Shown: positions 1-64,000 of the stretch, in pieces
How positions within the stretch are numbered: the stretch's first letter is position 1
Layout of the letters: the number at the start of each line of letters is the position of its first letter
NCBI GenBank assembly: GCA_947364365.1
Contig: CANASP010000005.1
Location: 1 to 64,000 of the forward strand
Direction of reading: 5' to 3'
From: an uncultured Alistipes sp.
GTDB taxonomy: Bacteria; Bacteroidota; Bacteroidia; Bacteroidales; Rikenellaceae
DNA: 64,000 bases
The notes under the pieces: generated by a model
Told to the model about the DNA's origin: nothing
Database searches by the model: none
The model's input: the letters and a program-made list of their open reading frames with translations, nothing else
Position numbers and translations under genes: made by a program

Positions 1-2
1 CG

Positions 3-362
3 ATCATCCGCCGCGGCGTGAAGCTCGACAACCTGATCCAGATCGGCCACAACGTCCAGATCGGCGAGAACACCGTCTCGTCGGCCCAGACCGGCATCGC
101 CGGCACCTCGAAGGTGGGGCGCAACTGCTTCCTCGCGGGGCAGGTGGGCATCGCCGACCACGTAACGATCGGCGACCGCGTGCAGGTGGGATCGAAGAGC
201 GGCATCGACAAGAACGTCCCCGACGGCGAGATCCGTTTCGGCTACCCCGCCCTGCCGGGCATGCAGTACCACCGCTCGGCGGCCGTATTCAAGACCCTGC
301 CCGACCTGGCGCGCCAGGTCCGCGAGCTGGCCAAGCAACTGACAGAACTCAAAAACAAATAA
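3..362 (+). CDS. lpxD: UDP-3-O-acylglucosamine N-acyltransferase LpxD, C-terminal part
   Basis: This is the 3' end of a gene cut by the window edge; about 119 codons remain. LpxD adds the second 3-hydroxyacyl chain to UDP-3-O-acyl-glucosamine in lipid A synthesis, in the cytoplasm at the inner membrane. Visible are left-handed hexapeptide repeats, the segment DNLIQIGHNVQIG containing the family's catalytic histidine, and the usual C-terminal helix (LPDLARQVRELAKQLTELK). The match to LpxD rather than LpxA rests on this active-site segment and the C-terminal helix. Only 4 nt separate the stop from the next gene, so the two may be cotranscribed. Confidence 0.93.
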   Translation: MIRRGVKLDNLIQIGHNVQIGENTVSSAQTGIAGTSKVGRNCFLAGQVGIADHVTIGDRVQVGSKSGIDKNVPDGEIRFGYPALPGMQYHRSAAVFKTLPDLARQVRELAKQLTELKNK

Positions 363-366
363 GACG

Positions 367-1419
367 ATGAAAAAGATCATGATGCTCGCTGCCGCGACGG
401 CCCTGTGCGCCTGCGGCGGCAACCAGAAGTACGCCATTCAGGGCAACGTCGAGGGACTCGAAGGGACGCTCTACCTCTACGACCGCGACCAGGCCGTCGA
501 TTCGGTTACGGTCGAGAACGGAGCCTTCCTGCTCGAAGGCACCGTCGAGCAGCCCGCCGTGCGCTACCTGAGCAACGGCACCGCCGGCACGCCCGCCTCG
601 TTCCAGGCCATGGTGATCCTCGAACCGGGCACCATCACGGTGGCCGACGACGCCGAGAACCCCGGCAGCAAGAAGGTGAGCGGCACCCCCGCCAACGACG
701 CCTACTCGGCCTACTCGGCCCAGTCGGCAGCCCTCATCAAGGAGTTCCGCGACCCGGAGACCAGCGAGGAGCGCCGCGAGGCGATCGGCGACGAGTACGA
801 CCAGCTGGGCAAGACCGCCATGGAGGGCAACCGCGACAACTACTTCGGCGCCATGATGCTCCAGCAGCAGGTCTACGAGCTCTCGGGCCAGGAGCTGCTC
901 GACCAGATCGCGCTGTTCACCCCCGAGATGCAGCAGACCGAGGCCCTCGCCAAGATCCGCGAGACGGCCGAGCAGAAGATCCGCACCGACGTGGGCCAGA
1001 CCTACATCGATGTCGAGCAGCCCGATGCCGAGGGTAACGTCATTTCGCTCAAATCGGTGGTGGAGAATCCCGCCAACAAGTACGTCCTGCTCGACTTCTG
1101 GGCTTCGTGGTGCGGTCCCTGCATGGGCGAGGTTCCCCACCTGAAGAAGACCTACGAGGCATTCCACGACAAGGGCTTCGAGATCTACGGCATCTCGTTC
1201 GACAAGGACCGCGAGAAGTGGCTCGCCGCCATCGAGAACAACAAGATGGACTGGGTACACGTCAGCGAGCTCAACCGCTTCGACTGCCAGGCCGGCCGCG
1301 ACTACGCCGTGCAGGCCATCCCCACCAACCTGCTCATCGACGCCGAGGGCACGATCGTCGCCAAGAACCTGCGCGGCGAAGCGCTCTACGAGAAGATCGC
1401 CGAGCTGCTGGGCGAGTAA
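367..1419 (+). CDS. TlpA/ResA-like thiol-disulfide oxidoreductase lipoprotein with DUF4369-type N-terminus
   Basis: A 350-residue envelope lipoprotein. It starts with a short signal peptide and a lipobox (ATALCAC). Residues about 20-130 resemble the beta-rich DUF4369 domain common in Bacteroidetes, and residues about 205-350 form a thioredoxin/AhpC-TSA fold. The redox motif WCGPC places cysteines at 249 and 252, and a cis-proline segment (VQAIPTNLLID) follows. The likely role is reduction or exchange of disulfides in periplasmic or surface proteins; the client is unknown. It follows lpxD by 4 nt and ends in a clear terminator, so it is probably the last gene of its operon. Confidence 0.88.
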   Translation: MKKIMMLAAATALCACGGNQKYAIQGNVEGLEGTLYLYDRDQAVDSVTVENGAFLLEGTVEQPAVRYLSNGTAGTPASFQAMVILEPGTITVADDAENPGSKKVSGTPANDAYSAYSAQSAALIKEFRDPETSEERREAIGDEYDQLGKTAMEGNRDNYFGAMMLQQQVYELSGQELLDQIALFTPEMQQTEALAKIRETAEQKIRTDVGQTYIDVEQPDAEGNVISLKSVVENPANKYVLLDFWASWCGPCMGEVPHLKKTYEAFHDKGFEIYGISFDKDREKWLAAIENNKMDWVHVSELNRFDCQAGRDYAVQAIPTNLLIDAEGTIVAKNLRGEALYEKIAELLGE

Positions 1420-1481
1420 CCTCCGACCCGATTTCCAACCGCCCCTCCGCTCCGGCCATCCGGGTCGGAGGGGTTTGTTTT
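1420..1481 (+). terminator. Rho-independent terminator after the TlpA-like gene
   Basis: The arm at 1420-1430 (CCTCCGACCCG) pairs with 1461-1471 (CGGGTCGGAGG), and a T-rich run follows. The loop is long, about 30 nt. It separates the lpxD-side operon from ruvC. Confidence 0.75.
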
Positions 1482-1488
1482 TACAGCC

Positions 1489-2106
1489 ATGAAAACCACC
1501 GACCGTTTCCGCATCATGGGCATCGACCCCGGCACCAACTACATGGGCTACGGCGTGCTCGAAGTCGACGGACGCACCCTGCGCCCGGTCGTGCTGGGCG
1601 ATATCGACCTGCACCGGCTCACCGACCCCTACGCCAAGCTGCGCTACATCTTCGAGCGGGTCGGCGCCCTGGTCGACGAGTACGCGCCGCGCGAGGCGGC
1701 CCTCGAATCGCCCTTCTTCGGCGAGAACGTCCAGTCGATGCTCAAGCTGGGACGCGCCCAGGGCGTGGCGATGGCCGCGGCCCTCAGCCGCGGGTTGCAG
1801 GTCACCGAGTACGCCCCGATGCGCATCAAGCAGGCGATCACCGGGCGCGGCGCCGCCACCAAGGAGCAGGTCGCCGCGATCGTCTGCCGCACGCTCTCGG
1901 TCGACGCCCCGCCCCGACGCCTCGACGCCACCGACGGCATGGCCGTGGCGCTGTGCCACTACTACGCCACCGCGGGACCGTTGGCCGCCATACTGGGCGA
2001 AGCGCGCGTCAAGGGGCTCGGCGGAGGCAAGAAAGCCGCCTCGAAGGGCGGGTCGCAAAGCTGGGAGCAGTTCCTGCGCGCCCACCCCGACCGCGAAATC
2101 AAATGA
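1489..2106 (+). CDS. ruvC: Holliday junction endodeoxyribonuclease RuvC
   Basis: A 205-residue protein that resolves Holliday junctions as the nuclease partner of RuvAB. The N-terminal beta strand carries the first catalytic aspartate in GIDPGTNYMGYG. A glutamate lies in ALESPFFGENVQS, and the C-terminal acidic pair lies in LDATDGMAVALCH. These match the RNase-H-like RuvC fold. The C-terminus is about 30 residues longer than in the E. coli protein and is lysine- and glycine-rich (GLGGGKKAASKGG). It starts 7 nt after the upstream terminator, so its own promoter may overlap that hairpin; none is evident. Confidence 0.95.
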   Translation: MKTTDRFRIMGIDPGTNYMGYGVLEVDGRTLRPVVLGDIDLHRLTDPYAKLRYIFERVGALVDEYAPREAALESPFFGENVQSMLKLGRAQGVAMAAALSRGLQVTEYAPMRIKQAITGRGAATKEQVAAIVCRTLSVDAPPRRLDATDGMAVALCHYYATAGPLAAILGEARVKGLGGGKKAASKGGSQSWEQFLRAHPDREIK

Positions 2107-2324
2107 CCGGCCCCGCCGGCCCCTGCCGCGGCGTCCCCACACTTCGCTGCGTTTCGCCGGAACGACAGCGCCGACACGAAAAGCGCCGCAAGCAACCCGC
2201 CGGACGAATCGCCGGAGCAAAACCGACCGAAATTTCCATACAGGCACAAAACGATAATAATCAATCCGATACGAATATCGAAACAACAACGGTTCATTTT
2301 TTATCGAATTTTTCTTCGGAAATA

Positions 2325-2356
2325 TTTGCACGATTGCCGATTTCGCCCTATATTTG
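2325..2356 (+). promoter_or_regulatory. Bacteroidetes-type promoter of tRNA-Arg
   Basis: TTTG at 2325-2328, a 20-nt spacer, then TATATTTG at 2349-2356, ending 11 nt before the tRNA. This matches the TTTG-N19-21-TAnnTTTG consensus. Confidence 0.85.
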
Positions 2357-2367
2357 CATCGCAATTC

Positions 2368-2441
2368 GGCACCGTAGCTTAATTGAATAGAGCATCTGAC
2401 TACGGATCAGAAGGTTACAGGTTTGAGTCCTGTCGGTGTCA
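2368..2441 (+). tRNA. tRNA-Arg (anticodon ACG)
   Basis: A full cloverleaf can be folded by eye. The acceptor arm GGCACCG pairs with CGGTGTC with one G-U. A D-arm is present. The anticodon stem TCTGA/TCAGA closes the loop CTACGGA with ACG at 2402-2404, and the T-arm is ACAGG/CCTGT. The discriminator base is A at 2441 and CCA is not encoded. A34 would be expected to be edited to inosine by TadA so that one tRNA reads CGU, CGC and CGA. Confidence 0.95.
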
Positions 2442-2444
2442 CTG

Positions 2445-2475
2445 AAGAAAGAGAGTCCAAAAGGCTCTCTTTCTT
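2445..2475 (+). terminator. Terminator after tRNA-Arg
   Basis: A perfect 11-bp inverted repeat (AAGAAAGAGAG at 2445-2455 and CTCTCTTTCTT at 2465-2475) starts 4 nt after the tRNA. The 3' arm is pyrimidine-rich, though the T-tract is short. Confidence 0.7.
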
Positions 2476-2717
2476 GCGTTTGGGAGAATAGGGCACGATT
2501 TCGACTTTCGGCCGGGCCGTCACGGCAACGGCCGGCCGCAGAAAGCAACCGCGAAAAGCCGGAGAGGTCGAAGGGCAAAAAACCGAAGCCGACAGCAGAA
2601 ACCGGAGAGCGGGCCGCCGAAAACCGAAACGATCCGCCACGGTATGAATATTGAGAACGGAACGCAAGCGGCGGCAGGGAGACGCAGAACCGGGTCGCCG
2701 CGTAAAAACCGCTTGCG

Positions 2718-3104
2718 ATGAAATCACTCGACAGAAGGGCGGCGGAGACGCTCCGCGCGCTGGTCGCGCTGGAAAAAACCGACATCGAATCGCCCGACGA
2801 CCCGTCGCTCTCGGTCCGCATCGAAATCGCGGGCCGCACCGAACACTACGCGCTGCTCGCCCTGACGCACTACGAGGCCATCGGGCGCCGGCGGCTCCGC
2901 GCCCCCGAAATGCTCATCGCCTACCGTTACGCCACCCGGCGTTTCATCCCGATACACTACCGCAACGACCTGCTGGAGATCGACGTCTACAGCGTGATTC
3001 CATCTGCCGACGGATTGCGCATGCGCGATGCGGCGCTCCAGGCGGTGCACCGCCGCACGGCCAACCGGTGGCTCCACCGCATCGGAAAACGGCTGATCGG
3101 CTGA
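2718..3104 (+). CDS. Conserved hypothetical protein, possibly DUF6908-like
   Basis: A 128-residue soluble protein with no signal peptide. The middle segment (LLALTHYEAIGRRRLRAPEM, then FIPIHYRNDLLEIDV) recalls the 'SVAHYxEQNGDLMxDPxM ... YPxYxxQD' pattern I associate with DUF6908 proteins of Bacteroidetes mobile elements. That assignment is from memory and weak. Codon choice is GC-rich and chromosomal in style. It stands alone between the tRNA and a 540-nt non-coding stretch. A position just after a tRNA fits an old integration site, but no integrase is seen. Function unknown. Confidence 0.6.
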   Translation: MKSLDRRAAETLRALVALEKTDIESPDDPSLSVRIEIAGRTEHYALLALTHYEAIGRRRLRAPEMLIAYRYATRRFIPIHYRNDLLEIDVYSVIPSADGLRMRDAALQAVHRRTANRWLHRIGKRLIG

Positions 3105-3525
3105 CGCCCCGCCACCCTCCCGGCGCCATTCCCACCGATCCGCCGCCATCCTCCCGGCGCCCCCGCCGGGTCACCGCGATCGCCCGCATCCGGACGCCGG
3201 ACCGGCTTCCTGCCCGGCACACCGGCCAAGTGCCGATCGCCCCTCCGCACGCCGACCCGGCGCCAAAACCGGGCTTCGCCGACCACCCCCACCCTACGAA
3301 CCGCCGCCGCGCCGCCCGCGCGCTACCCCGCCCGCCGCAAGTCCCATCCCGGGGAGGAGCGGGCTCGCGAATGCGGCCAAGAACCGCAGGCTCCGGCCGA
3401 CCGGGAAAACGGCCGGCGGAAAACCGCCGGCGCGTCGAACATATATAATCGCCGCAATTGAGTTATCCGGAGACCCCGAATTATCGGGGGGGGGTAACTT
3501 TTTATCGTTTTTCGATAAGAAATAG
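3105..3525 (+). other. Non-coding GC-rich spacer with two small hairpins
   Basis: No convincing gene is seen. Most of it is proline/arginine-rich in every frame and looks like decayed or unconstrained sequence. Near its end are two short inverted repeats: CCCCGA-atta-TCGGGG at about 3474-3489, and TTATCG-ttttt-CGATAA at about 3501-3518. Confidence 0.5.
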
Positions 3526-3555
3526 TTGTTTTTCAAAATTTAATACGTATATTTG
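3526..3555 (+). promoter_or_regulatory. Promoter of the efflux operon
   Basis: TTG at 3526-3528, a 19-nt spacer, and TATATTTG at 3548-3555. About 88 nt of leader remains before the first ATG at 3644. Confidence 0.8.
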
Positions 3556-3643
3556 CCCCGTAAGCGTTCCGCATCGCAACGAATCGGGGCGCGGCAGCAG
3601 GTAGAACGGCGTCGAAACACCGGCGCCACAGCGACAGACAGCG

Positions 3644-4329
<686 letters not shown>

Positions 4330-4333
<4 letters not shown>

Positions 4334-5583
4334 GGGAGCTCTTTCTCGAAATATGGACCTCGGTGCGGCGCAACAAGCTGCGCACCTGCCTCACGGGCTT
4401 CTCCGTGGCGTGGGGCATCTTCATGCTGGTCATCCTGCTCGGCTCGGGCAACGGACTGAAGCACGGCGTGGAGTCGAACTTCGGCGACTACGCCGTCAAC
4501 TCGATCGAGCTCTACGGAGGCTGGACCTCGATGCCCTACAAGGGATACCAGAAGGGGCGGCGGATCCGTCTCTACAACAACGACCTGGAGATCATCGCCC
4601 GCGAATTCGCGGAGGTCGACGAGGTGGCGGCCAACGCCTGGTTCAGCGGACAGACGGCCACCTACGGCAAGGAGTTCACCTCGGTATGGCTGCGCGGCGC
4701 GCTGCCCAAGATCGCCGAGCTGGAGGGGCTGAAACTCTCGGCCGGCCGCTTCGTCAACGACACCGACATCAAGGAGCGCCGCAAGTCGATCGTCATCGAC
4801 GCCCCGATGCGCCGCATCCTCTTCAAGGGGGAGGATCCCCTGGGCAAGGAGGTGAAGGTGGGCACGGCGGTCTATACCGTGATCGGCGTCATCGAAGGCG
4901 ACGCCCAGCGCAACAGCTCGTCGTGCTACATCCCGCTGACCACGGGCCAGCTGCTCTACAACGCCAACAACCCGGTGATAAACAGCGCCATCATCACGGT
5001 GCGCGGGCTCGAAACCGACGAGGCAATGGCCGACTTCGAACAGCGGCTGCTGCACCGCCTGGCCGCCGAGCACGACTTCGCCCCCGAGGACCGCAGCGCC
5101 ATCTGGCTCGACAACATGATGGAGCGCTACAAGAGCTTCTCGATGGTCTTCACCGGCATCAACTTCTTCATCTGGACGATCGGTCTGGGCACGCTGCTGG
5201 CCGGCATCGTCGGCGTGAGCAACATCATGCTGGTGACCGTCTCGGAGCGCACGGCCGAATTCGGCATCCGCAAGGCGCTGGGCGCCAAACCCGCATCGAT
5301 CATCCGGCTGATCCTGACCGAGTCGGTGATGATCACAGCGGCCTTCGGCTACATCGGCATGGTGCTCGGCGTGGCCGTCATGGAGGGTGTCGACTTCGTG
5401 ATGAAGCAGTCGGGCGGGCAGGACGACGGTATGGGGACGATCTTCCTCGACCCGACGCTCGACCTGGGCGTGGCCGTCAGCGCCACGGTGGTGCTGGTCG
5501 CGGCGGGACTGGTGGCCGGCTACGTCCCCGCCTACCGCGCGGCCCAATTGAAAACGATCGACGCGCTGCGTTACAATAAATAG
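4330..5583 (+). CDS. MacB-type ABC transporter permease 1
   Basis: A 417-residue permease with the MacB layout. One N-terminal membrane helix (about residues 18-40) is followed by a large periplasmic domain of about 230 residues, and three C-terminal helices form the FtsX-like domain (from about residue 280). The FtsX signature region reads LLAGIVGVSNIMLV ... EFGIRKALGAKP, shared almost exactly with the next gene. ATPase and permease are separate chains here, unlike E. coli MacB. The substrate is unknown; a peptide, lipid or antimicrobial is possible. Confidence 0.92.
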
Positions 5584-5591
5584 AATCCGAC

Positions 5592-6851
5592 ATGCGATTT
5601 TTCGACATAGACCGCTGGAACGAGATCTGGCAAACGATCGCGCGCAACCGCAAGCGCAGTATCATGACGGCGCTGGGCGTCTTCTGGGGTATCTTCATGC
5701 TCATCGTGATGCTGGGTGCCGGCACGGGGCTGGGCCGTCTGTTCCGCTCGCAGCTGGGCGACCTGTCGGTCAACACGCTGCTGCTGCAACCCTCGCAGAC
5801 CGGCATCCCCTACAAAGGCATGCCCAAGAACCGCTACTGGCGCATGGACAACGACGACGTGGAGCTCGTGCGCAAGCTGCCCGAGGTGATGTACGCCTCG
5901 GCCGTCTACTGGGGCGGCGAGATCCACGCCAGCCACGAGGAGCGCAAGGGCGACTACCAGATCATGGGCTATTCGCCCGACTACCAGAAGATCAACCCGC
6001 AGAAGCTCCTCTACGGCCGCTTCGTCAACGAGGTCGACATGGTGCAGCGGCGCAAGGTGTGCGTGATCGGCACGCAGGTATGGAAAGACCTCTTCCCGGG
6101 CGGCGGCGACCCCTCGGGCCGGACCGTCAAGGTGAACAACAGCTATTTCACGGTCGTCGGCGTGATCCGCAAGCAGAGTTCGGCCATGTCGTTCAGCGAC
6201 CTCGAACGCACGGTCATCGTGCCGGTATCGCTGGCACAGCAGCTCTACGGCGGCGGAACGCAGATCCACATGCTGGCCGTCGCGGGCGACGAACGCACGC
6301 CGAGCAAAAAGGTCGAGAAGGCGTGCCGCGAGACGATCTACGCGCGCCATATCATCGCCCCCGACGACGAGAAGGCGATGTGGTGCATGGCCACGGCCGA
6401 GCTGTTCGAGAAGGTCCACGGCCTCTTCTTCGGCATCGCCCTGCTGACGTGGGTCGTGGGGCTCGGCACGCTGCTGGCCGGCATCGTCGGCGTGAGCAAC
6501 ATCATGCTGGTGCTGGTCAAGGAGCGCACGCAGGAGATCGGCATCCGCCGCGCGCTGGGCGCCAAACCCACGGTCATCATCTCGCAAATCCTCTCCGAGA
6601 GCTTCGTGCTGACGTTCATCGCCGGCGTGCTGGGGCTCACGGCCGCCGTGGGCGTGCTGTCGGTCGCCGACCAGATCTTCTACCAGGCGGTCACCGTGGC
6701 GCAGACGGGCCCCGAAGTGACGTGGCAGATCTCGTTCGGCATGGGCATCCTGGCGCTGACGATCCTCGTCGCGGGAAGCCTGCTGGCGGGTGTGATTCCC
6801 GCGACGCGCGCCCTGAAGATCAAGGCGGTGGATGCAATCCGCGAAGAGTGA
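5592..6851 (+). CDS. MacB-type ABC transporter permease 2
   Basis: A 419-residue paralogue of the preceding permease with the same topology: an N-terminal helix, a periplasmic MacB_PCD-like domain, and three C-terminal helices. It shares the LLAGIVGVSNIMLV and EIGIRRALGAKP segments. Two different permeases served by one ATPase suggest a heterodimer, as in other Bacteroidetes MacB-like operons. It starts 8 nt after permease 1. Confidence 0.92.
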   Translation: MRFFDIDRWNEIWQTIARNRKRSIMTALGVFWGIFMLIVMLGAGTGLGRLFRSQLGDLSVNTLLLQPSQTGIPYKGMPKNRYWRMDNDDVELVRKLPEVMYASAVYWGGEIHASHEERKGDYQIMGYSPDYQKINPQKLLYGRFVNEVDMVQRRKVCVIGTQVWKDLFPGGGDPSGRTVKVNNSYFTVVGVIRKQSSAMSFSDLERTVIVPVSLAQQLYGGGTQIHMLAVAGDERTPSKKVEKACRETIYARHIIAPDDEKAMWCMATAELFEKVHGLFFGIALLTWVVGLGTLLAGIVGVSNIMLVLVKERTQEIGIRRALGAKPTVIISQILSESFVLTFIAGVLGLTAAVGVLSVADQIFYQAVTVAQTGPEVTWQISFGMGILALTILVAGSLLAGVIPATRALKIKAVDAIREE

Positions 6852-6891
6852 CGACCCAATCGGAAATAAAAAATCAAATCATTGTACGGAT

Positions 6892-7998
6892 ATGAAAAAG
6901 TTCTTCAAGATCCTCGCAGGCGTGCTTTTCGCAGCGCTGCTTCTGATGACCTTCTGGTTTCTGTGGCAGAAGACCCGCCCGGTCAAGGTGGTCTACGCCA
7001 TCGTCGAGCCCAAGGTAGACACGTTGCGCCAGTATGTGGTGGCCACGGGCAAGGTACAGCCGCGCGACGAGGTGCTCATCAAGCCCCAGATCTCGGGCAT
7101 CATCTCGGCCGTCTACAAGGAGGCCGGACAGACCGTCAAGCAGGGCGAGGTGCTCGCCACGGTGAAGGTCGTGCCGGAGATGGGCCAGCTGTCGAGCGCC
7201 GAATCGCGCGTGACGGTGGCCGAACTCAACCTCTCGCAGACACGCCGCGAGTTCGAGCGCACCGAGCAGCTTCACGGACGGGGCGTCGTCTCGGACGAGG
7301 AGTTCGAGCAGGGACGCACCGCGCTGCGCCGGGCCGAAGAGGAGTTGCAGAATGCCAAGGAGAGCTACGAGATCGTGCGCGACGGCATTTCGAGCCGCTA
7401 CAAGGAGCTGAGCAACACCCAGATCCGCTCGACGATCACAGGCATGATCCTCGACGTGCCGATCAAGGTCGGCAACTCGGTGATCCAGTCGAACACCTTC
7501 AACGACGGTACGACGATCGCCTCGGTGGCCGACATGTCGAACATGCTCTTCCAGGGCAACATCGACGAAACGGACGTGGGCAAGCTCCGCGAAGGGATGC
7601 CCGTCAAGCTCACCATCGGCGCGCTGCAGAACGTCGAGCTCGACGCCACGCTCGAATACGTCTCGCCCAAGGCGACCGAGGCGAGCGGCGTCATCCTCTT
7701 CGAGGTGAAGGCCGCCGTGAAGATTCCCGACGGGGTATTCGTCCGCGCCGGTTACAGCGCCAACGCCTCGGTGGTGATCGAGAGCCGCGAGGGCGTGCTG
7801 ACGCTGCCCGAGGGGTGCGTGGAGTTCGAGGGCGACAAGAGCTACGTGCAGGTGCTCACCAGCCCCGAAGAGAGCGACGAGCAGACCTTCGAGCGCCGCG
7901 AGGTGAAGATCGGTCTCTCCGACGGCATCAACATCGAAATCACCGAAGGGGTGACCGCCGGGGAGAAGATCCGCGGCGCACGCACCGAGCAAAAATAA
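6892..7998 (+). CDS. Efflux periplasmic adaptor (HlyD/MacA family)
   Basis: A 368-residue membrane fusion protein linking the permeases to TolC. I start it at 6892 because the sequence there gives a proper N-terminal anchor (MKKFFKILAGVLFAALLLM). An upstream in-frame ATG at 6832 lies inside permease 2. After the anchor come a barrel-sandwich half, a coiled-coil hairpin (about residues 95-175, with LNLSQTRREFERTEQL), the second lipoyl half (IRSTITGMILDVPI) and beta-barrel domains. This is the MacA-like order. Confidence 0.92.
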   Translation: MKKFFKILAGVLFAALLLMTFWFLWQKTRPVKVVYAIVEPKVDTLRQYVVATGKVQPRDEVLIKPQISGIISAVYKEAGQTVKQGEVLATVKVVPEMGQLSSAESRVTVAELNLSQTRREFERTEQLHGRGVVSDEEFEQGRTALRRAEEELQNAKESYEIVRDGISSRYKELSNTQIRSTITGMILDVPIKVGNSVIQSNTFNDGTTIASVADMSNMLFQGNIDETDVGKLREGMPVKLTIGALQNVELDATLEYVSPKATEASGVILFEVKAAVKIPDGVFVRAGYSANASVVIESREGVLTLPEGCVEFEGDKSYVQVLTSPEESDEQTFERREVKIGLSDGINIEITEGVTAGEKIRGARTEQK

Positions 7999-8004
7999 CG
8001 AGCC

Positions 8005-9411
8005 ATGAAACGGATCCACCTTCTTCTCGTCGCGGCGGCGATCGCTGCCGCCGCGACCGTCTCGACCGTCTCGACCGTCTCGGCCCAAACGACGGTCGGC
8101 ACGCAGGCCGTCCCGGCCGCGGAGACCGCGGCCGCCGTCGGGCGCCCCGCAGAGGCGCCGTGGTCGCTCAACGACTGCATCGACTACGCCATCGAGAACA
8201 ACATCAACGTGCGCCAGCGGACGCTGCAGGTCGAACGCAGCGAGGTGTCGCTCTCCACGGCACGCTTCAGCCGCCTGCCGAGCGTCAGCGCCTCGATCAG
8301 CGGCAACGCCTCGTTCGGCCGCGCGCTGACGAGCGACAACACCTACCGCAACAACAACCAGACCTCGGGCTCGTTCGGCGTCTCTGGCAGCCTGCCCATC
8401 TTCCAGGGGCTGCGCATCAACCGCGAGATCGAGGGCGGCAAGCTCGACCTGGCGGCCGCCGTGCAGGACCTCCGCCGCGCCCGCGAGGATGTGGCAGTCA
8501 ATGTCATGACACTCTACCTCCAGGTCCTTTTCAACCGCGAGCTGGTCGACGTGGCCGAGCGGCAGGCAGCGCTGAGCGAGCAACAGGTCGAGCGCAGCCG
8601 CGCGCTGGTCGAGGCCGGCAAGCAGCCAGAATCGGCCCGTTACGAGAGCGAGGCCCTGGCGGCCAACGACCGTCTCTCGCTGGCCCAGGCGCGCAACAAC
8701 CTCCAGCTGGCGCTGCTCGGCCTGAGCCAGGCGCTCAACCGCGAAAGCGCCGCAGGCTTCGACGTGGTGATCCCCGCCTTCGACGCCCTCTCGCTGGAGG
8801 CGCTCTCGCGCCTCGGCACGATCGAGGAGATCTACGCCACGGCGGCCGACGAGCGGCCCCATCTGCGTGCCGAGCAGCTGCGCCTGCGCAGCTCGGAGAA
8901 CAACGTGCGCATCGCCCGGTCGGCGCTCTACCCCACCATCTCGGCCAGCGGAGGCTACGGCACGAGCATCTACGACGGCGATCCCGACAGTTTCTGGTCG
9001 CAGTTCCGCAACAAGAGCAGCGAGTACGTCGGCGTGTCGATGAACATCCCGATCTTCAACCGCCGGGCCACGCGCAACAACATCCGCACGGCCCAGATCG
9101 CCGTGCGCAACCAGCAGCTGGCACTGACCGCCGCCGAGCAGTCGCTGCGCAAGGAGATCGAGCAGGCGTGGTACAACGCCGACGCCGCCCGCGTCAAGTA
9201 CCACGCGGCCGAAGCGGCGCTCGCCTCGGCACGCACAGCCTTCGAGTACGCCGAGCAGAAGGCCGAAGCCGGCCGCTCGACCCTCTACGACTTCAACGAC
9301 GCCAAAACCCGCATGGAGCGGGCCGAGTCGGACCTCGTGCAGGCCAAATACGAGTTCGTCTTCCGCGCCAAGATCCTCGACTACTACCGCGGCGAACCGC
9401 TGCGGCTCTGA
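8005..9411 (+). CDS. TolC-family outer membrane efflux protein
   Basis: A 468-residue outer-membrane channel subunit. It has a signal peptide (about residues 1-29, ending in VSTVSAQ) and two repeated OEP domains dominated by long alpha-helical coiled coils. The N-terminal motif is WSLNDCIDYAIENNINVRQ. The last gene of the operon, it completes the tripartite ATPase-permeases-adaptor-channel set and is followed by a strong terminator. Its signal sequence is encoded by an unusual run of near-identical codon triplets (TVSTVSTVS), which could vary in length. Confidence 0.93.
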   Translation: MKRIHLLLVAAAIAAAATVSTVSTVSAQTTVGTQAVPAAETAAAVGRPAEAPWSLNDCIDYAIENNINVRQRTLQVERSEVSLSTARFSRLPSVSASISGNASFGRALTSDNTYRNNNQTSGSFGVSGSLPIFQGLRINREIEGGKLDLAAAVQDLRRAREDVAVNVMTLYLQVLFNRELVDVAERQAALSEQQVERSRALVEAGKQPESARYESEALAANDRLSLAQARNNLQLALLGLSQALNRESAAGFDVVIPAFDALSLEALSRLGTIEEIYATAADERPHLRAEQLRLRSSENNVRIARSALYPTISASGGYGTSIYDGDPDSFWSQFRNKSSEYVGVSMNIPIFNRRATRNNIRTAQIAVRNQQLALTAAEQSLRKEIEQAWYNADAARVKYHAAEAALASARTAFEYAEQKAEAGRSTLYDFNDAKTRMERAESDLVQAKYEFVFRAKILDYYRGEPLRL

Positions 9412-9432
9412 CAGCGCGAACCCTTCGCCCGA

Positions 9433-9463
9433 AAAGCCGGTCCCCGAAAGGAGACCGGCTTTT
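9433..9463 (+). terminator. Terminator of the efflux operon
   Basis: The stem AAGCCGGTC / GACCGGCTT with a GAAA-containing loop is followed by a T-run. It is a textbook intrinsic terminator 22 nt after the TolC-like stop codon. Confidence 0.9.
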
Positions 9464-9520
9464 TCGACTCCGGGGTTTCAAATTTCCGCCCCTTTCGTTT
9501 CCCGCCCCGGGAAAAATACC

Positions 9521-9528
9521 TACTTTTG
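9521..9528 (+). promoter_or_regulatory. -7 element of the transporter gene
   Basis: TACTTTTG matches TAnnTTTG and lies 19 nt before the ATG at 9548. Confidence 0.65.
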
Positions 9529-9547
9529 CACCCTAATCCTTTTGGAA

Positions 9548-11209
9548 ATGGAATGGTTGGCTGATCTTCTGATCGGACACTCGGCCCTTCAGGCCGTCGT
9601 AGTCATCTCGCTCATATCGGTCGTCGGTATCGGACTGGGAAAGATACGCCTCTTCGGCATCTCGCTCGGCACGGCCTTCATCTTCTTCGTGGGGATCCTG
9701 GCCGGCCACCTCGGGCTGTCGCTCGACCGCGCGATGCTCGACTACGCCGAGAGTTTCGGACTGGTGATCTTCGTCTACGCCCTGGGGTTGCAGGTCGGCC
9801 CGGGATTCTTCTCCTCGCTGCGCGCCGACGGCATGCGGCTCGTGCTGCCCGCCGTGGGGGTCGTACTGCTCGGCACGGCGCTGGCCGTGGGGCTCTCGCT
9901 CGCGTGCGGCGTGCCGATGCCCGACATGTCGGGCATCCTGTGCGGCGCGACGACCAACACCCCGGCGCTCGGCGCCGCGCAGCAGACCCTGCGCCAGCTG
10001 GATATCGATGCCAACGGCGCGGCGTTGAGCTGCGCGCTGACCTACCCGCTGGGCGTCGTGGGCGTGATCCTCGTCCTCGCGCTGCTGCGCCGCTGGTTCG
10101 TGCGCCCCGCGGACCTGCCCGAACCCGACGCCGAGCACCGCAAGAACGTCTTCATCGCCAGCTACCGCGTGACCAACCCCGCCATTTTCGACAAGAGCAT
10201 CCACGACATCGCCGTCCTGAGCCAGCACCACTTCGTCATCTCGCGCCGCTGGCGCGACGGCAAGGTCTCGATCCCCACCTCCGACCGCACGCTGCGCCAG
10301 GGCGACCTGCTGCTGGTCATCACCACCCCCGCCGACGCCGAGGCGCTGCGGCTCATCTTCGGCGAGCAGGAGCAGAAGGACTGGAACGGCGAGAACATCG
10401 ACTGGAATGCGGTCGACAGCCAGCTCATCTCGCAGCCGATCCTCGTCACGCGGCCCGAGATCAACGGCCGCAAGCTCGCCTCGCTGCGCCTGCGCAACAA
10501 CTACGGCATCAACATCAGCCGCGTCGACCGTTCGGGCGTGCAGCTGCTCGCCACGCCCGACCTGCGGCTCCAGCTGGGCGACCGTCTGACGGTCGTCGGC
10601 GAGGCCGAGGCGATCCGCGGCGTGGAGAAGATCCTCGGCAACGCCGTGCGCAACCTCGACGAGCCGAACCTCGCGGCGGTCTTCATCGGGTTGATCCTGG
10701 GCCTCGTGGTCGGCAGCCTGCCGATCGCCATCCCGGGCATATCGGTTCCGGTCAAGCTGGGGCTGGCCGGCGGCCCGATCGTCGTGGGTATCCTCATCGG
10801 CACCTTCGGCCCGCGGCTGCACATGGTGACCTACACCACGCAGAGCGCCAACCGCATGCTGCGGGCGCTGGGACTGTCGATGTATCTGGCGTGTCTGGGA
10901 TTGGATGCCGGAGCCCACTTCTTCGAGACGGTCATGCGGCCCGAAGGGGCGCTGTGGCTCGGTCTGGGCTTCGTCCTGACCGTCGTGCCGATCTTCCTGG
11001 CGGCGCTCTTCTGCCTCCGGGCCCTGCGGCTCGACTTCGGATCGGTCGCGGGCGTGCTCTGCGGCAGCATGGCCAACCCCATGGCGCTCAACTACGCCGA
11101 CGACACGATCGAGGGCGACAACCCCTCGGTCTCCTACGCTACGGTCTACCCCGTCTGCATGTTCCTGCGCGTGATCGTCATCCAGGTGGTGCTGATGCTG
11201 CTCCTGTAG
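9548..11209 (+). CDS. YidE/YbjL (AspT)-type putative transporter with TrkA-C domains
   Basis: A 553-residue inner-membrane protein built as a duplication. An N-terminal five-helix 'AspT/YidE/YbjL duplication' unit (residues about 5-180) is followed by two cytoplasmic TrkA-C-like regulatory domains (about 190-365), then a second five-helix unit (about 375-553). This is the AAE (aspartate:alanine exchanger) architecture. The real substrate of most members is unknown. I chose ATG 9548 over the upstream TTG at 9542 because of codon strength. It converges with the MscS gene, only 7 nt between stops, with no obvious terminator. Confidence 0.85.
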   Translation: MEWLADLLIGHSALQAVVVISLISVVGIGLGKIRLFGISLGTAFIFFVGILAGHLGLSLDRAMLDYAESFGLVIFVYALGLQVGPGFFSSLRADGMRLVLPAVGVVLLGTALAVGLSLACGVPMPDMSGILCGATTNTPALGAAQQTLRQLDIDANGAALSCALTYPLGVVGVILVLALLRRWFVRPADLPEPDAEHRKNVFIASYRVTNPAIFDKSIHDIAVLSQHHFVISRRWRDGKVSIPTSDRTLRQGDLLLVITTPADAEALRLIFGEQEQKDWNGENIDWNAVDSQLISQPILVTRPEINGRKLASLRLRNNYGINISRVDRSGVQLLATPDLRLQLGDRLTVVGEAEAIRGVEKILGNAVRNLDEPNLAAVFIGLILGLVVGSLPIAIPGISVPVKLGLAGGPIVVGILIGTFGPRLHMVTYTTQSANRMLRALGLSMYLACLGLDAGAHFFETVMRPEGALWLGLGFVLTVVPIFLAALFCLRALRLDFGSVAGVLCGSMANPMALNYADDTIEGDNPSVSYATVYPVCMFLRVIVIQVVLMLLL

Positions 11210-11216
11210 GGGCGCG

Positions 11217-12485
11217 CTACCGCTGCGCGCAGCCCGCCGCGAGCCGTTCCAGGTCATCGCCCGAGGGGCGCTGGAAGGGGCGCAGGCCGAAACGGGGCAT
11301 CACGGCCAGCAGGTGTTCGAACACCTCCGACTGGATCGTCTCGTAGGCGATCCAATCCACCGTATCGGTAAAGAAATAGAGTTGCAGCGGCAGTCCGTTT
11401 TCCGTGGGTTGCAGCTGACGGATCATGAGGATCATCGAGCGGTTGGTCGGTGCGACCTCGCTCAGGTAGTGGACGAGATAGGCACGGAAAAGCCCCAGGT
11501 TGGTGGCCCGCAGGCGCCCGGCCGCCGCCGCATCGCCGGCATGCGCCGCCAGATAGTCCGCAGCGGTGCGCTCCGTGCGCCGGAGGTAGTCGGCCACGGC
11601 AGGCAGGCCGCCGAACTCCGCCGCGAGCTCGGGCGAGCAGAAGCCGACGCTGGTCATGTCGATCTGGATCGCGCGCATCACGCGCCGCCCGCCCGAATCG
11701 CGCATCGCCTGCCAGTTCTGAAACGAATCGCTCACCAGCACGTAGGGCGGCAGCGTCGTGATCGTATTGTCCCAGTTGCGCACCTTGACGGTGGTGAGCG
11801 TCACCTCGACGACCGTGCCGTCGGCGCCGTACTTGGGCATCGTGATCCAGTCGCCGACCTTCAACATATCGTTGGCCGAGAGCTGGATGCCCGAGACGAA
11901 GCCGAGAATGCTGTCGCGGAAGATCAGCAGCACGACGGCCGCCGAGGCGCTCAATCCGGCCAGGAAGCTCGCGGGCGACTTGTCGAGAAGAATCGACACG
12001 ATCACCACGCCGCTGACCAGCGCCGCGATGCCCTGGGCCGTCTGCCGCAACCCCTTGATGGGCTTGTTGCGCCACGCGGGACGCGCCGAGACGATGCGGA
12101 ACAGCGCCCGCAGCAGGGCGTTGACGAAGAGAAAAACCGTCAGGACCAGGTAGGACTGCACCAGCCGTCCGATGAGTTTATGGAGCTCCGAGGCGCTGTC
12201 GAACAGAATCGGCAGCACGATCACCAGCAACATGGCGCTCACGATGCGGCAGCCGCGGGCCAGCACGTCGACGCTGAACAGCTCGTCGTCCCACTGCGCA
12301 CGGGTGCGCAGCACGGCGCGCCGCACCAGAAAGACGACGATCTTGCGGCAGAGGTAGTCGAAAACGACGACCGCGAGGAGGACCAGGGCGATCGCCACCC
12401 AGCGGTCCCAGCTGGCATGTTGCGCCGAGGTGGCGCCGAGTCGGTCGAGCAGCCTTTCGGCCCAGGATTCAAGCATCGATTGCAT
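11217..12485 (-). CDS. MscS-family mechanosensitive channel (YbdG-like)
   Basis: About 422 residues. Four to five N-terminal membrane helices are followed by the pore helix and the MscS beta domain (LKVGDWITMPKYGADGTVVE, then VKVRNWDNTITTLPPYVLV), and a long cytosolic C-terminus. Length and the 'NWDNTITTLP' segment are closer to E. coli YbdG (miniconductance MscM) than to small MscS. It opens on hypo-osmotic shock to release solutes. I start at ATG 12485; a TTG at 12509 is also in frame but weaker. Confidence 0.87.
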   Translation of the reverse strand: MQSMLESWAERLLDRLGATSAQHASWDRWVAIALVLLAVVVFDYLCRKIVVFLVRRAVLRTRAQWDDELFSVDVLARGCRIVSAMLLVIVLPILFDSASELHKLIGRLVQSYLVLTVFLFVNALLRALFRIVSARPAWRNKPIKGLRQTAQGIAALVSGVVIVSILLDKSPASFLAGLSASAAVVLLIFRDSILGFVSGIQLSANDMLKVGDWITMPKYGADGTVVEVTLTTVKVRNWDNTITTLPPYVLVSDSFQNWQAMRDSGGRRVMRAIQIDMTSVGFCSPELAAEFGGLPAVADYLRRTERTAADYLAAHAGDAAAAGRLRATNLGLFRAYLVHYLSEVAPTNRSMILMIRQLQPTENGLPLQLYFFTDTVDWIAYETIQSEVFEHLLAVMPRFGLRPFQRPSGDDLERLAAGCAQR

Positions 12486-12553
12486 AGGTCGGGAAATTAT
12501 CGGTAACAAAACGGTCGGTCGTCGGGATTATTGCGGTCGTCGGCCGTCGAGGC

Positions 12554-12585
12554 GGCCGGTCGTCGGAGCGGCCGGTCGTCGGAGC
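12554..12585. repeat. Two perfect 16-bp tandem repeats upstream of the MscS gene
   Basis: GGCCGGTCGTCGGAGC occurs twice head to tail, with a partial third copy. It sits between the NUDIX stop and the MscS start. Confidence 0.7.
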
Positions 12586-12606
12586 GGCCGCGACGCATCC
12601 GCCGGG

Positions 12607-13110
12607 CTAAAGCGCCAGCACACGCCCGACCTCGCCCTCGAAATTGGGCGTCAGGATATCGCGGCCGAGCGCCCGGCGGATCGCTTCGGGCGACCAGAAG
12701 CGGCCGCCGTCGAGCTCGTCGCTCGGTGCGACGGGCCCGTCGTAGCGGGTGCGGAAGACATAGACCAGCTCCCGTTCGCGCTCCGAGCGGAAGACGTAGG
12801 TAGCGACATGCTCGGCCTCGAACCCCTCGACGCCCAGCTCCTCGCGCGCCTCGCGCCGCAGCGCCTCTTCGATCCCTTCGCCCCACGCCACATGGCCGCC
12901 CACGGCCGTATCCCACCGCCCGGGCTGGATATCCTTCCACAGCGGACGGCGCTGGAGGTAGAGTTCGCCGCGGCCGTTGAAGAGGTGGAGATGAACCACC
13001 GGGTGGAGCAGCATCGCACCGCCGTGGCACGCTCCGCGCGTGGCGCATCCGACGACGGAGCCCTGCTCGTCGACGACGGGAAACAGTTCGGAGGCGTTGT
13101 CGCTGTTCAT
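12607..13110 (-). CDS. NUDIX hydrolase
   Basis: A 167-residue protein with a complete Nudix box (GX5EX7REUXEEXGU; it begins GHVAWGEG and ends REAREELG). It hydrolyses a nucleoside-diphosphate-linked substrate that cannot be told from sequence. The N-terminus (FPVVDEQGSVVGCATRGACH) and overall layout resemble the YfcD/IPP-isomerase-like Nudix group. ATG 13110 gives the expected N-terminus and lies 14 nt after the OstA-like stop, so it probably belongs to that operon. Confidence 0.88.
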   Translation of the reverse strand: MNSDNASELFPVVDEQGSVVGCATRGACHGGAMLLHPVVHLHLFNGRGELYLQRRPLWKDIQPGRWDTAVGGHVAWGEGIEEALRREAREELGVEGFEAEHVATYVFRSERERELVYVFRTRYDGPVAPSDELDGGRFWSPEAIRRALGRDILTPNFEGEVGRVLAL

Positions 13111-13123
13111 GGGATGGATGAAA

Positions 13124-15538
13124 TCAGAATTTCGGTCCTTCGTCGCGCGGCTGCCCCACCTCGAAGCCCAGGTCGCGCATCCACTCCACGGTGGGCTGGT
13201 CGACCTCGTCCCGGCGATCCGACCACCGGCGCTCCTCGACAAGTTGCCGCTTGAGCGCCTCGAAACGCTCCATGATGGGGAAGGTCGGGCGGGGCAGTTC
13301 GCCGCGCGCCGCCCGTTCGGAGGGGCGGATCCGCCTATCGAAGACCTCCTCGCGCACGGGACGGCGGTCGCTCTGCCACGAGAAGCCCTTGAGGCGGAGT
13401 TCCTGCGTCTCGGGGATCTGGTCGAGCGGGAAGAACCGATCCTCGATCTGGTTGCGGTAGACGATCCACACCACCTGGTTCTCCTCGATGTAGAACGAGG
13501 CATCGCCGCTCTCGACCGTGGCCATCATCGTCACCTCGGCAGGCTCGCCGTCCTCGACGAAATAGATCGTGCGCACGTTGCCGTTGACATCGTTGCGGTG
13601 GATGCGGTTGTCGCGGAAGAAGGCGGTCATGCGCTTGCCCGCGATCTGGTTGAAATGGAGCGAATCGATACGCGAGACCATCATCGGCGCCCCCACGAAC
13701 TCGGCACGCGTCAGCTGCCGGGAGGCGGTGTAGACATCCATCACCTCGGAGGTGATCTGGTTCTCGCCGTTCCAGATGACGGGGGCGATATAGAGGTGGA
13801 GCGTCGAGTCGAGACTCAACGCCGTCAGCGAATCGCACACGGCCTGAAAGTCCGAGCGATAGATCCTCACGTCACGGTACCCCTTGACCAGCCGATAGAG
13901 CGTGTCGGCCGACAGGGCGAGCGAGTCGGCGCCGGGCACCGAGTCGGCCACCGCCAGAGGCGCGTCGGTCGGCAGGTCGCCCCGTCTCCATGCGAGCGTA
14001 TCGGCCGCGAGCGAATCGGTCGCCGACAGCGTCTCCTCCGCGGCGGTCAGGCTGTCGGTCTCCGCCAGGCGGCCCTTGCGCCGCAACGCCTCCGTGCGCT
14101 TGCGGGCGCGCTCCTCCTCGCGGCGCTTCTGCGCTTCGAGCTTGGCGATGCGCTTCTCGCGACGGGCCGCCGCGATCCGCTCCAGCTGTTCCTTTTTCGC
14201 CGCGGCCGCCGCTTTCCGACGGGCCGCGCGCGCCTTTTCCGCCTCGGCACGCTGCCGCTCCCGTTGTTGGGCGGGGGTCAGGCGCACGGTGTCGGCGGCG
14301 ACGGCCGGTGCGGCGAACGAATCGGTCGTCGGCATCTCCCCCGCGTCGGCCGCGATCCGGGCCACCGAGTCGACGACGATCCGGCTCACCGAGTCGGTCG
14401 CCACGCCGGCAGGGCCGACCGCCGGACGGTCGGCCGGCGGTATCGGGCGGGGCAGCGCGTCGAGGCTGTCGCGCGGCCCGTCGGCATCCGGCGTCCCGGC
14501 CGCACGCAGCGGGTCGGCGGCGTCGCGCCCGGGGAAAAGCGTGAACAGATAGATCGTATCGGCCCGCATGTAGAGCGAGTCGGGACTCTGCGAGAGGTCG
14601 TAGCTCACCACCGAGGGGCGCAGCGTGAGCAGCGCATCGCCCGGCTCTTTCCAATACTCGCCGTAGTCGCCGAAAGAGAGCACCTTGTGCTCCGTGTCGT
14701 CGATCTGGATGTCGTGACGCAGCACCACGCGGTTGCGCATGCGGTAGAAATCGATGCTGTCGCTCCACAGCTCCTGCTTCTCGGTGAGCAGGTAGCCGTT
14801 GCGCCGCACGATGTAGAGCGTGTCGGCCTTGCGGTACTCGCCCCGGTCGGCATACAGGTAGTCGCCGTCGCTGTTCCAGATGTTGGTGCGGTCGAAGAAG
14901 TAGGCGTTGTCGCCCTCCATGTCGTAGATCACCGAGTCGCCGCGCAGCTCGTACTGCTCGTTGCGCATCTCCACCTCGCCCACGCACACGAGTTCCTTCG
15001 TGTCGGCACGGTAGTAGCCGCGCTGCGCTTCGAGCCGGTTGTCGCGGTTGGTCGCCACGCCGCCCCCGCCGAACTCGCCCACGTTGTCGAGCGTGTTGAA
15101 CCGGAACTCGCGAGTGTAGAGCGTCGCCTCGCCGTCGACGACCTTGACCAGCTCGGAGAAGATCCGCGCCTCGTTCGCTTCGCCGTCGTAGAGGGCACGG
15201 TCACCGTAGATATAGGTCGTGTTCTTGTTGATGAGGACGTTGCCGAAAAACTCGATGCGGTAGTCGGAATAGCGCACGGCGCTGTCGCAGGTGATGACCG
15301 CGCCGTTGTGCTGGGCGGCGAAATTGCGCACCATGAAGATCACCGAGTCGCCGGGAGCCACCGGTCCCATGATGTCCGACTTGGTGTCGACCAGCCGCGG
15401 ACGGCCCGGAGCAGCGTCAGCGGAGGCTCCGGCGGCCGGCTCCGAAGGGGCCTGACGCAACGGCCCGCGACCCGGACGGGCCGCGAGGATGCCCCACGCC
15501 GCGAGGGCGAGGATCGCTATGGAGAGCAACCGGCGCAC
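13124..15538 (-). CDS. OstA-like LPS-transport protein with basic alanine-rich insert
   Basis: An 804-residue envelope protein with an N-terminal signal or anchor (MRRLLSIAILALAAWGI). Residues about 60-230 form an OstA/LptA-type beta-jellyroll (AVITCDSAVRYSDYRIEFFG ... DRALYDGEANEARIFSELV), and OstA-like strands continue to about 330. Residues about 419-496 are a strongly basic Arg/Lys/Ala/Glu helix region. A further domain follows (about 520-780). In Bacteroidetes such OstA-like proteins are taken to take part in lipopolysaccharide export. It lies 4 nt after the SurA stop, an arrangement that fits outer-membrane biogenesis. Confidence 0.82.
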   Translation of the reverse strand: MRRLLSIAILALAAWGILAARPGRGPLRQAPSEPAAGASADAAPGRPRLVDTKSDIMGPVAPGDSVIFMVRNFAAQHNGAVITCDSAVRYSDYRIEFFGNVLINKNTTYIYGDRALYDGEANEARIFSELVKVVDGEATLYTREFRFNTLDNVGEFGGGGVATNRDNRLEAQRGYYRADTKELVCVGEVEMRNEQYELRGDSVIYDMEGDNAYFFDRTNIWNSDGDYLYADRGEYRKADTLYIVRRNGYLLTEKQELWSDSIDFYRMRNRVVLRHDIQIDDTEHKVLSFGDYGEYWKEPGDALLTLRPSVVSYDLSQSPDSLYMRADTIYLFTLFPGRDAADPLRAAGTPDADGPRDSLDALPRPIPPADRPAVGPAGVATDSVSRIVVDSVARIAADAGEMPTTDSFAAPAVAADTVRLTPAQQRERQRAEAEKARAARRKAAAAAKKEQLERIAAARREKRIAKLEAQKRREEERARKRTEALRRKGRLAETDSLTAAEETLSATDSLAADTLAWRRGDLPTDAPLAVADSVPGADSLALSADTLYRLVKGYRDVRIYRSDFQAVCDSLTALSLDSTLHLYIAPVIWNGENQITSEVMDVYTASRQLTRAEFVGAPMMVSRIDSLHFNQIAGKRMTAFFRDNRIHRNDVNGNVRTIYFVEDGEPAEVTMMATVESGDASFYIEENQVVWIVYRNQIEDRFFPLDQIPETQELRLKGFSWQSDRRPVREEVFDRRIRPSERAARGELPRPTFPIMERFEALKRQLVEERRWSDRRDEVDQPTVEWMRDLGFEVGQPRDEGPKF

Positions 15539-15541
15539 GGA

Positions 15542-16951
15542 CTACTTCACCCAGTTTTCGTTTTCGAACTCGCCGCCGCGGAACTCGGGATCGATGTAGA
15601 CGTACATCGAACGGATCTTCTTGTCGAGCCACTCGCGGAAGACGCGCTGGCTCTTGTCGTTGAGCGCCATCTCCTCCAGCCGCAGGTAGTCCTCGTTGAG
15701 CGAGGCCGCATGGGCGGGAATCACCTCCACCAGCTTGACGATCTTGGCCAGCTGGTTGCGCAGCAGGTCCTCGGTGAGGAAGGCCTCCGAGATCTCGCCG
15801 GGCTTCAGGCGCGTGAGGTGGTGATAGTCGTCCAGACCGCGGAAACGGGCGAAGTCCTCCTCGAGGAACTTGGTCACCGTCAGGCGGGCCGAGGCCTCCA
15901 TCGAGTGTTCCAGCAGGTCGTGGTTCGAGACGATACCGCCGTTCATCTTCGACCCCGCGTCGTCGGAGTGTTTGAGCGCCGCCGCCTCGAAGGTGATCGA
16001 ATCCGCACGGATCAGACGGGCGATGCTGTCGAGCTGGTTGGCCGTCTCGCCCAGCTCGGCGTCGGTAAAGACCGGACGCAGGAGGATGTGGCGGAAGTGG
16101 TAGAGCTGGCCGCGCTTGTCGAGCAGCTCGATGATGTGGTAGCCGTACTGCGACTCGACCACCTCGGAGATCTGCCCGGGCCGGAGCATCTCGAGCGCCG
16201 CGCCGAACGCCTGGTCGAGCTGCGAGAGGGTCGACGGCTCCATCTCGCCGCCGCGCATGGCCGTGCCGTCCTGCGAATACATGCGGGCGAGGTTCTCGAA
16301 GCGGGCCTTGCCCGTGATGACGCGCTCGCGCATGTCCACCAGCCGCTCGCGCGTGCGCTGCTTGGCCTCGGTGATCGTCTTGGGGTATTTGGTGATCTGG
16401 GCGTAGACATACTGCACGGGGATGATCGGCAGGTCGTCCTTGGCGAGCGACTTGAAGTAGCGCTCAACCTCGCCGGGGACCACCGTCACCTTGCCCATCA
16501 CCTCGCTCTGCATCGACATGGCGTAGGCCTGCTCGACATAGCGGCGGCGCATCATCTCGCGGATGTTGTAGATGGCCATATGGTGGCGCGCCTCCAGCTC
16601 GGTGATCGAGCCCGCCTCGTCGACCATCAGCTGCACCTGGTCGTCGACGCGCGAGGCGATATCGACCTCGTTGACCGTCACCGAGTCGATCTGCCCCTGG
16701 TTGTAGAGCAGCTTCTGCGTCATGAGCTCTTCGAGCGCCTCGTTCATCGGATCGCGGTCGGAGGTGTAGCCCATCTGACGGCGTTCGGCCACCAGGCGCC
16801 GGGCCGCCTCGTCCACCTCCGAGTAGAGGATCGACGAGTTGCCCACCACGGCGACCACCCTGTCGAGCATCACCTGTCGTTTCTGCGCGAACGCCCCTGC
16901 GCAGAGCAGGACGAGCGCCGCCAGTAAGATCGTCTTCTTGCGTTGCATCAT
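15542..16951 (-). CDS. surA: Periplasmic peptidyl-prolyl isomerase/chaperone SurA
   Basis: A 469-residue secreted protein with a signal peptide ending near GAFAQ. The SurA N-terminal domain begins VMLDRVVAVVGNSSILYSEV. Two parvulin-like domains follow: the first includes YVYAQITKYPKTITEAK, the second HFRHILLRPVFTDAELGETA. The C-terminal SurA helix returns at the end. It escorts unfolded outer-membrane proteins to the BAM complex. It is flanked by a SurA-like lipoprotein (7 nt upstream) and the OstA-like gene (4 nt downstream). Confidence 0.9.
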   Translation of the reverse strand: MMQRKKTILLAALVLLCAGAFAQKRQVMLDRVVAVVGNSSILYSEVDEAARRLVAERRQMGYTSDRDPMNEALEELMTQKLLYNQGQIDSVTVNEVDIASRVDDQVQLMVDEAGSITELEARHHMAIYNIREMMRRRYVEQAYAMSMQSEVMGKVTVVPGEVERYFKSLAKDDLPIIPVQYVYAQITKYPKTITEAKQRTRERLVDMRERVITGKARFENLARMYSQDGTAMRGGEMEPSTLSQLDQAFGAALEMLRPGQISEVVESQYGYHIIELLDKRGQLYHFRHILLRPVFTDAELGETANQLDSIARLIRADSITFEAAALKHSDDAGSKMNGGIVSNHDLLEHSMEASARLTVTKFLEEDFARFRGLDDYHHLTRLKPGEISEAFLTEDLLRNQLAKIVKLVEVIPAHAASLNEDYLRLEEMALNDKSQRVFREWLDKKIRSMYVYIDPEFRGGEFENENWVK

Positions 16952-16957
16952 ATCGGT

Positions 16958-17857
16958 TTATTCGTTTATTTCGGTCTGGGATTCGCCGGGCTGCGACTCG
17001 ACGAAGATCCGCACGCGCCGCGCCTCGACGGCCCGGTCGTAGAGCTCCTGCTCGTGACGGCGGATGATCTCGCCCTGGCGCTGGTTGAAGAGGATGCGGC
17101 GGATGGTCGGGCGCAGCAGTTCGAGGGGGATGGTCTCGCCCGGGCGCCGCACCTCGGTGATCCGGTAGTAGTAGTGCGACCGGCTGTCGCGCATCTCCTG
17201 CACGGCCCGCGACGCGAGCGAGGCGTCGTAATTCTGCGACCGCAGGATGGGCAGGTAGCTCAGAAACTCCGAGAAATCGACCCACTTATCGCGGCAGTCG
17301 GTGAGCGTGAAGCCGTTCTTGGCGCAGAGGTCCGCCAGGTCGCGGTCGGCCGTCTCGGTCGACGCCCCGAGCAGCTCCTTGAGCTTGCGGCTCTGGCGCG
17401 CCCCCTCCTGGAACTGGACGATGCGCCCCTTGACCAGCGTGCGGTCGGAACGGAAGTCGGCCTTGTGGGCGTTGTAGTAGGAGGCGATCTCCTCCTGGGT
17501 GAAGAGCGTGTCGATCTCGCGGTCGACATAGTGCTGGTCCAACCGCCGCACGAGCAGCGCCTGGCGGTACTCCTCGACCATGCGGTCGATGTCGGCCTCC
17601 GACGACGAGAAGAGCTCCTCGGCCTCCTCCAGCTTGAGCTGCTTGCGCACCCAGCGGTCGATGTAGACGCGCAGGAAAGCCGCGCTGTCGTCGCCCGAGA
17701 GGCTCTCGGGCACGGCCGAGCGCACGTCGTCGAGTTTCAGCTCGCGCCCTCCGGCGCGGGCCAGCGTCCGCTCGCCGGCGAAATAGCGGGGCATCTCCCG
17801 GCAGGCCGCCAGCACGAGGGCCGCGACGACGACGAGTATGTGGACCGATCGTTTCAT
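16958..17857 (-). CDS. SurA-like lipoprotein (putative PPIase-type chaperone)
   Basis: A 299-residue lipoprotein (lipobox LVLAACRE, Cys about residue 19). It has a SurA-like all-helical N-domain (RAGGRELKLDDVRSAVP ... LFTQEEIASYYNAHKADF) and a degenerate C-terminal parvulin-like region (YYYRITEVRRPGETIPLE). It is shorter than the adjacent SurA and seems to have at most one isomerase-like domain, so it may act purely as a holdase. It is the first gene of the SurA/OstA operon and has its own promoter. Confidence 0.78.
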   Translation of the reverse strand: MKRSVHILVVVAALVLAACREMPRYFAGERTLARAGGRELKLDDVRSAVPESLSGDDSAAFLRVYIDRWVRKQLKLEEAEELFSSSEADIDRMVEEYRQALLVRRLDQHYVDREIDTLFTQEEIASYYNAHKADFRSDRTLVKGRIVQFQEGARQSRKLKELLGASTETADRDLADLCAKNGFTLTDCRDKWVDFSEFLSYLPILRSQNYDASLASRAVQEMRDSRSHYYYRITEVRRPGETIPLELLRPTIRRILFNQRQGEIIRRHEQELYDRAVEARRVRIFVESQPGESQTEINE

Positions 17858-17867
17858 ATCCGAAGGG

Positions 17868-17875
17868 CAAAGATA
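17868..17875 (-). promoter_or_regulatory. -7 element of the SurA/OstA operon
   Basis: TATCTTTG on the minus strand, 10 nt before the ATG at 17857. A TTG about 22 nt upstream could serve as the -33 box. Confidence 0.7.
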
Positions 17876-17888
17876 CGTTTTTTACCTT

Positions 17889-17917
17889 TAATAAACGCAA
17901 GCGGAGAGCGTTTATTA
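17889..17917. repeat. Perfect 10-bp inverted repeat at the CPBP stop codon
   Basis: TAATAAACGC at 17889-17898 and GCGTTTATTA at 17908-17917, with a 9-nt loop. It covers the stop codon of the CPBP gene and the -33 region of the following operon. It lacks a T-tract, so an operator or RNA-stability role is as likely as termination. Confidence 0.6.
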
Positions 17918-18796
17918 CGCCGCCTCCCGATTTTTATCGGCGGCATCGAGACGCCGGAGCACGGCGCGGATCCTCCGCACCGAGAGGAGAACCAGCGCCA
18001 GCGCCGCGGCATAGAGAAGCGCGTAGACCCGCCGGTCGCCGATCACGTCGGCGAAGGTGGCGTCGGCATACCCGGCCGTCATCAGCGCATAGGCCAGGGC
18101 GTTGTTGAGCGCGTGGAGCGCCACGGCGCCCCACAGCGAGCCGGTGGAGAGGCAGACCGCCCCGAGCACCAGCCCGATGGCAAAGGCCCCCACGGCCTGG
18201 GCCGGATAAAGGTGCATGACACCGAAAAAGAGCGACGAGACCAGCCATGCCCGCACCGCCCCGTGACGGGATCGCACGGCTTCGAGCACCACGCCGCGGC
18301 AGAGCAGCTCCTCGAACAGCGGAGCCAGCACCGCCAGCGCCGCGAAGGTCCACGCGCCGCGCCCCATCGCCTCGTAGGGCGGCCCGGGCAGGTGCGCCGT
18401 GAGCGGCTCGATGACGATCCCCACGGAGAGCATCAGCAGGAAGGCCCGCCCCAGCACCGCGGGGTCGAGCCCCCGGGCCGAGAAGCGGGCCAGCGACCCC
18501 CGGCCGCCGCGCACGCGCCGGTAGAGGAGCGTCCCGCCCAGCGTGAGCGTCATCGAGACGGCATAGGTCACGGCCAGCGACAGCCCCGCCCGCCCGGCAT
18601 CGGGTTCGGCCGCCCCGCCCACGGACAGACGGACCAGCCCCGCGACGGCCCCCGTCGCGAGGTTCGCCGCCAGAAAAATCCCCATCAGCGCCAGCAGATC
18701 GCCCGTCGAGGGAAAGGGCCGGCCTCCGGCTTCGGTCCGCCCGGCGCGGAGCGTCGGCGCATCGTCGTGTCTCTCTGCATGTCTCTCTGCGTGCAT
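17915..18796 (-). CDS. CPBP-family intramembrane protease
   Basis: A 293-residue polytopic membrane protein with the CPBP (Abi/CAAX-protease-like) motifs: EExxxR in [10 protein letters not shown] and FxxxH in FFGVMHLYP. About eight hydrophobic helices are visible. Bacterial members are linked to peptide maturation, immunity or protein turnover; the substrate is unknown here. I start at 18796 because an in-frame upstream ATG at 18865 precedes a TACCTTTG -7 element (18826-18833), so a transcript from that promoter could not include it. Confidence 0.85.
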
Positions 18797-18825
18797 GGGT
18801 CTCTCGTTCGGATCGGTTAGGGTGT

Positions 18826-18833
18826 CAAAGGTA
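18826..18833 (-). promoter_or_regulatory. -7 element of the CPBP gene
   Basis: TACCTTTG on the minus strand, 29 nt before the chosen ATG; it decides the start codon. Confidence 0.7.
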
Positions 18834-18875
18834 CGCATTTTTCGGCATCGGTTTCGGATTTCCATTTAAAATCCT

Positions 18876-18883
18876 TAAATTTG
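18876..18883 (+). promoter_or_regulatory. -7 element of the parAB operon
   Basis: TAAATTTG, 26 nt before the parA ATG, divergent from the CPBP promoter. Confidence 0.65.
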
Positions 18884-18909
18884 CCCGATTATTATCCTCT
18901 ACCGAAAAC

Positions 18910-19671
18910 ATGGCAAAAGTTATCGCACTGGCGAATCAGAAAGGAGGCGTGGGCAAAACCACCACGGCCATCAACCTCGCGGCGTCGCTGGCGCTGCTGG
19001 GCAAAAAGGTACTGCTGCTCGACGCCGACCCGCAGGCCAACGCCACCTCGGGGCTGGGCTTCGACATCAACCTGGAGGGCATCTACGCCTGCCTGACCGG
19101 AGAGAAGCAGCCCGAGGAGGTGATCCTCAGCTGCGAGGAGGTCCGAAACCTCGACCTGCTCCCCTCGTCGATCGACCTGGTGGCGGCCGACACCGAACTG
19201 TCGAAGATGGACCAGGCGCATTTCGTCATGAAACGCATCGTCGACCGCGTGCGCGACCGCTACGACTACGTCTTCATCGACTGCTCGCCCTCGCTGGGCT
19301 ACACCACGCTCAACATCCTCACGGCGGCCGACACGGTGCTCATCCCCGTGCAGTGCGAGTACCTCGCGCTCGAAGGGCTGTCGAAACTGCTCAACACGAT
19401 CCGCAAGGTCAAGTCATCGCTCAACCCCGCGCTCGACATCGAAGGCTTCCTGCTGACGATGTACATGCGCAACCGCCTCAACAACCAGGTGGTCAACGAG
19501 GTGCGCAACCACTTCGGGCAGCTGACCTACGACACGGTGATCCAGCGCAACATCCGCCTGGGCGAGGCCCCCTCGCACGGCAAGCCCGTGGTGCTCTACG
19601 ACGCGACGGCCATCGGCTCGGAAAGCTACTTGGCCCTGGCGCGCGAGTTCCTCAAACGCAACCGCCAGTGA
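18910..19671 (+). CDS. parA: Chromosome-partitioning ATPase ParA (Soj)
   Basis: A 253-residue Walker ATPase. The deviant Walker A is KGGVGKTTT at the very N-terminus, Walker A' is [12 protein letters not shown], and Walker B is [11 protein letters not shown]. It has no N-terminal DNA-binding extension, so it is the small chromosomal Soj type. ATP-bound dimers on the nucleoid act with ParB-parS to segregate the origin. parB follows 49 nt downstream. Confidence 0.95.
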
Positions 19672-19720
19672 GAGGCACCCCGACAGCACAACCCGCAAAC
19701 CTCAAAAAAACACGCAATCC

Positions 19721-20587
19721 ATGAAATCGCAGAAGGGATTAGGCCGCGGCCTCGACGCCATCTTCGGCACCGAGAAGATCGACGTACGCCTGCGCCCCAT
19801 GAGCCATATGGACGAGATCGACATCGCGGCGATCATCCCCAACCCCACGCAGCCCCGCACGCAGTTCGACGAGGAGGCGCTCGACGAGCTGGCCGACTCG
19901 ATCCGCCAGCTGGGCGTGATCCAGCCCGTGACGGTCAAACCCGCGGGCGAGGGCCGCTACATCCTCATCAGCGGCGAACGCCGCTGGCGGGCCGCGCAGC
20001 GCGCCGACCTGAAGACCCTGCCGGCCTACATCCGCGAGGCCGACGACGAGAGCCTCCACGCCATGGCGCTGGTGGAGAACATCCAGCGTCAGGACCTCAA
20101 CGCCATCGAGATCGCCCTGGGCATGCAGCGGCTGATCGACGAGTGCCACCTCACGCAGGACGCCCTCTCGGAGCGCGTGGGCAAGAAGCGCTCGTCGGTA
20201 TCGAACTACCTGCGCCTGCTGAAACTGCCCGACGAAGTGCAGCTGGCGCTCAAGGAGGGGCTCATCTCGATGGGTCACGCCAAGGCGATCGCCGGAGCTC
20301 CGGCGGAGGAGCAGCTGCGGCTGCTCAAGCGCTGCATCAAGAAGGGACTCTCGGTGCGTCAGATCGAAGAGACGGTCCGCGCCCTGACCGCCCCGGCACC
20401 GGCCGCGCCGGCCGAAGAGGAGGAGTACCCCGAGAGCTACTCGCGCCTGGTCGAACACCTCGAAGGGCTCTTCTCGCAGGAGATCGCGATCAAGCGGTCG
20501 AAGAACGGCGGCGGCCGCATCACCATCGGTTTCGCCGACGACAAGGACATCGAGCGTTTCATCGCCCGCCTCTCCGAGCGCGGCTAA
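19721..20587 (+). CDS. parB: Chromosome-partitioning protein ParB (Spo0J)
   Basis: A 288-residue parS-binding CTPase. It begins with the conserved KGLGRGLDAIFG box. The CTP-binding core includes ISGERRWRAAQ and LVENIQRQDLNAIEIA, a helix-turn-helix follows (ALSERVGKKRSSVSNYLRLL), and a C-terminal dimer domain (IKRSKNGGGRITIGF). An alanine/proline-rich linker lies at about residues 225-240. No parS site was recognised by eye in the window. Confidence 0.95.
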   Translation: MKSQKGLGRGLDAIFGTEKIDVRLRPMSHMDEIDIAAIIPNPTQPRTQFDEEALDELADSIRQLGVIQPVTVKPAGEGRYILISGERRWRAAQRADLKTLPAYIREADDESLHAMALVENIQRQDLNAIEIALGMQRLIDECHLTQDALSERVGKKRSSVSNYLRLLKLPDEVQLALKEGLISMGHAKAIAGAPAEEQLRLLKRCIKKGLSVRQIEETVRALTAPAPAAPAEEEEYPESYSRLVEHLEGLFSQEIAIKRSKNGGGRITIGFADDKDIERFIARLSERG

Positions 20588-20600
20588 CCTCACTTCCGAC

Positions 20601-21767
20601 GTGGCAAGGCTCCTGAGTTACCTGCTCGCAGCGACGCTGCTCCTCGCGGCCGGCGCGCCGGCCCGTGCGCAGTTGCCCCGCAGCAGCCGCACGCTCGTGC
20701 GCAGCGGACAGATCGAGCGGCCCGACTCGGTACGCCGGCGCCTCGACTCGCTGCGCACGGAGGCCTTCGCACGGGAGTTCGACTCGATCGGCCGCGCCCA
20801 CTACGTCGTCGACTCGGCCCGGATCGCCGCCGCACGCACCGATGCCGACCCCGCCCTGCTCGACTCCCTCGCCGCACGCCGCTACGCCGATCCCGCATTC
20901 GACCGGGTCGCCGAGCGCAAGATTTTCCGCAAGGGGTGGCTCATGAGCGATTCGATGGGGATCTCCAAGGTGACATGGCTCTCGGCCGTGCTGCCCGGTT
21001 ACGGCCAGATCTACAACAAGCAATACTGGAAACTGCCCGTCTTCTACGGCGCGATGGGTGCCGGTCTGGCGCTCTTCATCCACGAGAACAACCGCTACAA
21101 ACCCCTCAAGCGCGCCTACGAGGCCTACACCGACCGCAGCCTGGTGCGCACGCCCGAGCTCGACGCACTCCAGGAGCGCATGATCCGCAGCAACACCCGC
21201 CGCCAGATCTACCTGGGCGTGACGCTCGCCTCCTACATCTACTCGATCGGCGACGCCGCGGTGAGCTACCACACCAACGACGTCTCGCGCGTGAAGAAGG
21301 CCACCACGCTCTCCTGCATCTTCCCCGGCGCCGGCCAGATCTACAACCGCAGCTACTGGAAGGTGCCCTTCGTCATCGGCGGCTTCGCCTCGATGATCTA
21401 CTGCATCGACTGGAACAACCGCGGCTACCAGCGCTTCAAGAAGGCCTACGGCCTCGTGGCCGACTATGAGAACAACCGCGATCTCTACCCCGACGGGCCC
21501 ACCGACGAGTTCAACGGCCGCTATTCGGCGAGCTACCTGCGCGACCTGCGCAACAACTTCCGCCGCAACCGCGACCTCTGCATCATCGTCACCGGCGCGC
21601 TCTACATCATCCAGATCATCGACGCCCACGTCGACGCCCACCTCCAGGACTACGACATATCGGACGATCTGTCGATGAACCTCGAACCGCTGGTCGACTA
21701 TACCTTCGTTCCGGCGCAGGGCTCCAACCGCCCCGTATTCGGATTTAACCTCAGCATCAACTTCTGA
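20601..21767 (+). CDS. DUF5683 envelope protein
   Basis: A 388-residue protein starting with GTG and a signal peptide (ending near GAPARAQ). The domain contains two copies of a PGxGQIYNxxYWK motif (LPGYGQIYNKQYWKLP near residue 133 and FPGAGQIYNRSYWKVP near residue 241). Each copy is followed by a hydrophobic segment, so it is an internal duplication. DUF5683 proteins are conserved in Bacteroidetes, often beside parAB, but have no established function. It starts 13 nt after parB. Confidence 0.87.
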   Translation: MARLLSYLLAATLLLAAGAPARAQLPRSSRTLVRSGQIERPDSVRRRLDSLRTEAFAREFDSIGRAHYVVDSARIAAARTDADPALLDSLAARRYADPAFDRVAERKIFRKGWLMSDSMGISKVTWLSAVLPGYGQIYNKQYWKLPVFYGAMGAGLALFIHENNRYKPLKRAYEAYTDRSLVRTPELDALQERMIRSNTRRQIYLGVTLASYIYSIGDAAVSYHTNDVSRVKKATTLSCIFPGAGQIYNRSYWKVPFVIGGFASMIYCIDWNNRGYQRFKKAYGLVADYENNRDLYPDGPTDEFNGRYSASYLRDLRNNFRRNRDLCIIVTGALYIIQIIDAHVDAHLQDYDISDDLSMNLEPLVDYTFVPAQGSNRPVFGFNLSINF

Positions 21768-21769
21768 CC

Positions 21770-23143
21770 ATGAGAAGCCTACTCTGCCTGCTCCTCGCCG
21801 CGCTGCTCGGCGCCACCACCGCCTCCGCCTCCGACCGGCAGCCCCGCAAGGAGCGGAAAAAGAAACGCAACCGCACCGAAGTCGTCGCCGAACAGGCCGC
21901 ACCCGCGGTCGAGACGTGCCCCGAGCCGGCCGATCCTCCCGTCGCGGCCCCCGAGCCCGAACCCGAAGTGAACGACCTGACGCTGGGGCTCACCCCGCAG
22001 CAGGTCGACTCGCTGGTCGCCGTATGGCGCGAACGTCAGCGGCACGACACCTACGACGAATTCTTCGAGCGCTACATCCTCGCCGACACCCTTCCCGTCG
22101 CCGACACCACGCCCGACTCGCTCTACGCCGGGCGGCTGCGAGCGCTCGTCTCGCCCGTCCCGCTGCCCTACAACGACATCGTGAAGGGATACATCGCCCG
22201 CTACACGTCGCGGCGCGACGGACTCATCAGCCGCATCCTCGGGCTGTCGAAGTACTACTTCCCGCTCATCGAGGAGGAGCTCATCAAGGCCGAACTGCCG
22301 GTCGAGCTGCGGGCCCTGCCGATCATCGAGTCGGCCCTCCAGCCCGGCGCCACCTCGCGCGCCGGCGCCGCGGGGCTGTGGCAGTTCATGCCCGTGACGG
22401 GGCGCAGCTACGGGCTCGAAGTCAACTCGCTGGTCGACGAGCGGCGCGACCCGATCCGCTCCACGCAGGCCGCCTGCCGCTACCTGAAGGATCTCTACGC
22501 CATCTACCACGACTGGACGCTGGCCATCGCCGCCTACAACTGCGGCCCGGGCAACGTCAACAAGGCGATCGCCCGCTCGGGCGGCAAGACCTTCTGGGAG
22601 ATCTACGACTTCCTCCCGCGCGAGACGCGCGGCTACGTCCCCGCCTTCATCGGCGCCTCCTACGCCTACGCCTACCACCGCCAGCACGACATCGAGCCCG
22701 CCGAGACGCCCGTTCCGCTCTCGGTCGACACGGTGCACGTCGCCCGCCTGACCCACCTCGAACAGATCGCCTCGACGATCGACGTGCCGATGAAGACGCT
22801 CCGGCTGCTCAATCCGCAATACAAGCTCGACATCATTCCCGCGACGACCAAGCCCTACGTCCTGGTGCTCCCGCAGCGCAACATCGCCGACTACATCGCC
22901 CGCGAGGAGGAGATCCGCGGCAAGGATTCGCTCTATCTCAAGGAGTACCTCGACCCGGCCAATCTCGACAAGAAACGGACGCAGCCGGCCGGCGGGACCT
23001 ACTACAAGGTCAAGAACGGCGACACGCTGGGGGCCATTGCGCGGCGTTACCACGTGACCACGACGCAGCTCATGCGCTGGAACGGCATCAAGGATGCCCG
23101 CAAGCTCCGTATCGGACAGCGGCTCCGCGTCTCGGCCAACTGA
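21770..23143 (+). CDS. Membrane-bound lytic murein transglycosylase (MltD-like) with LysM
   Basis: A 457-residue secreted enzyme that cleaves peptidoglycan glycan strands. After the signal peptide and a basic linker, the SLT (family 1) domain spans about residues 150-310. The catalytic glutamate lies in ALPIIESALQPGATS, followed by AGAAGLWQFMPVTGRSYGL and AIAAYNCGPGNVNKAI. Residues about 325-370 form a degenerate LysM, and a canonical LysM ends the protein (YYKVKNGDTLGAIARRYHVT). It starts 2 nt after DUF5683. Confidence 0.92.
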   Translation: MRSLLCLLLAALLGATTASASDRQPRKERKKKRNRTEVVAEQAAPAVETCPEPADPPVAAPEPEPEVNDLTLGLTPQQVDSLVAVWRERQRHDTYDEFFERYILADTLPVADTTPDSLYAGRLRALVSPVPLPYNDIVKGYIARYTSRRDGLISRILGLSKYYFPLIEEELIKAELPVELRALPIIESALQPGATSRAGAAGLWQFMPVTGRSYGLEVNSLVDERRDPIRSTQAACRYLKDLYAIYHDWTLAIAAYNCGPGNVNKAIARSGGKTFWEIYDFLPRETRGYVPAFIGASYAYAYHRQHDIEPAETPVPLSVDTVHVARLTHLEQIASTIDVPMKTLRLLNPQYKLDIIPATTKPYVLVLPQRNIADYIAREEEIRGKDSLYLKEYLDPANLDKKRTQPAGGTYYKVKNGDTLGAIARRYHVTTTQLMRWNGIKDARKLRIGQRLRVSAN

Positions 23144-23154
23144 TCCCGCCGCCG

Positions 23155-25119
23155 ATGCTCGCCGACCGAGATACCATCGTCGCTCCGGCCACCGCTCCCG
23201 GCGGTGCGCTGGCCGTCGTCCGCATCAGCGGCGCGGAGGCCCTCGCCTGCTGCGACCGCATCTTCCGCGGGCGCCGGCCGCTGGCCGAGGCCGAAGGCTA
23301 CACGGTCCACTACGGCCGCATCGTCGACGGCGAAAGGACCGTCGACGACGTGCTGGCCACCGTCTTCCGCGCTCCCCACTCCTACACGGGCGAGGATGCC
23401 GCAGAGATCTCGTGCCACGGCTCCTCCTACATCGTATCCGAACTCCTGCGCCTGCTCATCGGCGCCGGATGCCGCATGGCCTCGCCGGGCGAATTCACGC
23501 TGCGCGCCTACCTGGCCGGCAAGATGGACCTCTCGCAGGCCGAAGCGGTCGCCGACCTGATCGCCTCGTCGTCGCGCGCGGCCCACACGCTGGCCTCGAC
23601 GCAGATGCGCGGCAGCTACTCGGCGGCGCTCGACACGCTGCGCGACGAGCTGCTGCGGCTCACGGCGCTGCTCGAACTCGAACTCGACTTCTCGGAGGAG
23701 GACGTAACGTTCGCCGACCGCGGCGAACTGCGCCGCACGATGGAGCGTATCGGCGCCGAGATCGACGCCCTGCGCAGCACCTTCGCCCTGGGCAACGCCC
23801 TGCGCGAGGGGGTCGCCGTGGCGATCGTCGGCGCCCCCAACGCCGGAAAATCGACGCTGCTCAACCGCCTGGCGGGCGACGACCGGGCGATGGTCTCCGA
23901 GATCGCGGGAACCACGCGCGATGTCATCGAGGAGCGCGTGACGATCGACGGCGTACTCTTCCGCTTTCTCGACACGGCAGGCATCCACGCCACCGACGAC
24001 CGGCTCGAACGCATGGGCATCGCCCGCACGATGGATGCGATCGACCGGGCTGCGATCATCGTGCGGCTCCTCGACGCAACGCAGCTCGACCGTGATTCGG
24101 GGAACCGCGACAACGCCCGGGACGGCAAACGGGCTCTGCCCGGCGCCTGCATCGGATCGCCGGGCAGCGATTTCGCGCCGGGGGCCCCTCTCGGCTGCGA
24201 TTCCTCCGATCTCCGCGACAGCGCCCCCGACAGCTGTTCCGCAAACCGCTCTGCCCGCCATCCCGACCACGCCTCCGGCATGCCCCTCGACAGCCTTTGC
24301 ATCAGCGACATCGCCCGGACCGGGGAGGCACCCCTGCCGGAGAAGAACGCCTCCGGACGCTCCGGCGACGACGCCCCGCAAACCGCGGCATCGGACCTCG
24401 ACCGAGACCGCATCGCCCCGCAGCAGGTGAACGACACCGCAAGCAACGCCGACGATGCCCCGCAATCCGCGACATCGTACCTCGACCGTATCGCCCCGCA
24501 GCAGGAGAACGACACCGCCAGCAACGCCGATGACGTCCCGCAATCCGCGACATCGTGCTTCGACCGATACCGCATCGCCCCGCCGCAGGAGAACGACACC
24601 ACAAGCAACGCCGACGACGCCCTGCAAACCGCGACATCGTGCTTCGACCGAGACCGCATCGCCCTGCCGCAGGAGAACGATGCGGCAACCGCCTCCTGTG
24701 CGCCATCGCAACCCGCCCCCCGGCTCACGCTGCGCCGCGAACAGCGCCTGCTGACCGTCGTCAACAAAATCGACCTCGTCCCCGGCCTGCCCCTGCCCGC
24801 CGATGCCATCGCCATCTCCGCCCGGCAGGGAACCGGAATCGAAACCCTCCGGAACGCCCTCCGCAGGAACGTCGACACCTCGGCGCTCTACCACGGCGAC
24901 GCCGTCGTCTCCCACGGCCGCCACTACGAGGCGCTCACCGAGGCGCGGGAGGCCCTCACAGCCGCCCTCGATGCCCTCGGCTCCGACCTGCCCGCCGACC
25001 TGCTGAGCGAAGAGATCCGACCGGTCATCCGCGCCCTGGGCTCCATCACCTCCCGCGGCTCGATCGCCACCGACGAAGTCCTCGGCCATATCTTCTCGAA
25101 GTTCTGCATCGGCAAGTGA
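23155..25119 (+). CDS. mnmE: tRNA-modification GTPase MnmE with large in-frame insertion
   Basis: MnmE, with MnmG, modifies the wobble uridine of several tRNAs to cmnm5U/nm5U-type derivatives. This protein is 654 residues; family members are usually about 450-470. The formyl-THF-binding N-domain is intact. The GTPase motifs are G1 GAPNAGKS at 226-233, GTTRD, G3 DTAG at 273-276, G4 NKID at 537-540 and G5-like AISARQGTG. The C-terminus ends FCIGK with the conserved cysteine. G3 and G4 are 264 residues apart instead of about 65, so roughly 195 extra residues lie at about 318-520. The reading frame stays open through the insert. It starts 11 nt after the transglycosylase. Confidence 0.93.
   Translation: MLADRDTIVAPATAPGGALAVVRISGAEALACCDRIFRGRRPLAEAEGYTVHYGRIVDGERTVDDVLATVFRAPHSYTGEDAAEISCHGSSYIVSELLRLLIGAGCRMASPGEFTLRAYLAGKMDLSQAEAVADLIASSSRAAHTLASTQMRGSYSAALDTLRDELLRLTALLELELDFSEEDVTFADRGELRRTMERIGAEIDALRSTFALGNALREGVAVAIVGAPNAGKSTLLNRLAGDDRAMVSEIAGTTRDVIEERVTIDGVLFRFLDTAGIHATDDRLERMGIARTMDAIDRAAIIVRLLDATQLDRDSGNRDNARDGKRALPGACIGSPGSDFAPGAPLGCDSSDLRDSAPDSCSANRSARHPDHASGMPLDSLCISDIARTGEAPLPEKNASGRSGDDAPQTAASDLDRDRIAPQQVNDTASNADDAPQSATSYLDRIAPQQENDTASNADDVPQSATSCFDRYRIAPPQENDTTSNADDALQTATSCFDRDRIALPQENDAATASCAPSQPAPRLTLRREQRLLTVVNKIDLVPGLPLPADAIAISARQGTGIETLRNALRRNVDTSALYHGDAVVSHGRHYEALTEAREALTAALDALGSDLPADLLSEEIRPVIRALGSITSRGSIATDEVLGHIFSKFCIGK
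24367..24696 (+). repeat. Four tandem 84/78-bp repeats inside mnmE
   Basis: Units at 24367-24450, 24451-24528, 24529-24612 and 24613-24696 encode 28, 26, 28 and 28 residues. The consensus reads DDAPQSATSxxDRxRIAPQQ then ENDTASNA. The second unit lacks two codons, and every change keeps the frame. The units are polar and acidic and look disordered. Confidence 0.92.
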
Positions 25120-25160
25120 TGGCTTGTAAACAGCCATAAGCAACCATAACCATTTAGAAT

Positions 25161-25185
25161 AAAGTCGCTGAAATACAGCGACTTT
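25161..25185 (+). terminator. Terminator after mnmE
   Basis: A perfect 10-bp stem AAAGTCGCTG / CAGCGACTTT with a 5-nt loop, 42 nt after the mnmE stop. The following TACTATTTTAG is only moderately T-rich. Confidence 0.75.
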
Positions 25186-25392
25186 ACTATTTTAGCACTT
25201 TCCAGTCCGTATTTGGAGGTAACGGTTTTTATCCATATTTTTCTATCCTATTTCTACCGCAACGGAAATTCACGGTTAGCCCGAATGTCACAGCGACACA
25301 TTAGTTGACGTGTGTTAACAAAATTCGGGATAGATAAGGCGAAATTAGCCCCAATGTAAAGAAAGAAAATCCGGCCAACTCTCCGACCGACC
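25186..25392. other. AT-richer non-coding scar
   Basis: Clearly lower in GC than its surroundings. No intact gene or RNA is recognised. Together with the hipA remnant it looks like the debris of an acquired segment. Confidence 0.4.
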
Positions 25393-25593
25393 GAACACAA
25401 ATACAAAAATTCAGGTTCCTACGAGTAAATCGCCAAAACGATTCTGCGCCACTCCTCTGCCCCGAAACCGGACGTCGTCAACTTTTGGGAGCAGGTGTTG
25501 TTCTCGAGGATCACAGGCAATGCCGACCTGCACCTCAAAAACATTTCGTTATATAATCCGAATGCCGGGGATTACAACACATGCCGGGGTTGA
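25393..25593 (+). pseudogene. HipA-like kinase remnant
   Basis: One frame reads TEHKYKNSGSYE, stop (TAA at 25426-25428), then IAKTILRHSSAPKPDVVNFW, EQVLFSRITGNADLHLKNIS and LYNPNAG before a stop at 25591. The segment FxxQVLFxxxTGNxDxHLKNxSLY is the hallmark of HipA-type serine kinases, which are toxins of hipBA modules. The TAA stands where CAA (Gln, as in SYEQxAK) is expected. There is no N-terminal domain, no C-terminal catalytic end and no hipB partner, so it is a dead fragment of about 60 codons. Confidence 0.8.
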
Positions 25594-25705
25594 GCGCACC
25601 GGGAAACATTGTACACACACGCAAAATGTTATACCATCACTTCTCAAAGGTATTAAATCCGATTCATTCAACCAATCCGAACGAATAGAAAAGCCATGGA
25701 TCGGA

Positions 25706-25733
25706 TTGTTTTTCCTAAAAATCGCTATATTTG
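25706..25733 (+). promoter_or_regulatory. Promoter of the small ORF
   Basis: TTG at 25706-25708 and TATATTTG at 25726-25733 with a 17-nt spacer. Only 7 nt separate the -7 element from the ATG at 25741, so transcription would begin almost at the start codon. Confidence 0.55.
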
Positions 25734-25740
25734 TATTGCT

Positions 25741-25902
25741 ATGGATTTCGACGACTTCGACGATATCGTCAAATACGACCTGCTTTTCAACGATGACGAA
25801 CCGCCTCGTCGCCGAAGCAGTCCGCAGCCTCCCAATAGTGGGAGCGGCTGTCTTACGGGGTGCATCGTCATAGCCGCTATTGTTTTATGGTCTTCATTCT
25901 GA
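25741..25902 (+). CDS. Small acidic protein with one C-terminal membrane segment
   Basis: 53 residues. The N-terminus is aspartate/phenylalanine-rich (MDFDDFDDIVKYDLLFNDDE), then a basic, proline-rich linker, then a single hydrophobic helix (GCLTGCIVIAAIVLW). Similar tiny 'acidic head plus tail anchor' proteins occur in Bacteroidales, but I cannot name a family. A longer in-frame start at 25696 would lie upstream of the promoter. No ribosome-binding site is visible. It could be spurious, but the matched promoter and composition favour a real gene. Confidence 0.45.
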   Translation: MDFDDFDDIVKYDLLFNDDEPPRRRSSPQPPNSGSGCLTGCIVIAAIVLWSSF

Positions 25903-25936
25903 TCGCCGCAAGTCGCCGGCCCGTCATTCAGGGAAT

Positions 25937-26638
25937 TCAATTGCCCGTCCGCCGCTTATAACAATCCCGCTTCCGGCAAAGAGCGCATCCGTAGTCGCGG
26001 CGCTCGGCATCGACGCCCAGACCGACCACCGCACTGACTGACTTGATCGGCAGCATCAACCCTGATTCGCAGAGCCGCACACCGCAGAAGTTCGCCGGCA
26101 GGAGGCTGAACAATGCATGTTGCTCGGCAACGCTCCACCCGCAATATCCCGGGCTATAGGAGTTCGTGATCCGCAACCCTTCCAAGGCCGCATGCCGTTC
26201 GAGCCGGTCCAATCCGCGACCCACGATCGCTTCGGCCATCACCGAGCCCAACGCATCCGCGACATACGCCGCCACGATATCTTCCCCTTCGCGCAGCTCG
26301 TGCAACCAGGCATCCATCTCGGCCCCGACACTGGCGACAAGAATGGCGAAACAGCTCCCCTTGCGCAGCTGCGCCGCGATAATCGCCCCGGGTTCGAAAT
26401 CGGCACCCTCCAGCGTCAACCGTTGCCGGTCGACACGCCCTTCCACGATCCGAAACCCCAGCTGGGGACGGCATACGGCATACGCCTCAACAGTCAGACG
26501 CTCCGCGATCTTCCGCACCTCGGATCCCGGCTCCGCCTCTCCATACCCCAATGCGGCCCATAGTTCCGCCGGAGAAAACGCAAGGTCCTGCACGATAAGC
26601 GACAGCTCTCGGGCGGCCATCCATTCATTCCGTTCCAT
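25937..26638 (-). CDS. Stand-alone MetH-activation-like protein
   Basis: About 233 residues, related to the C-terminal AdoMet-binding activation domain of B12-dependent methionine synthase. The signature reads ITNSYSPGYCGWSVAEQHAL, then FCGVRLCESGLMLPIKSVSA, and a C-terminal cysteine set CALCRKRDCYKRR. In MetH this domain methylates cob(II)alamin with AdoMet plus an electron to rescue the oxidised cofactor. A separate version at the end of a corrinoid methyltransferase operon suggests it reactivates the neighbouring corrinoid protein. The start at 26638 overlaps the CobW-like stop by 14 nt (ATG 26650 is an alternative). Confidence 0.85.
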   Translation of the reverse strand: MERNEWMAARELSLIVQDLAFSPAELWAALGYGEAEPGSEVRKIAERLTVEAYAVCRPQLGFRIVEGRVDRQRLTLEGADFEPGAIIAAQLRKGSCFAILVASVGAEMDAWLHELREGEDIVAAYVADALGSVMAEAIVGRGLDRLERHAALEGLRITNSYSPGYCGWSVAEQHALFSLLPANFCGVRLCESGLMLPIKSVSAVVGLGVDAERRDYGCALCRKRDCYKRRTGN

Positions 26639-27554
26639 CGATCCGGTCATTCAACAGTTCACGTACATCTTCTATTATCGTCTCGCCACGGCCGTCATCG
26701 ACCCACCAACAGGTCAGAAACCCGCCGCACGCGGGGGCTTCGGCAAGCGGAGCGCACTCCGGATCGCCGGAATCGAGCCAGTCGACCTTCGTCCATCCCG
26801 TTTCGCCCGGCAGACATCCTTTCGCCCGCACGGGCCGCAGCGCTCTGTCCGCAAGACGGGAGAACAACGCCTCGAGTCGACCGGGACGAACGACCGTCCC
26901 AACAATCGGGAAGGTCTCCGATACGAAACGCGGCCCCCGGGCAGACGATACAGGAAAAAAGGTCCGAAATCGGGCATAGCGTTCGGGGACGGTACCGAGC
27001 CACCATCCGGCATCGAGCGCATCGCCACGCTCGACGACCAGCGCCCGGGGATTGATCCGTTCCAGCTCGTCCCGCACCCGATCGACCAGCCGACGCACGG
27101 CCCGGTCCGTATGGGTCAGCACGATCACCGGGGAGAGCCGGAACTGGCGAAGATAATGGTCGCGATTCAATGCCAGCAGCATGTCGAAACGCGCCACATC
27201 CACCAGCATCACCACACCGTCGGGTTCGAACCCCGGAATGCGGAGCAGGTCCGCCAGATCGCCCAGACCCGACGGCTCGAGGATGATGCAGTCGGGGCTG
27301 TAATCGGCACAGATACGCGCCATCGTCCCCGCCAGTTCGCCCCGCAACGTACAGCACACGCATCCGGCCCGCAGATCCACGACCTTCACGCCGCCGTCGC
27401 GAAGGTAGGCACCGTCGACCGTCTCGCGCCCCGATTCGTTCTCCACGACGACGATCCGCCGGGGTGCCAGCACCTCGCGCACGACATGTCGGATCAGTGT
27501 CGTTTTCCCGCTCCCGAGAAAACCGCATACGACGAGATTCAGTGGCATAGGCAT
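26625..27554 (-). CDS. CobW/G3E-family GTPase
   Basis: A 309-residue P-loop GTPase. Walker A is GFLGSGKTT, the metal-binding CxCC motif is GCVCCTL, the switch region includes ILEPSGLGD, and the NKxD-type guanine motif appears as THTD. A shortened CobW C-terminal domain follows. G3E proteins act as metal chaperones or cofactor-loading GTPases for cobalamin and other metal enzymes. Here it is packed between the cupin and the MetH-activation-like gene, overlapping both, so a job in loading or repairing the corrinoid protein is likely (inference). Confidence 0.85.
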   Translation of the reverse strand: MPMPLNLVVCGFLGSGKTTLIRHVVREVLAPRRIVVVENESGRETVDGAYLRDGGVKVVDLRAGCVCCTLRGELAGTMARICADYSPDCIILEPSGLGDLADLLRIPGFEPDGVVMLVDVARFDMLLALNRDHYLRQFRLSPVIVLTHTDRAVRRLVDRVRDELERINPRALVVERGDALDAGWWLGTVPERYARFRTFFPVSSARGPRFVSETFPIVGTVVRPGRLEALFSRLADRALRPVRAKGCLPGETGWTKVDWLDSGDPECAPLAEAPACGGFLTCWWVDDGRGETIIEDVRELLNDRIDGTE

Positions 27555-27967
27555 TCCGTCACCAGCGCCTCGGCCACCGCCGCGCGCAGTTCGTCCGCCT
27601 CCGTATCGCACAGCGGGCGATGGAAACAGTCGTCGAGATGCGTACGGCTCCGCTCGACGATGATCATCCGCGCGTCGTGCGACATGCCGATGTTGTGCCA
27701 CACGCCGGCCGGGATGTTGTAGGTAACACCGAGCGTCATACGCACGCATTCGAACGACACCCCCTCTGCGCCGATCTCGGCGGCCACCAGCACGGCTGTT
27801 CCGGCGAAAAGGACGAACGCCTCGTCGGTGCGTCGGTGCACCTCCACATCGTCCATATCGTCCAGCCCGTGTCCGGGCAGATAATTGAGTTGCGCGACCT
27901 GCCATCCGTCGCTAATCAGGAAAGGTTCGTACCCCTCCGCCTCGTGATAATAACGTTCGATCATCAT
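27539..27967 (-). CDS. Cupin-fold protein
   Basis: 142 residues with a single small beta-barrel. The two cupin motifs are degenerate: VHRRTDEAFVLFAGTAVLV corresponds to the first, and TYNIPAGVWHNIGM to the second. A histidine in each could bind metal. No known catalytic group can be assigned. It overlaps the upstream methyltransferase by 4 nt and the CobW-like gene by 16 nt, so it is translated as part of the corrinoid operon. It could sense or epimerise a sugar product, or be a small metal protein. Confidence 0.7.
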   Translation of the reverse strand: MMIERYYHEAEGYEPFLISDGWQVAQLNYLPGHGLDDMDDVEVHRRTDEAFVLFAGTAVLVAAEIGAEGVSFECVRMTLGVTYNIPAGVWHNIGMSHDARMIIVERSRTHLDDCFHRPLCDTEADELRAAVAEALVTECLCH

Positions 27968-28971
27968 TGTTCGCGATTAAAATCGGCAACGGCCCGGTAG
28001 AAAGCGTCGATATTGGCCTGCGGTACCCCGGGAGGTGTATCGCAGCCCGACGAAAGGACGAAATTGGGATATCCGGCCGCACCGCTCAACAAAGCGGTCG
28101 CGGCTCCGTACACCGCTTCGGGCGTCCCCATCTTGAAGAGCGAAACGGGGTCGATGTTGCCCATCACCAGCGTCTCCGGCGGACAGTCGCGCAACGCCGA
28201 CATCATGTCCATGCCGTTTCCGAAATGGTATCCCGCGGCCCCCGTGGCGACCATCGCCGCGGTGCACTGCCCCGTGTTGCCGCAATTGTGCAGGATGACG
28301 GCGAAACGGTCGTCCTGCACCCGCTCGACGATCCGGCGGACATAGACCGAGGAGAACTCCCGGCAGGCATCGTCGGAAAGGAGCCCGGCGGCCGGCTCGG
28401 CGATCACTACGCCGTTGGCTCCGGTTCGTTTCAGCGCCTCGCAGTATGCCGCAATGAACTGCGTGCACTTCTCCAGCAACAGCCGGATCGTGTCGGGGTC
28501 GATATAGATCCCCATCATGATCTCCGACATATCGTAGAGCCTCCCGGCCAGCGAATAGGGACCGATGCAGCCGCTCAGCACGGGCCTATCCGACTCCCGT
28601 GCGATGCGTTCGTTGGCCTTCAGATACTCCGGCACGCGTCCGGCATCGAGCGACGGTACGGCCAGCGCTTCGATCTGCGCACGATCGGACACCAGACGCC
28701 CCTCGACGTTGGGCACGTCGTCCTCCGCAAAACGGATCGCCGCGCCGAAAGCCTCGGCCTCGACGGTCAGATCCATGATTACGGTCGACGCCAGCGAGGG
28801 ATAACATTCGGCGAGCGCCAATACGGCGCGCGCATGCACCTCACCGTCCGTCACGGCATCGCGCACGCTGCGTCCGATCCGTTCGATCCCCGAATGGGTC
28901 ATGATCGGCAGCGCCGCACGGTCGGAGGAGGCGATCACCCCCTCCACCCATCTTTTCATGTTCACATCCAT
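27964..28971 (-). CDS. UroD-family corrinoid methyltransferase (MtaA/CmuA-like) 2
   Basis: About 335 residues with the uroporphyrinogen-decarboxylase TIM-barrel fold, but in the methyltransferase subgroup. The zinc-type ligands are visible as HNCG (VILHNCGNTGQC) and a later cysteine in SSGCDTPPGVP, as in MtaA/MtbA/CmuA. It lacks the N-terminal features of HemE. It moves a methyl group between a corrinoid protein and an acceptor, classically a thiol or tetrahydrofolate. ATG 28971 falls 4 nt after the corrinoid-protein stop; ATG 28992 would overlap it. Confidence 0.87.
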   Translation of the reverse strand: MDVNMKRWVEGVIASSDRAALPIMTHSGIERIGRSVRDAVTDGEVHARAVLALAECYPSLASTVIMDLTVEAEAFGAAIRFAEDDVPNVEGRLVSDRAQIEALAVPSLDAGRVPEYLKANERIARESDRPVLSGCIGPYSLAGRLYDMSEIMMGIYIDPDTIRLLLEKCTQFIAAYCEALKRTGANGVVIAEPAAGLLSDDACREFSSVYVRRIVERVQDDRFAVILHNCGNTGQCTAAMVATGAAGYHFGNGMDMMSALRDCPPETLVMGNIDPVSLFKMGTPEAVYGAATALLSGAAGYPNFVLSSGCDTPPGVPQANIDAFYRAVADFNREQ

Positions 28972-28975
28972 CCTG

Positions 28976-29617
28976 TCACACCGTTTTTGCAATGAGTTCC
29001 TTGGCTTTCAGCACCGCTGAATTGGCATTGTCCGAGTAGCCGTCCGCCCCGATCCGATCGGCGAACAACTGGTTGACCGGCGCACCGCCGACCATGATCT
29101 TGACCCGATCGCGCAATCCGGCCTTCTCGACCGCCTCGATCACCGTCTTCATGTAGTTCATCGTCGTCGTAAGCAGCGCCGAAAGGCACAGGATATCGGC
29201 CCTCTCGCTGCGGATCGCCTCGACGAACCGGTCGGCCGTAATGTTCACGCCGAGGTTCACGACCTCGAAACCGCACCCCTCGAACATCGAGGCCACGAGA
29301 TTCTTGCCGATATCGTGCAGATCGCCGTAGACCGTTCCGATGACGATCCTGCCGACGGTCGCCGATTTCCCGTTCGACAACCGCGGTTTGACGAGTTCCA
29401 GCGCCCCCTTCATGGCCCGTGCCGCCATCAACAGCTCGGGGACGAACGCCCGGCCCTCCTGAAAACGCAGGCCGATACGCTGCATGGCCGGAATCATATG
29501 ATCGGAGATGATCGACTGCGGATCGATCCCCTCGTCGAGCGCCGCGCGGGTCAAATCGACGGCCGGTTCGAGCCGGCCGGCCACGATAGCGTCCGAAAGT
29601 TCTTGCAAATTAGTCAT
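28976..29617 (-). CDS. Corrinoid (B12-binding) methyl-carrier protein
   Basis: 213 residues with the two-domain layout of MtaC/MtbC/MttC. A helical cap (residues about 1-85; HMIPAMQRIGLRFQEGRAFV) precedes a Rossmann-like B12 domain. The DxHxxG motif, which supplies the lower-axial histidine, reads GDLHDIGKN at about residues 97-105, and the GG motif is IMVGGAPV. It carries the methyl group between the two flanking UroD-family methyltransferases. This is the centre of the corrinoid module. Confidence 0.93.
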   Translation of the reverse strand: MTNLQELSDAIVAGRLEPAVDLTRAALDEGIDPQSIISDHMIPAMQRIGLRFQEGRAFVPELLMAARAMKGALELVKPRLSNGKSATVGRIVIGTVYGDLHDIGKNLVASMFEGCGFEVVNLGVNITADRFVEAIRSERADILCLSALLTTTMNYMKTVIEAVEKAGLRDRVKIMVGGAPVNQLFADRIGADGYSDNANSAVLKAKELIAKTV

Positions 29618-29638
29618 GGTTCTGTCGTTTTTCGTTGG

Positions 29639-30718
29639 TTATCGGTTTTCGTTCAGCCGGCAAAGTTCCTCGTAGGAACCGTAACGGCGCGCCGCGGCGA
29701 TGAAGGCCCGGAAATTCGCCTCGGGCGTATTGCGCCCCATCGCGCATCCCGAGCTGACGATGTGCCGCCGGCCGCGGGTCTTGGCCACCAGGTCCCTCAC
29801 GGCCGCATCCACATCGGCCGGAGCGCCCAGCACCAGCGGGAAACTCGGATCGACATTGCCCATCAGCACCGTAGACTCGGGAACGAGCCGGCGCGCCTCG
29901 GCCATGTCGAGCTTCCAATCCACCTCCAGAATCCGCGCGCCCGTGCGCCCCATCTCCTCGATTATGCCGGTCGTATCGCCGCAAATATGGACCGAGAAGG
30001 GGATACCGTAAGCCTGCACCTCCTCGACCAATCGGCGCTCGGGCTCGAAGGCGAACCGGCGATACATGTCGGGCGAAATGAGATTAGGTCCGGCGAAGGC
30101 GTCGCCGATCGACGTGGCATGAGCGCCGGCATCCTTCTGCGCCTTGGCAAAAACGGCGCTGATACGGCGACAATAGTCCAGCACATCGGCGATCAGGCCG
30201 GGATCCTCGGTCATCAGATCCATCATGAACTGCGTGGTTCCGCGCAGCAGGCAGGCGATGCTGAACGGGCCCTGGTCGGCACGCCCCATGACGAAGACAT
30301 GGTCGCCGACGGCCTCGACCAGCCGTTCGGTGGCTTCGAGCCATACGCCGAGACGTCCCGAACGTCCGGGATCGGGAATCGGCATGTCGTAGACGTCGCG
30401 CAGATCCTTCAGCACGGGCTGCTGCTCGTCGACGATCGCCGGCTCGTCCTCGCGATAGATCACCTTGGCACCCACGGCCTCGGCGATCGTCGCGTCATCG
30501 AAATCGATCACGCAACCGTCGTATCCGTATTTCTCCTGCGACACGATGTGCGCCCGGGCCATCTTGGCGCCGTCGCGCACCACCTCGCCGATCTTGTATC
30601 CGGCCGTCTCGACCGTAAACATAAAACTCTGCGGCACGACGGGCAACATGTCGGGCATCCAACCGTCCAGCACCGCCATGCAGCGTTCCAATGATGTCAT
30701 TTCCTTCATATCGAGCAA
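29639..30718 (-). CDS. UroD-family corrinoid methyltransferase 1
   Basis: A 359-residue TIM-barrel protein of the UroD superfamily, only distantly similar to the second copy. It keeps the metal-ligand pattern HICGDT and SSGCAMGRNTPEAN. The pairing MT1 - corrinoid protein - MT2 is how methanol, methylamine and O-demethylase systems are built. Which copy demethylates the substrate and which delivers the methyl cannot be told from sequence. It starts 6 nt after the MFS transporter stop and belongs to the same transcript. Confidence 0.85.
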   Translation of the reverse strand: MLDMKEMTSLERCMAVLDGWMPDMLPVVPQSFMFTVETAGYKIGEVVRDGAKMARAHIVSQEKYGYDGCVIDFDDATIAEAVGAKVIYREDEPAIVDEQQPVLKDLRDVYDMPIPDPGRSGRLGVWLEATERLVEAVGDHVFVMGRADQGPFSIACLLRGTTQFMMDLMTEDPGLIADVLDYCRRISAVFAKAQKDAGAHATSIGDAFAGPNLISPDMYRRFAFEPERRLVEEVQAYGIPFSVHICGDTTGIIEEMGRTGARILEVDWKLDMAEARRLVPESTVLMGNVDPSFPLVLGAPADVDAAVRDLVAKTRGRRHIVSSGCAMGRNTPEANFRAFIAAARRYGSYEELCRLNENR

Positions 30719-30724
30719 CTGTTT

Positions 30725-31876
30725 TTATTTGTTATTTTTCAACCTCAACGAAACCGCGAACAGATAGAGAAGCGCGCCCACGGGCACGAACAGGCTGGCC
30801 CATTGTCCGCTCATATCGGCCACCACCCCCATGACGGGCGGCAACAGCGCGCCGCCGGCCACACCCATGATCATCAGCGCCGAGACCTCGTCGGCGCGCC
30901 CGGGCAGCGCCCCGAGCGCTGCCGAGAAGGCGATGGCGAAGACATTGGCGCAACAGAGTCCGAGCACGAAAAGCGCGGCAAAAAGCACCGTCGCGTCCGA
31001 AGCTGCCATGAAAAGGCCCAATGCACCGAGCGCCAAAGCCACCGTACCCGTCAGAAACCGGTGCGGCGACACGCGCGCGAGAATCATCGCACCGCCGAAC
31101 GCACCCGCCGTACGGGCCATGTAATAGAGGCTGCACCCCACGGCCGCCCTGTCGAGCGGCAGCGAACAACACGCCGAAAGATACTTCGGCACGGCCGTCA
31201 TCAAACCGATCTCGAATCCGACGCTCACGACGATAACCGACAGCAGCATCAGCATGCGGCCGTCGGCGAGCAATGCGCCGACGCCACGGATTCCGACTGC
31301 TTCGGAGCGGGTCTCCTCGACCTTCAATCGCGACATCCAAAGCCAGGAAAGCAGCGTGACGGCGGCATAGAGCGGAAAAACAAGGCGCCAGTCGCCCCAC
31401 GCTCCCGCAGCCGTTCCCACCAGCACGGGGCCCGCCATCGAACAGATCGCCTTGACGAACTGTCCGAGCGTAAGCATGCTCGTCGTGCGCGACTGCCCGG
31501 CCACATCGGCGAGCAGCGGATTGAGCGAGACCTGGAGCAGCGTATTGCCGATTCCCAGCAGAGCGAAAGCAGTCAGCACCACAGGAAACGTATAGCCGAC
31601 CAGCGGCAGGAGCATCGCGACGAAGGTAACGGCGGCACTGACCATGACCGTGCGCCTGCGTCCGATGCGCCCCATCAGCATGCCCGCAGGCAACGAGCCG
31701 ACGGCAAACCAGAGAAATACCATCATGGGCAGCAGGTTGGCGATGCGGTCGCTGAGCGCGAAATCGGCCTTCACATAGCTGGTCGCCACGCCGACCACAT
31801 CGACGAAGCCCATGACGAAAAAGCTGAACAACACGGGCAACAGCCCGGCAAGATCGGGTTTTCGATTCATTCGCAA
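30725..31876 (-). CDS. FHS-type sugar MFS transporter
   Basis: A 383-residue, twelve-helix major facilitator. Motif A reads GSLPAGMLMGRIGRRR between helices 2 and 3. The N-terminal pattern (FFVMGFVDVVGVATSYVKAD) matches the fucose/glucose-galactose symporter (FucP/GluP) group used in many PULs. It would import the monosaccharide or disaccharide released in the periplasm, perhaps with its O-methyl group still in place, to the cytoplasmic methyltransferases encoded immediately downstream. Confidence 0.85.
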   Translation of the reverse strand: MRMNRKPDLAGLLPVLFSFFVMGFVDVVGVATSYVKADFALSDRIANLLPMMVFLWFAVGSLPAGMLMGRIGRRRTVMVSAAVTFVAMLLPLVGYTFPVVLTAFALLGIGNTLLQVSLNPLLADVAGQSRTTSMLTLGQFVKAICSMAGPVLVGTAAGAWGDWRLVFPLYAAVTLLSWLWMSRLKVEETRSEAVGIRGVGALLADGRMLMLLSVIVVSVGFEIGLMTAVPKYLSACCSLPLDRAAVGCSLYYMARTAGAFGGAMILARVSPHRFLTGTVALALGALGLFMAASDATVLFAALFVLGLCCANVFAIAFSAALGALPGRADEVSALMIMGVAGGALLPPVMGVVADMSGQWASLFVPVGALLYLFAVSLRLKNNK

Positions 31877-31934
31877 CGATATTTTCGCAATTCCGAACGA
31901 TCCGGCGGCGAAACCGCACGAAGCGCTCCGCCGC

Positions 31935-31954
31935 CCGGCTCCGAACGGAGCCGG
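31935..31954. other. GC-rich hairpin between the GH38 and MFS genes
   Basis: CCGGCTCC-gaac-GGAGCCGG, in the only sizeable gap (94 nt) of the PUL/corrinoid gene run. There is no T-tract on the minus strand, so it may be an RNA-processing or stability element rather than a terminator. Confidence 0.5.
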
Positions 31955-31970
31955 ACGGTCGGTCTACGGA

Positions 31971-34835
31971 TCACAATTCGAGTTTAAAGGTTTCGATGGC
32001 ATGATGCCCCAGGCGGAGGGTCAACCGACGGCCCGATCCGGCGACGGGCTCTCCGCCCTCCTCGATCAGATCGGTACGCACCACCCGCTTCACATCGAAC
32101 GGCAAGGTCACCTCGACGGTCTTGTCCACGCCCTCCATCTCGGTCAGACGAAGAATCACCGCGCGCTCCGCATCGGCCTTCTTGAGTGCGGTCAACGCCA
32201 CCAACGGATCCGAGATGCGTACGAACGACCCGCACGCCTCCAGATCGCCGCCCCGGCCGTCGCGCGCAACGGGCAACAGCGGATGGTTGGCCTCCACGCC
32301 GAAACAGTAACCGTTCCGCCACCCCGGCTCGTGTCCGAGGATCGAAAAGCGGAAGGAGTGCGTCCCCGCCTGGTGGTACCAGTTTCCTTCGCCGTGACAG
32401 CTCTTGTGCGACGAGAGCAGCACACCCTGCAACACGGGATAGTCCGACTGCTCGCGCGACGGATCGATCCAGTCGCCGACAGCTACGCACGACGCCATCG
32501 TCACGCCGAACCCGTTGCCGCTGGCCGAAATGAAATTCTGAATCTCTCGGGGATGCGTATCCGCCGGATGGTGGACATAGGTGCCGCCCCAGCTCCAACC
32601 GCCCGGGACGCTCTTCATCTCGCTCCGCCCCACCTCGGCAACACCCATCGGCACTTCGTAATGGATCCGGCTCGACGCGGTCTTCATGTTCAGCGGGAAA
32701 AGGATACGGTACTGACGATTATGTTCGCCGGTGAAGTTTTCGAGCACGACGTCGAAGTCGATCCTCTTGAGGGCGTGGTAAACGGTGATGCGCTGGATCA
32801 CACGGGCGAAAGCGGTCTGAACGGCATTCTCGAAGGTCGTGCATACGGCCCCCGTCGCAACGATGCGCCACGATGCGGGCTGCCGGCTCGCAGTCGTCTG
32901 ATCGGCCACCTCCAGATCGGCGATCCGGTTGAACTCCCCGGCTCCGTTGCCCTTATAGCCGGCATCGAGGATGTCGCCGAAAGCGAACTTCGACGTCTCG
33001 GCCAGATCGCATTTCTGATCGAAATCATAGAGCGAGACGATGCCGCCGTCACCCAACACGATGTCGTAGAAGGCGTTGCGGTAGAAGTTGTCACCCTGCA
33101 CGATCGCACGGGGGAGTGCGCCTCCGCGCTCTTTCGCCACCGGCTTCACGCGATAGGCCGCATAACCGGCCGAGGGCACGCTCTCCGCCACGAAAGCCGC
33201 ATACAAGCCGCCGTCCCGTTCGATGCGCTGCACGGGCACCTCCCGGCCGTCGGGAGCATAGACCGCCACCGGACCGTCGTCCGCCGGAATGCAGGCCACC
33301 GCCGTGCGATCCCATGGCAGGTCGTTGAACACGACCCAGTCGCCCGCCTCTTCCGCGACGCGTCCGGCGATCTTCCGCAGCGACGCGTCGAGCAACTCAC
33401 GACCCAGGTCGCGCGCCACGGCGAGCGAATCGCCGAAAATGCGGTCCGTGATCTCGCCGTTCTTGCCTCCCAGCCCGTGATCGGGATAGATCGAGGCCAT
33501 CCAAGCCCGGTCGAACGTCGCCCGGGGGTAATCCCACGACGCATCGAGCGCCACATTGCCCACCGTGGTGAAAAGCTCCGCGGCCGGAAGCGACACGCCC
33601 GCTTCGCGCTTGGCCACGGTCTGCTCGTAATGGGCCGGGCCATGGATATAGAGCCACAAATCGGGCCGTTCGCCCACGACCTCCTCCATCCGAGCCTCGG
33701 GCGTATCGACCAGCGCCAGATACTCCTCGGCCGTCGAGCACACCAGACGCGGCAGGTCCGCTCCGGCCAGCTCCGCGATATGGTTCCACTCGTCGATCAC
33801 CGGAGCGAAATTCACCGGTTTGGTCGCATCGCAGCTCATCAGCACGGCGTAGTGCGGCGGAATATGCCGCTCGCGGAAATAGTCGCTCCACAGCCGGCTG
33901 CGCGGATGCAGGCGTTCGAAAGCCGTCACCGCATCCTTTTCGAAAAACTTCCAGATAAGAGAAGCCCAGCCGTAGTTACCCGGCGTATAGGTCAATACGC
34001 TCGATCCGTCGGGACTGTACCAGTCGTAGAATCCCTCGCGCATACGCGACACGAACAGGTTGCGTATGCCGCTTTTGGCCAAAATCTGGGGCATCTGCAT
34101 CGTACGCCCCGGCACATCGATGTTGTTGGCGGTCCGATCGTCGCATCCGGGCAGGTTCTCGCGGATCCATTTCCGACCGTAATAGGTCTGCCGGACCAGC
34201 TGTTCACCCGACGAAAGCCCCTCGTAAGGCTGGTTGTAGGTGGCGCCCCACCCGAAACGCCCCTCCTTGTAGCGTTCGATCACCTCGTCGCGACGTTCGG
34301 GATGCGCTTCGAGAAACTCCATCAGATTGAGCGTCTGCTCCATCTCGAACTTGAAGTTCGGATCCGTGCGCATCATGTCCAGTGCCGGGATAATGATCTC
34401 CTCGATGCGCTCGCGGCGGCAATATTCGGGCGTATCCATCCAAGCGATATCCTGATGCGACGATTGGATGATATGAATCGTCCCGTTGCGGAAATAGCCC
34501 CAGTCGTCGGGAATCGGAGCCTGCACGGCCTTGGTCGACAGTACCCGGCGCCCCGCGCGGAGCGTCAGCACGTCGCTTCCGCCGACCATCGGCAGCCAAA
34601 CCACGAGACTGTCCGCCGTCGATCCCTGCTCGGCGGCAAGCAGCTCGTCGCCGAGCGACAACGTACATTTCCCGGTCGGAACCTCCGCGAGTTTCACATA
34701 GGAGAGAATCTTCAGCCGCCCGTCGCGCCGCTCGTACTTCACGGGCTCGATCCGCGCCACGCGGCCAATCCGCTGGGCGCAGGCTTCTCCGGCGGCCAAC
34801 CCGAAGAGCATCATGGCCAGTAACATTCCTTTCAT
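31971..34835 (-). CDS. Glycoside hydrolase family 38 (alpha-mannosidase-like)
   Basis: A 954-residue secreted enzyme with a signal peptide ending AGEACAQ. After an N-terminal beta domain comes the GH38 catalytic barrel: SSHQDIAWMD carries the zinc His-x-Asp pair, and NNIDVPGRTMQMPQIL contains the likely nucleophile Asp. The mid helical bundle follows (VAKREAGVSLPAAELF), then long C-terminal beta domains. GH38 enzymes remove alpha-mannose from glycans. The zinc motif is SHQD rather than the usual HND, which suggests a divergent subfamily or altered specificity. Confidence 0.88.
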   Translation of the reverse strand: MKGMLLAMMLFGLAAGEACAQRIGRVARIEPVKYERRDGRLKILSYVKLAEVPTGKCTLSLGDELLAAEQGSTADSLVVWLPMVGGSDVLTLRAGRRVLSTKAVQAPIPDDWGYFRNGTIHIIQSSHQDIAWMDTPEYCRRERIEEIIIPALDMMRTDPNFKFEMEQTLNLMEFLEAHPERRDEVIERYKEGRFGWGATYNQPYEGLSSGEQLVRQTYYGRKWIRENLPGCDDRTANNIDVPGRTMQMPQILAKSGIRNLFVSRMREGFYDWYSPDGSSVLTYTPGNYGWASLIWKFFEKDAVTAFERLHPRSRLWSDYFRERHIPPHYAVLMSCDATKPVNFAPVIDEWNHIAELAGADLPRLVCSTAEEYLALVDTPEARMEEVVGERPDLWLYIHGPAHYEQTVAKREAGVSLPAAELFTTVGNVALDASWDYPRATFDRAWMASIYPDHGLGGKNGEITDRIFGDSLAVARDLGRELLDASLRKIAGRVAEEAGDWVVFNDLPWDRTAVACIPADDGPVAVYAPDGREVPVQRIERDGGLYAAFVAESVPSAGYAAYRVKPVAKERGGALPRAIVQGDNFYRNAFYDIVLGDGGIVSLYDFDQKCDLAETSKFAFGDILDAGYKGNGAGEFNRIADLEVADQTTASRQPASWRIVATGAVCTTFENAVQTAFARVIQRITVYHALKRIDFDVVLENFTGEHNRQYRILFPLNMKTASSRIHYEVPMGVAEVGRSEMKSVPGGWSWGGTYVHHPADTHPREIQNFISASGNGFGVTMASCVAVGDWIDPSREQSDYPVLQGVLLSSHKSCHGEGNWYHQAGTHSFRFSILGHEPGWRNGYCFGVEANHPLLPVARDGRGGDLEACGSFVRISDPLVALTALKKADAERAVILRLTEMEGVDKTVEVTLPFDVKRVVRTDLIEEGGEPVAGSGRRLTLRLGHHAIETFKLEL

Positions 34836-34850
34836 CGTCTTGATACGCTA

Positions 34851-36575
34851 TTACGGATTCAACAGCTTACGGGTCTGTTCGGGACGGTGCTCCATGCGGA
34901 TGCGCCAAAGCAGTTCCTCCACCGACACGGGTTTGATCGAGGGCAGCATGAGCTCCCTCGTCCGCTCCACGGCATTCGCCCCGACAGCCGGACGCGGCGT
35001 CTGCGGGCTGGTCCGGGAAAAGTCTGACCAGGCGTGAACGATCGTCCAGTCGAGCCTCCGCCCGCCCTCTTCGCCGGCCTTCAGGACATCGCGGTTCACC
35101 ATCGAAGCGACGAACTCGGGCACGCCGGCACGCGGACGATAGACATTGACCTCGTTCCAGAGGCTGTAGCGCGACGTCACCACCGGAATATCGATCCCCG
35201 CACGATTGCGGTGCCAATAGATCTCGCCGTCGAGTTCATAGGGGAAATACTGCACGGCGAGCATGCCTGCGAGACCGGGCATCTCCTCGGCATAGATCCG
35301 GAACGCCTCCTGGGCTTCGGGCGAGGAGACATCGAAGCAGATGAATCCGAAGACGCGGATACCGAGACGCTCCAGGTGGCTGTTGACCCGTCGCGCGAAC
35401 TCGCGGAGCAACTCGGAGCGGTTCGGACGCTTCGAAGCGAAGATATCGGGATACTGGTACCCGCCGCCGTATTCGATAAAACTCGATCCGACCTGCCTTC
35501 TGCCCGCCATCTTGTTCCAGGTAAACGGGGTCAGAATCGAAAGCTCCGTCGGACAAAGGGTCCAGCTCAGGCCGATCTTCCCGGCCGTCCCGCCGCCCAT
35601 GTAGAGCGGCGATTCGCCATAACTGTCCATCGACCACTGCACGTTGTCGCCGTCGCTCATGACGAAGGCATGGAAAGACGAACGGTCGTCGAAATCGATC
35701 GTCCGCGGATCGACCGACTCGATCCTCACGGGCTGCGCCGCCTGGCCGACCGACGAGATGAACGGAAGATTCAGACACCAGTTGGTCGCCGTGTTGTAGT
35801 GGCCCCAGCGCGCGATCAGGCTCGTGAAGTCGTATTCGTCGCCGCAGCCCCAACCCAGAATCGGAGAGAGCGGCTCGACCCATTCGAGAATCGGCTCGAT
35901 CAGCTCCTTCTGATCGGCATAGAGCATCAGACGGTGAGCGATGGCATAGTCGCGCAGGTTGTGCACCGAAGGGGGAATGCTCAAGGCCGACTTGCGACAG
36001 AGCCGGTCGCGGTTGCGCTCGAAACACTCGGCGGCCGATTCGCTGCGGGCATCCTTCAGTTCGCGCAGCCCCAGCGCACGGGCCCGCTCGACCAACGACT
36101 CGTCGATCAGCGCCCCGCACAACAGCGAGGCGTAGACCGTGGCGACGTTGGCCGAATAGTCCGTCCCGGGATGCGCGGCATAGGCATCCGCCCGGGGTGT
36201 ATCCGCCCGGTAGAGGACATACCCGCGCAAGATGCCCCGCCGGCGGAGCAAAGAGGCCAGCTCGTCGATCTCCATACGGCGGATCTCCTTGATGCCGAGG
36301 GCCGCGACCGACTCTTCGAACAACGCCTTATAGGAGGCGTTCGACGTTTCGATCCAGACCATCGTATCGAAGCGCCCTTCGTTGACGGCCTGCGCCGCCA
36401 ACCCCGACAGCGACTCGACCAGCATAGCCTCGGCCGGGCTTTCGCCCAGCGGGCAGACGATCAGTTTCTCGGGAGCCCGCTGCTCGGGCCAGCCGTGACG
36501 CCCGTCATAGGCCTGTGCCGAGGCGGCCGTCGACCACCCCACGAGCGCGATAAAAAGCAGTTTCAGCAGTTTCAT
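34851..36575 (-). CDS. GxGYxYP-family putative glycoside hydrolase 1
   Basis: A 574-residue secreted protein (signal peptide ending SAQA). The name-giving motif appears as YGGGYQYP near residue 370. The N-terminal region (about 30-250) and the C-terminal barrel-like region (about 260-500) match the two-part layout of the GxGYxYP putative glycoside hydrolase family. Conserved acidic residues include MSDGDNVQW. The C-terminus VEELLWRIRMEHRPEQT recurs almost exactly in the next gene, so the two are paralogues. No activity is established for the family as far as I know. Confidence 0.82.
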   Translation of the reverse strand: MKLLKLLFIALVGWSTAASAQAYDGRHGWPEQRAPEKLIVCPLGESPAEAMLVESLSGLAAQAVNEGRFDTMVWIETSNASYKALFEESVAALGIKEIRRMEIDELASLLRRRGILRGYVLYRADTPRADAYAAHPGTDYSANVATVYASLLCGALIDESLVERARALGLRELKDARSESAAECFERNRDRLCRKSALSIPPSVHNLRDYAIAHRLMLYADQKELIEPILEWVEPLSPILGWGCGDEYDFTSLIARWGHYNTATNWCLNLPFISSVGQAAQPVRIESVDPRTIDFDDRSSFHAFVMSDGDNVQWSMDSYGESPLYMGGGTAGKIGLSWTLCPTELSILTPFTWNKMAGRRQVGSSFIEYGGGYQYPDIFASKRPNRSELLREFARRVNSHLERLGIRVFGFICFDVSSPEAQEAFRIYAEEMPGLAGMLAVQYFPYELDGEIYWHRNRAGIDIPVVTSRYSLWNEVNVYRPRAGVPEFVASMVNRDVLKAGEEGGRRLDWTIVHAWSDFSRTSPQTPRPAVGANAVERTRELMLPSIKPVSVEELLWRIRMEHRPEQTRKLLNP

Positions 36576-36601
36576 CGGATTTCTTTTTCAGGTTCAGGTC
36601 T

Positions 36602-38527
36602 CTAAAAATATTCGTTCAGGTAACGCTCCGTCTGCTCGGGCCGGTATTCCATGCGGATACGCCAGATCAGCTCCTGCATCGACACGTCCTCGTAATCAGC
36701 TGCCAGACGGCGGTTGCACAACGCCGCGGCCGAGGCCCCGCGCAACGTTCCGCCGGGGGCGCACTCCGCCGTCTCGTCCGTCGAAGCGTCCGTATCGGTG
36801 AAGGCGCTCCACGCATGGACGATCACCGCCGAAAATTTCGAATCGGCCGGCTCTTCGTTCAGCCGGCGGGCCACATAGGCCGGACTGCCGTCGCGCTGAC
36901 GGTTTCCGTCGGGGAAATTCCAGATCGAATAACGGACCGTCACCACCGGAATGTCGTAACCCCGCTTATTCGTCACCCAGAGTATCTCGCCCGCACCTCC
37001 GGCATAGGAGGGGGCGTACTGGATGGCGACGATCCCCTCCAGCTGGTCGTTGGCGTCGACGAACGCCTGGTAGGTCTCCATAGCGGCCGGAGAGGCGGGA
37101 TCGTGGGCGATCTGCTCGAGGATCTTGATCCGGTGCTGCCGCATGTGCGAAGCGACCTTCGCGGCCAGGGACTTCAGCAGCGTGCCACGGTCGCCGTCGG
37201 CACCGAAATCGTCGCTGTACCAGTAACCGCCGCCGAAACTCTCGATAAGCGTCGTATTGCGGCCCTGAAGCGACATGATCTTGTCGAACTGCGCGGGTGC
37301 GATCTGGCAGATGTTCGAGGCCGTGATGCCGAAATTCATGTGCACCTCATCGACCTTGGGGTCCGTATAGTAGTTCTCCACGAACCCGTTGAGCATCCAT
37401 CCGGCATGCGGGCCGTCCGACAGATAATAGGACACGAACCGCTTGGAGGCGTTGGTCGAGTAGTCGATATCCTGCGGATTGACCACGCGGGCCAGGTTCT
37501 GCCGCTGGCGCGACCGATATCCTTTCGAGAAGAACGGCACGTTGAATTCGCCGAGCGCGACCATCATGTTGCCGCTGCGCGAGACGGGGACGACGAACTC
37601 GTCCTCGCCCACGCCGGGTTCCCAGCCGTAGACGGGCGAGTTGGGTGCCAGCCAGGCGAGCACCTCCTTGAAAAGTTCGGTGTTCTGACCGCCCGACGGC
37701 GTATCATAGCATTTGTTGAGATTGATCGCGAAAAGGTTGTTGGCGATGGCGAAATCGGCCAGTTCGCCCGTATGCACGGGCATGACCACCAGAGCCCGGT
37801 TATCGCACCGGTCGCGGAATTCGCGCCACGCGTCGGCCGTCGTCTTCTCCGAGGCGTCATAGACCATCTCGAAACCCTTGCCGTCGTAGAACGCCCGGTC
37901 GCGCTTGTCGACGATGAACGCGCCGTAGACATGCGAGGCGACCACCGCCACCACACCGCTCTCGGGATTCGCACACACGTCGGTCAGCACGTATTTCCGT
38001 CCCAGACGGTCCATGACGCCGCCGTCGATCGGAAGGAACCCGGCGTTGGTCATCGGGTTGCCCGTGTGGACGATCCAGGTCGGCGAGAGCGCGAAAAGTT
38101 TCATGCACTCCTTATAGGCGTCGGCCCCGTCGGCAGCGTCCATCCACACGGCCGTCGTCACCTCCCCGGCGGCGAGCGCCCGGTTGCAGAGCCCGGCGAA
38201 CGACTGGCTCAGCAGATGGTATTGCAACCCTGAGCCGGAGACATCGGTCGCCGAACCGCCCGGCTCGTCGGGATTGTTCCTGTCCGGGCTCGAAAGCCCG
38301 AACAACCCGTAGTTGGCGCACTGCGCCGCAGGCATCGCCCCCATGGCATCGGGATGCCAGAACTGCCCCTCGTCGGCCGGAGCGTCCCACTGGTCCATAT
38401 ACAGCGAGGCCGTGGTCCCGTCCCCCGCACCGGCGCCGAACCGGTCGTCGTCCATCGGCGAATCGTAGAGCCGGTCGCAGCCGGCAGCCGCAGCACAGAG
38501 TGCCAGCAGATAGAGTATCTTTTTCAT
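36602..38527 (-). CDS. GxGYxYP-family lipoprotein 2
   Basis: A 641-residue lipoprotein (lipobox AAAAGCDR), likely surface-exposed. It is a paralogue of the following protein, with YLSDGPHAGWMLNGF in place of the MSDGDNVQW segment, and FGGGYWYSDDFG near residue 430, where the final proline of the motif is serine. It ends MQELIWRIRMEYRPEQT. Loss of the proline and of the DGDN acidic pair suggests this copy may bind rather than cleave (inference). It is followed 27 nt later by copy 1. Confidence 0.8.
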   Translation of the reverse strand: MKKILYLLALCAAAAGCDRLYDSPMDDDRFGAGAGDGTTASLYMDQWDAPADEGQFWHPDAMGAMPAAQCANYGLFGLSSPDRNNPDEPGGSATDVSGSGLQYHLLSQSFAGLCNRALAAGEVTTAVWMDAADGADAYKECMKLFALSPTWIVHTGNPMTNAGFLPIDGGVMDRLGRKYVLTDVCANPESGVVAVVASHVYGAFIVDKRDRAFYDGKGFEMVYDASEKTTADAWREFRDRCDNRALVVMPVHTGELADFAIANNLFAINLNKCYDTPSGGQNTELFKEVLAWLAPNSPVYGWEPGVGEDEFVVPVSRSGNMMVALGEFNVPFFSKGYRSRQRQNLARVVNPQDIDYSTNASKRFVSYYLSDGPHAGWMLNGFVENYYTDPKVDEVHMNFGITASNICQIAPAQFDKIMSLQGRNTTLIESFGGGYWYSDDFGADGDRGTLLKSLAAKVASHMRQHRIKILEQIAHDPASPAAMETYQAFVDANDQLEGIVAIQYAPSYAGGAGEILWVTNKRGYDIPVVTVRYSIWNFPDGNRQRDGSPAYVARRLNEEPADSKFSAVIVHAWSAFTDTDASTDETAECAPGGTLRGASAAALCNRRLAADYEDVSMQELIWRIRMEYRPEQTERYLNEYF

Positions 38528-38545
38528 AACAGCGAATCTTATCCG

Positions 38546-40198
38546 TTAGTTGTTGTAACCCTCGTTCTGCGACAGCCCCTTGAGCTTGATACGCTCGTTG
38601 TAGGGAATCGGACGGACGAGATGTTTTTCCGAAAGGTTGTCGTAGTGTTCGACGAGCGGATTGAGCCGTGCGCGTGCGAGCAACGTTCCCGTGCGCTTGA
38701 GATCGAACCAGCGGTCGTGCTCGCCGAAGAGTTCGCATCCGCGCTCCTCCAGCAGCCGGTCGAGCGTCAGTTCCGATGCCGAAGCGATCTTCAGCACCTC
38801 GTAATTCTCCTCCGACCCGGCCGCGCGCCGCAGGATGGCGTTCACCTTCTCCAGCGCCGCATCCGGCCGGCCGGCCAGCAGATAGGCCTCGGCCAAAAGC
38901 AGATAGGTGTCGGCCATACGGATCACCGCATCCTCGCGGGTTCCCTTGCCGCCCCACTCGATCTTCGTCTCGCGGAATTTGCGGCACATGGGCATGCAGT
39001 CGGTCGACCAGCCCATCATGCCGAGCGCCGGATACCAGTTGTAATCGCCCGACGCCGTGCGGAACGGATAGAAATGGACGGCTCCGCGGTCGTCGCCCGA
39101 CGTATCGTCCCAATGCGGCATGTAGATCCCCGTCTGTCCGTAGCGCTCGTTCGTCGGATCGTTCACCGCGAACTCGAAGCGGAACGTCGCTTCGTAGCGG
39201 CTGTCCTGCGCCGGATGGCGGAACCACTCGTGCACGCGCGGATTGGTCCATATATTGCGCATCATGGAGGAGTACTCCTGCTGGTCGAGGGCGAACATGC
39301 CGGGATAGAGCGCCGTGATGTTGAAGCCGAACTGCGTGTGGATCGGATTGCCGCTCCCGTTGTAGTTCTTGTCCGTGCCGTACTGGATGGCCCAGATAAT
39401 CTCCTTGTTGTTCTGGTTGTTCTCGTCGAAGACGTCCCCGAAACGGGGCAGCAGTCCGTAATGGGTCGAAGCGATCACCTCCTCGAAGAGCCCAACGGCC
39501 GAGGCCGCGTCGTCGGGCCGGGCATAGTCGCGGTAGGCGCGCGTCAGGTAGATCTTGCCCAACAGATGTTTCAGCGCCGTATCGGAGAGTTCGCCGGCCG
39601 CCTCGGCCTTTTCGGGCAGCTTGCCGAGCGAAGCCTCCAGTTCGGCGACGATGAACCGGTAGATCTCCTCCTCGCCCGCACGCGTCACCTCGCCGATGAC
39701 GTCGCCGGCCGCCGTGTTCTCCCCGGTCAGCAGCGGCACGCCGCCGAACGTCTCCACCAGATAATAGTAGGCCATCGCCCGCAGGATGCGCCCCTTGGCG
39801 ACCAGCCGGTCGTAATCGCGTCCTGCGATCTCGGGGGTACACCGGGCGAGCAGGATGTTGGCCTCCTGCACGATCTTGTAGAGCGTAGCCCAATAGGTGT
39901 CGATCGTCCCCGAAAGGCCCGAAAGGTCGGCATTGTATCCGTTGAACTGGGCAGCCGCGGGGCTCTCGTCGCAAGAGATGTACATGTCCGTACCGAGGTA
40001 TTGCAGCACATAGGTCGTAAAGACCGACCGATAGCGCGCATAGAGGTTCACGACGAGTTTCTCCTGCCCCTCTTTCGTATCGTAGTAATCGGGGGTCACG
40101 ACCGCCGGATCGTAGATATCGAGAAAATCGTTGCATCCGCCGAGCCCGACCGTCAGGGCGCCGCAAAGCACGACGATGTATTTTTTTAACTGTTTCAT
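38546..40198 (-). CDS. SusD/RagB-family glycan-binding lipoprotein
   Basis: A 550-residue surface lipoprotein (lipobox LGGCND) with the SusD fold. The N-terminal NDFLDIYDPAVVTPDYY segment is diagnostic, and TPR-like helices follow. The C-terminal region carries the RagB/SusD signature (ELTLDRLLEERGCELFGEHDRWFDLKR, seen in pieces). It captures glycan at the cell surface as the lid of the SusC channel encoded 15 nt upstream. Confidence 0.95.
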   Translation of the reverse strand: MKQLKKYIVVLCGALTVGLGGCNDFLDIYDPAVVTPDYYDTKEGQEKLVVNLYARYRSVFTTYVLQYLGTDMYISCDESPAAAQFNGYNADLSGLSGTIDTYWATLYKIVQEANILLARCTPEIAGRDYDRLVAKGRILRAMAYYYLVETFGGVPLLTGENTAAGDVIGEVTRAGEEEIYRFIVAELEASLGKLPEKAEAAGELSDTALKHLLGKIYLTRAYRDYARPDDAASAVGLFEEVIASTHYGLLPRFGDVFDENNQNNKEIIWAIQYGTDKNYNGSGNPIHTQFGFNITALYPGMFALDQQEYSSMMRNIWTNPRVHEWFRHPAQDSRYEATFRFEFAVNDPTNERYGQTGIYMPHWDDTSGDDRGAVHFYPFRTASGDYNWYPALGMMGWSTDCMPMCRKFRETKIEWGGKGTREDAVIRMADTYLLLAEAYLLAGRPDAALEKVNAILRRAAGSEENYEVLKIASASELTLDRLLEERGCELFGEHDRWFDLKRTGTLLARARLNPLVEHYDNLSEKHLVRPIPYNERIKLKGLSQNEGYNN

Positions 40199-40212
40199 TG
40201 TTCCGTCGCTGA

Positions 40213-43203
40213 TTAGAATTTAAGATTGACGCCGCATGTGAAGATCATCGGATAGAGCGACAGCGACGTCGATAGATTCTCGCCGATCACCTGCGGATCC
40301 GATCCGAGATAGTCGCTGAACGTAAACGGGTTCTGAACCGAAAGCGAAACCCGCAGCCCCTTCATGCGGAGCTTGTTGAGTGCAGCCCGCGGCAGCGAAT
40401 AGCCCAGCGAGATGTTCTGGATCTTGAGGAACGTTCCTTTGACCTGAGCCAGCGCCTGCGTCCAGAGACATTCCAGACCGATCCCGGGATATCGGTCATT
40501 CCGGGTCTCGGGAGTCCAGTAGTCGACGGCCAGTTTGTTCCAGTCCTGGTTGTTCAGGCCGAGGAAGGTGAACGTGAAGGGATCGTTGTACAGCCCTCCG
40601 ATCTGCGCATACATGTAGATCGAGAGATCCCAGTTCTTGTAGGTGAACGTGTTGGTCATGCCAGCCGTCCAATCGGGACTCTGCGTGCCGAGGATATACA
40701 TGTCGTTGGCGTCGATGATCCCGTTGCCGTCGTGGTCCTCGATCTTGGGCCATCCGGGAGCGGCGCTGTATCCGGCTGCCTCATCCTTCTCCTCCTCCTG
40801 CCAAATACCGATCTGCTTCACGTCGTAATAGACGTTCATCGGATGCCCGATGAACCGGCGGTTGGCCAGATCGTCGGTCTTCGTACCGTCGAGATCGAGA
40901 ATCTTGTTGCGGTTGAGCGAGAAGACGAGGTTGGTCTTCCAGGTGAAGTCGCGCTTCGCGATGTTGACGCTGTTGAGCGTAAGCTCCACACCCCGGTTCT
41001 GCGTGGTTCCGATATTTTCGAGAATGCTCCGGTAGCCGTTCACCTCAGCCACCTGACGCTGGAAGATCAGATCGGTCGTCTTGCGGAAATAGACATCCAC
41101 CATACCCGAAAGCCGGTTGTCGAACAATCCGAAATCCAGACCCAGGTTCCACTCGGAGGTCATCTCCCACTTCAAGTCCTCGTTGCCCAGACTGTCTCCC
41201 AGACCGAAACCCTTGCTGCCCGAACCGCCCAGGCTGTAGGGATTCAGCGCCAGCTGGGTCTGCGTGACGTTATAGCCTACATTGTTGTTGCCGGTCTTGC
41301 CCCAGCTGGCCCGCAGCTTGAGCGCGCTGATCCACTCGACGCCGCTCATGAAGGCCTCGTTCCGGATCGACCAACCGACGGCAGCCGACGGAAGCAGTCC
41401 CCAGCGATTCTTGCGCGCCAGACGCGACGTTCCGTCGTAACGGGCCGTCACGGTGAACAGGTAACGGTCCTTGAAGACATAGTTCACGCGCCCCATCAGC
41501 GAAACCATCAGCGACTCCCAGTAGTTGCTGTTCACGTTGGTGATCTGCTCGGCCGTCTGGATGGCGTGCCAGTCCGAATCGTAAGGCAGCCCCTCGCCCG
41601 TCATGCCCGAGCTCATGTGCCGGTCCTTCTGCATGCTGAACAATCCGATGACGCTCAGCTTGTGGTTGCCGGCGAACGTATTTTCATAGGATACCGTATT
41701 GTCCCACACCCAGTTCTGGTTGTATCCCTCGCTGCGCGAGGCATAGGGTTTGTTCACTCCCAGTCCCCACTGCGAATCGGTCCCGGTCCAGTAACCGTTC
41801 ACCGCGCCGTCGTACTGCGTGGCGAACTGCGTCTTGAGAGTCAGGTGTTCTACCGGGTCATAGGCCACATAGGCCGAAACATTGTACGACCATCCGTCGC
41901 TTTCGTTCTTCGTATTGTCGTCCTGAATAAAGGGATTCACCCGTCCGCCCGGACGATGCGTGAAGGTCGGCGTCACGCCGTCCGATTCGTAACGGCTCAC
42001 GATCGGCGTGATGTAGTAGGCGTTGAGCAACGCATCGTAGCTGCCGTGGTTGATCTTGTCACGCGACATGTAGGCGCGCATGCCGATCTTCGCACGCTGC
42101 TTGACCCGGTATTCGATACCGATGTTGGCCGTCAGGCGGTCGAAGTTCTCCGATCCGGCCAATCCGCCGTCGCTCATATAGCCCACACCGAAGGTATAGG
42201 AGGTGTGCTGCGTAGCTCCCGAGGCCGAGAGGCTGTGGTTCATCGTCAGAGCGTCCTGCGCGAACTCGCGCAGCCAGTCGTAATACTCGCCGTGCTGCAC
42301 ATGGCGTCGTTCGTCGGCCGTCAGGAAAGCATCCGTCGAGAGCGACGCTACCCCGAACTTGTTGGTCCATTGCCGGATACGAAAATCGACATACTCCATG
42401 CCGTCGCCTTCGCTACCCAACATGTCGGGCATGCGCGTCGGTGTCTTCACCCCCACGTAACCGTTGTACTCGACCGAGAAACCCTCCTTGGCATTCGCCC
42501 CCTTGGTAGTCACGATGACCACGCCATTCGATCCTCTCGATCCGTAGATCGCGCACGACGAAGCGTCCTTGAGCACGTCGATCGACTCGATATCCTCGGG
42601 ATTGATATGCCGAAGACCGGAGGTGGTCGGCACACCGTCGATCACATAGAGCGGCCCGTTCGAATAGTTGAACGAATTGAGCCCACGAATCTGGATGTTC
42701 ATGTCGGCGCCCGGACGGTTCGACGTCTTGGTCACCAGCACGCCGCTCACACGACCGTTGAGCGCCTCGCTCGGATCGACCGTCCGCGCATCGACGATCC
42801 GGTCGCCCGAGATCGATTCGATCGATCCGGTCAGATCCTTTTTCCGCACCGTACCGTATCCGATCACCACCACATCCTCCATCTGCAGCGCATCCTCCTC
42901 GAGGACCACCTCGAGGTTCCCGACAGCCTGCGTCACGGGAATCTCCCGGGAGGCGTATCCTATGAACGAAACCATCAGCCGGTCTCCCGACCGCACTGCG
43001 ATGCCGAATCCGCCGTCCGCACCCGAGGTCGTACCCGTCTGCGTCTGTGCGGCGACGATCGTCGCTCCGACGACCGGATTTCCCGCCGTATCCACTACCC
43101 GACCGCCTACCGTCAACGTCTGCTGAGCCACCGCGATCGGGCTCCAACATGCGGCTGCGCAGCACATCAGCACGCAGACCGCCTTCATTATTCCGTTTTT
43201 CAT
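40213..43203 (-). CDS. SusC/RagA-family TonB-dependent transporter
   Basis: A 996-residue outer-membrane transporter. After a signal peptide, a carboxypeptidase-regulatory-like domain lies at about residues 30-105 (VGGRVVDTAGNPVVGATIVA). A TonB-box region (LQMEDVVVIGYGTVRKKDLT), the plug (about 120-230, with the conserved IDVLKDASSCAIYGSRGSNG) and the 22-stranded barrel follow. It imports oligosaccharides using TonB energy. It forms a pair with the SusD-like gene and is second in the operon. Confidence 0.96.
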   Translation of the reverse strand: MKNGIMKAVCVLMCCAAACWSPIAVAQQTLTVGGRVVDTAGNPVVGATIVAAQTQTGTTSGADGGFGIAVRSGDRLMVSFIGYASREIPVTQAVGNLEVVLEEDALQMEDVVVIGYGTVRKKDLTGSIESISGDRIVDARTVDPSEALNGRVSGVLVTKTSNRPGADMNIQIRGLNSFNYSNGPLYVIDGVPTTSGLRHINPEDIESIDVLKDASSCAIYGSRGSNGVVIVTTKGANAKEGFSVEYNGYVGVKTPTRMPDMLGSEGDGMEYVDFRIRQWTNKFGVASLSTDAFLTADERRHVQHGEYYDWLREFAQDALTMNHSLSASGATQHTSYTFGVGYMSDGGLAGSENFDRLTANIGIEYRVKQRAKIGMRAYMSRDKINHGSYDALLNAYYITPIVSRYESDGVTPTFTHRPGGRVNPFIQDDNTKNESDGWSYNVSAYVAYDPVEHLTLKTQFATQYDGAVNGYWTGTDSQWGLGVNKPYASRSEGYNQNWVWDNTVSYENTFAGNHKLSVIGLFSMQKDRHMSSGMTGEGLPYDSDWHAIQTAEQITNVNSNYWESLMVSLMGRVNYVFKDRYLFTVTARYDGTSRLARKNRWGLLPSAAVGWSIRNEAFMSGVEWISALKLRASWGKTGNNNVGYNVTQTQLALNPYSLGGSGSKGFGLGDSLGNEDLKWEMTSEWNLGLDFGLFDNRLSGMVDVYFRKTTDLIFQRQVAEVNGYRSILENIGTTQNRGVELTLNSVNIAKRDFTWKTNLVFSLNRNKILDLDGTKTDDLANRRFIGHPMNVYYDVKQIGIWQEEEKDEAAGYSAAPGWPKIEDHDGNGIIDANDMYILGTQSPDWTAGMTNTFTYKNWDLSIYMYAQIGGLYNDPFTFTFLGLNNQDWNKLAVDYWTPETRNDRYPGIGLECLWTQALAQVKGTFLKIQNISLGYSLPRAALNKLRMKGLRVSLSVQNPFTFSDYLGSDPQVIGENLSTSLSLYPMIFTCGVNLKF

Positions 43204-43215
43204 CGCTCGATCGAT

Positions 43216-44256
43216 TTACTCCTGCAACGCAGTCCATTTATACACTCCGACCAATTTGGCCGTATGACGTCCCGTCTTGTCGGGAATGTTTTCATCGTCC
43301 TCGGGTTTCGTCGTGAAATCCCAGGCGCACACCAGATCGGTCTCCGTTCCATCCGCTTCGGCCTGCATCAGTTCCCGGATCTCAGCCTCGGACTTGGCCT
43401 TATTCCACAGTCTGAAATGCCTGATATATCCGCTCATGCAACGCGACTTGTCCTTGGGCTCGACGAAGGCCCACATCCGGCACTCCTCCTCCGTCGCGCA
43501 CGGCACCATGGCATCCGCGACATCGGCCGAAGCACGCAGTTCGCCGTCGATATAGAGCGACATCTTTTTCGCCGACGTATCGAACACGCCGGCCACGTGG
43601 AACCACTCGTTGCAGGCCGAGGGCGCCGCCGCGTAGATCGTCGGCAGCGTAAGGTCGGGATTGGCATTGTTCGACCCGATGCTCAGACGCAGCAGGCTGT
43701 TGGCCGTCCCCCAATAATGAAGCGTCCATCCCTTATAGGGCAGCGGGCTGACGAACGTGGAGATAAACGAACCGAAGGTCGTCTCGATGAATCCGTCCGG
43801 ATATTTGGTCCACGCCTCGACCGTAAAATTGGCCGGCGTAAAATCCGGCGACGACCCGAAGTCGATGTACCCCTTCCGGTCGACGCCGTTGACGAACAGC
43901 TCGGCAGGCGTGCCGGGAGCGACCGAGGCGATCATCGAATCGTCGAACAGGTTGATGGCCTTCTGCGCGGCAAGCACGTAGTTGTCCACCTCGAACTGCA
44001 GGATGAACATCCCTGCACGCGCCTCCGAAATGCCCCGGTTCAACGCCTCGAGCGCCGCTTCGAGCTCCTTGTAACTCGATTCGGGATACATCCCGTCCTC
44101 GATTCCGACGGTCGCGTTCTGCAAACGCTCCTCGATCTGCGTCTTCAGCTCGTACAACCGGGAACAATCCAGTTCCTGCGCGCCCGACCGGACCTCGTCC
44201 ACGCAGGATCCGAACCCCAGTATAGAGGCCGTCAAAAATAAGAGAAGTTTTTTCAT
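43216..44256 (-). CDS. LamG-domain surface lipoprotein (DUF4972-like N-terminus)
   Basis: A 346-residue lipoprotein (lipobox GFGSCVDE). Residues about 30-120 are helical (DUF4972-like; LKTQIEERLQNATVGIEDG). Residues about 130-340 form a concanavalin A-like LamG_3 jellyroll (FTVEAWTKYPDGF ... WFHVAGVFDTSAKKMSLYID). Such proteins bind glycans at the surface. As the promoter-proximal gene before susC it probably extends glycan capture for this PUL. Confidence 0.83.
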   Translation of the reverse strand: MKKLLLFLTASILGFGSCVDEVRSGAQELDCSRLYELKTQIEERLQNATVGIEDGMYPESSYKELEAALEALNRGISEARAGMFILQFEVDNYVLAAQKAINLFDDSMIASVAPGTPAELFVNGVDRKGYIDFGSSPDFTPANFTVEAWTKYPDGFIETTFGSFISTFVSPLPYKGWTLHYWGTANSLLRLSIGSNNANPDLTLPTIYAAAPSACNEWFHVAGVFDTSAKKMSLYIDGELRASADVADAMVPCATEEECRMWAFVEPKDKSRCMSGYIRHFRLWNKAKSEAEIRELMQAEADGTETDLVCAWDFTTKPEDDENIPDKTGRHTAKLVGVYKWTALQE

Positions 44257-44302
44257 ACGTTTTTAGGTTGGTTAGTGTTTGGTTTTAGGTTTGCAACTTT
44301 TT

Positions 44303-44318
44303 ATTTAACCGGTTAAAT
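44303..44318. promoter_or_regulatory. LacI-type operator O1 upstream of the PUL operon
   Basis: The perfect 16-bp palindrome ATTTAACCGGTTAAAT, centred at 44310/44311, lies 47 nt before the LamG lipoprotein start. It shares its core with O2. LacI/GalR proteins bind such CG-centred palindromes. Confidence 0.85.
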
Positions 44319-44339
44319 AATGCCTTAAAAAAAGAGAGG

Positions 44340-45335
44340 TCACCCGATCCGGTTATCCAGCACGATACCCTGCGGCCGGAACTCCTCCTTGTTCCGGATA
44401 TTTTCCAACAGCATGTCCACAGCGCAGGCCCCCATCTCGTCGATAGGCATCAACGTGACGAGCATCTCCGGAGCCAGAATATCGAGCGCCGTCGTCGTAT
44501 GGAAACAGGCGAAACGGAATCCGGAGCGATAATCGATTCCGCGATCGATGAAATAACGCATGGTCTCCAAAGCCAGGTAATGGGTCGAAAAGAAAAATCC
44601 GTCGACATCGGGGCATCGTTCGAACAAAGCATCCAGCCCGCCGGCGATCGCCTCGGCGTAATTCGCCCTTTTCACCTCGACGCACAACGCCGGATCGACC
44701 CCGATTCCGGCCCTTTCGAGCGCTTCGCGATACCCTTGTGCACGCCGCTCCATGACGAGCAGCTGCGTATCGGTGGTGAGCAGGGCGACGCGCCGGCATC
44801 CCGCACCGACCAGACGCGATACGATCTCGCGGCTGCTCGCCTCGTTGTTCACGATCACATAGTTCGTCTCCAGCTCCGGATAGTAGCGGTCGATAAGCAC
44901 GAAAGGATATCGCTCTTTCATCATATCGCTGATGGCCGAAAATTCGCCCTTCGAGGGGGCGACGATCAATCCGTCGACCTGCTGATCGCGCAGGGCGCGG
45001 ATCAGACGGCTCTCCTTGTCGGCATTGCTCTCCGAGCTGCTTATGATAAGGGTATATCCCCGCTTCTGCGCCTGCTTTTCGACGGCCTGCGCCATCTGCG
45101 AATAGAACGTATCGTCGATAGCCGGCACGATCAGGGCGATAATCTTGGTCGAACCGACCGAAAGGCTGCGGGCCAGCAGATTGGGCGAATAACCCATCCT
45201 CGCGGCCGACTCCTTGACCAGCTTGATGGTAGCCTCGCTGAATCCCTTCTCCTCTCCCTTGCCGGAAAGAATCCAGGATACGGTGGCTTTGGACAGGTTC
45301 AAAGCCTTCGCCACATCTTTGAGCAACACTCCCAT
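44340..45335 (-). CDS. LacI/GalR-family transcriptional regulator
   Basis: 331 residues. The N-terminal helix-turn-helix reads LLKDVAKALNLSKATVSWIL with the hinge helix near ARMGYSPNLLARSL, and a periplasmic-binding-protein-like sensor domain spans about residues 60-331. LacI members usually repress and are released by a sugar. It stands just before the PUL genes on the same strand, and AACCGGTT palindromes flank it on both sides, so it probably controls itself and the operon. LacI control is uncommon for PULs, which more often use HTCS, ECF/anti-sigma or SusR regulators. Confidence 0.92.
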   Translation of the reverse strand: MGVLLKDVAKALNLSKATVSWILSGKGEEKGFSEATIKLVKESAARMGYSPNLLARSLSVGSTKIIALIVPAIDDTFYSQMAQAVEKQAQKRGYTLIISSSESNADKESRLIRALRDQQVDGLIVAPSKGEFSAISDMMKERYPFVLIDRYYPELETNYVIVNNEASSREIVSRLVGAGCRRVALLTTDTQLLVMERRAQGYREALERAGIGVDPALCVEVKRANYAEAIAGGLDALFERCPDVDGFFFSTHYLALETMRYFIDRGIDYRSGFRFACFHTTTALDILAPEMLVTLMPIDEMGACAVDMLLENIRNKEEFRPQGIVLDNRIG

Positions 45336-45362
45336 CGGGTCCGTTTTCGGTGAATAAATTCG

Positions 45363-45376
45363 TTTAACCGGTTAAA
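45363..45376. promoter_or_regulatory. LacI-type operator O2 at the regulator's own start site
   Basis: TTTAACCGGTTAAA, a perfect 14-bp palindrome, begins about 10 nt downstream of the lacI-type -7 element. A bound repressor would cover the transcription start. Confidence 0.83.
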
Positions 45377-45385
45377 ATACCGTCT

Positions 45386-45416
45386 CAAAGATAGACATAA
45401 AAATCGGAAAAACAAA
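45386..45416 (-). promoter_or_regulatory. Promoter of the LacI-type regulator gene
   Basis: Minus strand: TTTG (45413-45416), a 19-nt spacer, then TATCTTTG (45386-45393). Confidence 0.8.
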
Positions 45417-45445
45417 TTTTCACCCCCAAAAAGCGAATCGGCGCC

Positions 45446-45895
45446 CTATGACAGGCGCCGACGCTCCGCCGAAAACCGCGGGCCGATGATGCGGTCGAGG
45501 GCGAAATCGCCCGGTCCGGCGAGGAAAAGCAGCGAGAAGACGACGAAATAGGCCAGCGCCAGCTCCTTCACGGCAAAGGGATCGCCCCGGTGCACGACGA
45601 GGAGCGCCACGCCCATAGTAAAAAGGACGGGGACGAGCGCCAGGCGGTAGAAGGCCCCCACGACGACACCCGCGGCACAGAACACCTCGGCGAAGATCGC
45701 TGCGCCGAGCGCGAAGCGACTGCCCAGCCCGATCGGATCGGGGAACGTCGCGGCGAGCGCTTCGAAATGCCGCCACTTGTCGATACCGTGGCTCATGAGC
45801 AGCAGCCCGAAGACGATCCGGGCGAAGAGCAGCAGCCACGAACTGCGCAGTCCGTAACGCGTCGGAGGATACAAGAATCTCAAAATCGCATTCAT
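45446..45895 (-). CDS. DoxX-family membrane protein
   Basis: 149 residues with four hydrophobic helices, in the DoxX pattern (LLLFARIVFGLLLMSHGIDK; ALGAAIFAEVFCAAGVVVG; LALVPVLFTMGVALLVVHRG). The likely role lies in membrane redox or quinone-linked processes; no partner gene is adjacent. ATG 45895 gives the standard short N-terminus. It is divergent from the AbiH gene across a 120-nt gap. Confidence 0.85.
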   Translation of the reverse strand: MNAILRFLYPPTRYGLRSSWLLLFARIVFGLLLMSHGIDKWRHFEALAATFPDPIGLGSRFALGAAIFAEVFCAAGVVVGAFYRLALVPVLFTMGVALLVVHRGDPFAVKELALAYFVVFSLLFLAGPGDFALDRIIGPRFSAERRRLS

Positions 45896-45972
45896 ACGCA
45901 ACGTTTTTTGCCGCGAGCGCGCAATCGCGGTGCCGTATCGCGCCAAAAGACCGAAATCACGATAAAAAAAGC

Positions 45973-45980
45973 TATCTTCG
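45973..45980 (+). promoter_or_regulatory. -7-like element of the AbiH gene
   Basis: TATCTTCG, one change from TAnnTTTG, lies 35 nt before the ATG. Confidence 0.5.
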
Positions 45981-46015
45981 CATACGAAACCCCTCCGAAT
46001 CGCCACCGCCCCGCC

Positions 46016-47155
46016 ATGTCCCGCCCGAATCTTCCTCCCCCGCCCACCGGCTGCCGCCACCTCTACGTCATCGGCAACGGGTTCGACCGCTACCACGGCG
46101 CAGCCTCCGCCTACGCCGATTTCCACCGCTACCTGCTCCGCTGCGCACCCGACGTCGCCGCGACATTCGACCGTTATTTCGGCCCGCAGGCTCCGCACGC
46201 GGGCCGCACCGCGACCGACGGCGCGCCGCACGTCCCCGGCCGCCGCGGGCAGCGCAACCCCCGTCCCCGGCCGACCTGGGCCGAGAACCACCTGTGGAGC
46301 AACTTCGAAGAGTGCCTCTGCGAACTCGACCGCGAAAAGATCTTCGACAGCCTCGACGCCGCGCTGCCGCGCATCGGCCCCGACGATTCCGCGTTCCGCT
46401 ACGCCGACTACCGGCTGCCGCTCGACCGCATCGCCGGAATCGTCGAAGCCTGCACATTCGAAATGAAATACCGGTTCCACCGCTGGATCAACACCCTCCA
46501 CTACGCCCGAGGATTCCGCCGCCGCATGCTGCCGCTCGACCCCGAAGCGCTGTTTCTCGACTTCAACTACACGACCTTCCTCGAGAGCGAATACGCCGTA
46601 CCGCGCTCCCGCATCCGCTATCTCCACGGCTGCCGCCGCGATCCGTTCGGCTCGCTCGTCGTGGGCCATCGCATCGACCCCGAAACCTCGCTCGACCGCT
46701 GGCTCGGGCGCATTCGCCGGCGGCGCCGCTACCGACCGCAGCTGCGCAACGCGCGGGGCCGCTACTACCCCAACGACCGCCTGGCCTATCTGGCCTACTT
46801 CGGCGACGAGCGATCGGAGGGCTGGCACAACCCGCTGCGCTACCACGCTGCCGAGGAGGCCGTAGAACGGATCGAGGCATACTACCGCCGCAGCTACAAA
46901 CCCACGGCCGACGTCATCGACCGCCATGCCGATTTCTTCGGCCGGCTCCGCGACCTGGAGCGCATCACCGTCATCGGTCACTCGCTCGGCGCGGTCGACC
47001 TGCCCTATTTCGACCGCATCATCCTTTCCGTCGACGCCCCCGAGGCGCTCGCATGGCGCTTCAGCTGCCACGACGACGCGGACCGGCGGCGCGTCGAGCG
47101 GTTCTGCCGCCGGCAGGGAATCGCCATGACAGACGAGACGGTTTTCGCGCTCTGA
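46016..47155 (+). CDS. AbiH-family abortive-infection protein
   Basis: 379 residues. The N-terminal signature is LYVIGNGFDRYHGAASAYADF. The middle carries FLDFNYTTFLESEY and a YLHGCRRD / LVVGHRID pair, and the C-terminus has ITVIGHSLGAVDLPYFDRI. These are the conserved blocks of the AbiH phage-defence family first described in Lactococcus. The biochemical mechanism is not settled. It is a single gene, no other defence gene is beside it, and its GC-rich codon use suggests long residence. Confidence 0.87.
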   Translation: MSRPNLPPPPTGCRHLYVIGNGFDRYHGAASAYADFHRYLLRCAPDVAATFDRYFGPQAPHAGRTATDGAPHVPGRRGQRNPRPRPTWAENHLWSNFEECLCELDREKIFDSLDAALPRIGPDDSAFRYADYRLPLDRIAGIVEACTFEMKYRFHRWINTLHYARGFRRRMLPLDPEALFLDFNYTTFLESEYAVPRSRIRYLHGCRRDPFGSLVVGHRIDPETSLDRWLGRIRRRRRYRPQLRNARGRYYPNDRLAYLAYFGDERSEGWHNPLRYHAAEEAVERIEAYYRRSYKPTADVIDRHADFFGRLRDLERITVIGHSLGAVDLPYFDRIILSVDAPEALAWRFSCHDDADRRRVERFCRRQGIAMTDETVFAL

Positions 47156-47350
47156 CAGGGCACCCCACGCTTCCGTTCTCCGCAATCGCGCCTCCGAAAC
47201 CGCCGCGGAGTCCGGCTGCCTTCGGGCCGCCTTATGCGGAAGCCTCCGCCGCTTCTTCGGGAGCGGCCCGCGACGGAGCTCCGCTCCGTCGTTCCAAACC
47301 TGCCTCGCCGGTAGGCCCCCGGGGTTCGACAGCGAGGTGTCAAAGGTTAT

Positions 47351-47382
47351 GAGCGCGGCTCCCTGCGGGGCTGCGCTCTTTT
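47351..47382 (+). terminator. Possible terminator between the AbiH gene and yqaA
   Basis: GAGCGC-GGCTCC ... GGGCT-GCGCTC with a C-G loop and a TTTT run. It lies about 195 nt after the AbiH stop, and another perfect 9-bp hairpin (CGACGGAGC / GCTCCGTCG, 47271-47291) stands in between. Confidence 0.5.
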
Positions 47383-47420
47383 CATTACCCGGAGCCCGGG
47401 CTGTGCCGAAAATACTGCGC

Positions 47421-47691
47421 CTCGCGAAAACGCCAAACAAGGTCCGGAGAGGGGGCTTAATCGTACTTTGGCTGCGCCTTAGATACTCACGCTCGGGAAA
47501 CTCAAAACAAGTTTTGGTTTCCACTCGGCTTAATCGTATCTTTGGCTGCGCCTTAGATACTCACACTCGGCAAAATGCAAGCTTGCTTGCTTTTGCCCTC
47601 GCTTAATCGTATCTTTGGCTGCGCCGAAGATACTGCGCCTCGGGAAACTCAAAACAAGTTTTGGTTTCCACTCGGCTTAATCGTATCTTTG
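47421..47691 (+). repeat. Tandem array of hairpin-promoter cassettes before yqaA
   Basis: Three intact cassettes (47492-47544, 47566-47617, 47639-47691) and one decayed copy (-7 remnant at 47464-47470) repeat every 73-74 bp. Each has a CTCGG start, a hairpin, a CTCGG/CTCG end, then TTAATCG-TATCTTTG. The first and third intact copies are identical over 53 bp with the loop-stem CAAAACAAGTTTTG; the second uses GCAAG/CTTGC. In each the hairpin's TTTTG or CTTG lies exactly 20 nt before TATCTTTG, i.e. at the -33 position. GGCTGCGCC plus an AGATACT segment separates the copies. Confidence 0.88.
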
Positions 47692-47696
47692 TTCCC

Positions 47697-48158
47697 ATGG
47701 AGGGCATTTCGCAACTGATGATCGACTGGGGCTACTGGGGGCTCTTCCTCTCGGCCGTGCTGGCGGGCAGTATCCTGCCGTTCAGCTCGGAGGTGGTGCT
47801 CGTCGTACTGCTGCGCCTGGGGCTCGATCCCGCGACCTGCGTGGCGGCCGCCACCGCAGGCAACACGCTGGGCGGCATGACCTGCTACTGGATGGGGATG
47901 CTCGGACGCCCCGAATGGCTCGCCCGCGCAGGCATCGACCGCAAGCGGATCGAACGCGCCCGCCGCTTTCTGGCCGGACGCGGCGCCCTGATGGGGTTCT
48001 TCGCCTTCCTGCCCGGCATCGGCGGGGCGATCGCCGTCGCGCTGGGGCTCATGCGCAGCAATCCGTGGCTCACGGCCGCGTCGATGTGCACGGGCAAGGC
48101 GCTCCGCTACCTCGCCGTGGCGGCAGGCACCGGAGGCATCGCCGCGCTCCTCGGATAG
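47697..48158 (+). CDS. YqaA-family (DedA/SNARE-associated) membrane protein
   Basis: A 153-residue inner-membrane protein. It matches E. coli YqaA, a small DedA-related protein, in NSEVVLV-like SSEVVLVVLLRLG, in AGNTLGGMTCYWMG, and in GKALRYLAVAAGT. DedA relatives are thought to move lipids across the membrane; YqaA itself is uncharacterised. ATG 47697 begins only 5 nt after the last TATCTTTG, so the transcript would be essentially leaderless; ATG 47718 is the alternative. Confidence 0.85.
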   Translation: MEGISQLMIDWGYWGLFLSAVLAGSILPFSSEVVLVVLLRLGLDPATCVAAATAGNTLGGMTCYWMGMLGRPEWLARAGIDRKRIERARRFLAGRGALMGFFAFLPGIGGAIAVALGLMRSNPWLTAASMCTGKALRYLAVAAGTGGIAALLG

Positions 48159-48239
48159 GTCCGCCGCACTCCGCCCGCCGCATCCCGAAGCCCGATCGCC
48201 CCACCGCACGCCATCCCGACCTCAACCGCCGACCCGAAC

Positions 48240-48692
48240 ATGAACGACCTGGAAATACGCTTCACCCCGACGCCCCCGCGCGACCTGCTCCTGCTGGCCG
48301 ACGAATACGACGCCTCGGTCGACGACTACATCCGCCGCGCCGCCTGCTACGTCGCCCGCCTCGACGGCGCGGTCGTGGGCGAATACATGCTCCTGCACAC
48401 CCGTCCTTTCACGGCCGAAGTGATAAGCCTCGCCGTCGATCCCGCCCACCAGCGCCGGGGGATCGCCACGGCGCTCCTCGCCCACGCCGTCCGCACGGCC
48501 CGGGCCGCCGGTTTCCGACGGCTGGAGGTCGGCACGGGCGACTCCTCCGCGGGGGCGCTGGCCCTCTACGCACGCTGCGGATTCCGCCGCACGGGCATCG
48601 ACCGCGACTACTTCCGCCGCTACTACCCCGTACCGATCTACGAAAACGGCCGCGAATGCCGCCACATGGTGCGCCTGGCGATGGAGCTGTAA
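48240..48692 (+). CDS. GNAT-family N-acetyltransferase
   Basis: 150 residues with the acetyl-CoA pyrophosphate loop RRGIATALLAHAV preceded by the strand AEVISLAVDPAHQ. The C-terminal GALALYARCGFRRTG is also typical of RimI-like GNATs. The substrate (protein N-terminus or small molecule) is unknown. It starts 81 nt after yqaA and may share its promoter array. Confidence 0.85.
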   Translation: MNDLEIRFTPTPPRDLLLLADEYDASVDDYIRRAACYVARLDGAVVGEYMLLHTRPFTAEVISLAVDPAHQRRGIATALLAHAVRTARAAGFRRLEVGTGDSSAGALALYARCGFRRTGIDRDYFRRYYPVPIYENGRECRHMVRLAMEL

Positions 48693-49002
48693 GCCCGCCC
48701 GCCGCACCTCTCCCGCCGCACCTCTCCCGGCGCACCCCGCCCGACCCTCCGTCCAACACAAGGCACCGAGATCCTCCGCGCGCACCGCAGCCTCCGCTCC
48801 GCAAGTTCCCCGCACCCCTGCTGCCGCAAGGCGCCGGGGTCCGCCACCGAACGCACTCCGGTTCCCGACACAGCCCCGGCTCCATCGGCGCAGAGCCGTC
48901 CGTCCTCCGAAGGGGCCGCGTCCCTCCCCCGATACCTCCCCGCTCTTTCGCCGGGGCTACCCGGGGCGTCCGTCGCTCCCCCGCAGCACCGCAAGCCTCC
49001 CC
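48693..49002. other. GC-rich spacer without a recognised gene
   Basis: Repetitive, C-rich sequence (for example CGCACCTCTCCCGCCGCACC) between the GNAT gene and the eno terminator. No conserved product or RNA is seen. Confidence 0.5.
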
Positions 49003-49045
49003 CCCGAAAAACGAAACAGGGACGCACTCCGAGAGTGCGCCCCTG
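49003..49045 (-). terminator. Terminator of eno
   Basis: Stem CAGGG-CGCACT / AGTGCG-CCCTG (49017-49045). Read on the minus strand it is followed by a TTTCGTTTTTCG tract. Confidence 0.82.
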
Positions 49046-49092
49046 CGTCGGTCGGCGAAAGCGGGCCCGCAAAAGGCCCGTCTTCGTCCGGA

Positions 49093-50439
<1,347 letters not shown>

Positions 50440-50634
50440 GAAAATTATTGCGTAATTACGTTCGCCCCTCCGTTATTTTTTCACGCGTCGGGCCACGGCG
50501 TCGCCCCTTGCACCGCACCGCAAGCGGCATTCGCAGGAGTCGCAACATAAAAATATCACTATTATTTGGATTCCAACGATAAATTATTTAAATTTACAAC
50601 CACAACCATCCACCCCGGATTAAAAACTACACCC

Positions 50635-52032
50635 GTGAAACTTAAATTCGCCCTGCCGCTCCTCGCCGCGCTCGTCGCCGCAGCCTGCTCCGAGCCGGCC
50701 GTACCCGAGGTGCCCGATCCCGTCGCGACACCGCAACCCGCCGAAACGCTGCGCATCGACCCCTCGGTCCGCGACCTCACCGACGCCGACGCCACGCTCG
50801 TCGCCCGCCGCTTCGCCCGCTCGTTCGCCCGACCCGGCCGTCAGGTCGCCGCAACGCGCTCGGGCGCGCCCGAAGTTATCGCCGACGCCGACGGCAACCC
50901 CTTCGCCTACGTCGTCAACTTCGACGAGGGCGGATTCTGCATCGTCGGCGCCTCCAAGGACAACTACCCCGTCCTGGCCTACGACGAGCACAACACGCTC
51001 ACCGTCGAGGGCAACCCCTCGGGCATCGCCGAATGGATCGACTGGACGGTCGAGGCCGCCCGCTGCCGCACCGACGAGGAGCAGGCCGCCATCGCCCTCG
51101 CCTGGACCGACTTCGAGGCCCTGCCCGCCGCAGCCTCTTCGGGCTACGACGATCCGGCCCGCTACGCCGCATTCAATGCCATGATGGGCTCGTTCGACCC
51201 GCTGGCCTCCTCGGCATTCCCCCTGCAATTCCTGCTCGACGAACAAGGGTCGCAGACCCACGTCCCCGACGACATCCTGCGCAACGCCCGCATCCTCGCC
51301 GACCAAAAGGGCTGCCCCTACCAGTATTTCATCATCGAGCGGATCAATCGCAGCGAATATTTCGGTCCCTACATCCATACATCCTGGGGGCAATACGACC
51401 ACAACTCTTTAGTAATCGCCGAGCATCCCAATTGCCCGACCGGCTGCACGGCCGTCGCCGCCGGACAGATCATGAACTACTACCGCTACCCCGAGAAATA
51501 CTGGAACGGAGAGAGCAATCTGGATCAATTGCTGTACGATTTGGGGGTATCGTTTAATATAAACTATCACCCGTTCGATTCCGGTGCCGAACCAGCGAAG
51601 ATGATAGCCGGGTTACAAACGGATTTCAACTATTCCGTCACCCAAGAGGCCTACACAGCACAAAAGATGCAAGTCCACCTTTCCGACCAGGAAAAGCCGG
51701 CAATGGTCGGAGGGTTTCCACCCCTAAGCAACGCAGGGCATATCTGGATCTGCGACGGATATAAGAACACCGTAGACACCGAATATCGGATGTACTATCA
51801 AGTATCGAAAAACGGAAACTGGGGCTACGAAACCAATGGTGTTTTTTACGTCTCCAATTCCGCCGGACCGGTCGTCTCAACTCCCGGCGCATTTTTCCAT
51901 ACCAACTGGGGATGGGGCGGAACCGGAGACGGCTGGTACAAATACGATGAAGTCTTAAAGGGAGAGATCGACGGCTCCTCGTACGATTATAGCAGAAACC
52001 CGCAGCTAATCACCATGCGTCCAAACCGATAA
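50635..52032 (+). CDS. C10-family (streptopain-like) cysteine protease lipoprotein
   Basis: About 465 residues. GTG 50635 gives a clean lipoprotein signal (KLKFALPLLAALVAAACSE); an ATG at 50566 would bury it. Residues about 35-150 are a Spi-like prodomain (NPFAYVVNFDEGGFCIVGAS). The mature papain-like domain has catalytic Cys271 in PTGCTAVAAGQIMNYY and His369 in NAGHIWICDGYKN, then NWGWGGTGDGWYKYDE. Streptopain, interpain and the B. fragilis Bfp proteases are the known relatives. The 3' third has lower GC than the 5' part. Three related lipoprotein genes follow directly. Confidence 0.9.
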   Translation: MKLKFALPLLAALVAAACSEPAVPEVPDPVATPQPAETLRIDPSVRDLTDADATLVARRFARSFARPGRQVAATRSGAPEVIADADGNPFAYVVNFDEGGFCIVGASKDNYPVLAYDEHNTLTVEGNPSGIAEWIDWTVEAARCRTDEEQAAIALAWTDFEALPAAASSGYDDPARYAAFNAMMGSFDPLASSAFPLQFLLDEQGSQTHVPDDILRNARILADQKGCPYQYFIIERINRSEYFGPYIHTSWGQYDHNSLVIAEHPNCPTGCTAVAAGQIMNYYRYPEKYWNGESNLDQLLYDLGVSFNINYHPFDSGAEPAKMIAGLQTDFNYSVTQEAYTAQKMQVHLSDQEKPAMVGGFPPLSNAGHIWICDGYKNTVDTEYRMYYQVSKNGNWGYETNGVFYVSNSAGPVVSTPGAFFHTNWGWGGTGDGWYKYDEVLKGEIDGSSYDYSRNPQLITMRPNR

Positions 52033-52053
52033 TCCATGCTAATTTAAAAAGCC

Positions 52054-52602
52054 ATGAAACGATTCCTATTTCTTATGCTCCTGACGATCGCCGCATCGTC
52101 GGCCTGCGACAAAAACAACGAGCCGGAAATCCTCGCTCCCTGGCCCGAGGGCGAACCCGCCGGCATCGTATATTATGGAGGAAGTCCACTGGATGTCATA
52201 TACGTATGGATTAACATAATCGATGCGGCAGACAACAATCCGTTAAGCGAATATGCAACAGGCGTACTGCCACACAGCGTCTTCGACACACCATACGACG
52301 GACATTCCCCTATACACGCCGCACAGCTTTACAACGAAAACGGCATCCTGCGTATTCGTGCGGATCGGTTCGCCGAGGTCTGTTTCAAGGATACGCACAC
52401 GATCGCCTACCAACTGACCGCCCCGACGCTCTTCGGCGACGACGCATTGCACTCGTTCGAGCTCGGCACCGAATATATAAAAGCAATCCAAGAGTTTGGT
52501 CGGGACCACTACCACCGCGCCACGTCGCTCACCTTCGACGGCCAGTCCATCGCCCCAGATGCCGACGGGGTGTTCGTCATCCGACTGCCGAAAAAAGAAT
52601 AG
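52054..52602 (+). CDS. Lipoprotein A, candidate partner or inhibitor of the C10 protease
   Basis: 182 residues with a lipobox (IAASSACDKN). No known domain is recognised. Its predicted strands and the ending SIAPDADGVFVIRLPKKE are shared with the next two genes. It starts 21 nt after the protease. In B. fragilis, C10 proteases are encoded beside staphostatin-like inhibitors, so an inhibitor role is a reasonable inference, not shown by sequence. Confidence 0.75.
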   Translation: MKRFLFLMLLTIAASSACDKNNEPEILAPWPEGEPAGIVYYGGSPLDVIYVWINIIDAADNNPLSEYATGVLPHSVFDTPYDGHSPIHAAQLYNENGILRIRADRFAEVCFKDTHTIAYQLTAPTLFGDDALHSFELGTEYIKAIQEFGRDHYHRATSLTFDGQSIAPDADGVFVIRLPKKE

Positions 52603-52604
52603 CC

Positions 52605-53174
52605 ATGAAACGAATCCTATTTCTTATGCTGCTGACGATCGTCGCATCGTCGGCCTGCGACAAAAACAACGAGCCGGAAATCCTCGCTCCCTGGCCCGAG
52701 GGCGAACCCGAAAGCGTCGTATATTATATAGACGACCCACTGAATATCAAAGACATAGTACTGGACATTACATACGTATGGATCGAAATCACCGACGCTG
52801 CGGGCAACAACCCATTGAGTAATTATGCAACGGGCAAACTACCCTACGACATCTTCGACTCCCCATGCGACGGACAGGTACAAACAAGAGCCGAACTACT
52901 TTACAACGAAAACGGCATCCTGCGCATTCGTGCGGATCAGTTTGCCAAGGCATGTTTTAAGGATAGGTACACAGTCACCTACCAACTGACCGCCCCGACG
53001 CTTTTCGGCGACGAGGCGTTGCACTCGTTCGAGCTCGGCACCGAATGCGTAAAAGCGATCGAAAAATTCGGTTTGAACCACTACCACCGCGCCACGTCGC
53101 TCACCTTCGACGGCCAGGCCATCGCCCCCGATGCCGACGGCGTGTTCGTCATCCGCCTGCCGAAAAAAGAATAG
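52605..53174 (+). CDS. Lipoprotein B, tandem paralogue of lipoprotein A
   Basis: 189 residues, 2 nt after A. Its first ~35 codons and its last ~60 are nearly identical to A at DNA level (signal peptide, ACDKNNEPEILAPWPEGEP; SLTFDGQAIAPDADG), while the middle has diverged and gained a few residues. This is the pattern of a recent duplication with selection or exchange in the middle. The predicted location is the outer membrane. Confidence 0.75.
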   Translation: MKRILFLMLLTIVASSACDKNNEPEILAPWPEGEPESVVYYIDDPLNIKDIVLDITYVWIEITDAAGNNPLSNYATGKLPYDIFDSPCDGQVQTRAELLYNENGILRIRADQFAKACFKDRYTVTYQLTAPTLFGDEALHSFELGTECVKAIEKFGLNHYHRATSLTFDGQAIAPDADGVFVIRLPKKE

Positions 53175-53176
53175 TC

Positions 53177-53638
53177 ATGAAACGAATCCCATACATTCTG
53201 TCCCTTCTTTTTCTCTTCGCCTCCTGCGAAAATCCCGAGGTAGGTCCCACTTTTTATTTCTACGGGGCGGATATCAAGATATTCGACAGCGAAGGAGCCA
53301 ATGTCGCAGACGACATCCCGACAGAGGCTACTTTTACCGGCTACACGATCCTCTACGACGAGATGTCGCATACGGGGTCTTGCAGCATACACAATGAATA
53401 TGGCACCCTCAGGATCCATATGCTTTCCGACCGCCCGGTCCAGCTGGAAAACAACATTTTCGATGTCGTTGTGCAATCCAGCAAACTCTTTCTCGACGAG
53501 CAGCCCCATTCGTTGCTGTTCGGCCTCGAAAGGCATCATAAATATTGGTACGAAGCCAAATCCCTTGTCTTCGACGGCCAGTCCATCGCCCCCGATGCCG
53601 ACGGCGTGTTCATCATCCGCCTGCCGAAAAAGGAATAG
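53177..53638 (+). CDS. Lipoprotein C, divergent member of the same family
   Basis: 153 residues with lipobox LLFLFASCENP, 2 nt after B. Only the last ~25 residues closely match A and B (LVFDGQSIAPDADGVFIIRL), so it is an older paralogue or a fusion through the shared end. An N-terminal extension read-through from B is excluded by the signal peptide at ATG 53177. It is the last gene before a bidirectional terminator. Confidence 0.73.
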   Translation: MKRIPYILSLLFLFASCENPEVGPTFYFYGADIKIFDSEGANVADDIPTEATFTGYTILYDEMSHTGSCSIHNEYGTLRIHMLSDRPVQLENNIFDVVVQSSKLFLDEQPHSLLFGLERHHKYWYEAKSLVFDGQSIAPDADGVFIIRLPKKE

Positions 53639-53660
53639 CGGCCGCCGGTGGCGACAAAAA

Positions 53661-53685
53661 CGGGACGACCCGCAAGGTCGTCCCG
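53661..53685. terminator. Bidirectional terminator between lipoprotein C and queA
   Basis: CGGGACGACC-cgcaa-GGTCGTCCCG, with T-rich sequence to the right and A-rich sequence to the left; the two genes converge here. Confidence 0.88.
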
Positions 53686-53709
53686 TCTGTTTTGCAAAAA
53701 TCCGAACCC

Positions 53710-54918
53710 CTACCGCATCAGCACCGACGAATCGCCGTAGCTCAGGAAGCGGAAATCGTGCGCCAACGCATAGTCGTAGATCGGGCGCCACGCCCCGCCC
53801 ACGTAGGCCGAGACGAGCAGCAGCAGCGTGGAGGAGGGCTGGTGGAAGTTGGTGACGATGTTGTCGACGATGCGGAAGACGAAGCCCAGCGGCGTGATCA
53901 TGATCTGCGTCGAGGCCTTGAGCCGGTCCGCACCCGTGCGCTCCATGTAGCCGATCAGGACATCGAGCGCATCGCAGCCCGTAAAATCGGAGGGGATGTC
54001 GTAAGGCTCCCACTGCCCCACCGCCCGTCCGAGGTCGGGATCGCCCCCGCAACGGATGCGCCACGCCAGCGCGGGCAGCGATTCGAGCGTCCGCACCGAA
54101 GTAGTCCCCACGGCCGTCACGGCGCCCCGCTTGGCGCGCAACGCCCGCAGCGTCGCGAGCCTCACCTCGAAGTGCTCGGTGTGCATCGCGTGGCGCGCGG
54201 CATCCTCCTCCTTGACCGGGAGGAACGTCCCGGCGCCGACGTGCAGCGTCACCTCCTCGAACGCGAAGCCGCGCCGGCGCATGGCGTCGATCACCTCGGG
54301 CGTGAAGTGCAGCCCGGCGGTCGGCGCCGCCACCGAGCCCTCGATCTTCGAGTAGACGGTCTGGTAGCGCGTGTTGTCGATCTCCTCGCTGTCGCGGTTG
54401 AGGTAGGGCGGAATGGGTATGCGGCCGAGGTGCTCGACCAGCTCGCCGAAGGTCATGTCGGCCGTCCAGCTGAAACGCACCAGCTGCTCGCGCCCGCCGC
54501 GCTCCTCGATGAAGGCCTGCAACGTCTCCTCGCGCCCCGCGCAGTCGAAGCGGATCTCCACGGGACCCTCCTTCCATTTCTTGAGGTTGCCGACAATGCA
54601 CGACCACACGCACGTACCGCGCACGGCGAAGGCGCGCTCGTAGTCGGCCGGGGAGCGCGGTTCGAGGCAGAACACCTCCACGCGGGCCCCCGAGGGCTTG
54701 TGCATCACGATCCGCGCACGGATCACCTTCGTGTTGTTGAACACCAGCAGCTGCCCCTCGGGCAGCACGTCGCCCAGGTCGGCGAAGCGGCGCTCCGAGA
54801 TCGCCCCGGCGCGCCACACGAGCAGTTTCGAGGCGCTGCGCTCGGAGAGCGGGAATCGGGCGATCCGCTCCTCGGGCAGATCGTAATCGTAGTCGGCTAT
54901 GCGGATATGACGTTCCAT
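53710..54918 (-). CDS. queA: S-adenosylmethionine:tRNA ribosyltransferase-isomerase QueA
   Basis: A 402-residue enzyme that transfers the ribose of AdoMet to preQ1-tRNA to make epoxyqueuosine. Conserved blocks are DYDLPEERIARFPLSERSAS near the N-terminus, LLVFNNTKVIRARI, APTAGLHFT and HVGAGTFLPVK, and NFHQPSSTLLLLVSAY. It is longer than E. coli QueA (about 356) by a middle extension. ATG 54918 is the first start after the promoter cassette's TACCTTTG. Confidence 0.95.
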   Translation of the reverse strand: MERHIRIADYDYDLPEERIARFPLSERSASKLLVWRAGAISERRFADLGDVLPEGQLLVFNNTKVIRARIVMHKPSGARVEVFCLEPRSPADYERAFAVRGTCVWSCIVGNLKKWKEGPVEIRFDCAGREETLQAFIEERGGREQLVRFSWTADMTFGELVEHLGRIPIPPYLNRDSEEIDNTRYQTVYSKIEGSVAAPTAGLHFTPEVIDAMRRRGFAFEEVTLHVGAGTFLPVKEEDAARHAMHTEHFEVRLATLRALRAKRGAVTAVGTTSVRTLESLPALAWRIRCGGDPDLGRAVGQWEPYDIPSDFTGCDALDVLIGYMERTGADRLKASTQIMITPLGFVFRIVDNIVTNFHQPSSTLLLLVSAYVGGAWRPIYDYALAHDFRFLSYGDSSVLMR

Positions 54919-54938
54919 CGGTTTCGTTTCAATCGGGG

Positions 54939-54991
54939 CAAAGGTACGCATAAGCCGAGAGGAAAGCAAAACTTGTTTTGACTTTGCCGAG
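54939..54991 (-). promoter_or_regulatory. Single hairpin-promoter cassette of queA
   Basis: Read on the minus strand: CTCGGCAAAG, the hairpin CAAAACAAGTTTTG, CTCTCGGCTTATGCG, then TACCTTTG (54939-54946). The TTTTG of the hairpin (54967-54971) is 20 nt before TACCTTTG. It has the same layout as the arrays before yqaA and the GH43-like gene. Confidence 0.85.
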
Positions 54992-55076
54992 CCGGGAGGA
55001 TCTTCGGCTTTAGCCGAGCGGGCCGCAGCCTCCTTTTGGCGAAGGTCCGGCCACGGGCACCCTATTATTAAACAGA

Positions 55077-55099
55077 GCTCTTCGGAAAGCCCGAAGAGC
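55077..55099. other. Isolated perfect hairpin in the queA-GH43 spacer
   Basis: GCTCTTCGG-aaagc-CCGAAGAGC. The rest of 55000-55217 shows no gene; only a short CTCGGCT/AGCCGAA inverted repeat near 55003-55018 resembles a decayed cassette. Confidence 0.55.
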
Positions 55100-55219
55100 G
55101 GCAGCCCGCAGCCACCCCGGGCGGAGGGCTGCTCGTATCGGCTATGCCTCACTCGCGCTCCCCCGCCGGCTGCGGACTGCAATCCCGGCTATGTAACGTC
55201 AAAAACCTCCTTCTGCCCT

Positions 55220-55447
55220 CGACTTGCACACTTTGGCTGCGGCCAAGACAGGCTGCGGCTCGGCCCAGCAAATAAATTTGCTCGGCAACTCGCCTTGCAC
55301 TACTTTGGCGGCGCCTCGGCAAAACGCAAGTAAACTTGCTTTTGCTCTCGCCTTGCACTACTTTGCGGCAACAAGTTGCCGCTTAGATAGGCTGCGGCTC
55401 GGCCCAGCAAATAAATTTGCTCGGCAACTCGCCTTGCACTATCTTTG
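55220..55447 (+). repeat. Tandem array of hairpin-promoter cassettes before the GH43-like gene
   Basis: Cassettes at 55259-55307, 55315-55365 and 55398-55447, plus a decayed one (ACACTTTG at 55228-55235). Copies one and three share the hairpin GCAAATAAATTTGC; copy two has GCAAGTAAACTTGC. All end CGCCTTGCAC followed by TACTTTG (copies one and two, one base short) or the full TATCTTTG (last copy). The hairpin's TTTG/CTTG lies 20 nt before the -7 box. Only the gene-proximal cassette has a consensus -7. Confidence 0.87.
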
Positions 55448-55475
55448 TCACCCGATAGAAATCACCCAACCGATC

Positions 55476-56522
55476 ATGAAACGAATCCTTCTTCTCGCCC
55501 TGGCCGCAGGCGCACTCGCGGCCTCCTGCACCCCCTCCTGCCCGCCCACGAGCGGCAACCCCGTCTTCCCGGGCTGGTACGCCGACCCCGAGGCCGCGGT
55601 CTTCGAGGGCCGTTACTGGATCTTCCCCACCTTCTCCGACTACCCCGACAGCGTCGACCGCGCCCAGATCGCCGACCTGCACCGCCCGACGGCCGCCATC
55701 CACCGCAACTACAACATCCAGACCTTCTTCGACGCCTACTCGTCCGACGACCTGGTCAGCTGGACCAAACACCCCCGGGTGCTGTCGATCGACAACGTCT
55801 CGTGGGCCAGCTACGCGCTGTGGGCTCCGGCCATCCTGCAAGCCAACGGCAAATACTACCTCTTCTTCGGCGCCAACGACATCCAGAACAACGACCAGAC
55901 GGGCGGCATCGGCGTCGCCGTGGCCGACCGGCCCGAAGGGCCCTACAAGGATGCGCTGGGCCACCCGCTCGTCGGGCAAATCATCAACGGCGCCCAGCCC
56001 ATCGACCAGTTCGTCTTCCGCGACGACGACGGCACCTATTACATGTACTACGGCGGCTGGCGCCACTGCAACATGGTGCGCCTGAGCGACGACCTGCTGC
56101 GCATCGTGCCGTTCGACGACGGCGACACGTTCAAGGAGGTGACCCCCGAGAACTACGTCGAGGGGCCGTTCATGTTCAAGCGCGGCGGCAAGTACTACTT
56201 CATGTGGTCCGAAGGCGGCTGGACCGGCCCCGACTACTGCGTGGCCTACGCCATCGCCGACTCGCCTTTCGGCCCCTTCGAGCGCATCGGCAAGATCCTC
56301 GAACAGGATCCCGCCGTCGCCACGGGCGCCGGCCACCACTCGGTCATCCAGGTCCCGGGCCGCGACGAATGGTACATCGTCTACCACCGCCGCCCGCTGG
56401 GCGAGACCGTCGGCGACCACCGCGAGGTGTGCATCGACCGCATGGAGTTCGACGACGAGGGCTTCATCCGACCCGTCAAAATGACCTTCGAGGGCGTCGG
56501 CCCCGCCCCGATCCGCAAATAA
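55476..56522 (+). CDS. GH43-like glycoside hydrolase lipoprotein
   Basis: A 348-residue lipoprotein (ALAASCTP) with a five-bladed beta-propeller of the GH43 clan. The three expected acids are Asp in FPGWYADPEAAVF, Asp in QPIDQFVFRDDDG, and Glu in NYVEGPFMFKRGG. GH43 enzymes are arabinofuranosidases, xylosidases and related. The C-terminus is GHHSVIQVPGRDEWYIVYHR, typical of the family. It is a single gene with no SusC/D nearby, so it is probably a general housekeeping glycosidase. Confidence 0.88.
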   Translation: MKRILLLALAAGALAASCTPSCPPTSGNPVFPGWYADPEAAVFEGRYWIFPTFSDYPDSVDRAQIADLHRPTAAIHRNYNIQTFFDAYSSDDLVSWTKHPRVLSIDNVSWASYALWAPAILQANGKYYLFFGANDIQNNDQTGGIGVAVADRPEGPYKDALGHPLVGQIINGAQPIDQFVFRDDDGTYYMYYGGWRHCNMVRLSDDLLRIVPFDDGDTFKEVTPENYVEGPFMFKRGGKYYFMWSEGGWTGPDYCVAYAIADSPFGPFERIGKILEQDPAVATGAGHHSVIQVPGRDEWYIVYHRRPLGETVGDHREVCIDRMEFDDEGFIRPVKMTFEGVGPAPIRK

Positions 56523-56540
56523 CCGGCGGGAAAAGCGAAA

Positions 56541-56575
56541 AAAAGCGTGCGACTCTTCATCGCACGCTTTTTTCG
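56541..56575 (+). terminator. Terminator after the GH43-like gene
   Basis: AAAAGCGTGCGA ... TCGCACGCTTTT with a T-run on the plus strand and an A-run on the other side; it can serve both converging genes. Confidence 0.9.
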
Positions 56576-56597
56576 TCCCGGGCCGTCCGCCCGGCCG

Positions 56598-57629
56598 TCA
56601 CGCCTCGTCGAGCAGCGCCACGAGCCCGTCGACCTCCTCCCGTGTCGTGGCCCAGCTGGTCACGAACCTTACGGCGCTCGCCTCCGCCCCGCGCGGGCCC
56701 CAATAGCCGAACGACGCACGCTCCGACAACCGGTCAATGAGCGCATTGGGCAGGCGGAAAAACTGCTGGTTCGTCGGCGAATCCACCAAGGGGGCATAAC
56801 CCCGCGCGGCGAACCCCTCCCGAAGCCGCATCGCCAGCTCCACGGCCCAGCGCGACGAGCGCAGATAGAGGTCGTCGGAGAGCAGCGCGCAGAACTGCAC
56901 CCCCAGCAGGCGCCCCTTCGCCAGCACGCCGCCGTGGCGCTTCATCACCGTGAAAAAATTGCGCAGCAAGCCCTTGCGGGCCACCACCGCCTCACCCATC
57001 AGCAGTCCCTGCTTGGTGCCGCCCAGGTAGAAGACGTCGGCCTCGGCGGCCAGGTCGGCGAGCGTCACGTCGCACGACGCGGCGGCCAGGCCGTAGCCCA
57101 ACCGGGCCCCGTCGACATAGAGAGGCAATTCGTACCGGCGGCAGACCGCGGCCAGCTCGCGCAGCTCGTCGCGCGTGTAAAGCGTGCCCAGCTCGGTGGG
57201 GAAGGAGATGTAGACCGCCCCGGGGATGACCATGTGGGGCCAGGTGTCGTCGGCGTAGAAGGCGCGCAGGTAGTCGGCCAGATCGGCGGCAGCGATCTTG
57301 CCGTCGTGCTGCCCGAGGGTCAGCACCTTGTGGCCCGACGCCTCGATGGCCCCCGCCTCGTGCACGCCGATGTGGGCCGTCTCGGCCGCGACGACCCCCT
57401 CCGAGGGGCCGAGCAGCGCGTCGAGGACCATGGCATTGGCCTGCGTGCCGCCCACGGCGAGATACACCTCGGCGTCGGGTGCGCCGCAGAGCGAGCGGAT
57501 CAACTCCTTCGCCCGCCCGGTGTGGATGTCGGCGCCGTAGCCGGGCGTCTGCTCGCCGTTGGTCGCAGTCAGCGCCTCCAGCACCTCCGGAAGCGCCCCG
57601 CCCGTATAATCGCACTCGAAATGCAACAT
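56598..57629 (-). CDS. Low-specificity L-threonine aldolase
   Basis: A 343-residue PLP enzyme of the beta-eliminating lyase/threonine aldolase fold that splits threonine or allo-threonine to glycine and acetaldehyde. The N-terminus FECDYTGGALPEVLEAL is followed by YLAVGGTQANAMVLDAL, PLYVDGARLGYGLA, and the PLP lysine in FYLGGTKQGLLMGE. ATG 57629 is preferred over 57665 because a TAAATTTG -7 element (57663-57670) overlaps the latter. Confidence 0.9.
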   Translation of the reverse strand: MLHFECDYTGGALPEVLEALTATNGEQTPGYGADIHTGRAKELIRSLCGAPDAEVYLAVGGTQANAMVLDALLGPSEGVVAAETAHIGVHEAGAIEASGHKVLTLGQHDGKIAAADLADYLRAFYADDTWPHMVIPGAVYISFPTELGTLYTRDELRELAAVCRRYELPLYVDGARLGYGLAAASCDVTLADLAAEADVFYLGGTKQGLLMGEAVVARKGLLRNFFTVMKRHGGVLAKGRLLGVQFCALLSDDLYLRSSRWAVELAMRLREGFAARGYAPLVDSPTNQQFFRLPNALIDRLSERASFGYWGPRGAEASAVRFVTSWATTREEVDGLVALLDEA

Positions 57630-57662
57630 GCTAAATCGTATTAAGGAAAATAAACGACGCCC

Positions 57663-57670
57663 CAAATTTA
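57663..57670 (-). promoter_or_regulatory. -7 element of the threonine aldolase gene
   Basis: TAAATTTG on the minus strand, 33 nt before ATG 57629; it decides the start. Confidence 0.65.
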
Positions 57671-57737
57671 GCGATTATTTCCGGATTCTCCGACTCCGAC
57701 CCATCGAGACGCCGAAACGACCCGAAAGCGCTTCCGC

Positions 57738-59864
57738 CTATATCTTTCTCACCGCTCCGACCGCGTATCCGCCGTCGTTCCGCCTTTGCAGTTCGACCGC
57801 GAACGAGATGATTTCGCTATATATGTACAGATCGACCGACGCATCGGGTTCCTTATCGAATATCAGCTCGACACTGTCGCCCACCAGCTTATTTTCCGCC
57901 GGATGGATCACATTTCCCGTATCCTCGACCGGATGGATCGTATAGCAGGGCGACAGCAATGCCAGCAGACGAGGCAATCGCACGTGCAGTTTTCCGCCGC
58001 CGAGCCAGCCACCTTTTTCGAAATCCACCGACGTGCGTTCCTTCACCATCCGGCAAAGCGTCTTCGCATCGGTCGCCATGTCGCGCATGAAACGAAAAGC
58101 CTTCACTTCAATCCGGCTATCTATTACCGATCCGGCCAGCTGTCTCAGCCCCGACAGGGCCGTCTGCCGTTTCACCTCGTCGTTGTCCAGCCAACCGACC
58201 TTGTCGTCCGTCATGACGATGGCCCGTATCCGCGTGATATCTTCCGCTTTACGCTGTCCGATGTCCACGTCGTCGAAACTCACCGATTCGTAGGGTCCGA
58301 TGACATTGCGCATCTGCGACATGCGGATCACATCATAATCGTCCTTATACATCCCCACGGTATGGACGCACAGGAAGATACGCACGTTTTCGATACGGCT
58401 GTCCGAACGGTTCGTAAGCGTCACTTTCAACCGGTTCTCCTTGCGCCCCATCCCCAGGAACTTCGCCGCCGGTTCATACGTCAGATCCACATACGACTGT
58501 TCGAGCATCATCGGCTTGAAGCTGCCATAGAGAAACTCCTCGCAATACTGCATGTCGGAGAGCAGGCAATCCTGCACGGCCTGACTTCCCCGCCGGAAAA
58601 AGTGTTTGTAGATCTCTTCCTGGCTCTCCATGCGGTTTCCTTGTCGGGCGAACAGCGCCGCCTTGCGGAAATTCGGGCTGAATATCCCGGCGCCCTCCAT
58701 CGTCGCCCGATAATAGTTCAACAGGTAGCGGCCTTCGACCGACTGGTTGAGATAGGAGCGGTTCACATACGAATCGAGCAGATCGGTCAACGCCTCGGCC
58801 TGGCGCGGATACTCCACCGCCGCCTGCTCGTAATAGGCGACAGCCCGCACGTCATGCCCCAGCTGCTCTTCGAGCATACCCTTCAGCAAGAGCGCCGGGG
58901 CCGCCATGGCCGGATACAGTTCGGTATATTCTTCGAGCAACCGCTGCGCCGTAAAATAATAGGGGTTGGCCAACGTCTGACGATCGTACTCCGTGCACCG
59001 TCCGTCATTGAGCCACTGCTGGTTGAGCGCAGCGTCCTCGGGACGCACCGCAACACTCCGCGACTCTCGGCCCAGACGGATCAACGCAATGGCCTTCAAC
59101 AACAAACCCTCGCGGTTGCCCGGATGCCGGCGCAAAACGCGCTCCGCGCTGTCGTAGGCATCGGCCGTCTTCCCCGCATAGAGATTGATATAGGCCCGAT
59201 CCTTGTCCAGACAAAGGGCGTTCCACTCGTCCATATATTTGTAGTAGACCGGCGCATAGGCTTCGACATAGGCGATATACTGGCGCCGCAGTCGGTTCAG
59301 CCTGGACTCTGTTTTGCGCTTCAACTCCTCGCGTTCCGTATAGGCTTCGAACGCAACATCGACACACTCCTTGACGGCGCTTCCTCCGCCCGAACAGATC
59401 GCCAACACGCCCGAAGCCCCCATATCGGCGGCATGGTCCGCCGCCAGGCGGGTTGCATGCCGTATGCAATACCACACCGATTCCAGCTCCTTTTGCGTGC
59501 GCCTCAATTCGTTCATCTCGTCCAGAATCGGGAACAGCCGCCGCTTCACCTCCAGCACGTCGCGCGCCACGCCGCGATAATCCTGACGGGCCATGTATTC
59601 GAGGAAGTCGTCGAACGATTCGCTGCGCGACTGGGCCACCTCGAGCGAATTCATGATCCGCACCGTTTGCTCGATATCGTATTCCCCGGTTCCATCCGCG
59701 CACCCTTCGAGTGCGCTCTCCAACACATCGTAAGCCGGGGCGCATTCCGGCGAGGGATCATAATTTTCCAAATCGATCGACTTCGAGAAGTCCAGCCGGT
59801 TATACAGATACCAGCCGACACCGGCGACGCCGATGATCAGCACGACGATCCAGAACTTTTTCAT
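57738..59864 (-). CDS. Large membrane-anchored TPR-like protein of unknown function
   Basis: 708 residues. One N-terminal membrane helix (FWIVVLIIGVAGVGWYLY) is followed by a long helical domain rich in Tyr, Arg and Glu, with TPR-like pairs near residues 225-380 (AYDSAERVLRRHPGNREGLL; AVAYYEQAAVEYPRQAEALT). The C-terminal ~260 residues look mostly beta. I do not recognise the family. Its start overlaps the preceding zinc-ribbon/TM2 gene by 4 nt, so the two are translationally coupled and may work together at the membrane. Confidence 0.75.
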   Translation of the reverse strand: MKKFWIVVLIIGVAGVGWYLYNRLDFSKSIDLENYDPSPECAPAYDVLESALEGCADGTGEYDIEQTVRIMNSLEVAQSRSESFDDFLEYMARQDYRGVARDVLEVKRRLFPILDEMNELRRTQKELESVWYCIRHATRLAADHAADMGASGVLAICSGGGSAVKECVDVAFEAYTEREELKRKTESRLNRLRRQYIAYVEAYAPVYYKYMDEWNALCLDKDRAYINLYAGKTADAYDSAERVLRRHPGNREGLLLKAIALIRLGRESRSVAVRPEDAALNQQWLNDGRCTEYDRQTLANPYYFTAQRLLEEYTELYPAMAAPALLLKGMLEEQLGHDVRAVAYYEQAAVEYPRQAEALTDLLDSYVNRSYLNQSVEGRYLLNYYRATMEGAGIFSPNFRKAALFARQGNRMESQEEIYKHFFRRGSQAVQDCLLSDMQYCEEFLYGSFKPMMLEQSYVDLTYEPAAKFLGMGRKENRLKVTLTNRSDSRIENVRIFLCVHTVGMYKDDYDVIRMSQMRNVIGPYESVSFDDVDIGQRKAEDITRIRAIVMTDDKVGWLDNDEVKRQTALSGLRQLAGSVIDSRIEVKAFRFMRDMATDAKTLCRMVKERTSVDFEKGGWLGGGKLHVRLPRLLALLSPCYTIHPVEDTGNVIHPAENKLVGDSVELIFDKEPDASVDLYIYSEIISFAVELQRRNDGGYAVGAVRKI

Positions 59865-60247
59865 CGCACCGCGGAATTATATCGTGCATCGAACTCCTCC
59901 GAATCCATGCACAGAATCCGGATGATATCCACCAGCGACCAAATCCCCGTCACCAAAAGCGGAAACAAAAAGAACAATCCGGCAAGGCCGATCCCCAACA
60001 TGGAGGCCGCCGAAGATTTTTCTCCGAGATAAAAACGATGAGCGCCCCAGCACCCGAGGAGAAGACCGAGTATGAGCGCAATCGACTTTTCCCTGTAAGA
60101 CCGGCGAGAAGCCCTTACCGCCGGCTGCACGTCGACGACTCTGCGATCATTGGCTCCGGCATACGTGTTTCCGGACAGATCGGCACCGCATTGAGGACAA
60201 AACCGGGCCGACGTCTCGATGTTCCGCCCGCACTGACTACAAAACAT
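59861..60247 (-). CDS. Zinc-ribbon TM2-domain membrane protein
   Basis: 128 residues. The N-terminal zinc ribbon has two CxxC pairs (MFCSQCGRN, then FCPQCGADL). A basic linker leads to a TM2 domain of two helices: SIALILGLLLGCWGAHRFYLGE and GLFFLFPLLVTGIWSLVDI (residues about 70-120). TM2 proteins of this type occur widely with unknown roles. ATG 60247 begins precisely at the zinc ribbon; upstream in-frame sequence lies in the structured RNA. Confidence 0.82.
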   Translation of the reverse strand: MFCSQCGRNIETSARFCPQCGADLSGNTYAGANDRRVVDVQPAVRASRRSYREKSIALILGLLLGCWGAHRFYLGEKSSAASMLGIGLAGLFFLFPLLVTGIWSLVDIIRILCMDSEEFDARYNSAVR

Positions 60248-60310
60248 GACTTGATTGATTTTTAATGTTCCGGCCCCTGGGAAACGTTCTTGTTGTGGGT
60301 TGAGATAGGC

Positions 60311-60484
60311 ACATAAAAAACGTGGGACCAAACTTAATTTGTTTTCTGAGGCTCTGGAAAAACCGTGCAACCAAATTAGAGTAAAGCCCACGTAGGAACG
60401 TGAGCGTTTACGCTTAACTCTTGGTTGCTTCTTAAAATTTTCCAGATTTTCAGAAAACAAGATCTAAGCTAACGCTTTTTATGT
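60311..60484 (-). ncRNA. Long self-complementary structured RNA (6S-like architecture)
   Basis: On the minus strand the ends ACATAAAAAGCGT (60472-60484) and ACGTTTTTTATGT (60311-60323) pair over 13 bp. Inside are nested helices TTGTTTTCTGA/TCAGAAAACAA, TCTGGAAAA/TTTTCCAGA and GCAACCAA/TTGGTTGC. The tip branches into AGCG-taaa-CGCT and CACGT-tcct-ACGTG. The result is one 174-nt rod with bulges and a forked end. A strong promoter points toward it (60555-60584). It may be a 6S RNA, another small RNA, or the 5' leader of the TM2 gene. The 6S idea rests on shape only. Confidence 0.6.
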
Positions 60485-60492
60485 CATGTCCG

Positions 60493-60511
60493 CGCATCCG
60501 CCGGGGATGCG
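60493..60511 (-). other. Small hairpin 5' of the structured RNA
   Basis: CGCATCC / GGATGCG around a short loop, between the promoter and the long rod. Confidence 0.6.
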
Positions 60512-60554
60512 ATGTTCTTTTTCGCTTTCTATTTCATGCAGTGCTCTTTTTTTG

Positions 60555-60584
60555 CAAAGATAGCCAAATTTTCATTCGCTCCAA
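60555..60584 (-). promoter_or_regulatory. Promoter of the structured RNA / TM2 operon
   Basis: Minus strand: TTG (60582-60584), 19-nt spacer, TATCTTTG (60555-60562). Divergent from the nadB promoter. Confidence 0.8.
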
Positions 60585-60607
60585 CACGGCATTCGATTTC
60601 CATTTTG

Positions 60608-60615
60608 TAACTTTG
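60608..60615 (+). promoter_or_regulatory. -7 element of nadB
   Basis: TAACTTTG, 23 nt before the nadB ATG. Confidence 0.65.
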
Positions 60616-60638
60616 CGACGCTTAAGCACGAAAAAGCT

Positions 60639-62195
60639 ATGAAGACGGACTTTCTGGTCATCGGTTCGGGTGCGGCGGGGCTCTCGTTCGCGCTCAAGGC
60701 CGCGGCCCACGGTCATGTGACGATCGTCACCAAGGGCGAAATGAAGGAGTGCAACACCAACTACGCCCAGGGGGGCATCTGTTCGGTGACCTACGCACCC
60801 GACACCTTCGAGAAGCACATCGAGGACACGCTCGTGTGCGGGGCCGGCAAGTGCGACCCCGAGGCCGTCGAGCTGGTCGTGCGGCGCGCTCCCGAGCTCA
60901 TCGCCGATCTGATCGCCTGGGGCACGCGCTTCGACAAGACCCCCGACGGGCGCTTCGAGCTCAACCGCGAGGGCGGCCACTCCGAGCACCGCATCCTCCA
61001 CCACGAGGACCTCACCGGAGCCGAGATCGAGCGGGCGCTCATCGCCTCGGTAAAGGCCCACCCCAATATCACGGTCCTCGAACGCCACTTCGCCGTCGAC
61101 CTGCTGACGCAGCACCACCTGGGCGAGTTCGTCACGCGCCACACGCGCGGTCTGGCGTGCTTCGGCGCCTATGTGCTCGACCTGGAAACCAACGCCATCG
61201 AGACCTTCCTGTCGAAATGCACCGTCGTCGCCACGGGCGGCTGCGGCAACATCTACTCCACGACCTCCAACCCCGTCGTCGCCACGGGCGACGGCATCGC
61301 CATGTGCCACCGCGCCAAGGCGATCACCGAGAACATGGAGTTCATCCAGTTCCACCCCACGACGCTCTACAACCCCGGCGAGAAGCCCAACTTCCTCATC
61401 ACCGAGGCGATGCGCGGCTTCGGCGCCATCCTGCGCCTCCAGTCGGGCGAGGAGTTCATGGACAAGTACCACCCCATGCGTTCGCTCGCCCCGCGCGACG
61501 TGGTGGCCCGCGCCATCTACCGCGAGATGACGCGCCGCGGCGAGGATTTCGTCTACCTCGACGTGCGGCACAAGGACCCCGACTCGGTGCGCAGCCACTT
61601 CCCCAACATCTACGAGAAGTGCCTCTCGATCGGCATCGACATCACGAAAGACCTGATTCCGGTCACCCCGGCGGCCCACTACTGCTGCGGCGGCGTGAAG
61701 GTCGACTCCAACGGCGAAACCTCGATCAAGCGGCTCTACGCTCTGGGCGAGACGTCGTGCACGGGACTCCACGGAGCCAACCGGCTGGCCTCCAACTCGC
61801 TGATCGAGGCGGTGGTCTACGCCGACCAGGCAGCCCGCCACGCCGCCGCGCAACTCGACCGCACCGATTTTCAGGAGGGGATTCCCGACTGGGATTTCGA
61901 GGGGACGCAGCACATCGAGGAGATGCTCATGCTCATCCAGTCGCGCCGCGAGGTGCAGCAGATCATGTCCAACTACGTGGGTATCGTACGCTCCAACCTC
62001 TCGCTCAAGCGCGCCATGCGGCGTCTGGAGATTCTCTGGCAGGAGACCGAGGAGCTCTACGCGAAGAGCAAGCCCAACCGCGAGTTGTGCGAGCTGCGCA
62101 ACACGATCGCCGTGGCCTACCTGGTCATCAAGCAGGGCCGCGAGATCAAGGAGTCGGTCGGCTGCCACTACAATGCGGACTACCCCAAGGCATAG
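60639..62195 (+). CDS. nadB: L-aspartate oxidase NadB
   Basis: A 518-residue FAD enzyme making iminoaspartate for quinolinate synthase (NadA) in de novo NAD synthesis. The N-terminal dinucleotide fold is VIGSGAAGLSFALKAA. The substrate region includes NTNYAQGGICSV and GGHSEHRILHHED, followed by VVATGGCGNIYSTTSNP, QFHPTTLYNP, GGVKVDSNGETSIKRLYALGE, and GLHGANRLASNSLIEAVVY, seen here as shorter pieces. The C-terminal domain is intact. nadA and nadC are not adjacent. Confidence 0.95.
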   Translation: MKTDFLVIGSGAAGLSFALKAAAHGHVTIVTKGEMKECNTNYAQGGICSVTYAPDTFEKHIEDTLVCGAGKCDPEAVELVVRRAPELIADLIAWGTRFDKTPDGRFELNREGGHSEHRILHHEDLTGAEIERALIASVKAHPNITVLERHFAVDLLTQHHLGEFVTRHTRGLACFGAYVLDLETNAIETFLSKCTVVATGGCGNIYSTTSNPVVATGDGIAMCHRAKAITENMEFIQFHPTTLYNPGEKPNFLITEAMRGFGAILRLQSGEEFMDKYHPMRSLAPRDVVARAIYREMTRRGEDFVYLDVRHKDPDSVRSHFPNIYEKCLSIGIDITKDLIPVTPAAHYCCGGVKVDSNGETSIKRLYALGETSCTGLHGANRLASNSLIEAVVYADQAARHAAAQLDRTDFQEGIPDWDFEGTQHIEEMLMLIQSRREVQQIMSNYVGIVRSNLSLKRAMRRLEILWQETEELYAKSKPNRELCELRNTIAVAYLVIKQGREIKESVGCHYNADYPKA

Positions 62196-62199
62196 GCGA

Positions 62200-62797
62200 T
62201 GGAACTGCAAACGATCCGGGAAAAATCCACGAAATCCGCGGCCAGCGCGTGATGCTCGACTTCGATCTGGCGGCACTCTACCAGGTGGAAACAAAGCGAC
62301 TGAAAGAAGCCGTGCGACGCAACATCGAACGCTTCGAAGGCGAAGATTTCATGTTCGAGCTGACGGCCGATGAATATAACTCGCTGTTATTCAGATTAAG
62401 GTCACAATCTGTGATCTCAAACGACCAATCGCAGCGCGGCGGAACCCGCTACATGCCCTTCGCCTTCACGGAGCAGGGCGTGGCGATGCTGTCGAGCGTG
62501 CTGCGATCGAAGACGGCGATCGAAATCAACCGCGGAATCATGCGGGCTTTCGTGCGCATGCGCGAATACCTGACTTCGCAACAGGCGCTGACGGCCGAAC
62601 TGGCCGAACTGCGCAACCGCCTGCTGCTCGTCGAACGCGACACGCACGACAACCTGGAGGCGGTGAACGATCTGTCGGAGGACCTGCGGCGCGACATCGA
62701 CGCGATCTACGACGCGATCGGGGCGCTGTCGGTAAAACTGCCGCAGGCCGGCAAGACCCGGCGTCCGATCGGCTTCCGGACCGAGAGCGATTCGTAG
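62200..62797 (+). pseudogene. ORF6N-domain protein with a frameshift in its start region
   Basis: The ORF6N DNA-binding domain is intact in one frame (EIRGQRVMLDFDLAALYQVE, RRNIERFEGEDFMFELT, YMPFAFTEQGVAML, IEINRGIMRAFVRMREY), with a C-terminal coiled coil. The expected start (MELQTIRE at ATG 62200) is in another frame. The run AAAAA at 62221-62225 has one A fewer than needed to read MELQTIREKIHEIRG. Either the gene is freshly broken, or a short product starts at GTG 62249 or ATG 62252, or slippage on the A-run restores it. ORF6N genes often come from phages or mobile elements. Confidence 0.75.
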
Positions 62798-62950
62798 CCC
62801 TTCGCCACACCCCAAATAACGGACCGCCCGGACCCGGACGTCCGCAACCGTACCGCGAACGGCCTCACGCCGCCCCCGACCGACGATGCCCGCCGGCTCT
62901 CAATTTTCAACTTTCAACTCCCCGCGTTCCGCTTTTTCGCCCGAAGTCGT

Positions 62951-62958
62951 TATCTTTG
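62951..62958 (+). promoter_or_regulatory. -7 element of prfC
   Basis: TATCTTTG, 25 nt before the ATG at 62984. Confidence 0.7.
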
Positions 62959-62983
62959 CACTCCGTAAAACAACGACAACCCC

Positions 62984-64000
62984 ATGACCCAACAGGAAGA
63001 GATCACACGCCGGCGCACCTTCGCCGTCATCGCCCACCCCGATGCGGGTAAGACGACCCTTACCGAAAAACTGCTCCTCTTCGGCGGCGCCATCCACGTG
63101 GCCGGCGCCGTCAAGAGCAACAAGATCAAGAAGGGCGCCACGTCGGACTTCATGGAGATCGAGCGCCAGCGCGGCATCTCGGTCGCCACGTCGGTCATGG
63201 GATTCGAGTACCAGGGCGCCAAGATCAACATCCTCGACACCCCGGGCCACGAGGATTTCGCCGAGGACACCTACCGCACGCTCACGGCCGTCGACTCGGT
63301 GATCATCGTCATCGACGGCGCCAAGGGCGTCGAGGCGCAGACGCGCAAGCTCATGGAGGTGTGCCGCATGCGCTCCACGCCAGTCATCGTCTTCATCAAC
63401 AAGCTCGACCGCCCGTCGAAGGAGCCCTTCGACCTGCTGGACGAGGTCGAGCGGGAGCTGCGCATCGGTGTGCGGCCGCTCGCCTTCCCCATATCGAACG
63501 GTCCGACCTTCAAGGGGGTCTACAACCTCTACGAGAAACACCTCTCGCTCTTCACCTCCGACGAGAAGCTCACGGCCGACGCCTCGACGGTGGAGATCTC
63601 CGACCTCTCGTCGGCCGAGCTCGACGCGCACATCGGGCCGAAGTTCGCCGACCAGCTGCGGCAGGATGTCGAGCTGGTCGAGGGGGTCTACGATCCGTTC
63701 GACCGCGAGGCCTACCTGCGCGGCGAGGTCGCCCCGGTCTTCTTCGGCTCGGCGGTCAACAACTTCGGCGTGAGGGAGCTGCTCGAATGCTTCATCCGCA
63801 TCGCCCCCTCGCCCCGCCCCGCCCCCACGGCCACGCGCACGGTCGAGCCGTCGGAGCAGAAGATGACGGGCTTCGTCTTCAAGATCCACGCCAACATGGA
63901 TCCCAACCACCGCGACCGCATCGCCTTCCTGAAGATCTGCTCGGGCACCTTCGAGCGCAACCGCAACTACCTCCACGTCCGCTCGGGCAAGCAGATGAAG
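62984..64000 (+). CDS. prfC: Peptide chain release factor 3, N-terminal part
   Basis: The first 339 codons of RF3, cut by the window end. This translational GTPase removes RF1/RF2 after peptide release. Motifs: G1 AHPDAGKTT, switch [15 protein letters not shown]3 [15 protein letters not shown]4 INKLDR, and the domain II start [20 protein letters not shown]. The [12 protein letters not shown] segment separates RF3 from EF-G. Confidence 0.95.

What the first reader, a model, noticed from the sequence alone, without database searches (positions are those of the whole stretch)
25937..44256. A polysaccharide-utilisation operon that runs into a complete corrinoid methyl-transfer module
Thirteen co-oriented genes follow in one direction: LamG lipoprotein, SusC, SusD, two GxGYxYP proteins, GH38, an FHS sugar transporter, UroD-type methyltransferase, corrinoid protein, second UroD-type methyltransferase, cupin, CobW-like GTPase, MetH-activation-like protein. 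Gaps are 6-27 nt or overlaps except one of 94 nt. SusC/SusD, GH38 and MFS are standard PUL parts. MT1-corrinoid-MT2 is the standard layout of methanol, methylamine and O-demethylase systems. Together they suggest uptake of an O-methylated (manno)glycan, sugar release by GH38, import, and cytoplasmic removal of the methyl group to a one-carbon acceptor such as tetrahydrofolate or homocysteine. I know of no described PUL with its own corrinoid demethylase.
Basis: partly seen in the sequence, partly recalled or inferred. Interest (0 to 1): 0.93.

Follow-up and report, generated by a model that had tools for sequence, protein, structure and literature searches.

The report
Mannan operon with corrinoid demethylation module
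A gut bacterium appears to carry, in one conserved operon, both the machinery to eat a mannose-rich glycan and a vitamin-B12-type enzyme set that could strip methyl groups from the imported sugar, which would be an oxygen-free route to using methylated sugars.

Summary
In detail: thirteen co-directional genes run from LamG/SusC/SusD/GxGYxYP/GH38/MFS into two UroD-type methyltransferases (MT1u, MT2u), a corrinoid protein, cupin, CobW and a MetH-activation-like protein. A LacI-type gene leads them; two TTAACCGGTTAA sites flank it and occur nowhere else in the assembly.

The coupling is conserved. In Bacteroidota, 10 of 12 testable MT1u loci have a neighbouring GH38 gene (one more has GH92, one a sub-threshold GH38 domain). 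Dysgonomonas sp. 521 and an uncultured Bacteroidales keep nearly the whole operon and its operator sites. In other phyla MT1u lies near other sugar importers. Of 14 Rikenellaceae loci with MT2u but no MT1u, none has GH38. MT2u and the corrinoid protein also occur in other SusC/SusD loci beside different UroD proteins.

Best reading: a methylated mannose-type sugar is imported, demethylated by MT1u onto the corrinoid protein, and MT2u passes the methyl on, probably to a thiol. The sugar link is well supported; the O-methyl is not shown. MT1u's His-Cys-Cys zinc triad is published as the S/Se pattern, although CmuA (chloromethane) also has it. No biochemistry exists.

The parts
45386..45416 (-). 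Bacteroidota-type promoter match TTTG-N19-TATCTTTG upstream of lacI
   Evidence: 6 exact in window, 0.07 expected; a match at the same relative place in Dysgonomonas, L098:6882. Consensus recalled.
45363..45376 (.). palindrome TTTAACCGGTTAAA between promoter match and lacI; predicted operator
   Evidence: core TTAACCGGTTAA found only here and at 44305 in the 2.15 Mb assembly; exact copy at L098:6919
44340..45335 (-). LacI-family regulator
   Evidence: relatives near MT1u in L053, L055, L056, L059, L098, L099, L102
44301..44320 (.). 20-bp perfect palindrome TTATTTAACCGGTTAAATAA between lacI and LamG; predicted operator
   Evidence: core exact at L098:8020, one mismatch at L099:8085, L055:1074, L056:1117
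43216..44256 (-). LamG-domain protein, lipoprotein-type N-terminus (by eye)
   Evidence: relatives 483 and 475 bits in L098, L099
40213..43203 (-). SusC-type transporter
   Evidence: 1546 and 1603 bits in L098, L099
38546..40198 (-). SusD-type protein
   Evidence: 886 and 831 bits
36602..38527 (-). GxGYxYP protein, lipoprotein-type N-terminus (by eye)
34851..36575 (-). GxGYxYP protein, signal-peptide-like N-terminus (by eye)
31971..34835 (-). GH38 enzyme, signal-peptide-like N-terminus (by eye)
   Evidence: GH38 beside MT1u in 10 of 12 testable Bacteroidota loci, window included
31871..31970 (-). longest gap inside the operon; GC-rich hairpin without a U tract
   Evidence: -53.1 kcal/mol, z -2.91, 0 of 200 shuffles as low; no terminator-like site listed there
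30725..31870 (-). MFS permease
   Evidence: beside MT1u in 11 of 14 Bacteroidota loci, window included
29639..30709 (-). MT1u, UroD/MtaA-type methyltransferase, H244-C246-C325 (numbering of P0008); proposed sugar demethylase
28976..29617 (-). corrinoid protein with DxHxxG motif
27964..28971 (-). MT2u, second UroD/MtaA-type methyltransferase, His-Cys-Cys; proposed acceptor-side enzyme
27539..27967 (-). small cupin, function unknown
   Evidence: (13 rows; H44, E49, W90, H91 invariant); beside MT1u in 12 of 14 Bacteroidota loci
26625..27554 (-). CobW-type GTPase; start 27548 or 27554
25937..26650 (-). stand-alone MetH-activation-like protein
   Evidence: Met_synt_B12 3.3e-07; SPGY motif in 5 of 6 relatives looked at, C-terminal Cys motif in the printed ends of most

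Best explanation
A regulated operon for a methylated, mannose-type glycan. LamG, SusD and SusC bind and import it through the outer membrane; exported GH38, with the GxGYxYP proteins, releases monosaccharides in the periplasm; the MFS permease brings a methylated sugar into the cytoplasm. There MT1u moves the methyl group from the sugar to the Co(I) corrinoid protein, freeing a usable sugar, and MT2u moves it on, most likely to a thiol such as homocysteine. The MetH-activation-like protein rescues oxidised corrinoid, CobW helps with metal, the cupin does an unknown step. LacI represses through the two palindromes until a sugar ligand appears. Shown by computation: gene content and order, conservation, shared regulatory sites, mannosidase and importer linkage. 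Inferred: every reaction, the identity of the methyl donor, the acceptor, the repressor-operator pairing, and the roles of cupin and CobW.
For: Gene content. Nearly the whole operon in Dysgonomonas sp. 521 (L098 + L058; no CobW hit) and an uncultured Bacteroidales (L099 + L052). GH38 in 10 of 12 testable Bacteroidota MT1u loci, GH92 in L056, sub-threshold GH38C (22.8 bits, cut-off 25) in L059; L051 and L063 are on contigs too short to test. Control: 0 of 14 Rikenellaceae MT2u loci without MT1u have a GH38 hit, 2 of 14 GH92. A MT1u paralogue (L072) sits with GH47 and a GH38 C-domain. Sugar importers by MT1u in other phyla: ribose-type ABC genes directly upstream in L066, L068, L069 and within 10 kb in L070, L078; Sugar_tr permease directly downstream in L064. 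Palindromes only at this locus in the assembly, repeated at corresponding places in L098, L099, L102, L055, L056; in L056 one lies directly before MFS-GH92-MT1u-CoP-MT2u. A stand-alone corrinoid protein in 14 of 14 genomes searched (13 with MT1u, one with the paralogue only). Possible ligands exist: 3-O-methyl and 3,6-di-O-methyl mannose on Chlorella N-glycans (PMC6344472, abstract), terminal 3-O-methyl mannose on snail glycans (PMC8699351, passages).
Against: His-Cys-Cys in MT1u is the published S/Se pattern (PMC10418091); CmuA with HCC weakens the rule but does not remove it. Clear MT2u relatives (46% identity or more) in 7 of 15 MT1u genomes searched, two more at 31-33%, none at E<=1e-30 in 6, so the acceptor side varies. 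Outside Bacteroidota I annotated no clear alpha-mannosidase by MT1u (only a GH99 hit under its cut-off in L071). A weak GH38 hit (38 bits) also lies by an MT2u without MT1u (L115). The mannosidase link is an inherited trait of one clade (2 label changes on the tree, labels set by hand, 13 of 37 rows unlabelled), not many independent events. No palindrome with at most one mismatch in L053, L059-L062. Strong hairpin in the GH38-MFS gap. The host is a MAG, 87% complete.
Confidence: 0.6

Rival explanations
1. Same architecture, but the methyl is on sulfur: MT1u takes it from a methylthio sugar.
For: Invariant His-Cys-Cys; nearest solved relative is MtaA, a thiol methyltransferase; many UroD proteins of other loci have non-HCC triads.
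Against: Methylthio sugars are rare (recalled: a methylthio-pentose on mycobacterial lipoarabinomannan); none of the 13 genes is a sulfur-metabolism gene by Pfam; CmuA is HCC with a non-sulfur donor.
Confidence: 0.13
2. MT1u acts on another methylated group carried by a mannoside (aglycone, amine or phosphate) released when GH38 cuts.
For: GH38's only NCBIfam hit is mannosylglycerate hydrolase, partial and far under its cut-off (53.1 against 1138 bits); the corrinoid protein scores best with MtgC and MtbC models, under their cut-offs.
Against: MT1u adjoins monosaccharide-type importers in several phyla; known amine methyltransferases of such systems belong to another family (recalled).
Confidence: 0.12
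3. Two separate functions share a transcript: a mannan PUL, and a corrinoid S/Se-methyl or methionine-salvage cluster.
For: Both UroD proteins are HCC; CoP-MT2u-MetHact occurs in Rikenellaceae loci where no SusC was seen in the stretch fetched (9 of 14 loci).
Against: The MT1u-mannosidase link holds in loci without an adjacent core (L053, L060-L062), and the compact L056 version puts MFS, GH92, MT1u, CoP and MT2u behind one palindrome.
Confidence: 0.1
4. Sugar demethylation as proposed, but the methyl goes to tetrahydrofolate (through MetH or an unrecognised enzyme) and MT2u has another role.
For: MetH and MTHFR are present; 6 of 15 MT1u genomes have no MT2u at E<=1e-30.
Against: No stand-alone Pterin_bind methyltransferase in the assembly; MT2u is the frequent partner of the corrinoid protein next to varied UroD proteins, as an acceptor-side enzyme would be.
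Confidence: 0.2

Closest known systems
Three-component corrinoid methyltransferase systems (MtaABC, MtbA/MtbC; aromatic O-demethylases OdmB, MtvB, VdmB)
   Same: Substrate methyltransferase, corrinoid protein and second methyltransferase encoded together; UroD superfamily
   Different: Sits in a mannan-type PUL; second enzyme is UroD/HCC, not methyl-tetrahydrofolate type; MetH-activation-like protein, no RACE gene among the 13; both UroD proteins score under the NCBIfam cut-offs
Type 1 mlp gene clusters (Kountz and Balskus, PMC10418091; Results and Discussion read)
   Same: MtaA-like His-Cys-Cys proteins with a corrinoid protein and no H4folate methyltransferase
   Different: Those have a Ram/RACE activase and sulfur or selenium genes. 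Orthology to Mlp1-3 not tested. Its main text has no occurrence of Bacteroid-, Alistipes, polysaccharide, SusC, sugar or carbohydrate
Alpha-mannan PUL BT3853-BT3862 of Bacteroides thetaiotaomicron with GxGYxYP proteins (PMC4071793, passages)
   Same: PUL with two GxGYxYP proteins and mannosidases
   Different: Mannosidases named there are GH92 and GH99; the paper has no occurrence of corrinoid or methyltransferase
P450-based oxidative 6-O-methyl-galactose demethylation in marine flavobacteria (recalled, nothing read)
   Same: Removal of a sugar methyl ether linked to polysaccharide use
   Different: Needs oxygen; the present system would be corrinoid-based and anaerobic

Membership tests
Polysaccharide utilisation locus | Adjacent SusC/SusD pair with glycan-active enzymes | tested here: met
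   pair conserved in L098 and L099
Polysaccharide utilisation locus | Induction by a glycan | not testable with these tools
   only predicted operators
Three-component corrinoid methyltransferase system | Corrinoid protein with both B12-binding domains and DxHxxG | tested here: met
Three-component corrinoid methyltransferase system | Two methyltransferases beside the corrinoid protein | tested here: met
   (by family and motif only)
Three-component corrinoid methyltransferase system | Methyl transfer activity | not testable with these tools
   no assay
MtaA/CmuA family (TIGR01463) | Score over the NCBIfam cut-off | tested here: not met
   MT1u 171.4, MT2u 135.7 bits against 235.4
Aromatic O-demethylase systems | Methyl-tetrahydrofolate MT2 (Pterin_bind) | tested here: not met
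   only a 336-aa ORF and MetH in an 87%-complete assembly
Aromatic O-demethylase systems | O-type zinc site (a Cys replaced), rule of PMC10418091 | tested here: not met
   MT1u is HCC
Type 1 mlp gene cluster | Mlp2 and Mlp3 with a Ram/RACE activase | tested here: inconclusive
   no RACE among the 13 genes; Mlp orthology not tested
GH38 | Glyco_hydro_38N over the gathering score | tested here: met
   99.8 bits against 25; activity not tested

The most novel reading that the evidence does not exclude
An undescribed class of glycan loci in anaerobes carries dedicated corrinoid sugar-demethylation modules. Each glycan type has its own UroD-family methyltransferase (mannosidase loci with MT1u; GxGYxYP/GH92 with an HCN type; GH120 loci and a RhaT-linked locus with HCH types), feeding a corrinoid protein, a MetH-activation-like protein and, often, MT2u, which would make methionine from methyl groups of dietary or host glycans.
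Probability: 0.4. Interest if true: 0.88.

Novelty: new variant of a known kind. Interest (0 to 1): 0.78.

Why it matters
Methylated sugars occur on algal and snail glycans, among others, and the only sugar-ether demethylation I know of (recalled) needs oxygen. A corrinoid route would explain how gut anaerobes finish such glycans, would add sugars to the donors of corrinoid methyl transfer, would link glycan use to B12 supply, and could feed the released methyl group into methionine. It is directly testable, because cultured relatives carry MT1u: Parabacteroides gordonii, Parabacteroides faecalis and Dysgonomonas sp. 521.

Tried and rejected
Rejected: chance adjacency (conserved order); the ORF at 30732-31919 as the transporter (shadow frame); a sigma-70 promoter or intrinsic terminator splitting the operon (chance-level matches; the hairpin in the GH38-MFS gap has no U tract); CobW starting at 27905 (overlaps the cupin); HCC as proof of an S-methyl donor (CmuA is HCC too).

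Led nowhere: structure prediction of the cupin and MT1u (switched off), so no fold search was made; literature searches for corrinoid methyltransferases in PULs or anaerobic sugar demethylation found no description, returning unrelated papers; the library holds only CC-licensed PMC papers. The plasmid search served only to fetch CmuA. Function of the cupin: only uncharacterised PDB relatives.

Limits of the counts: 31 of 268 genomes matched; I fetched 20 stretches from part of them. Of 39 loci, 22 have 58% identity or more to MT1u (two of them near-identical contigs of one strain). Close MT1u orthologues are rare: 2 of 268 genomes of the family and the window plus one of 393 of the order. MT2u at E<=1e-80: 8 of 395 of the phylum, window included.
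Full report
WHAT IS THERE. On the minus strand from 44256 down to 25937: LamG protein, SusC, SusD, two GxGYxYP proteins, GH38, MFS permease (true frame 30725-31876, MFS_1), UroD-type methyltransferase MT1u, corrinoid protein CoP, UroD-type methyltransferase MT2u, cupin, CobW GTPase, MetH-activation-like protein. By eye, LamG, both GxGYxYP proteins and GH38 start with export or lipoprotein signals, and MT1u, CoP, MT2u, cupin and MetH-activation protein do not (no signal-peptide program was run). So the order in the operon follows the path of a sugar: outer membrane, periplasm, inner membrane, cytoplasm.

THE GENOME. The window lies in contig C5 of a 2.15 Mb, 38-contig assembly, 87% complete. 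It holds two B12-binding_2 proteins, CoP and a 1212-aa MetH-like ORF, two URO-D proteins, both in this operon, four GH38 matches, two Pterin_bind proteins, a 336-aa ORF and the MetH ORF, and one MTHFR. The nearest named relative of MT1u is in Candidatus Alistipes intestinipullorum (92%).

REGULATION. A LacI-type gene precedes LamG by 83 nt. The Bacteroidota promoter pattern (recalled) has six exact matches in the window against 0.07 expected; the only one between 25937 and 45416 is at 45386-45416, upstream of lacI. A perfect palindrome with the core TTAACCGGTTAA lies between that promoter and lacI and another between lacI and LamG; the core occurs nowhere else in the assembly. In Dysgonomonas sp. 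521 the same set recurs: promoter match at 6882, exact core at 6919, lacI at 6941, exact core at 8020, LamG at 8097 of L098, plus a one-mismatch copy at 7952. One-mismatch copies lie in the regulatory gaps of L099, L102, L055 and L056; in L056 the copy stands directly before MFS-GH92-MT1u-CoP-MT2u-cupin-CobW-MetHact. Over all loci then held (1.43 Mb) there were 10 matches with at most one mismatch, nine of them at these MT1u loci and one in L040. Against: no copy with at most one mismatch in L053 or L059-L062 (L053 has a two-mismatch copy in the gap), and a strong hairpin in the GH38-MFS gap.

CONSERVATION. A scan of 84,980 species' contigs with a five-row MT1u alignment gave 39 loci, 22 of them at 58% identity or more: Bacteroidales (13 loci), Verrucomicrobia, Spirochaetes, Clostridia. 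With the window there are 14 Bacteroidota loci. Beside MT1u they have: cupin in 12 of 14, MFS in 11 of 14, CoP and MT2u together in 7 of 14. GH38 is testable in 12 (L051 and L063 lie on contigs of about 6 kb): it is there in 10 of 12; in L057 it is in pieces and in L053 one of two copies is split. L056 has GH92 instead (same cluster as the Pfam-confirmed GH92 of L053) and L059 a GH38 C-domain under its cut-off. Dysgonomonas sp. 521 (L098 + L058) keeps lacI-LamG-SusC-SusD-GxG-GxG-GH38-MFS-MT1u-cupin-CoP-MT2u-MetHact, without a CobW hit; an uncultured Bacteroidales (L099 + L052) keeps LamG-SusC-SusD-GxG-GxG-GH38-GH92-MFS-MT1u-CoP-MT2u-cupin-CobW-MetHact, with lacI, GH38 and GH92 divergent. The trait is inherited within one clade rather than gained many times: two label changes on a 37-row tree, with hand-set labels and 13 unlabelled rows.

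CONTROL. Fourteen Rikenellaceae loci with MT2u but no MT1u (13 of them with CoP and MetHact) show GH38 in 0 of 14, GH92 in 2 of 14 and a SusC-type hit in 5 of 14. So the mannosidase goes with MT1u, not with the corrinoid core. One contrary case: a weak GH38 hit (38 bits) lies near an MT2u without MT1u in L115.

OTHER PHYLA. In Spirochaetes a ribose-type ABC importer lies directly upstream of MT1u in L066, L068 and L069 (the last two near-identical); in two Clostridia loci (L070, L078) such genes lie within 10 kb, in L070 beyond a transposase; in L064 (Akkermansiaceae) a Sugar_tr permease follows directly. A mutarotase-like family of unknown Pfam membership also recurs (L066, L067). In L071 there are GH31 and a sub-threshold GH99 hit. 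A more distant MT1u paralogue, L072, sits with a glycyl-radical enzyme, cupin, GH47 and a GH38 C-domain; another, L074, with glycyl-radical enzyme, cupin and MFS. These contexts point to a sugar, and to mannose in Bacteroidota.

CHEMISTRY. MT1u's nearest solved relative is MtaA (4ay7, E 1.3e-27). Its zinc triad is His-Cys-Cys in 24 of 24 rows, MT2u's in 22 of 22 (both sets contain one contig fetched twice). PMC10418091 (Results and Discussion read) states that this triad marks S-methyltransferases of the superfamily and that O-type enzymes replace one or both Cys. UroD proteins in other loci found here have HCH (L044, L049, L100, L101, L104, L105, L106), HCN (L048, L054, L067, L078) or HDH (L047, L054, L103); L034 and L041, the latter in line with SusC and SusD, are HCC. 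CmuA of plasmid pJM105, a chloromethane enzyme, aligns with HCC, so the rule is not strict. PMC13222342 (passages) reports that the UroD-family chloromethane enzyme CdmB works without zinc. I therefore hold an O-methyl sugar as most likely on context, with an S-methyl sugar as a serious rival.

ACCEPTOR. No stand-alone methyl-tetrahydrofolate methyltransferase was found. MT2u is the frequent partner of CoP and MetHact beside varied UroD proteins, though not in L104-L106. Its HCC site and MtaA likeness suggest a thiol; homocysteine is my guess. Clear MT2u relatives are in 7 of 15 MT1u genomes, two more at 31-33% identity, none in 6, while a stand-alone corrinoid protein is in 14 of 14 genomes searched.

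A WIDER CLASS. Other loci put UroD, CoP, MetHact and often MT2u in line with glycan genes: L048 (SusD-GxG-GH92-GxG-UroD-CoP-MetHact, MT2u on the other strand), L049 (SusC-SusD-UroD-CoP-MetHact-MT2u-GH127), L100 (SusC-SusD-like, NAGLU, GH120, UroD, CoP, MetHact, MT2u), L101 (SusC-SusD-CoP-MT2u-MetHact-RhaT-UroD), L044 and L104 (GH120 with UroD and CoP). P. gordonii alone has three such loci (L054, L100, L101). I made no estimate of how often this would happen by chance.

LITERATURE. Searches of a CC-licensed PMC library turned up no description of a corrinoid demethylase in a PUL or of anaerobic corrinoid sugar demethylation; subscription papers are not covered. Methylated mannose is a real substrate in nature: 3-O-methyl and 3,6-di-O-methyl mannose at non-reducing ends of Chlorella N-glycans (PMC6344472, abstract) and terminal 3-O-methyl mannose in snails (PMC8699351, passages). 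GxGYxYP proteins occur in the alpha-mannan PUL of B. thetaiotaomicron (PMC4071793, passages).

VERDICT. Observation confirmed; interpretation partly supported. Functional unit: near certain on synteny and regulation. Methylated mannose-type sugar as methyl donor: likely. O-methyl and thiol acceptor: plausible, untested.

Noticed in passing
L048 3-10569; L049 7208-18888; L100 1-10345; L101 4063-14076: Other SusC/SusD-type loci with UroD, corrinoid protein, MetH-activation-like protein and MT2u, each with different glycosidases or permeases (GH92, GH127, GH120/NAGLU, RhaT).
   Followed up: partly
L072 3922-13024; L074 6486-12374: A glycyl-radical enzyme with its radical-SAM activase next to the cupin and a MT1u paralogue, once with GH47 and a GH38 domain; role unknown.
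   Followed up: no
L054 2086-11065 (Parabacteroides gordonii): One locus with three UroD proteins of different zinc triads (HCN, HDH, HCC) and a corrinoid protein among GH95-, GH120-, GH38- and GH43-type genes.
   Followed up: partly
L041 1-10521: SusC-SusD followed in line by a UroD protein with His-Cys-Cys that is not a MT1u orthologue.
   Followed up: no
window 27539-27967: Cupin family with invariant H44, E49, W90 and H91, related to PDB 3d0j of unknown function and tied to MT1u.
   Followed up: partly
window 47513-47544 and 47660-47691: Two identical copies of a Bacteroidota-type promoter match 147 bases apart, with a similar one at 54939-54970.
   Followed up: no
window 31871-31970: Strong GC-rich hairpin in the only long gap inside the operon, without a U tract; may tune the share of downstream transcripts.
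   Followed up: partly
L108, L110: Spirochaete loci with a corrinoid protein, UroD proteins with Phe in place of the zinc His (FCC in the alignment) and CobW genes.
   Followed up: no
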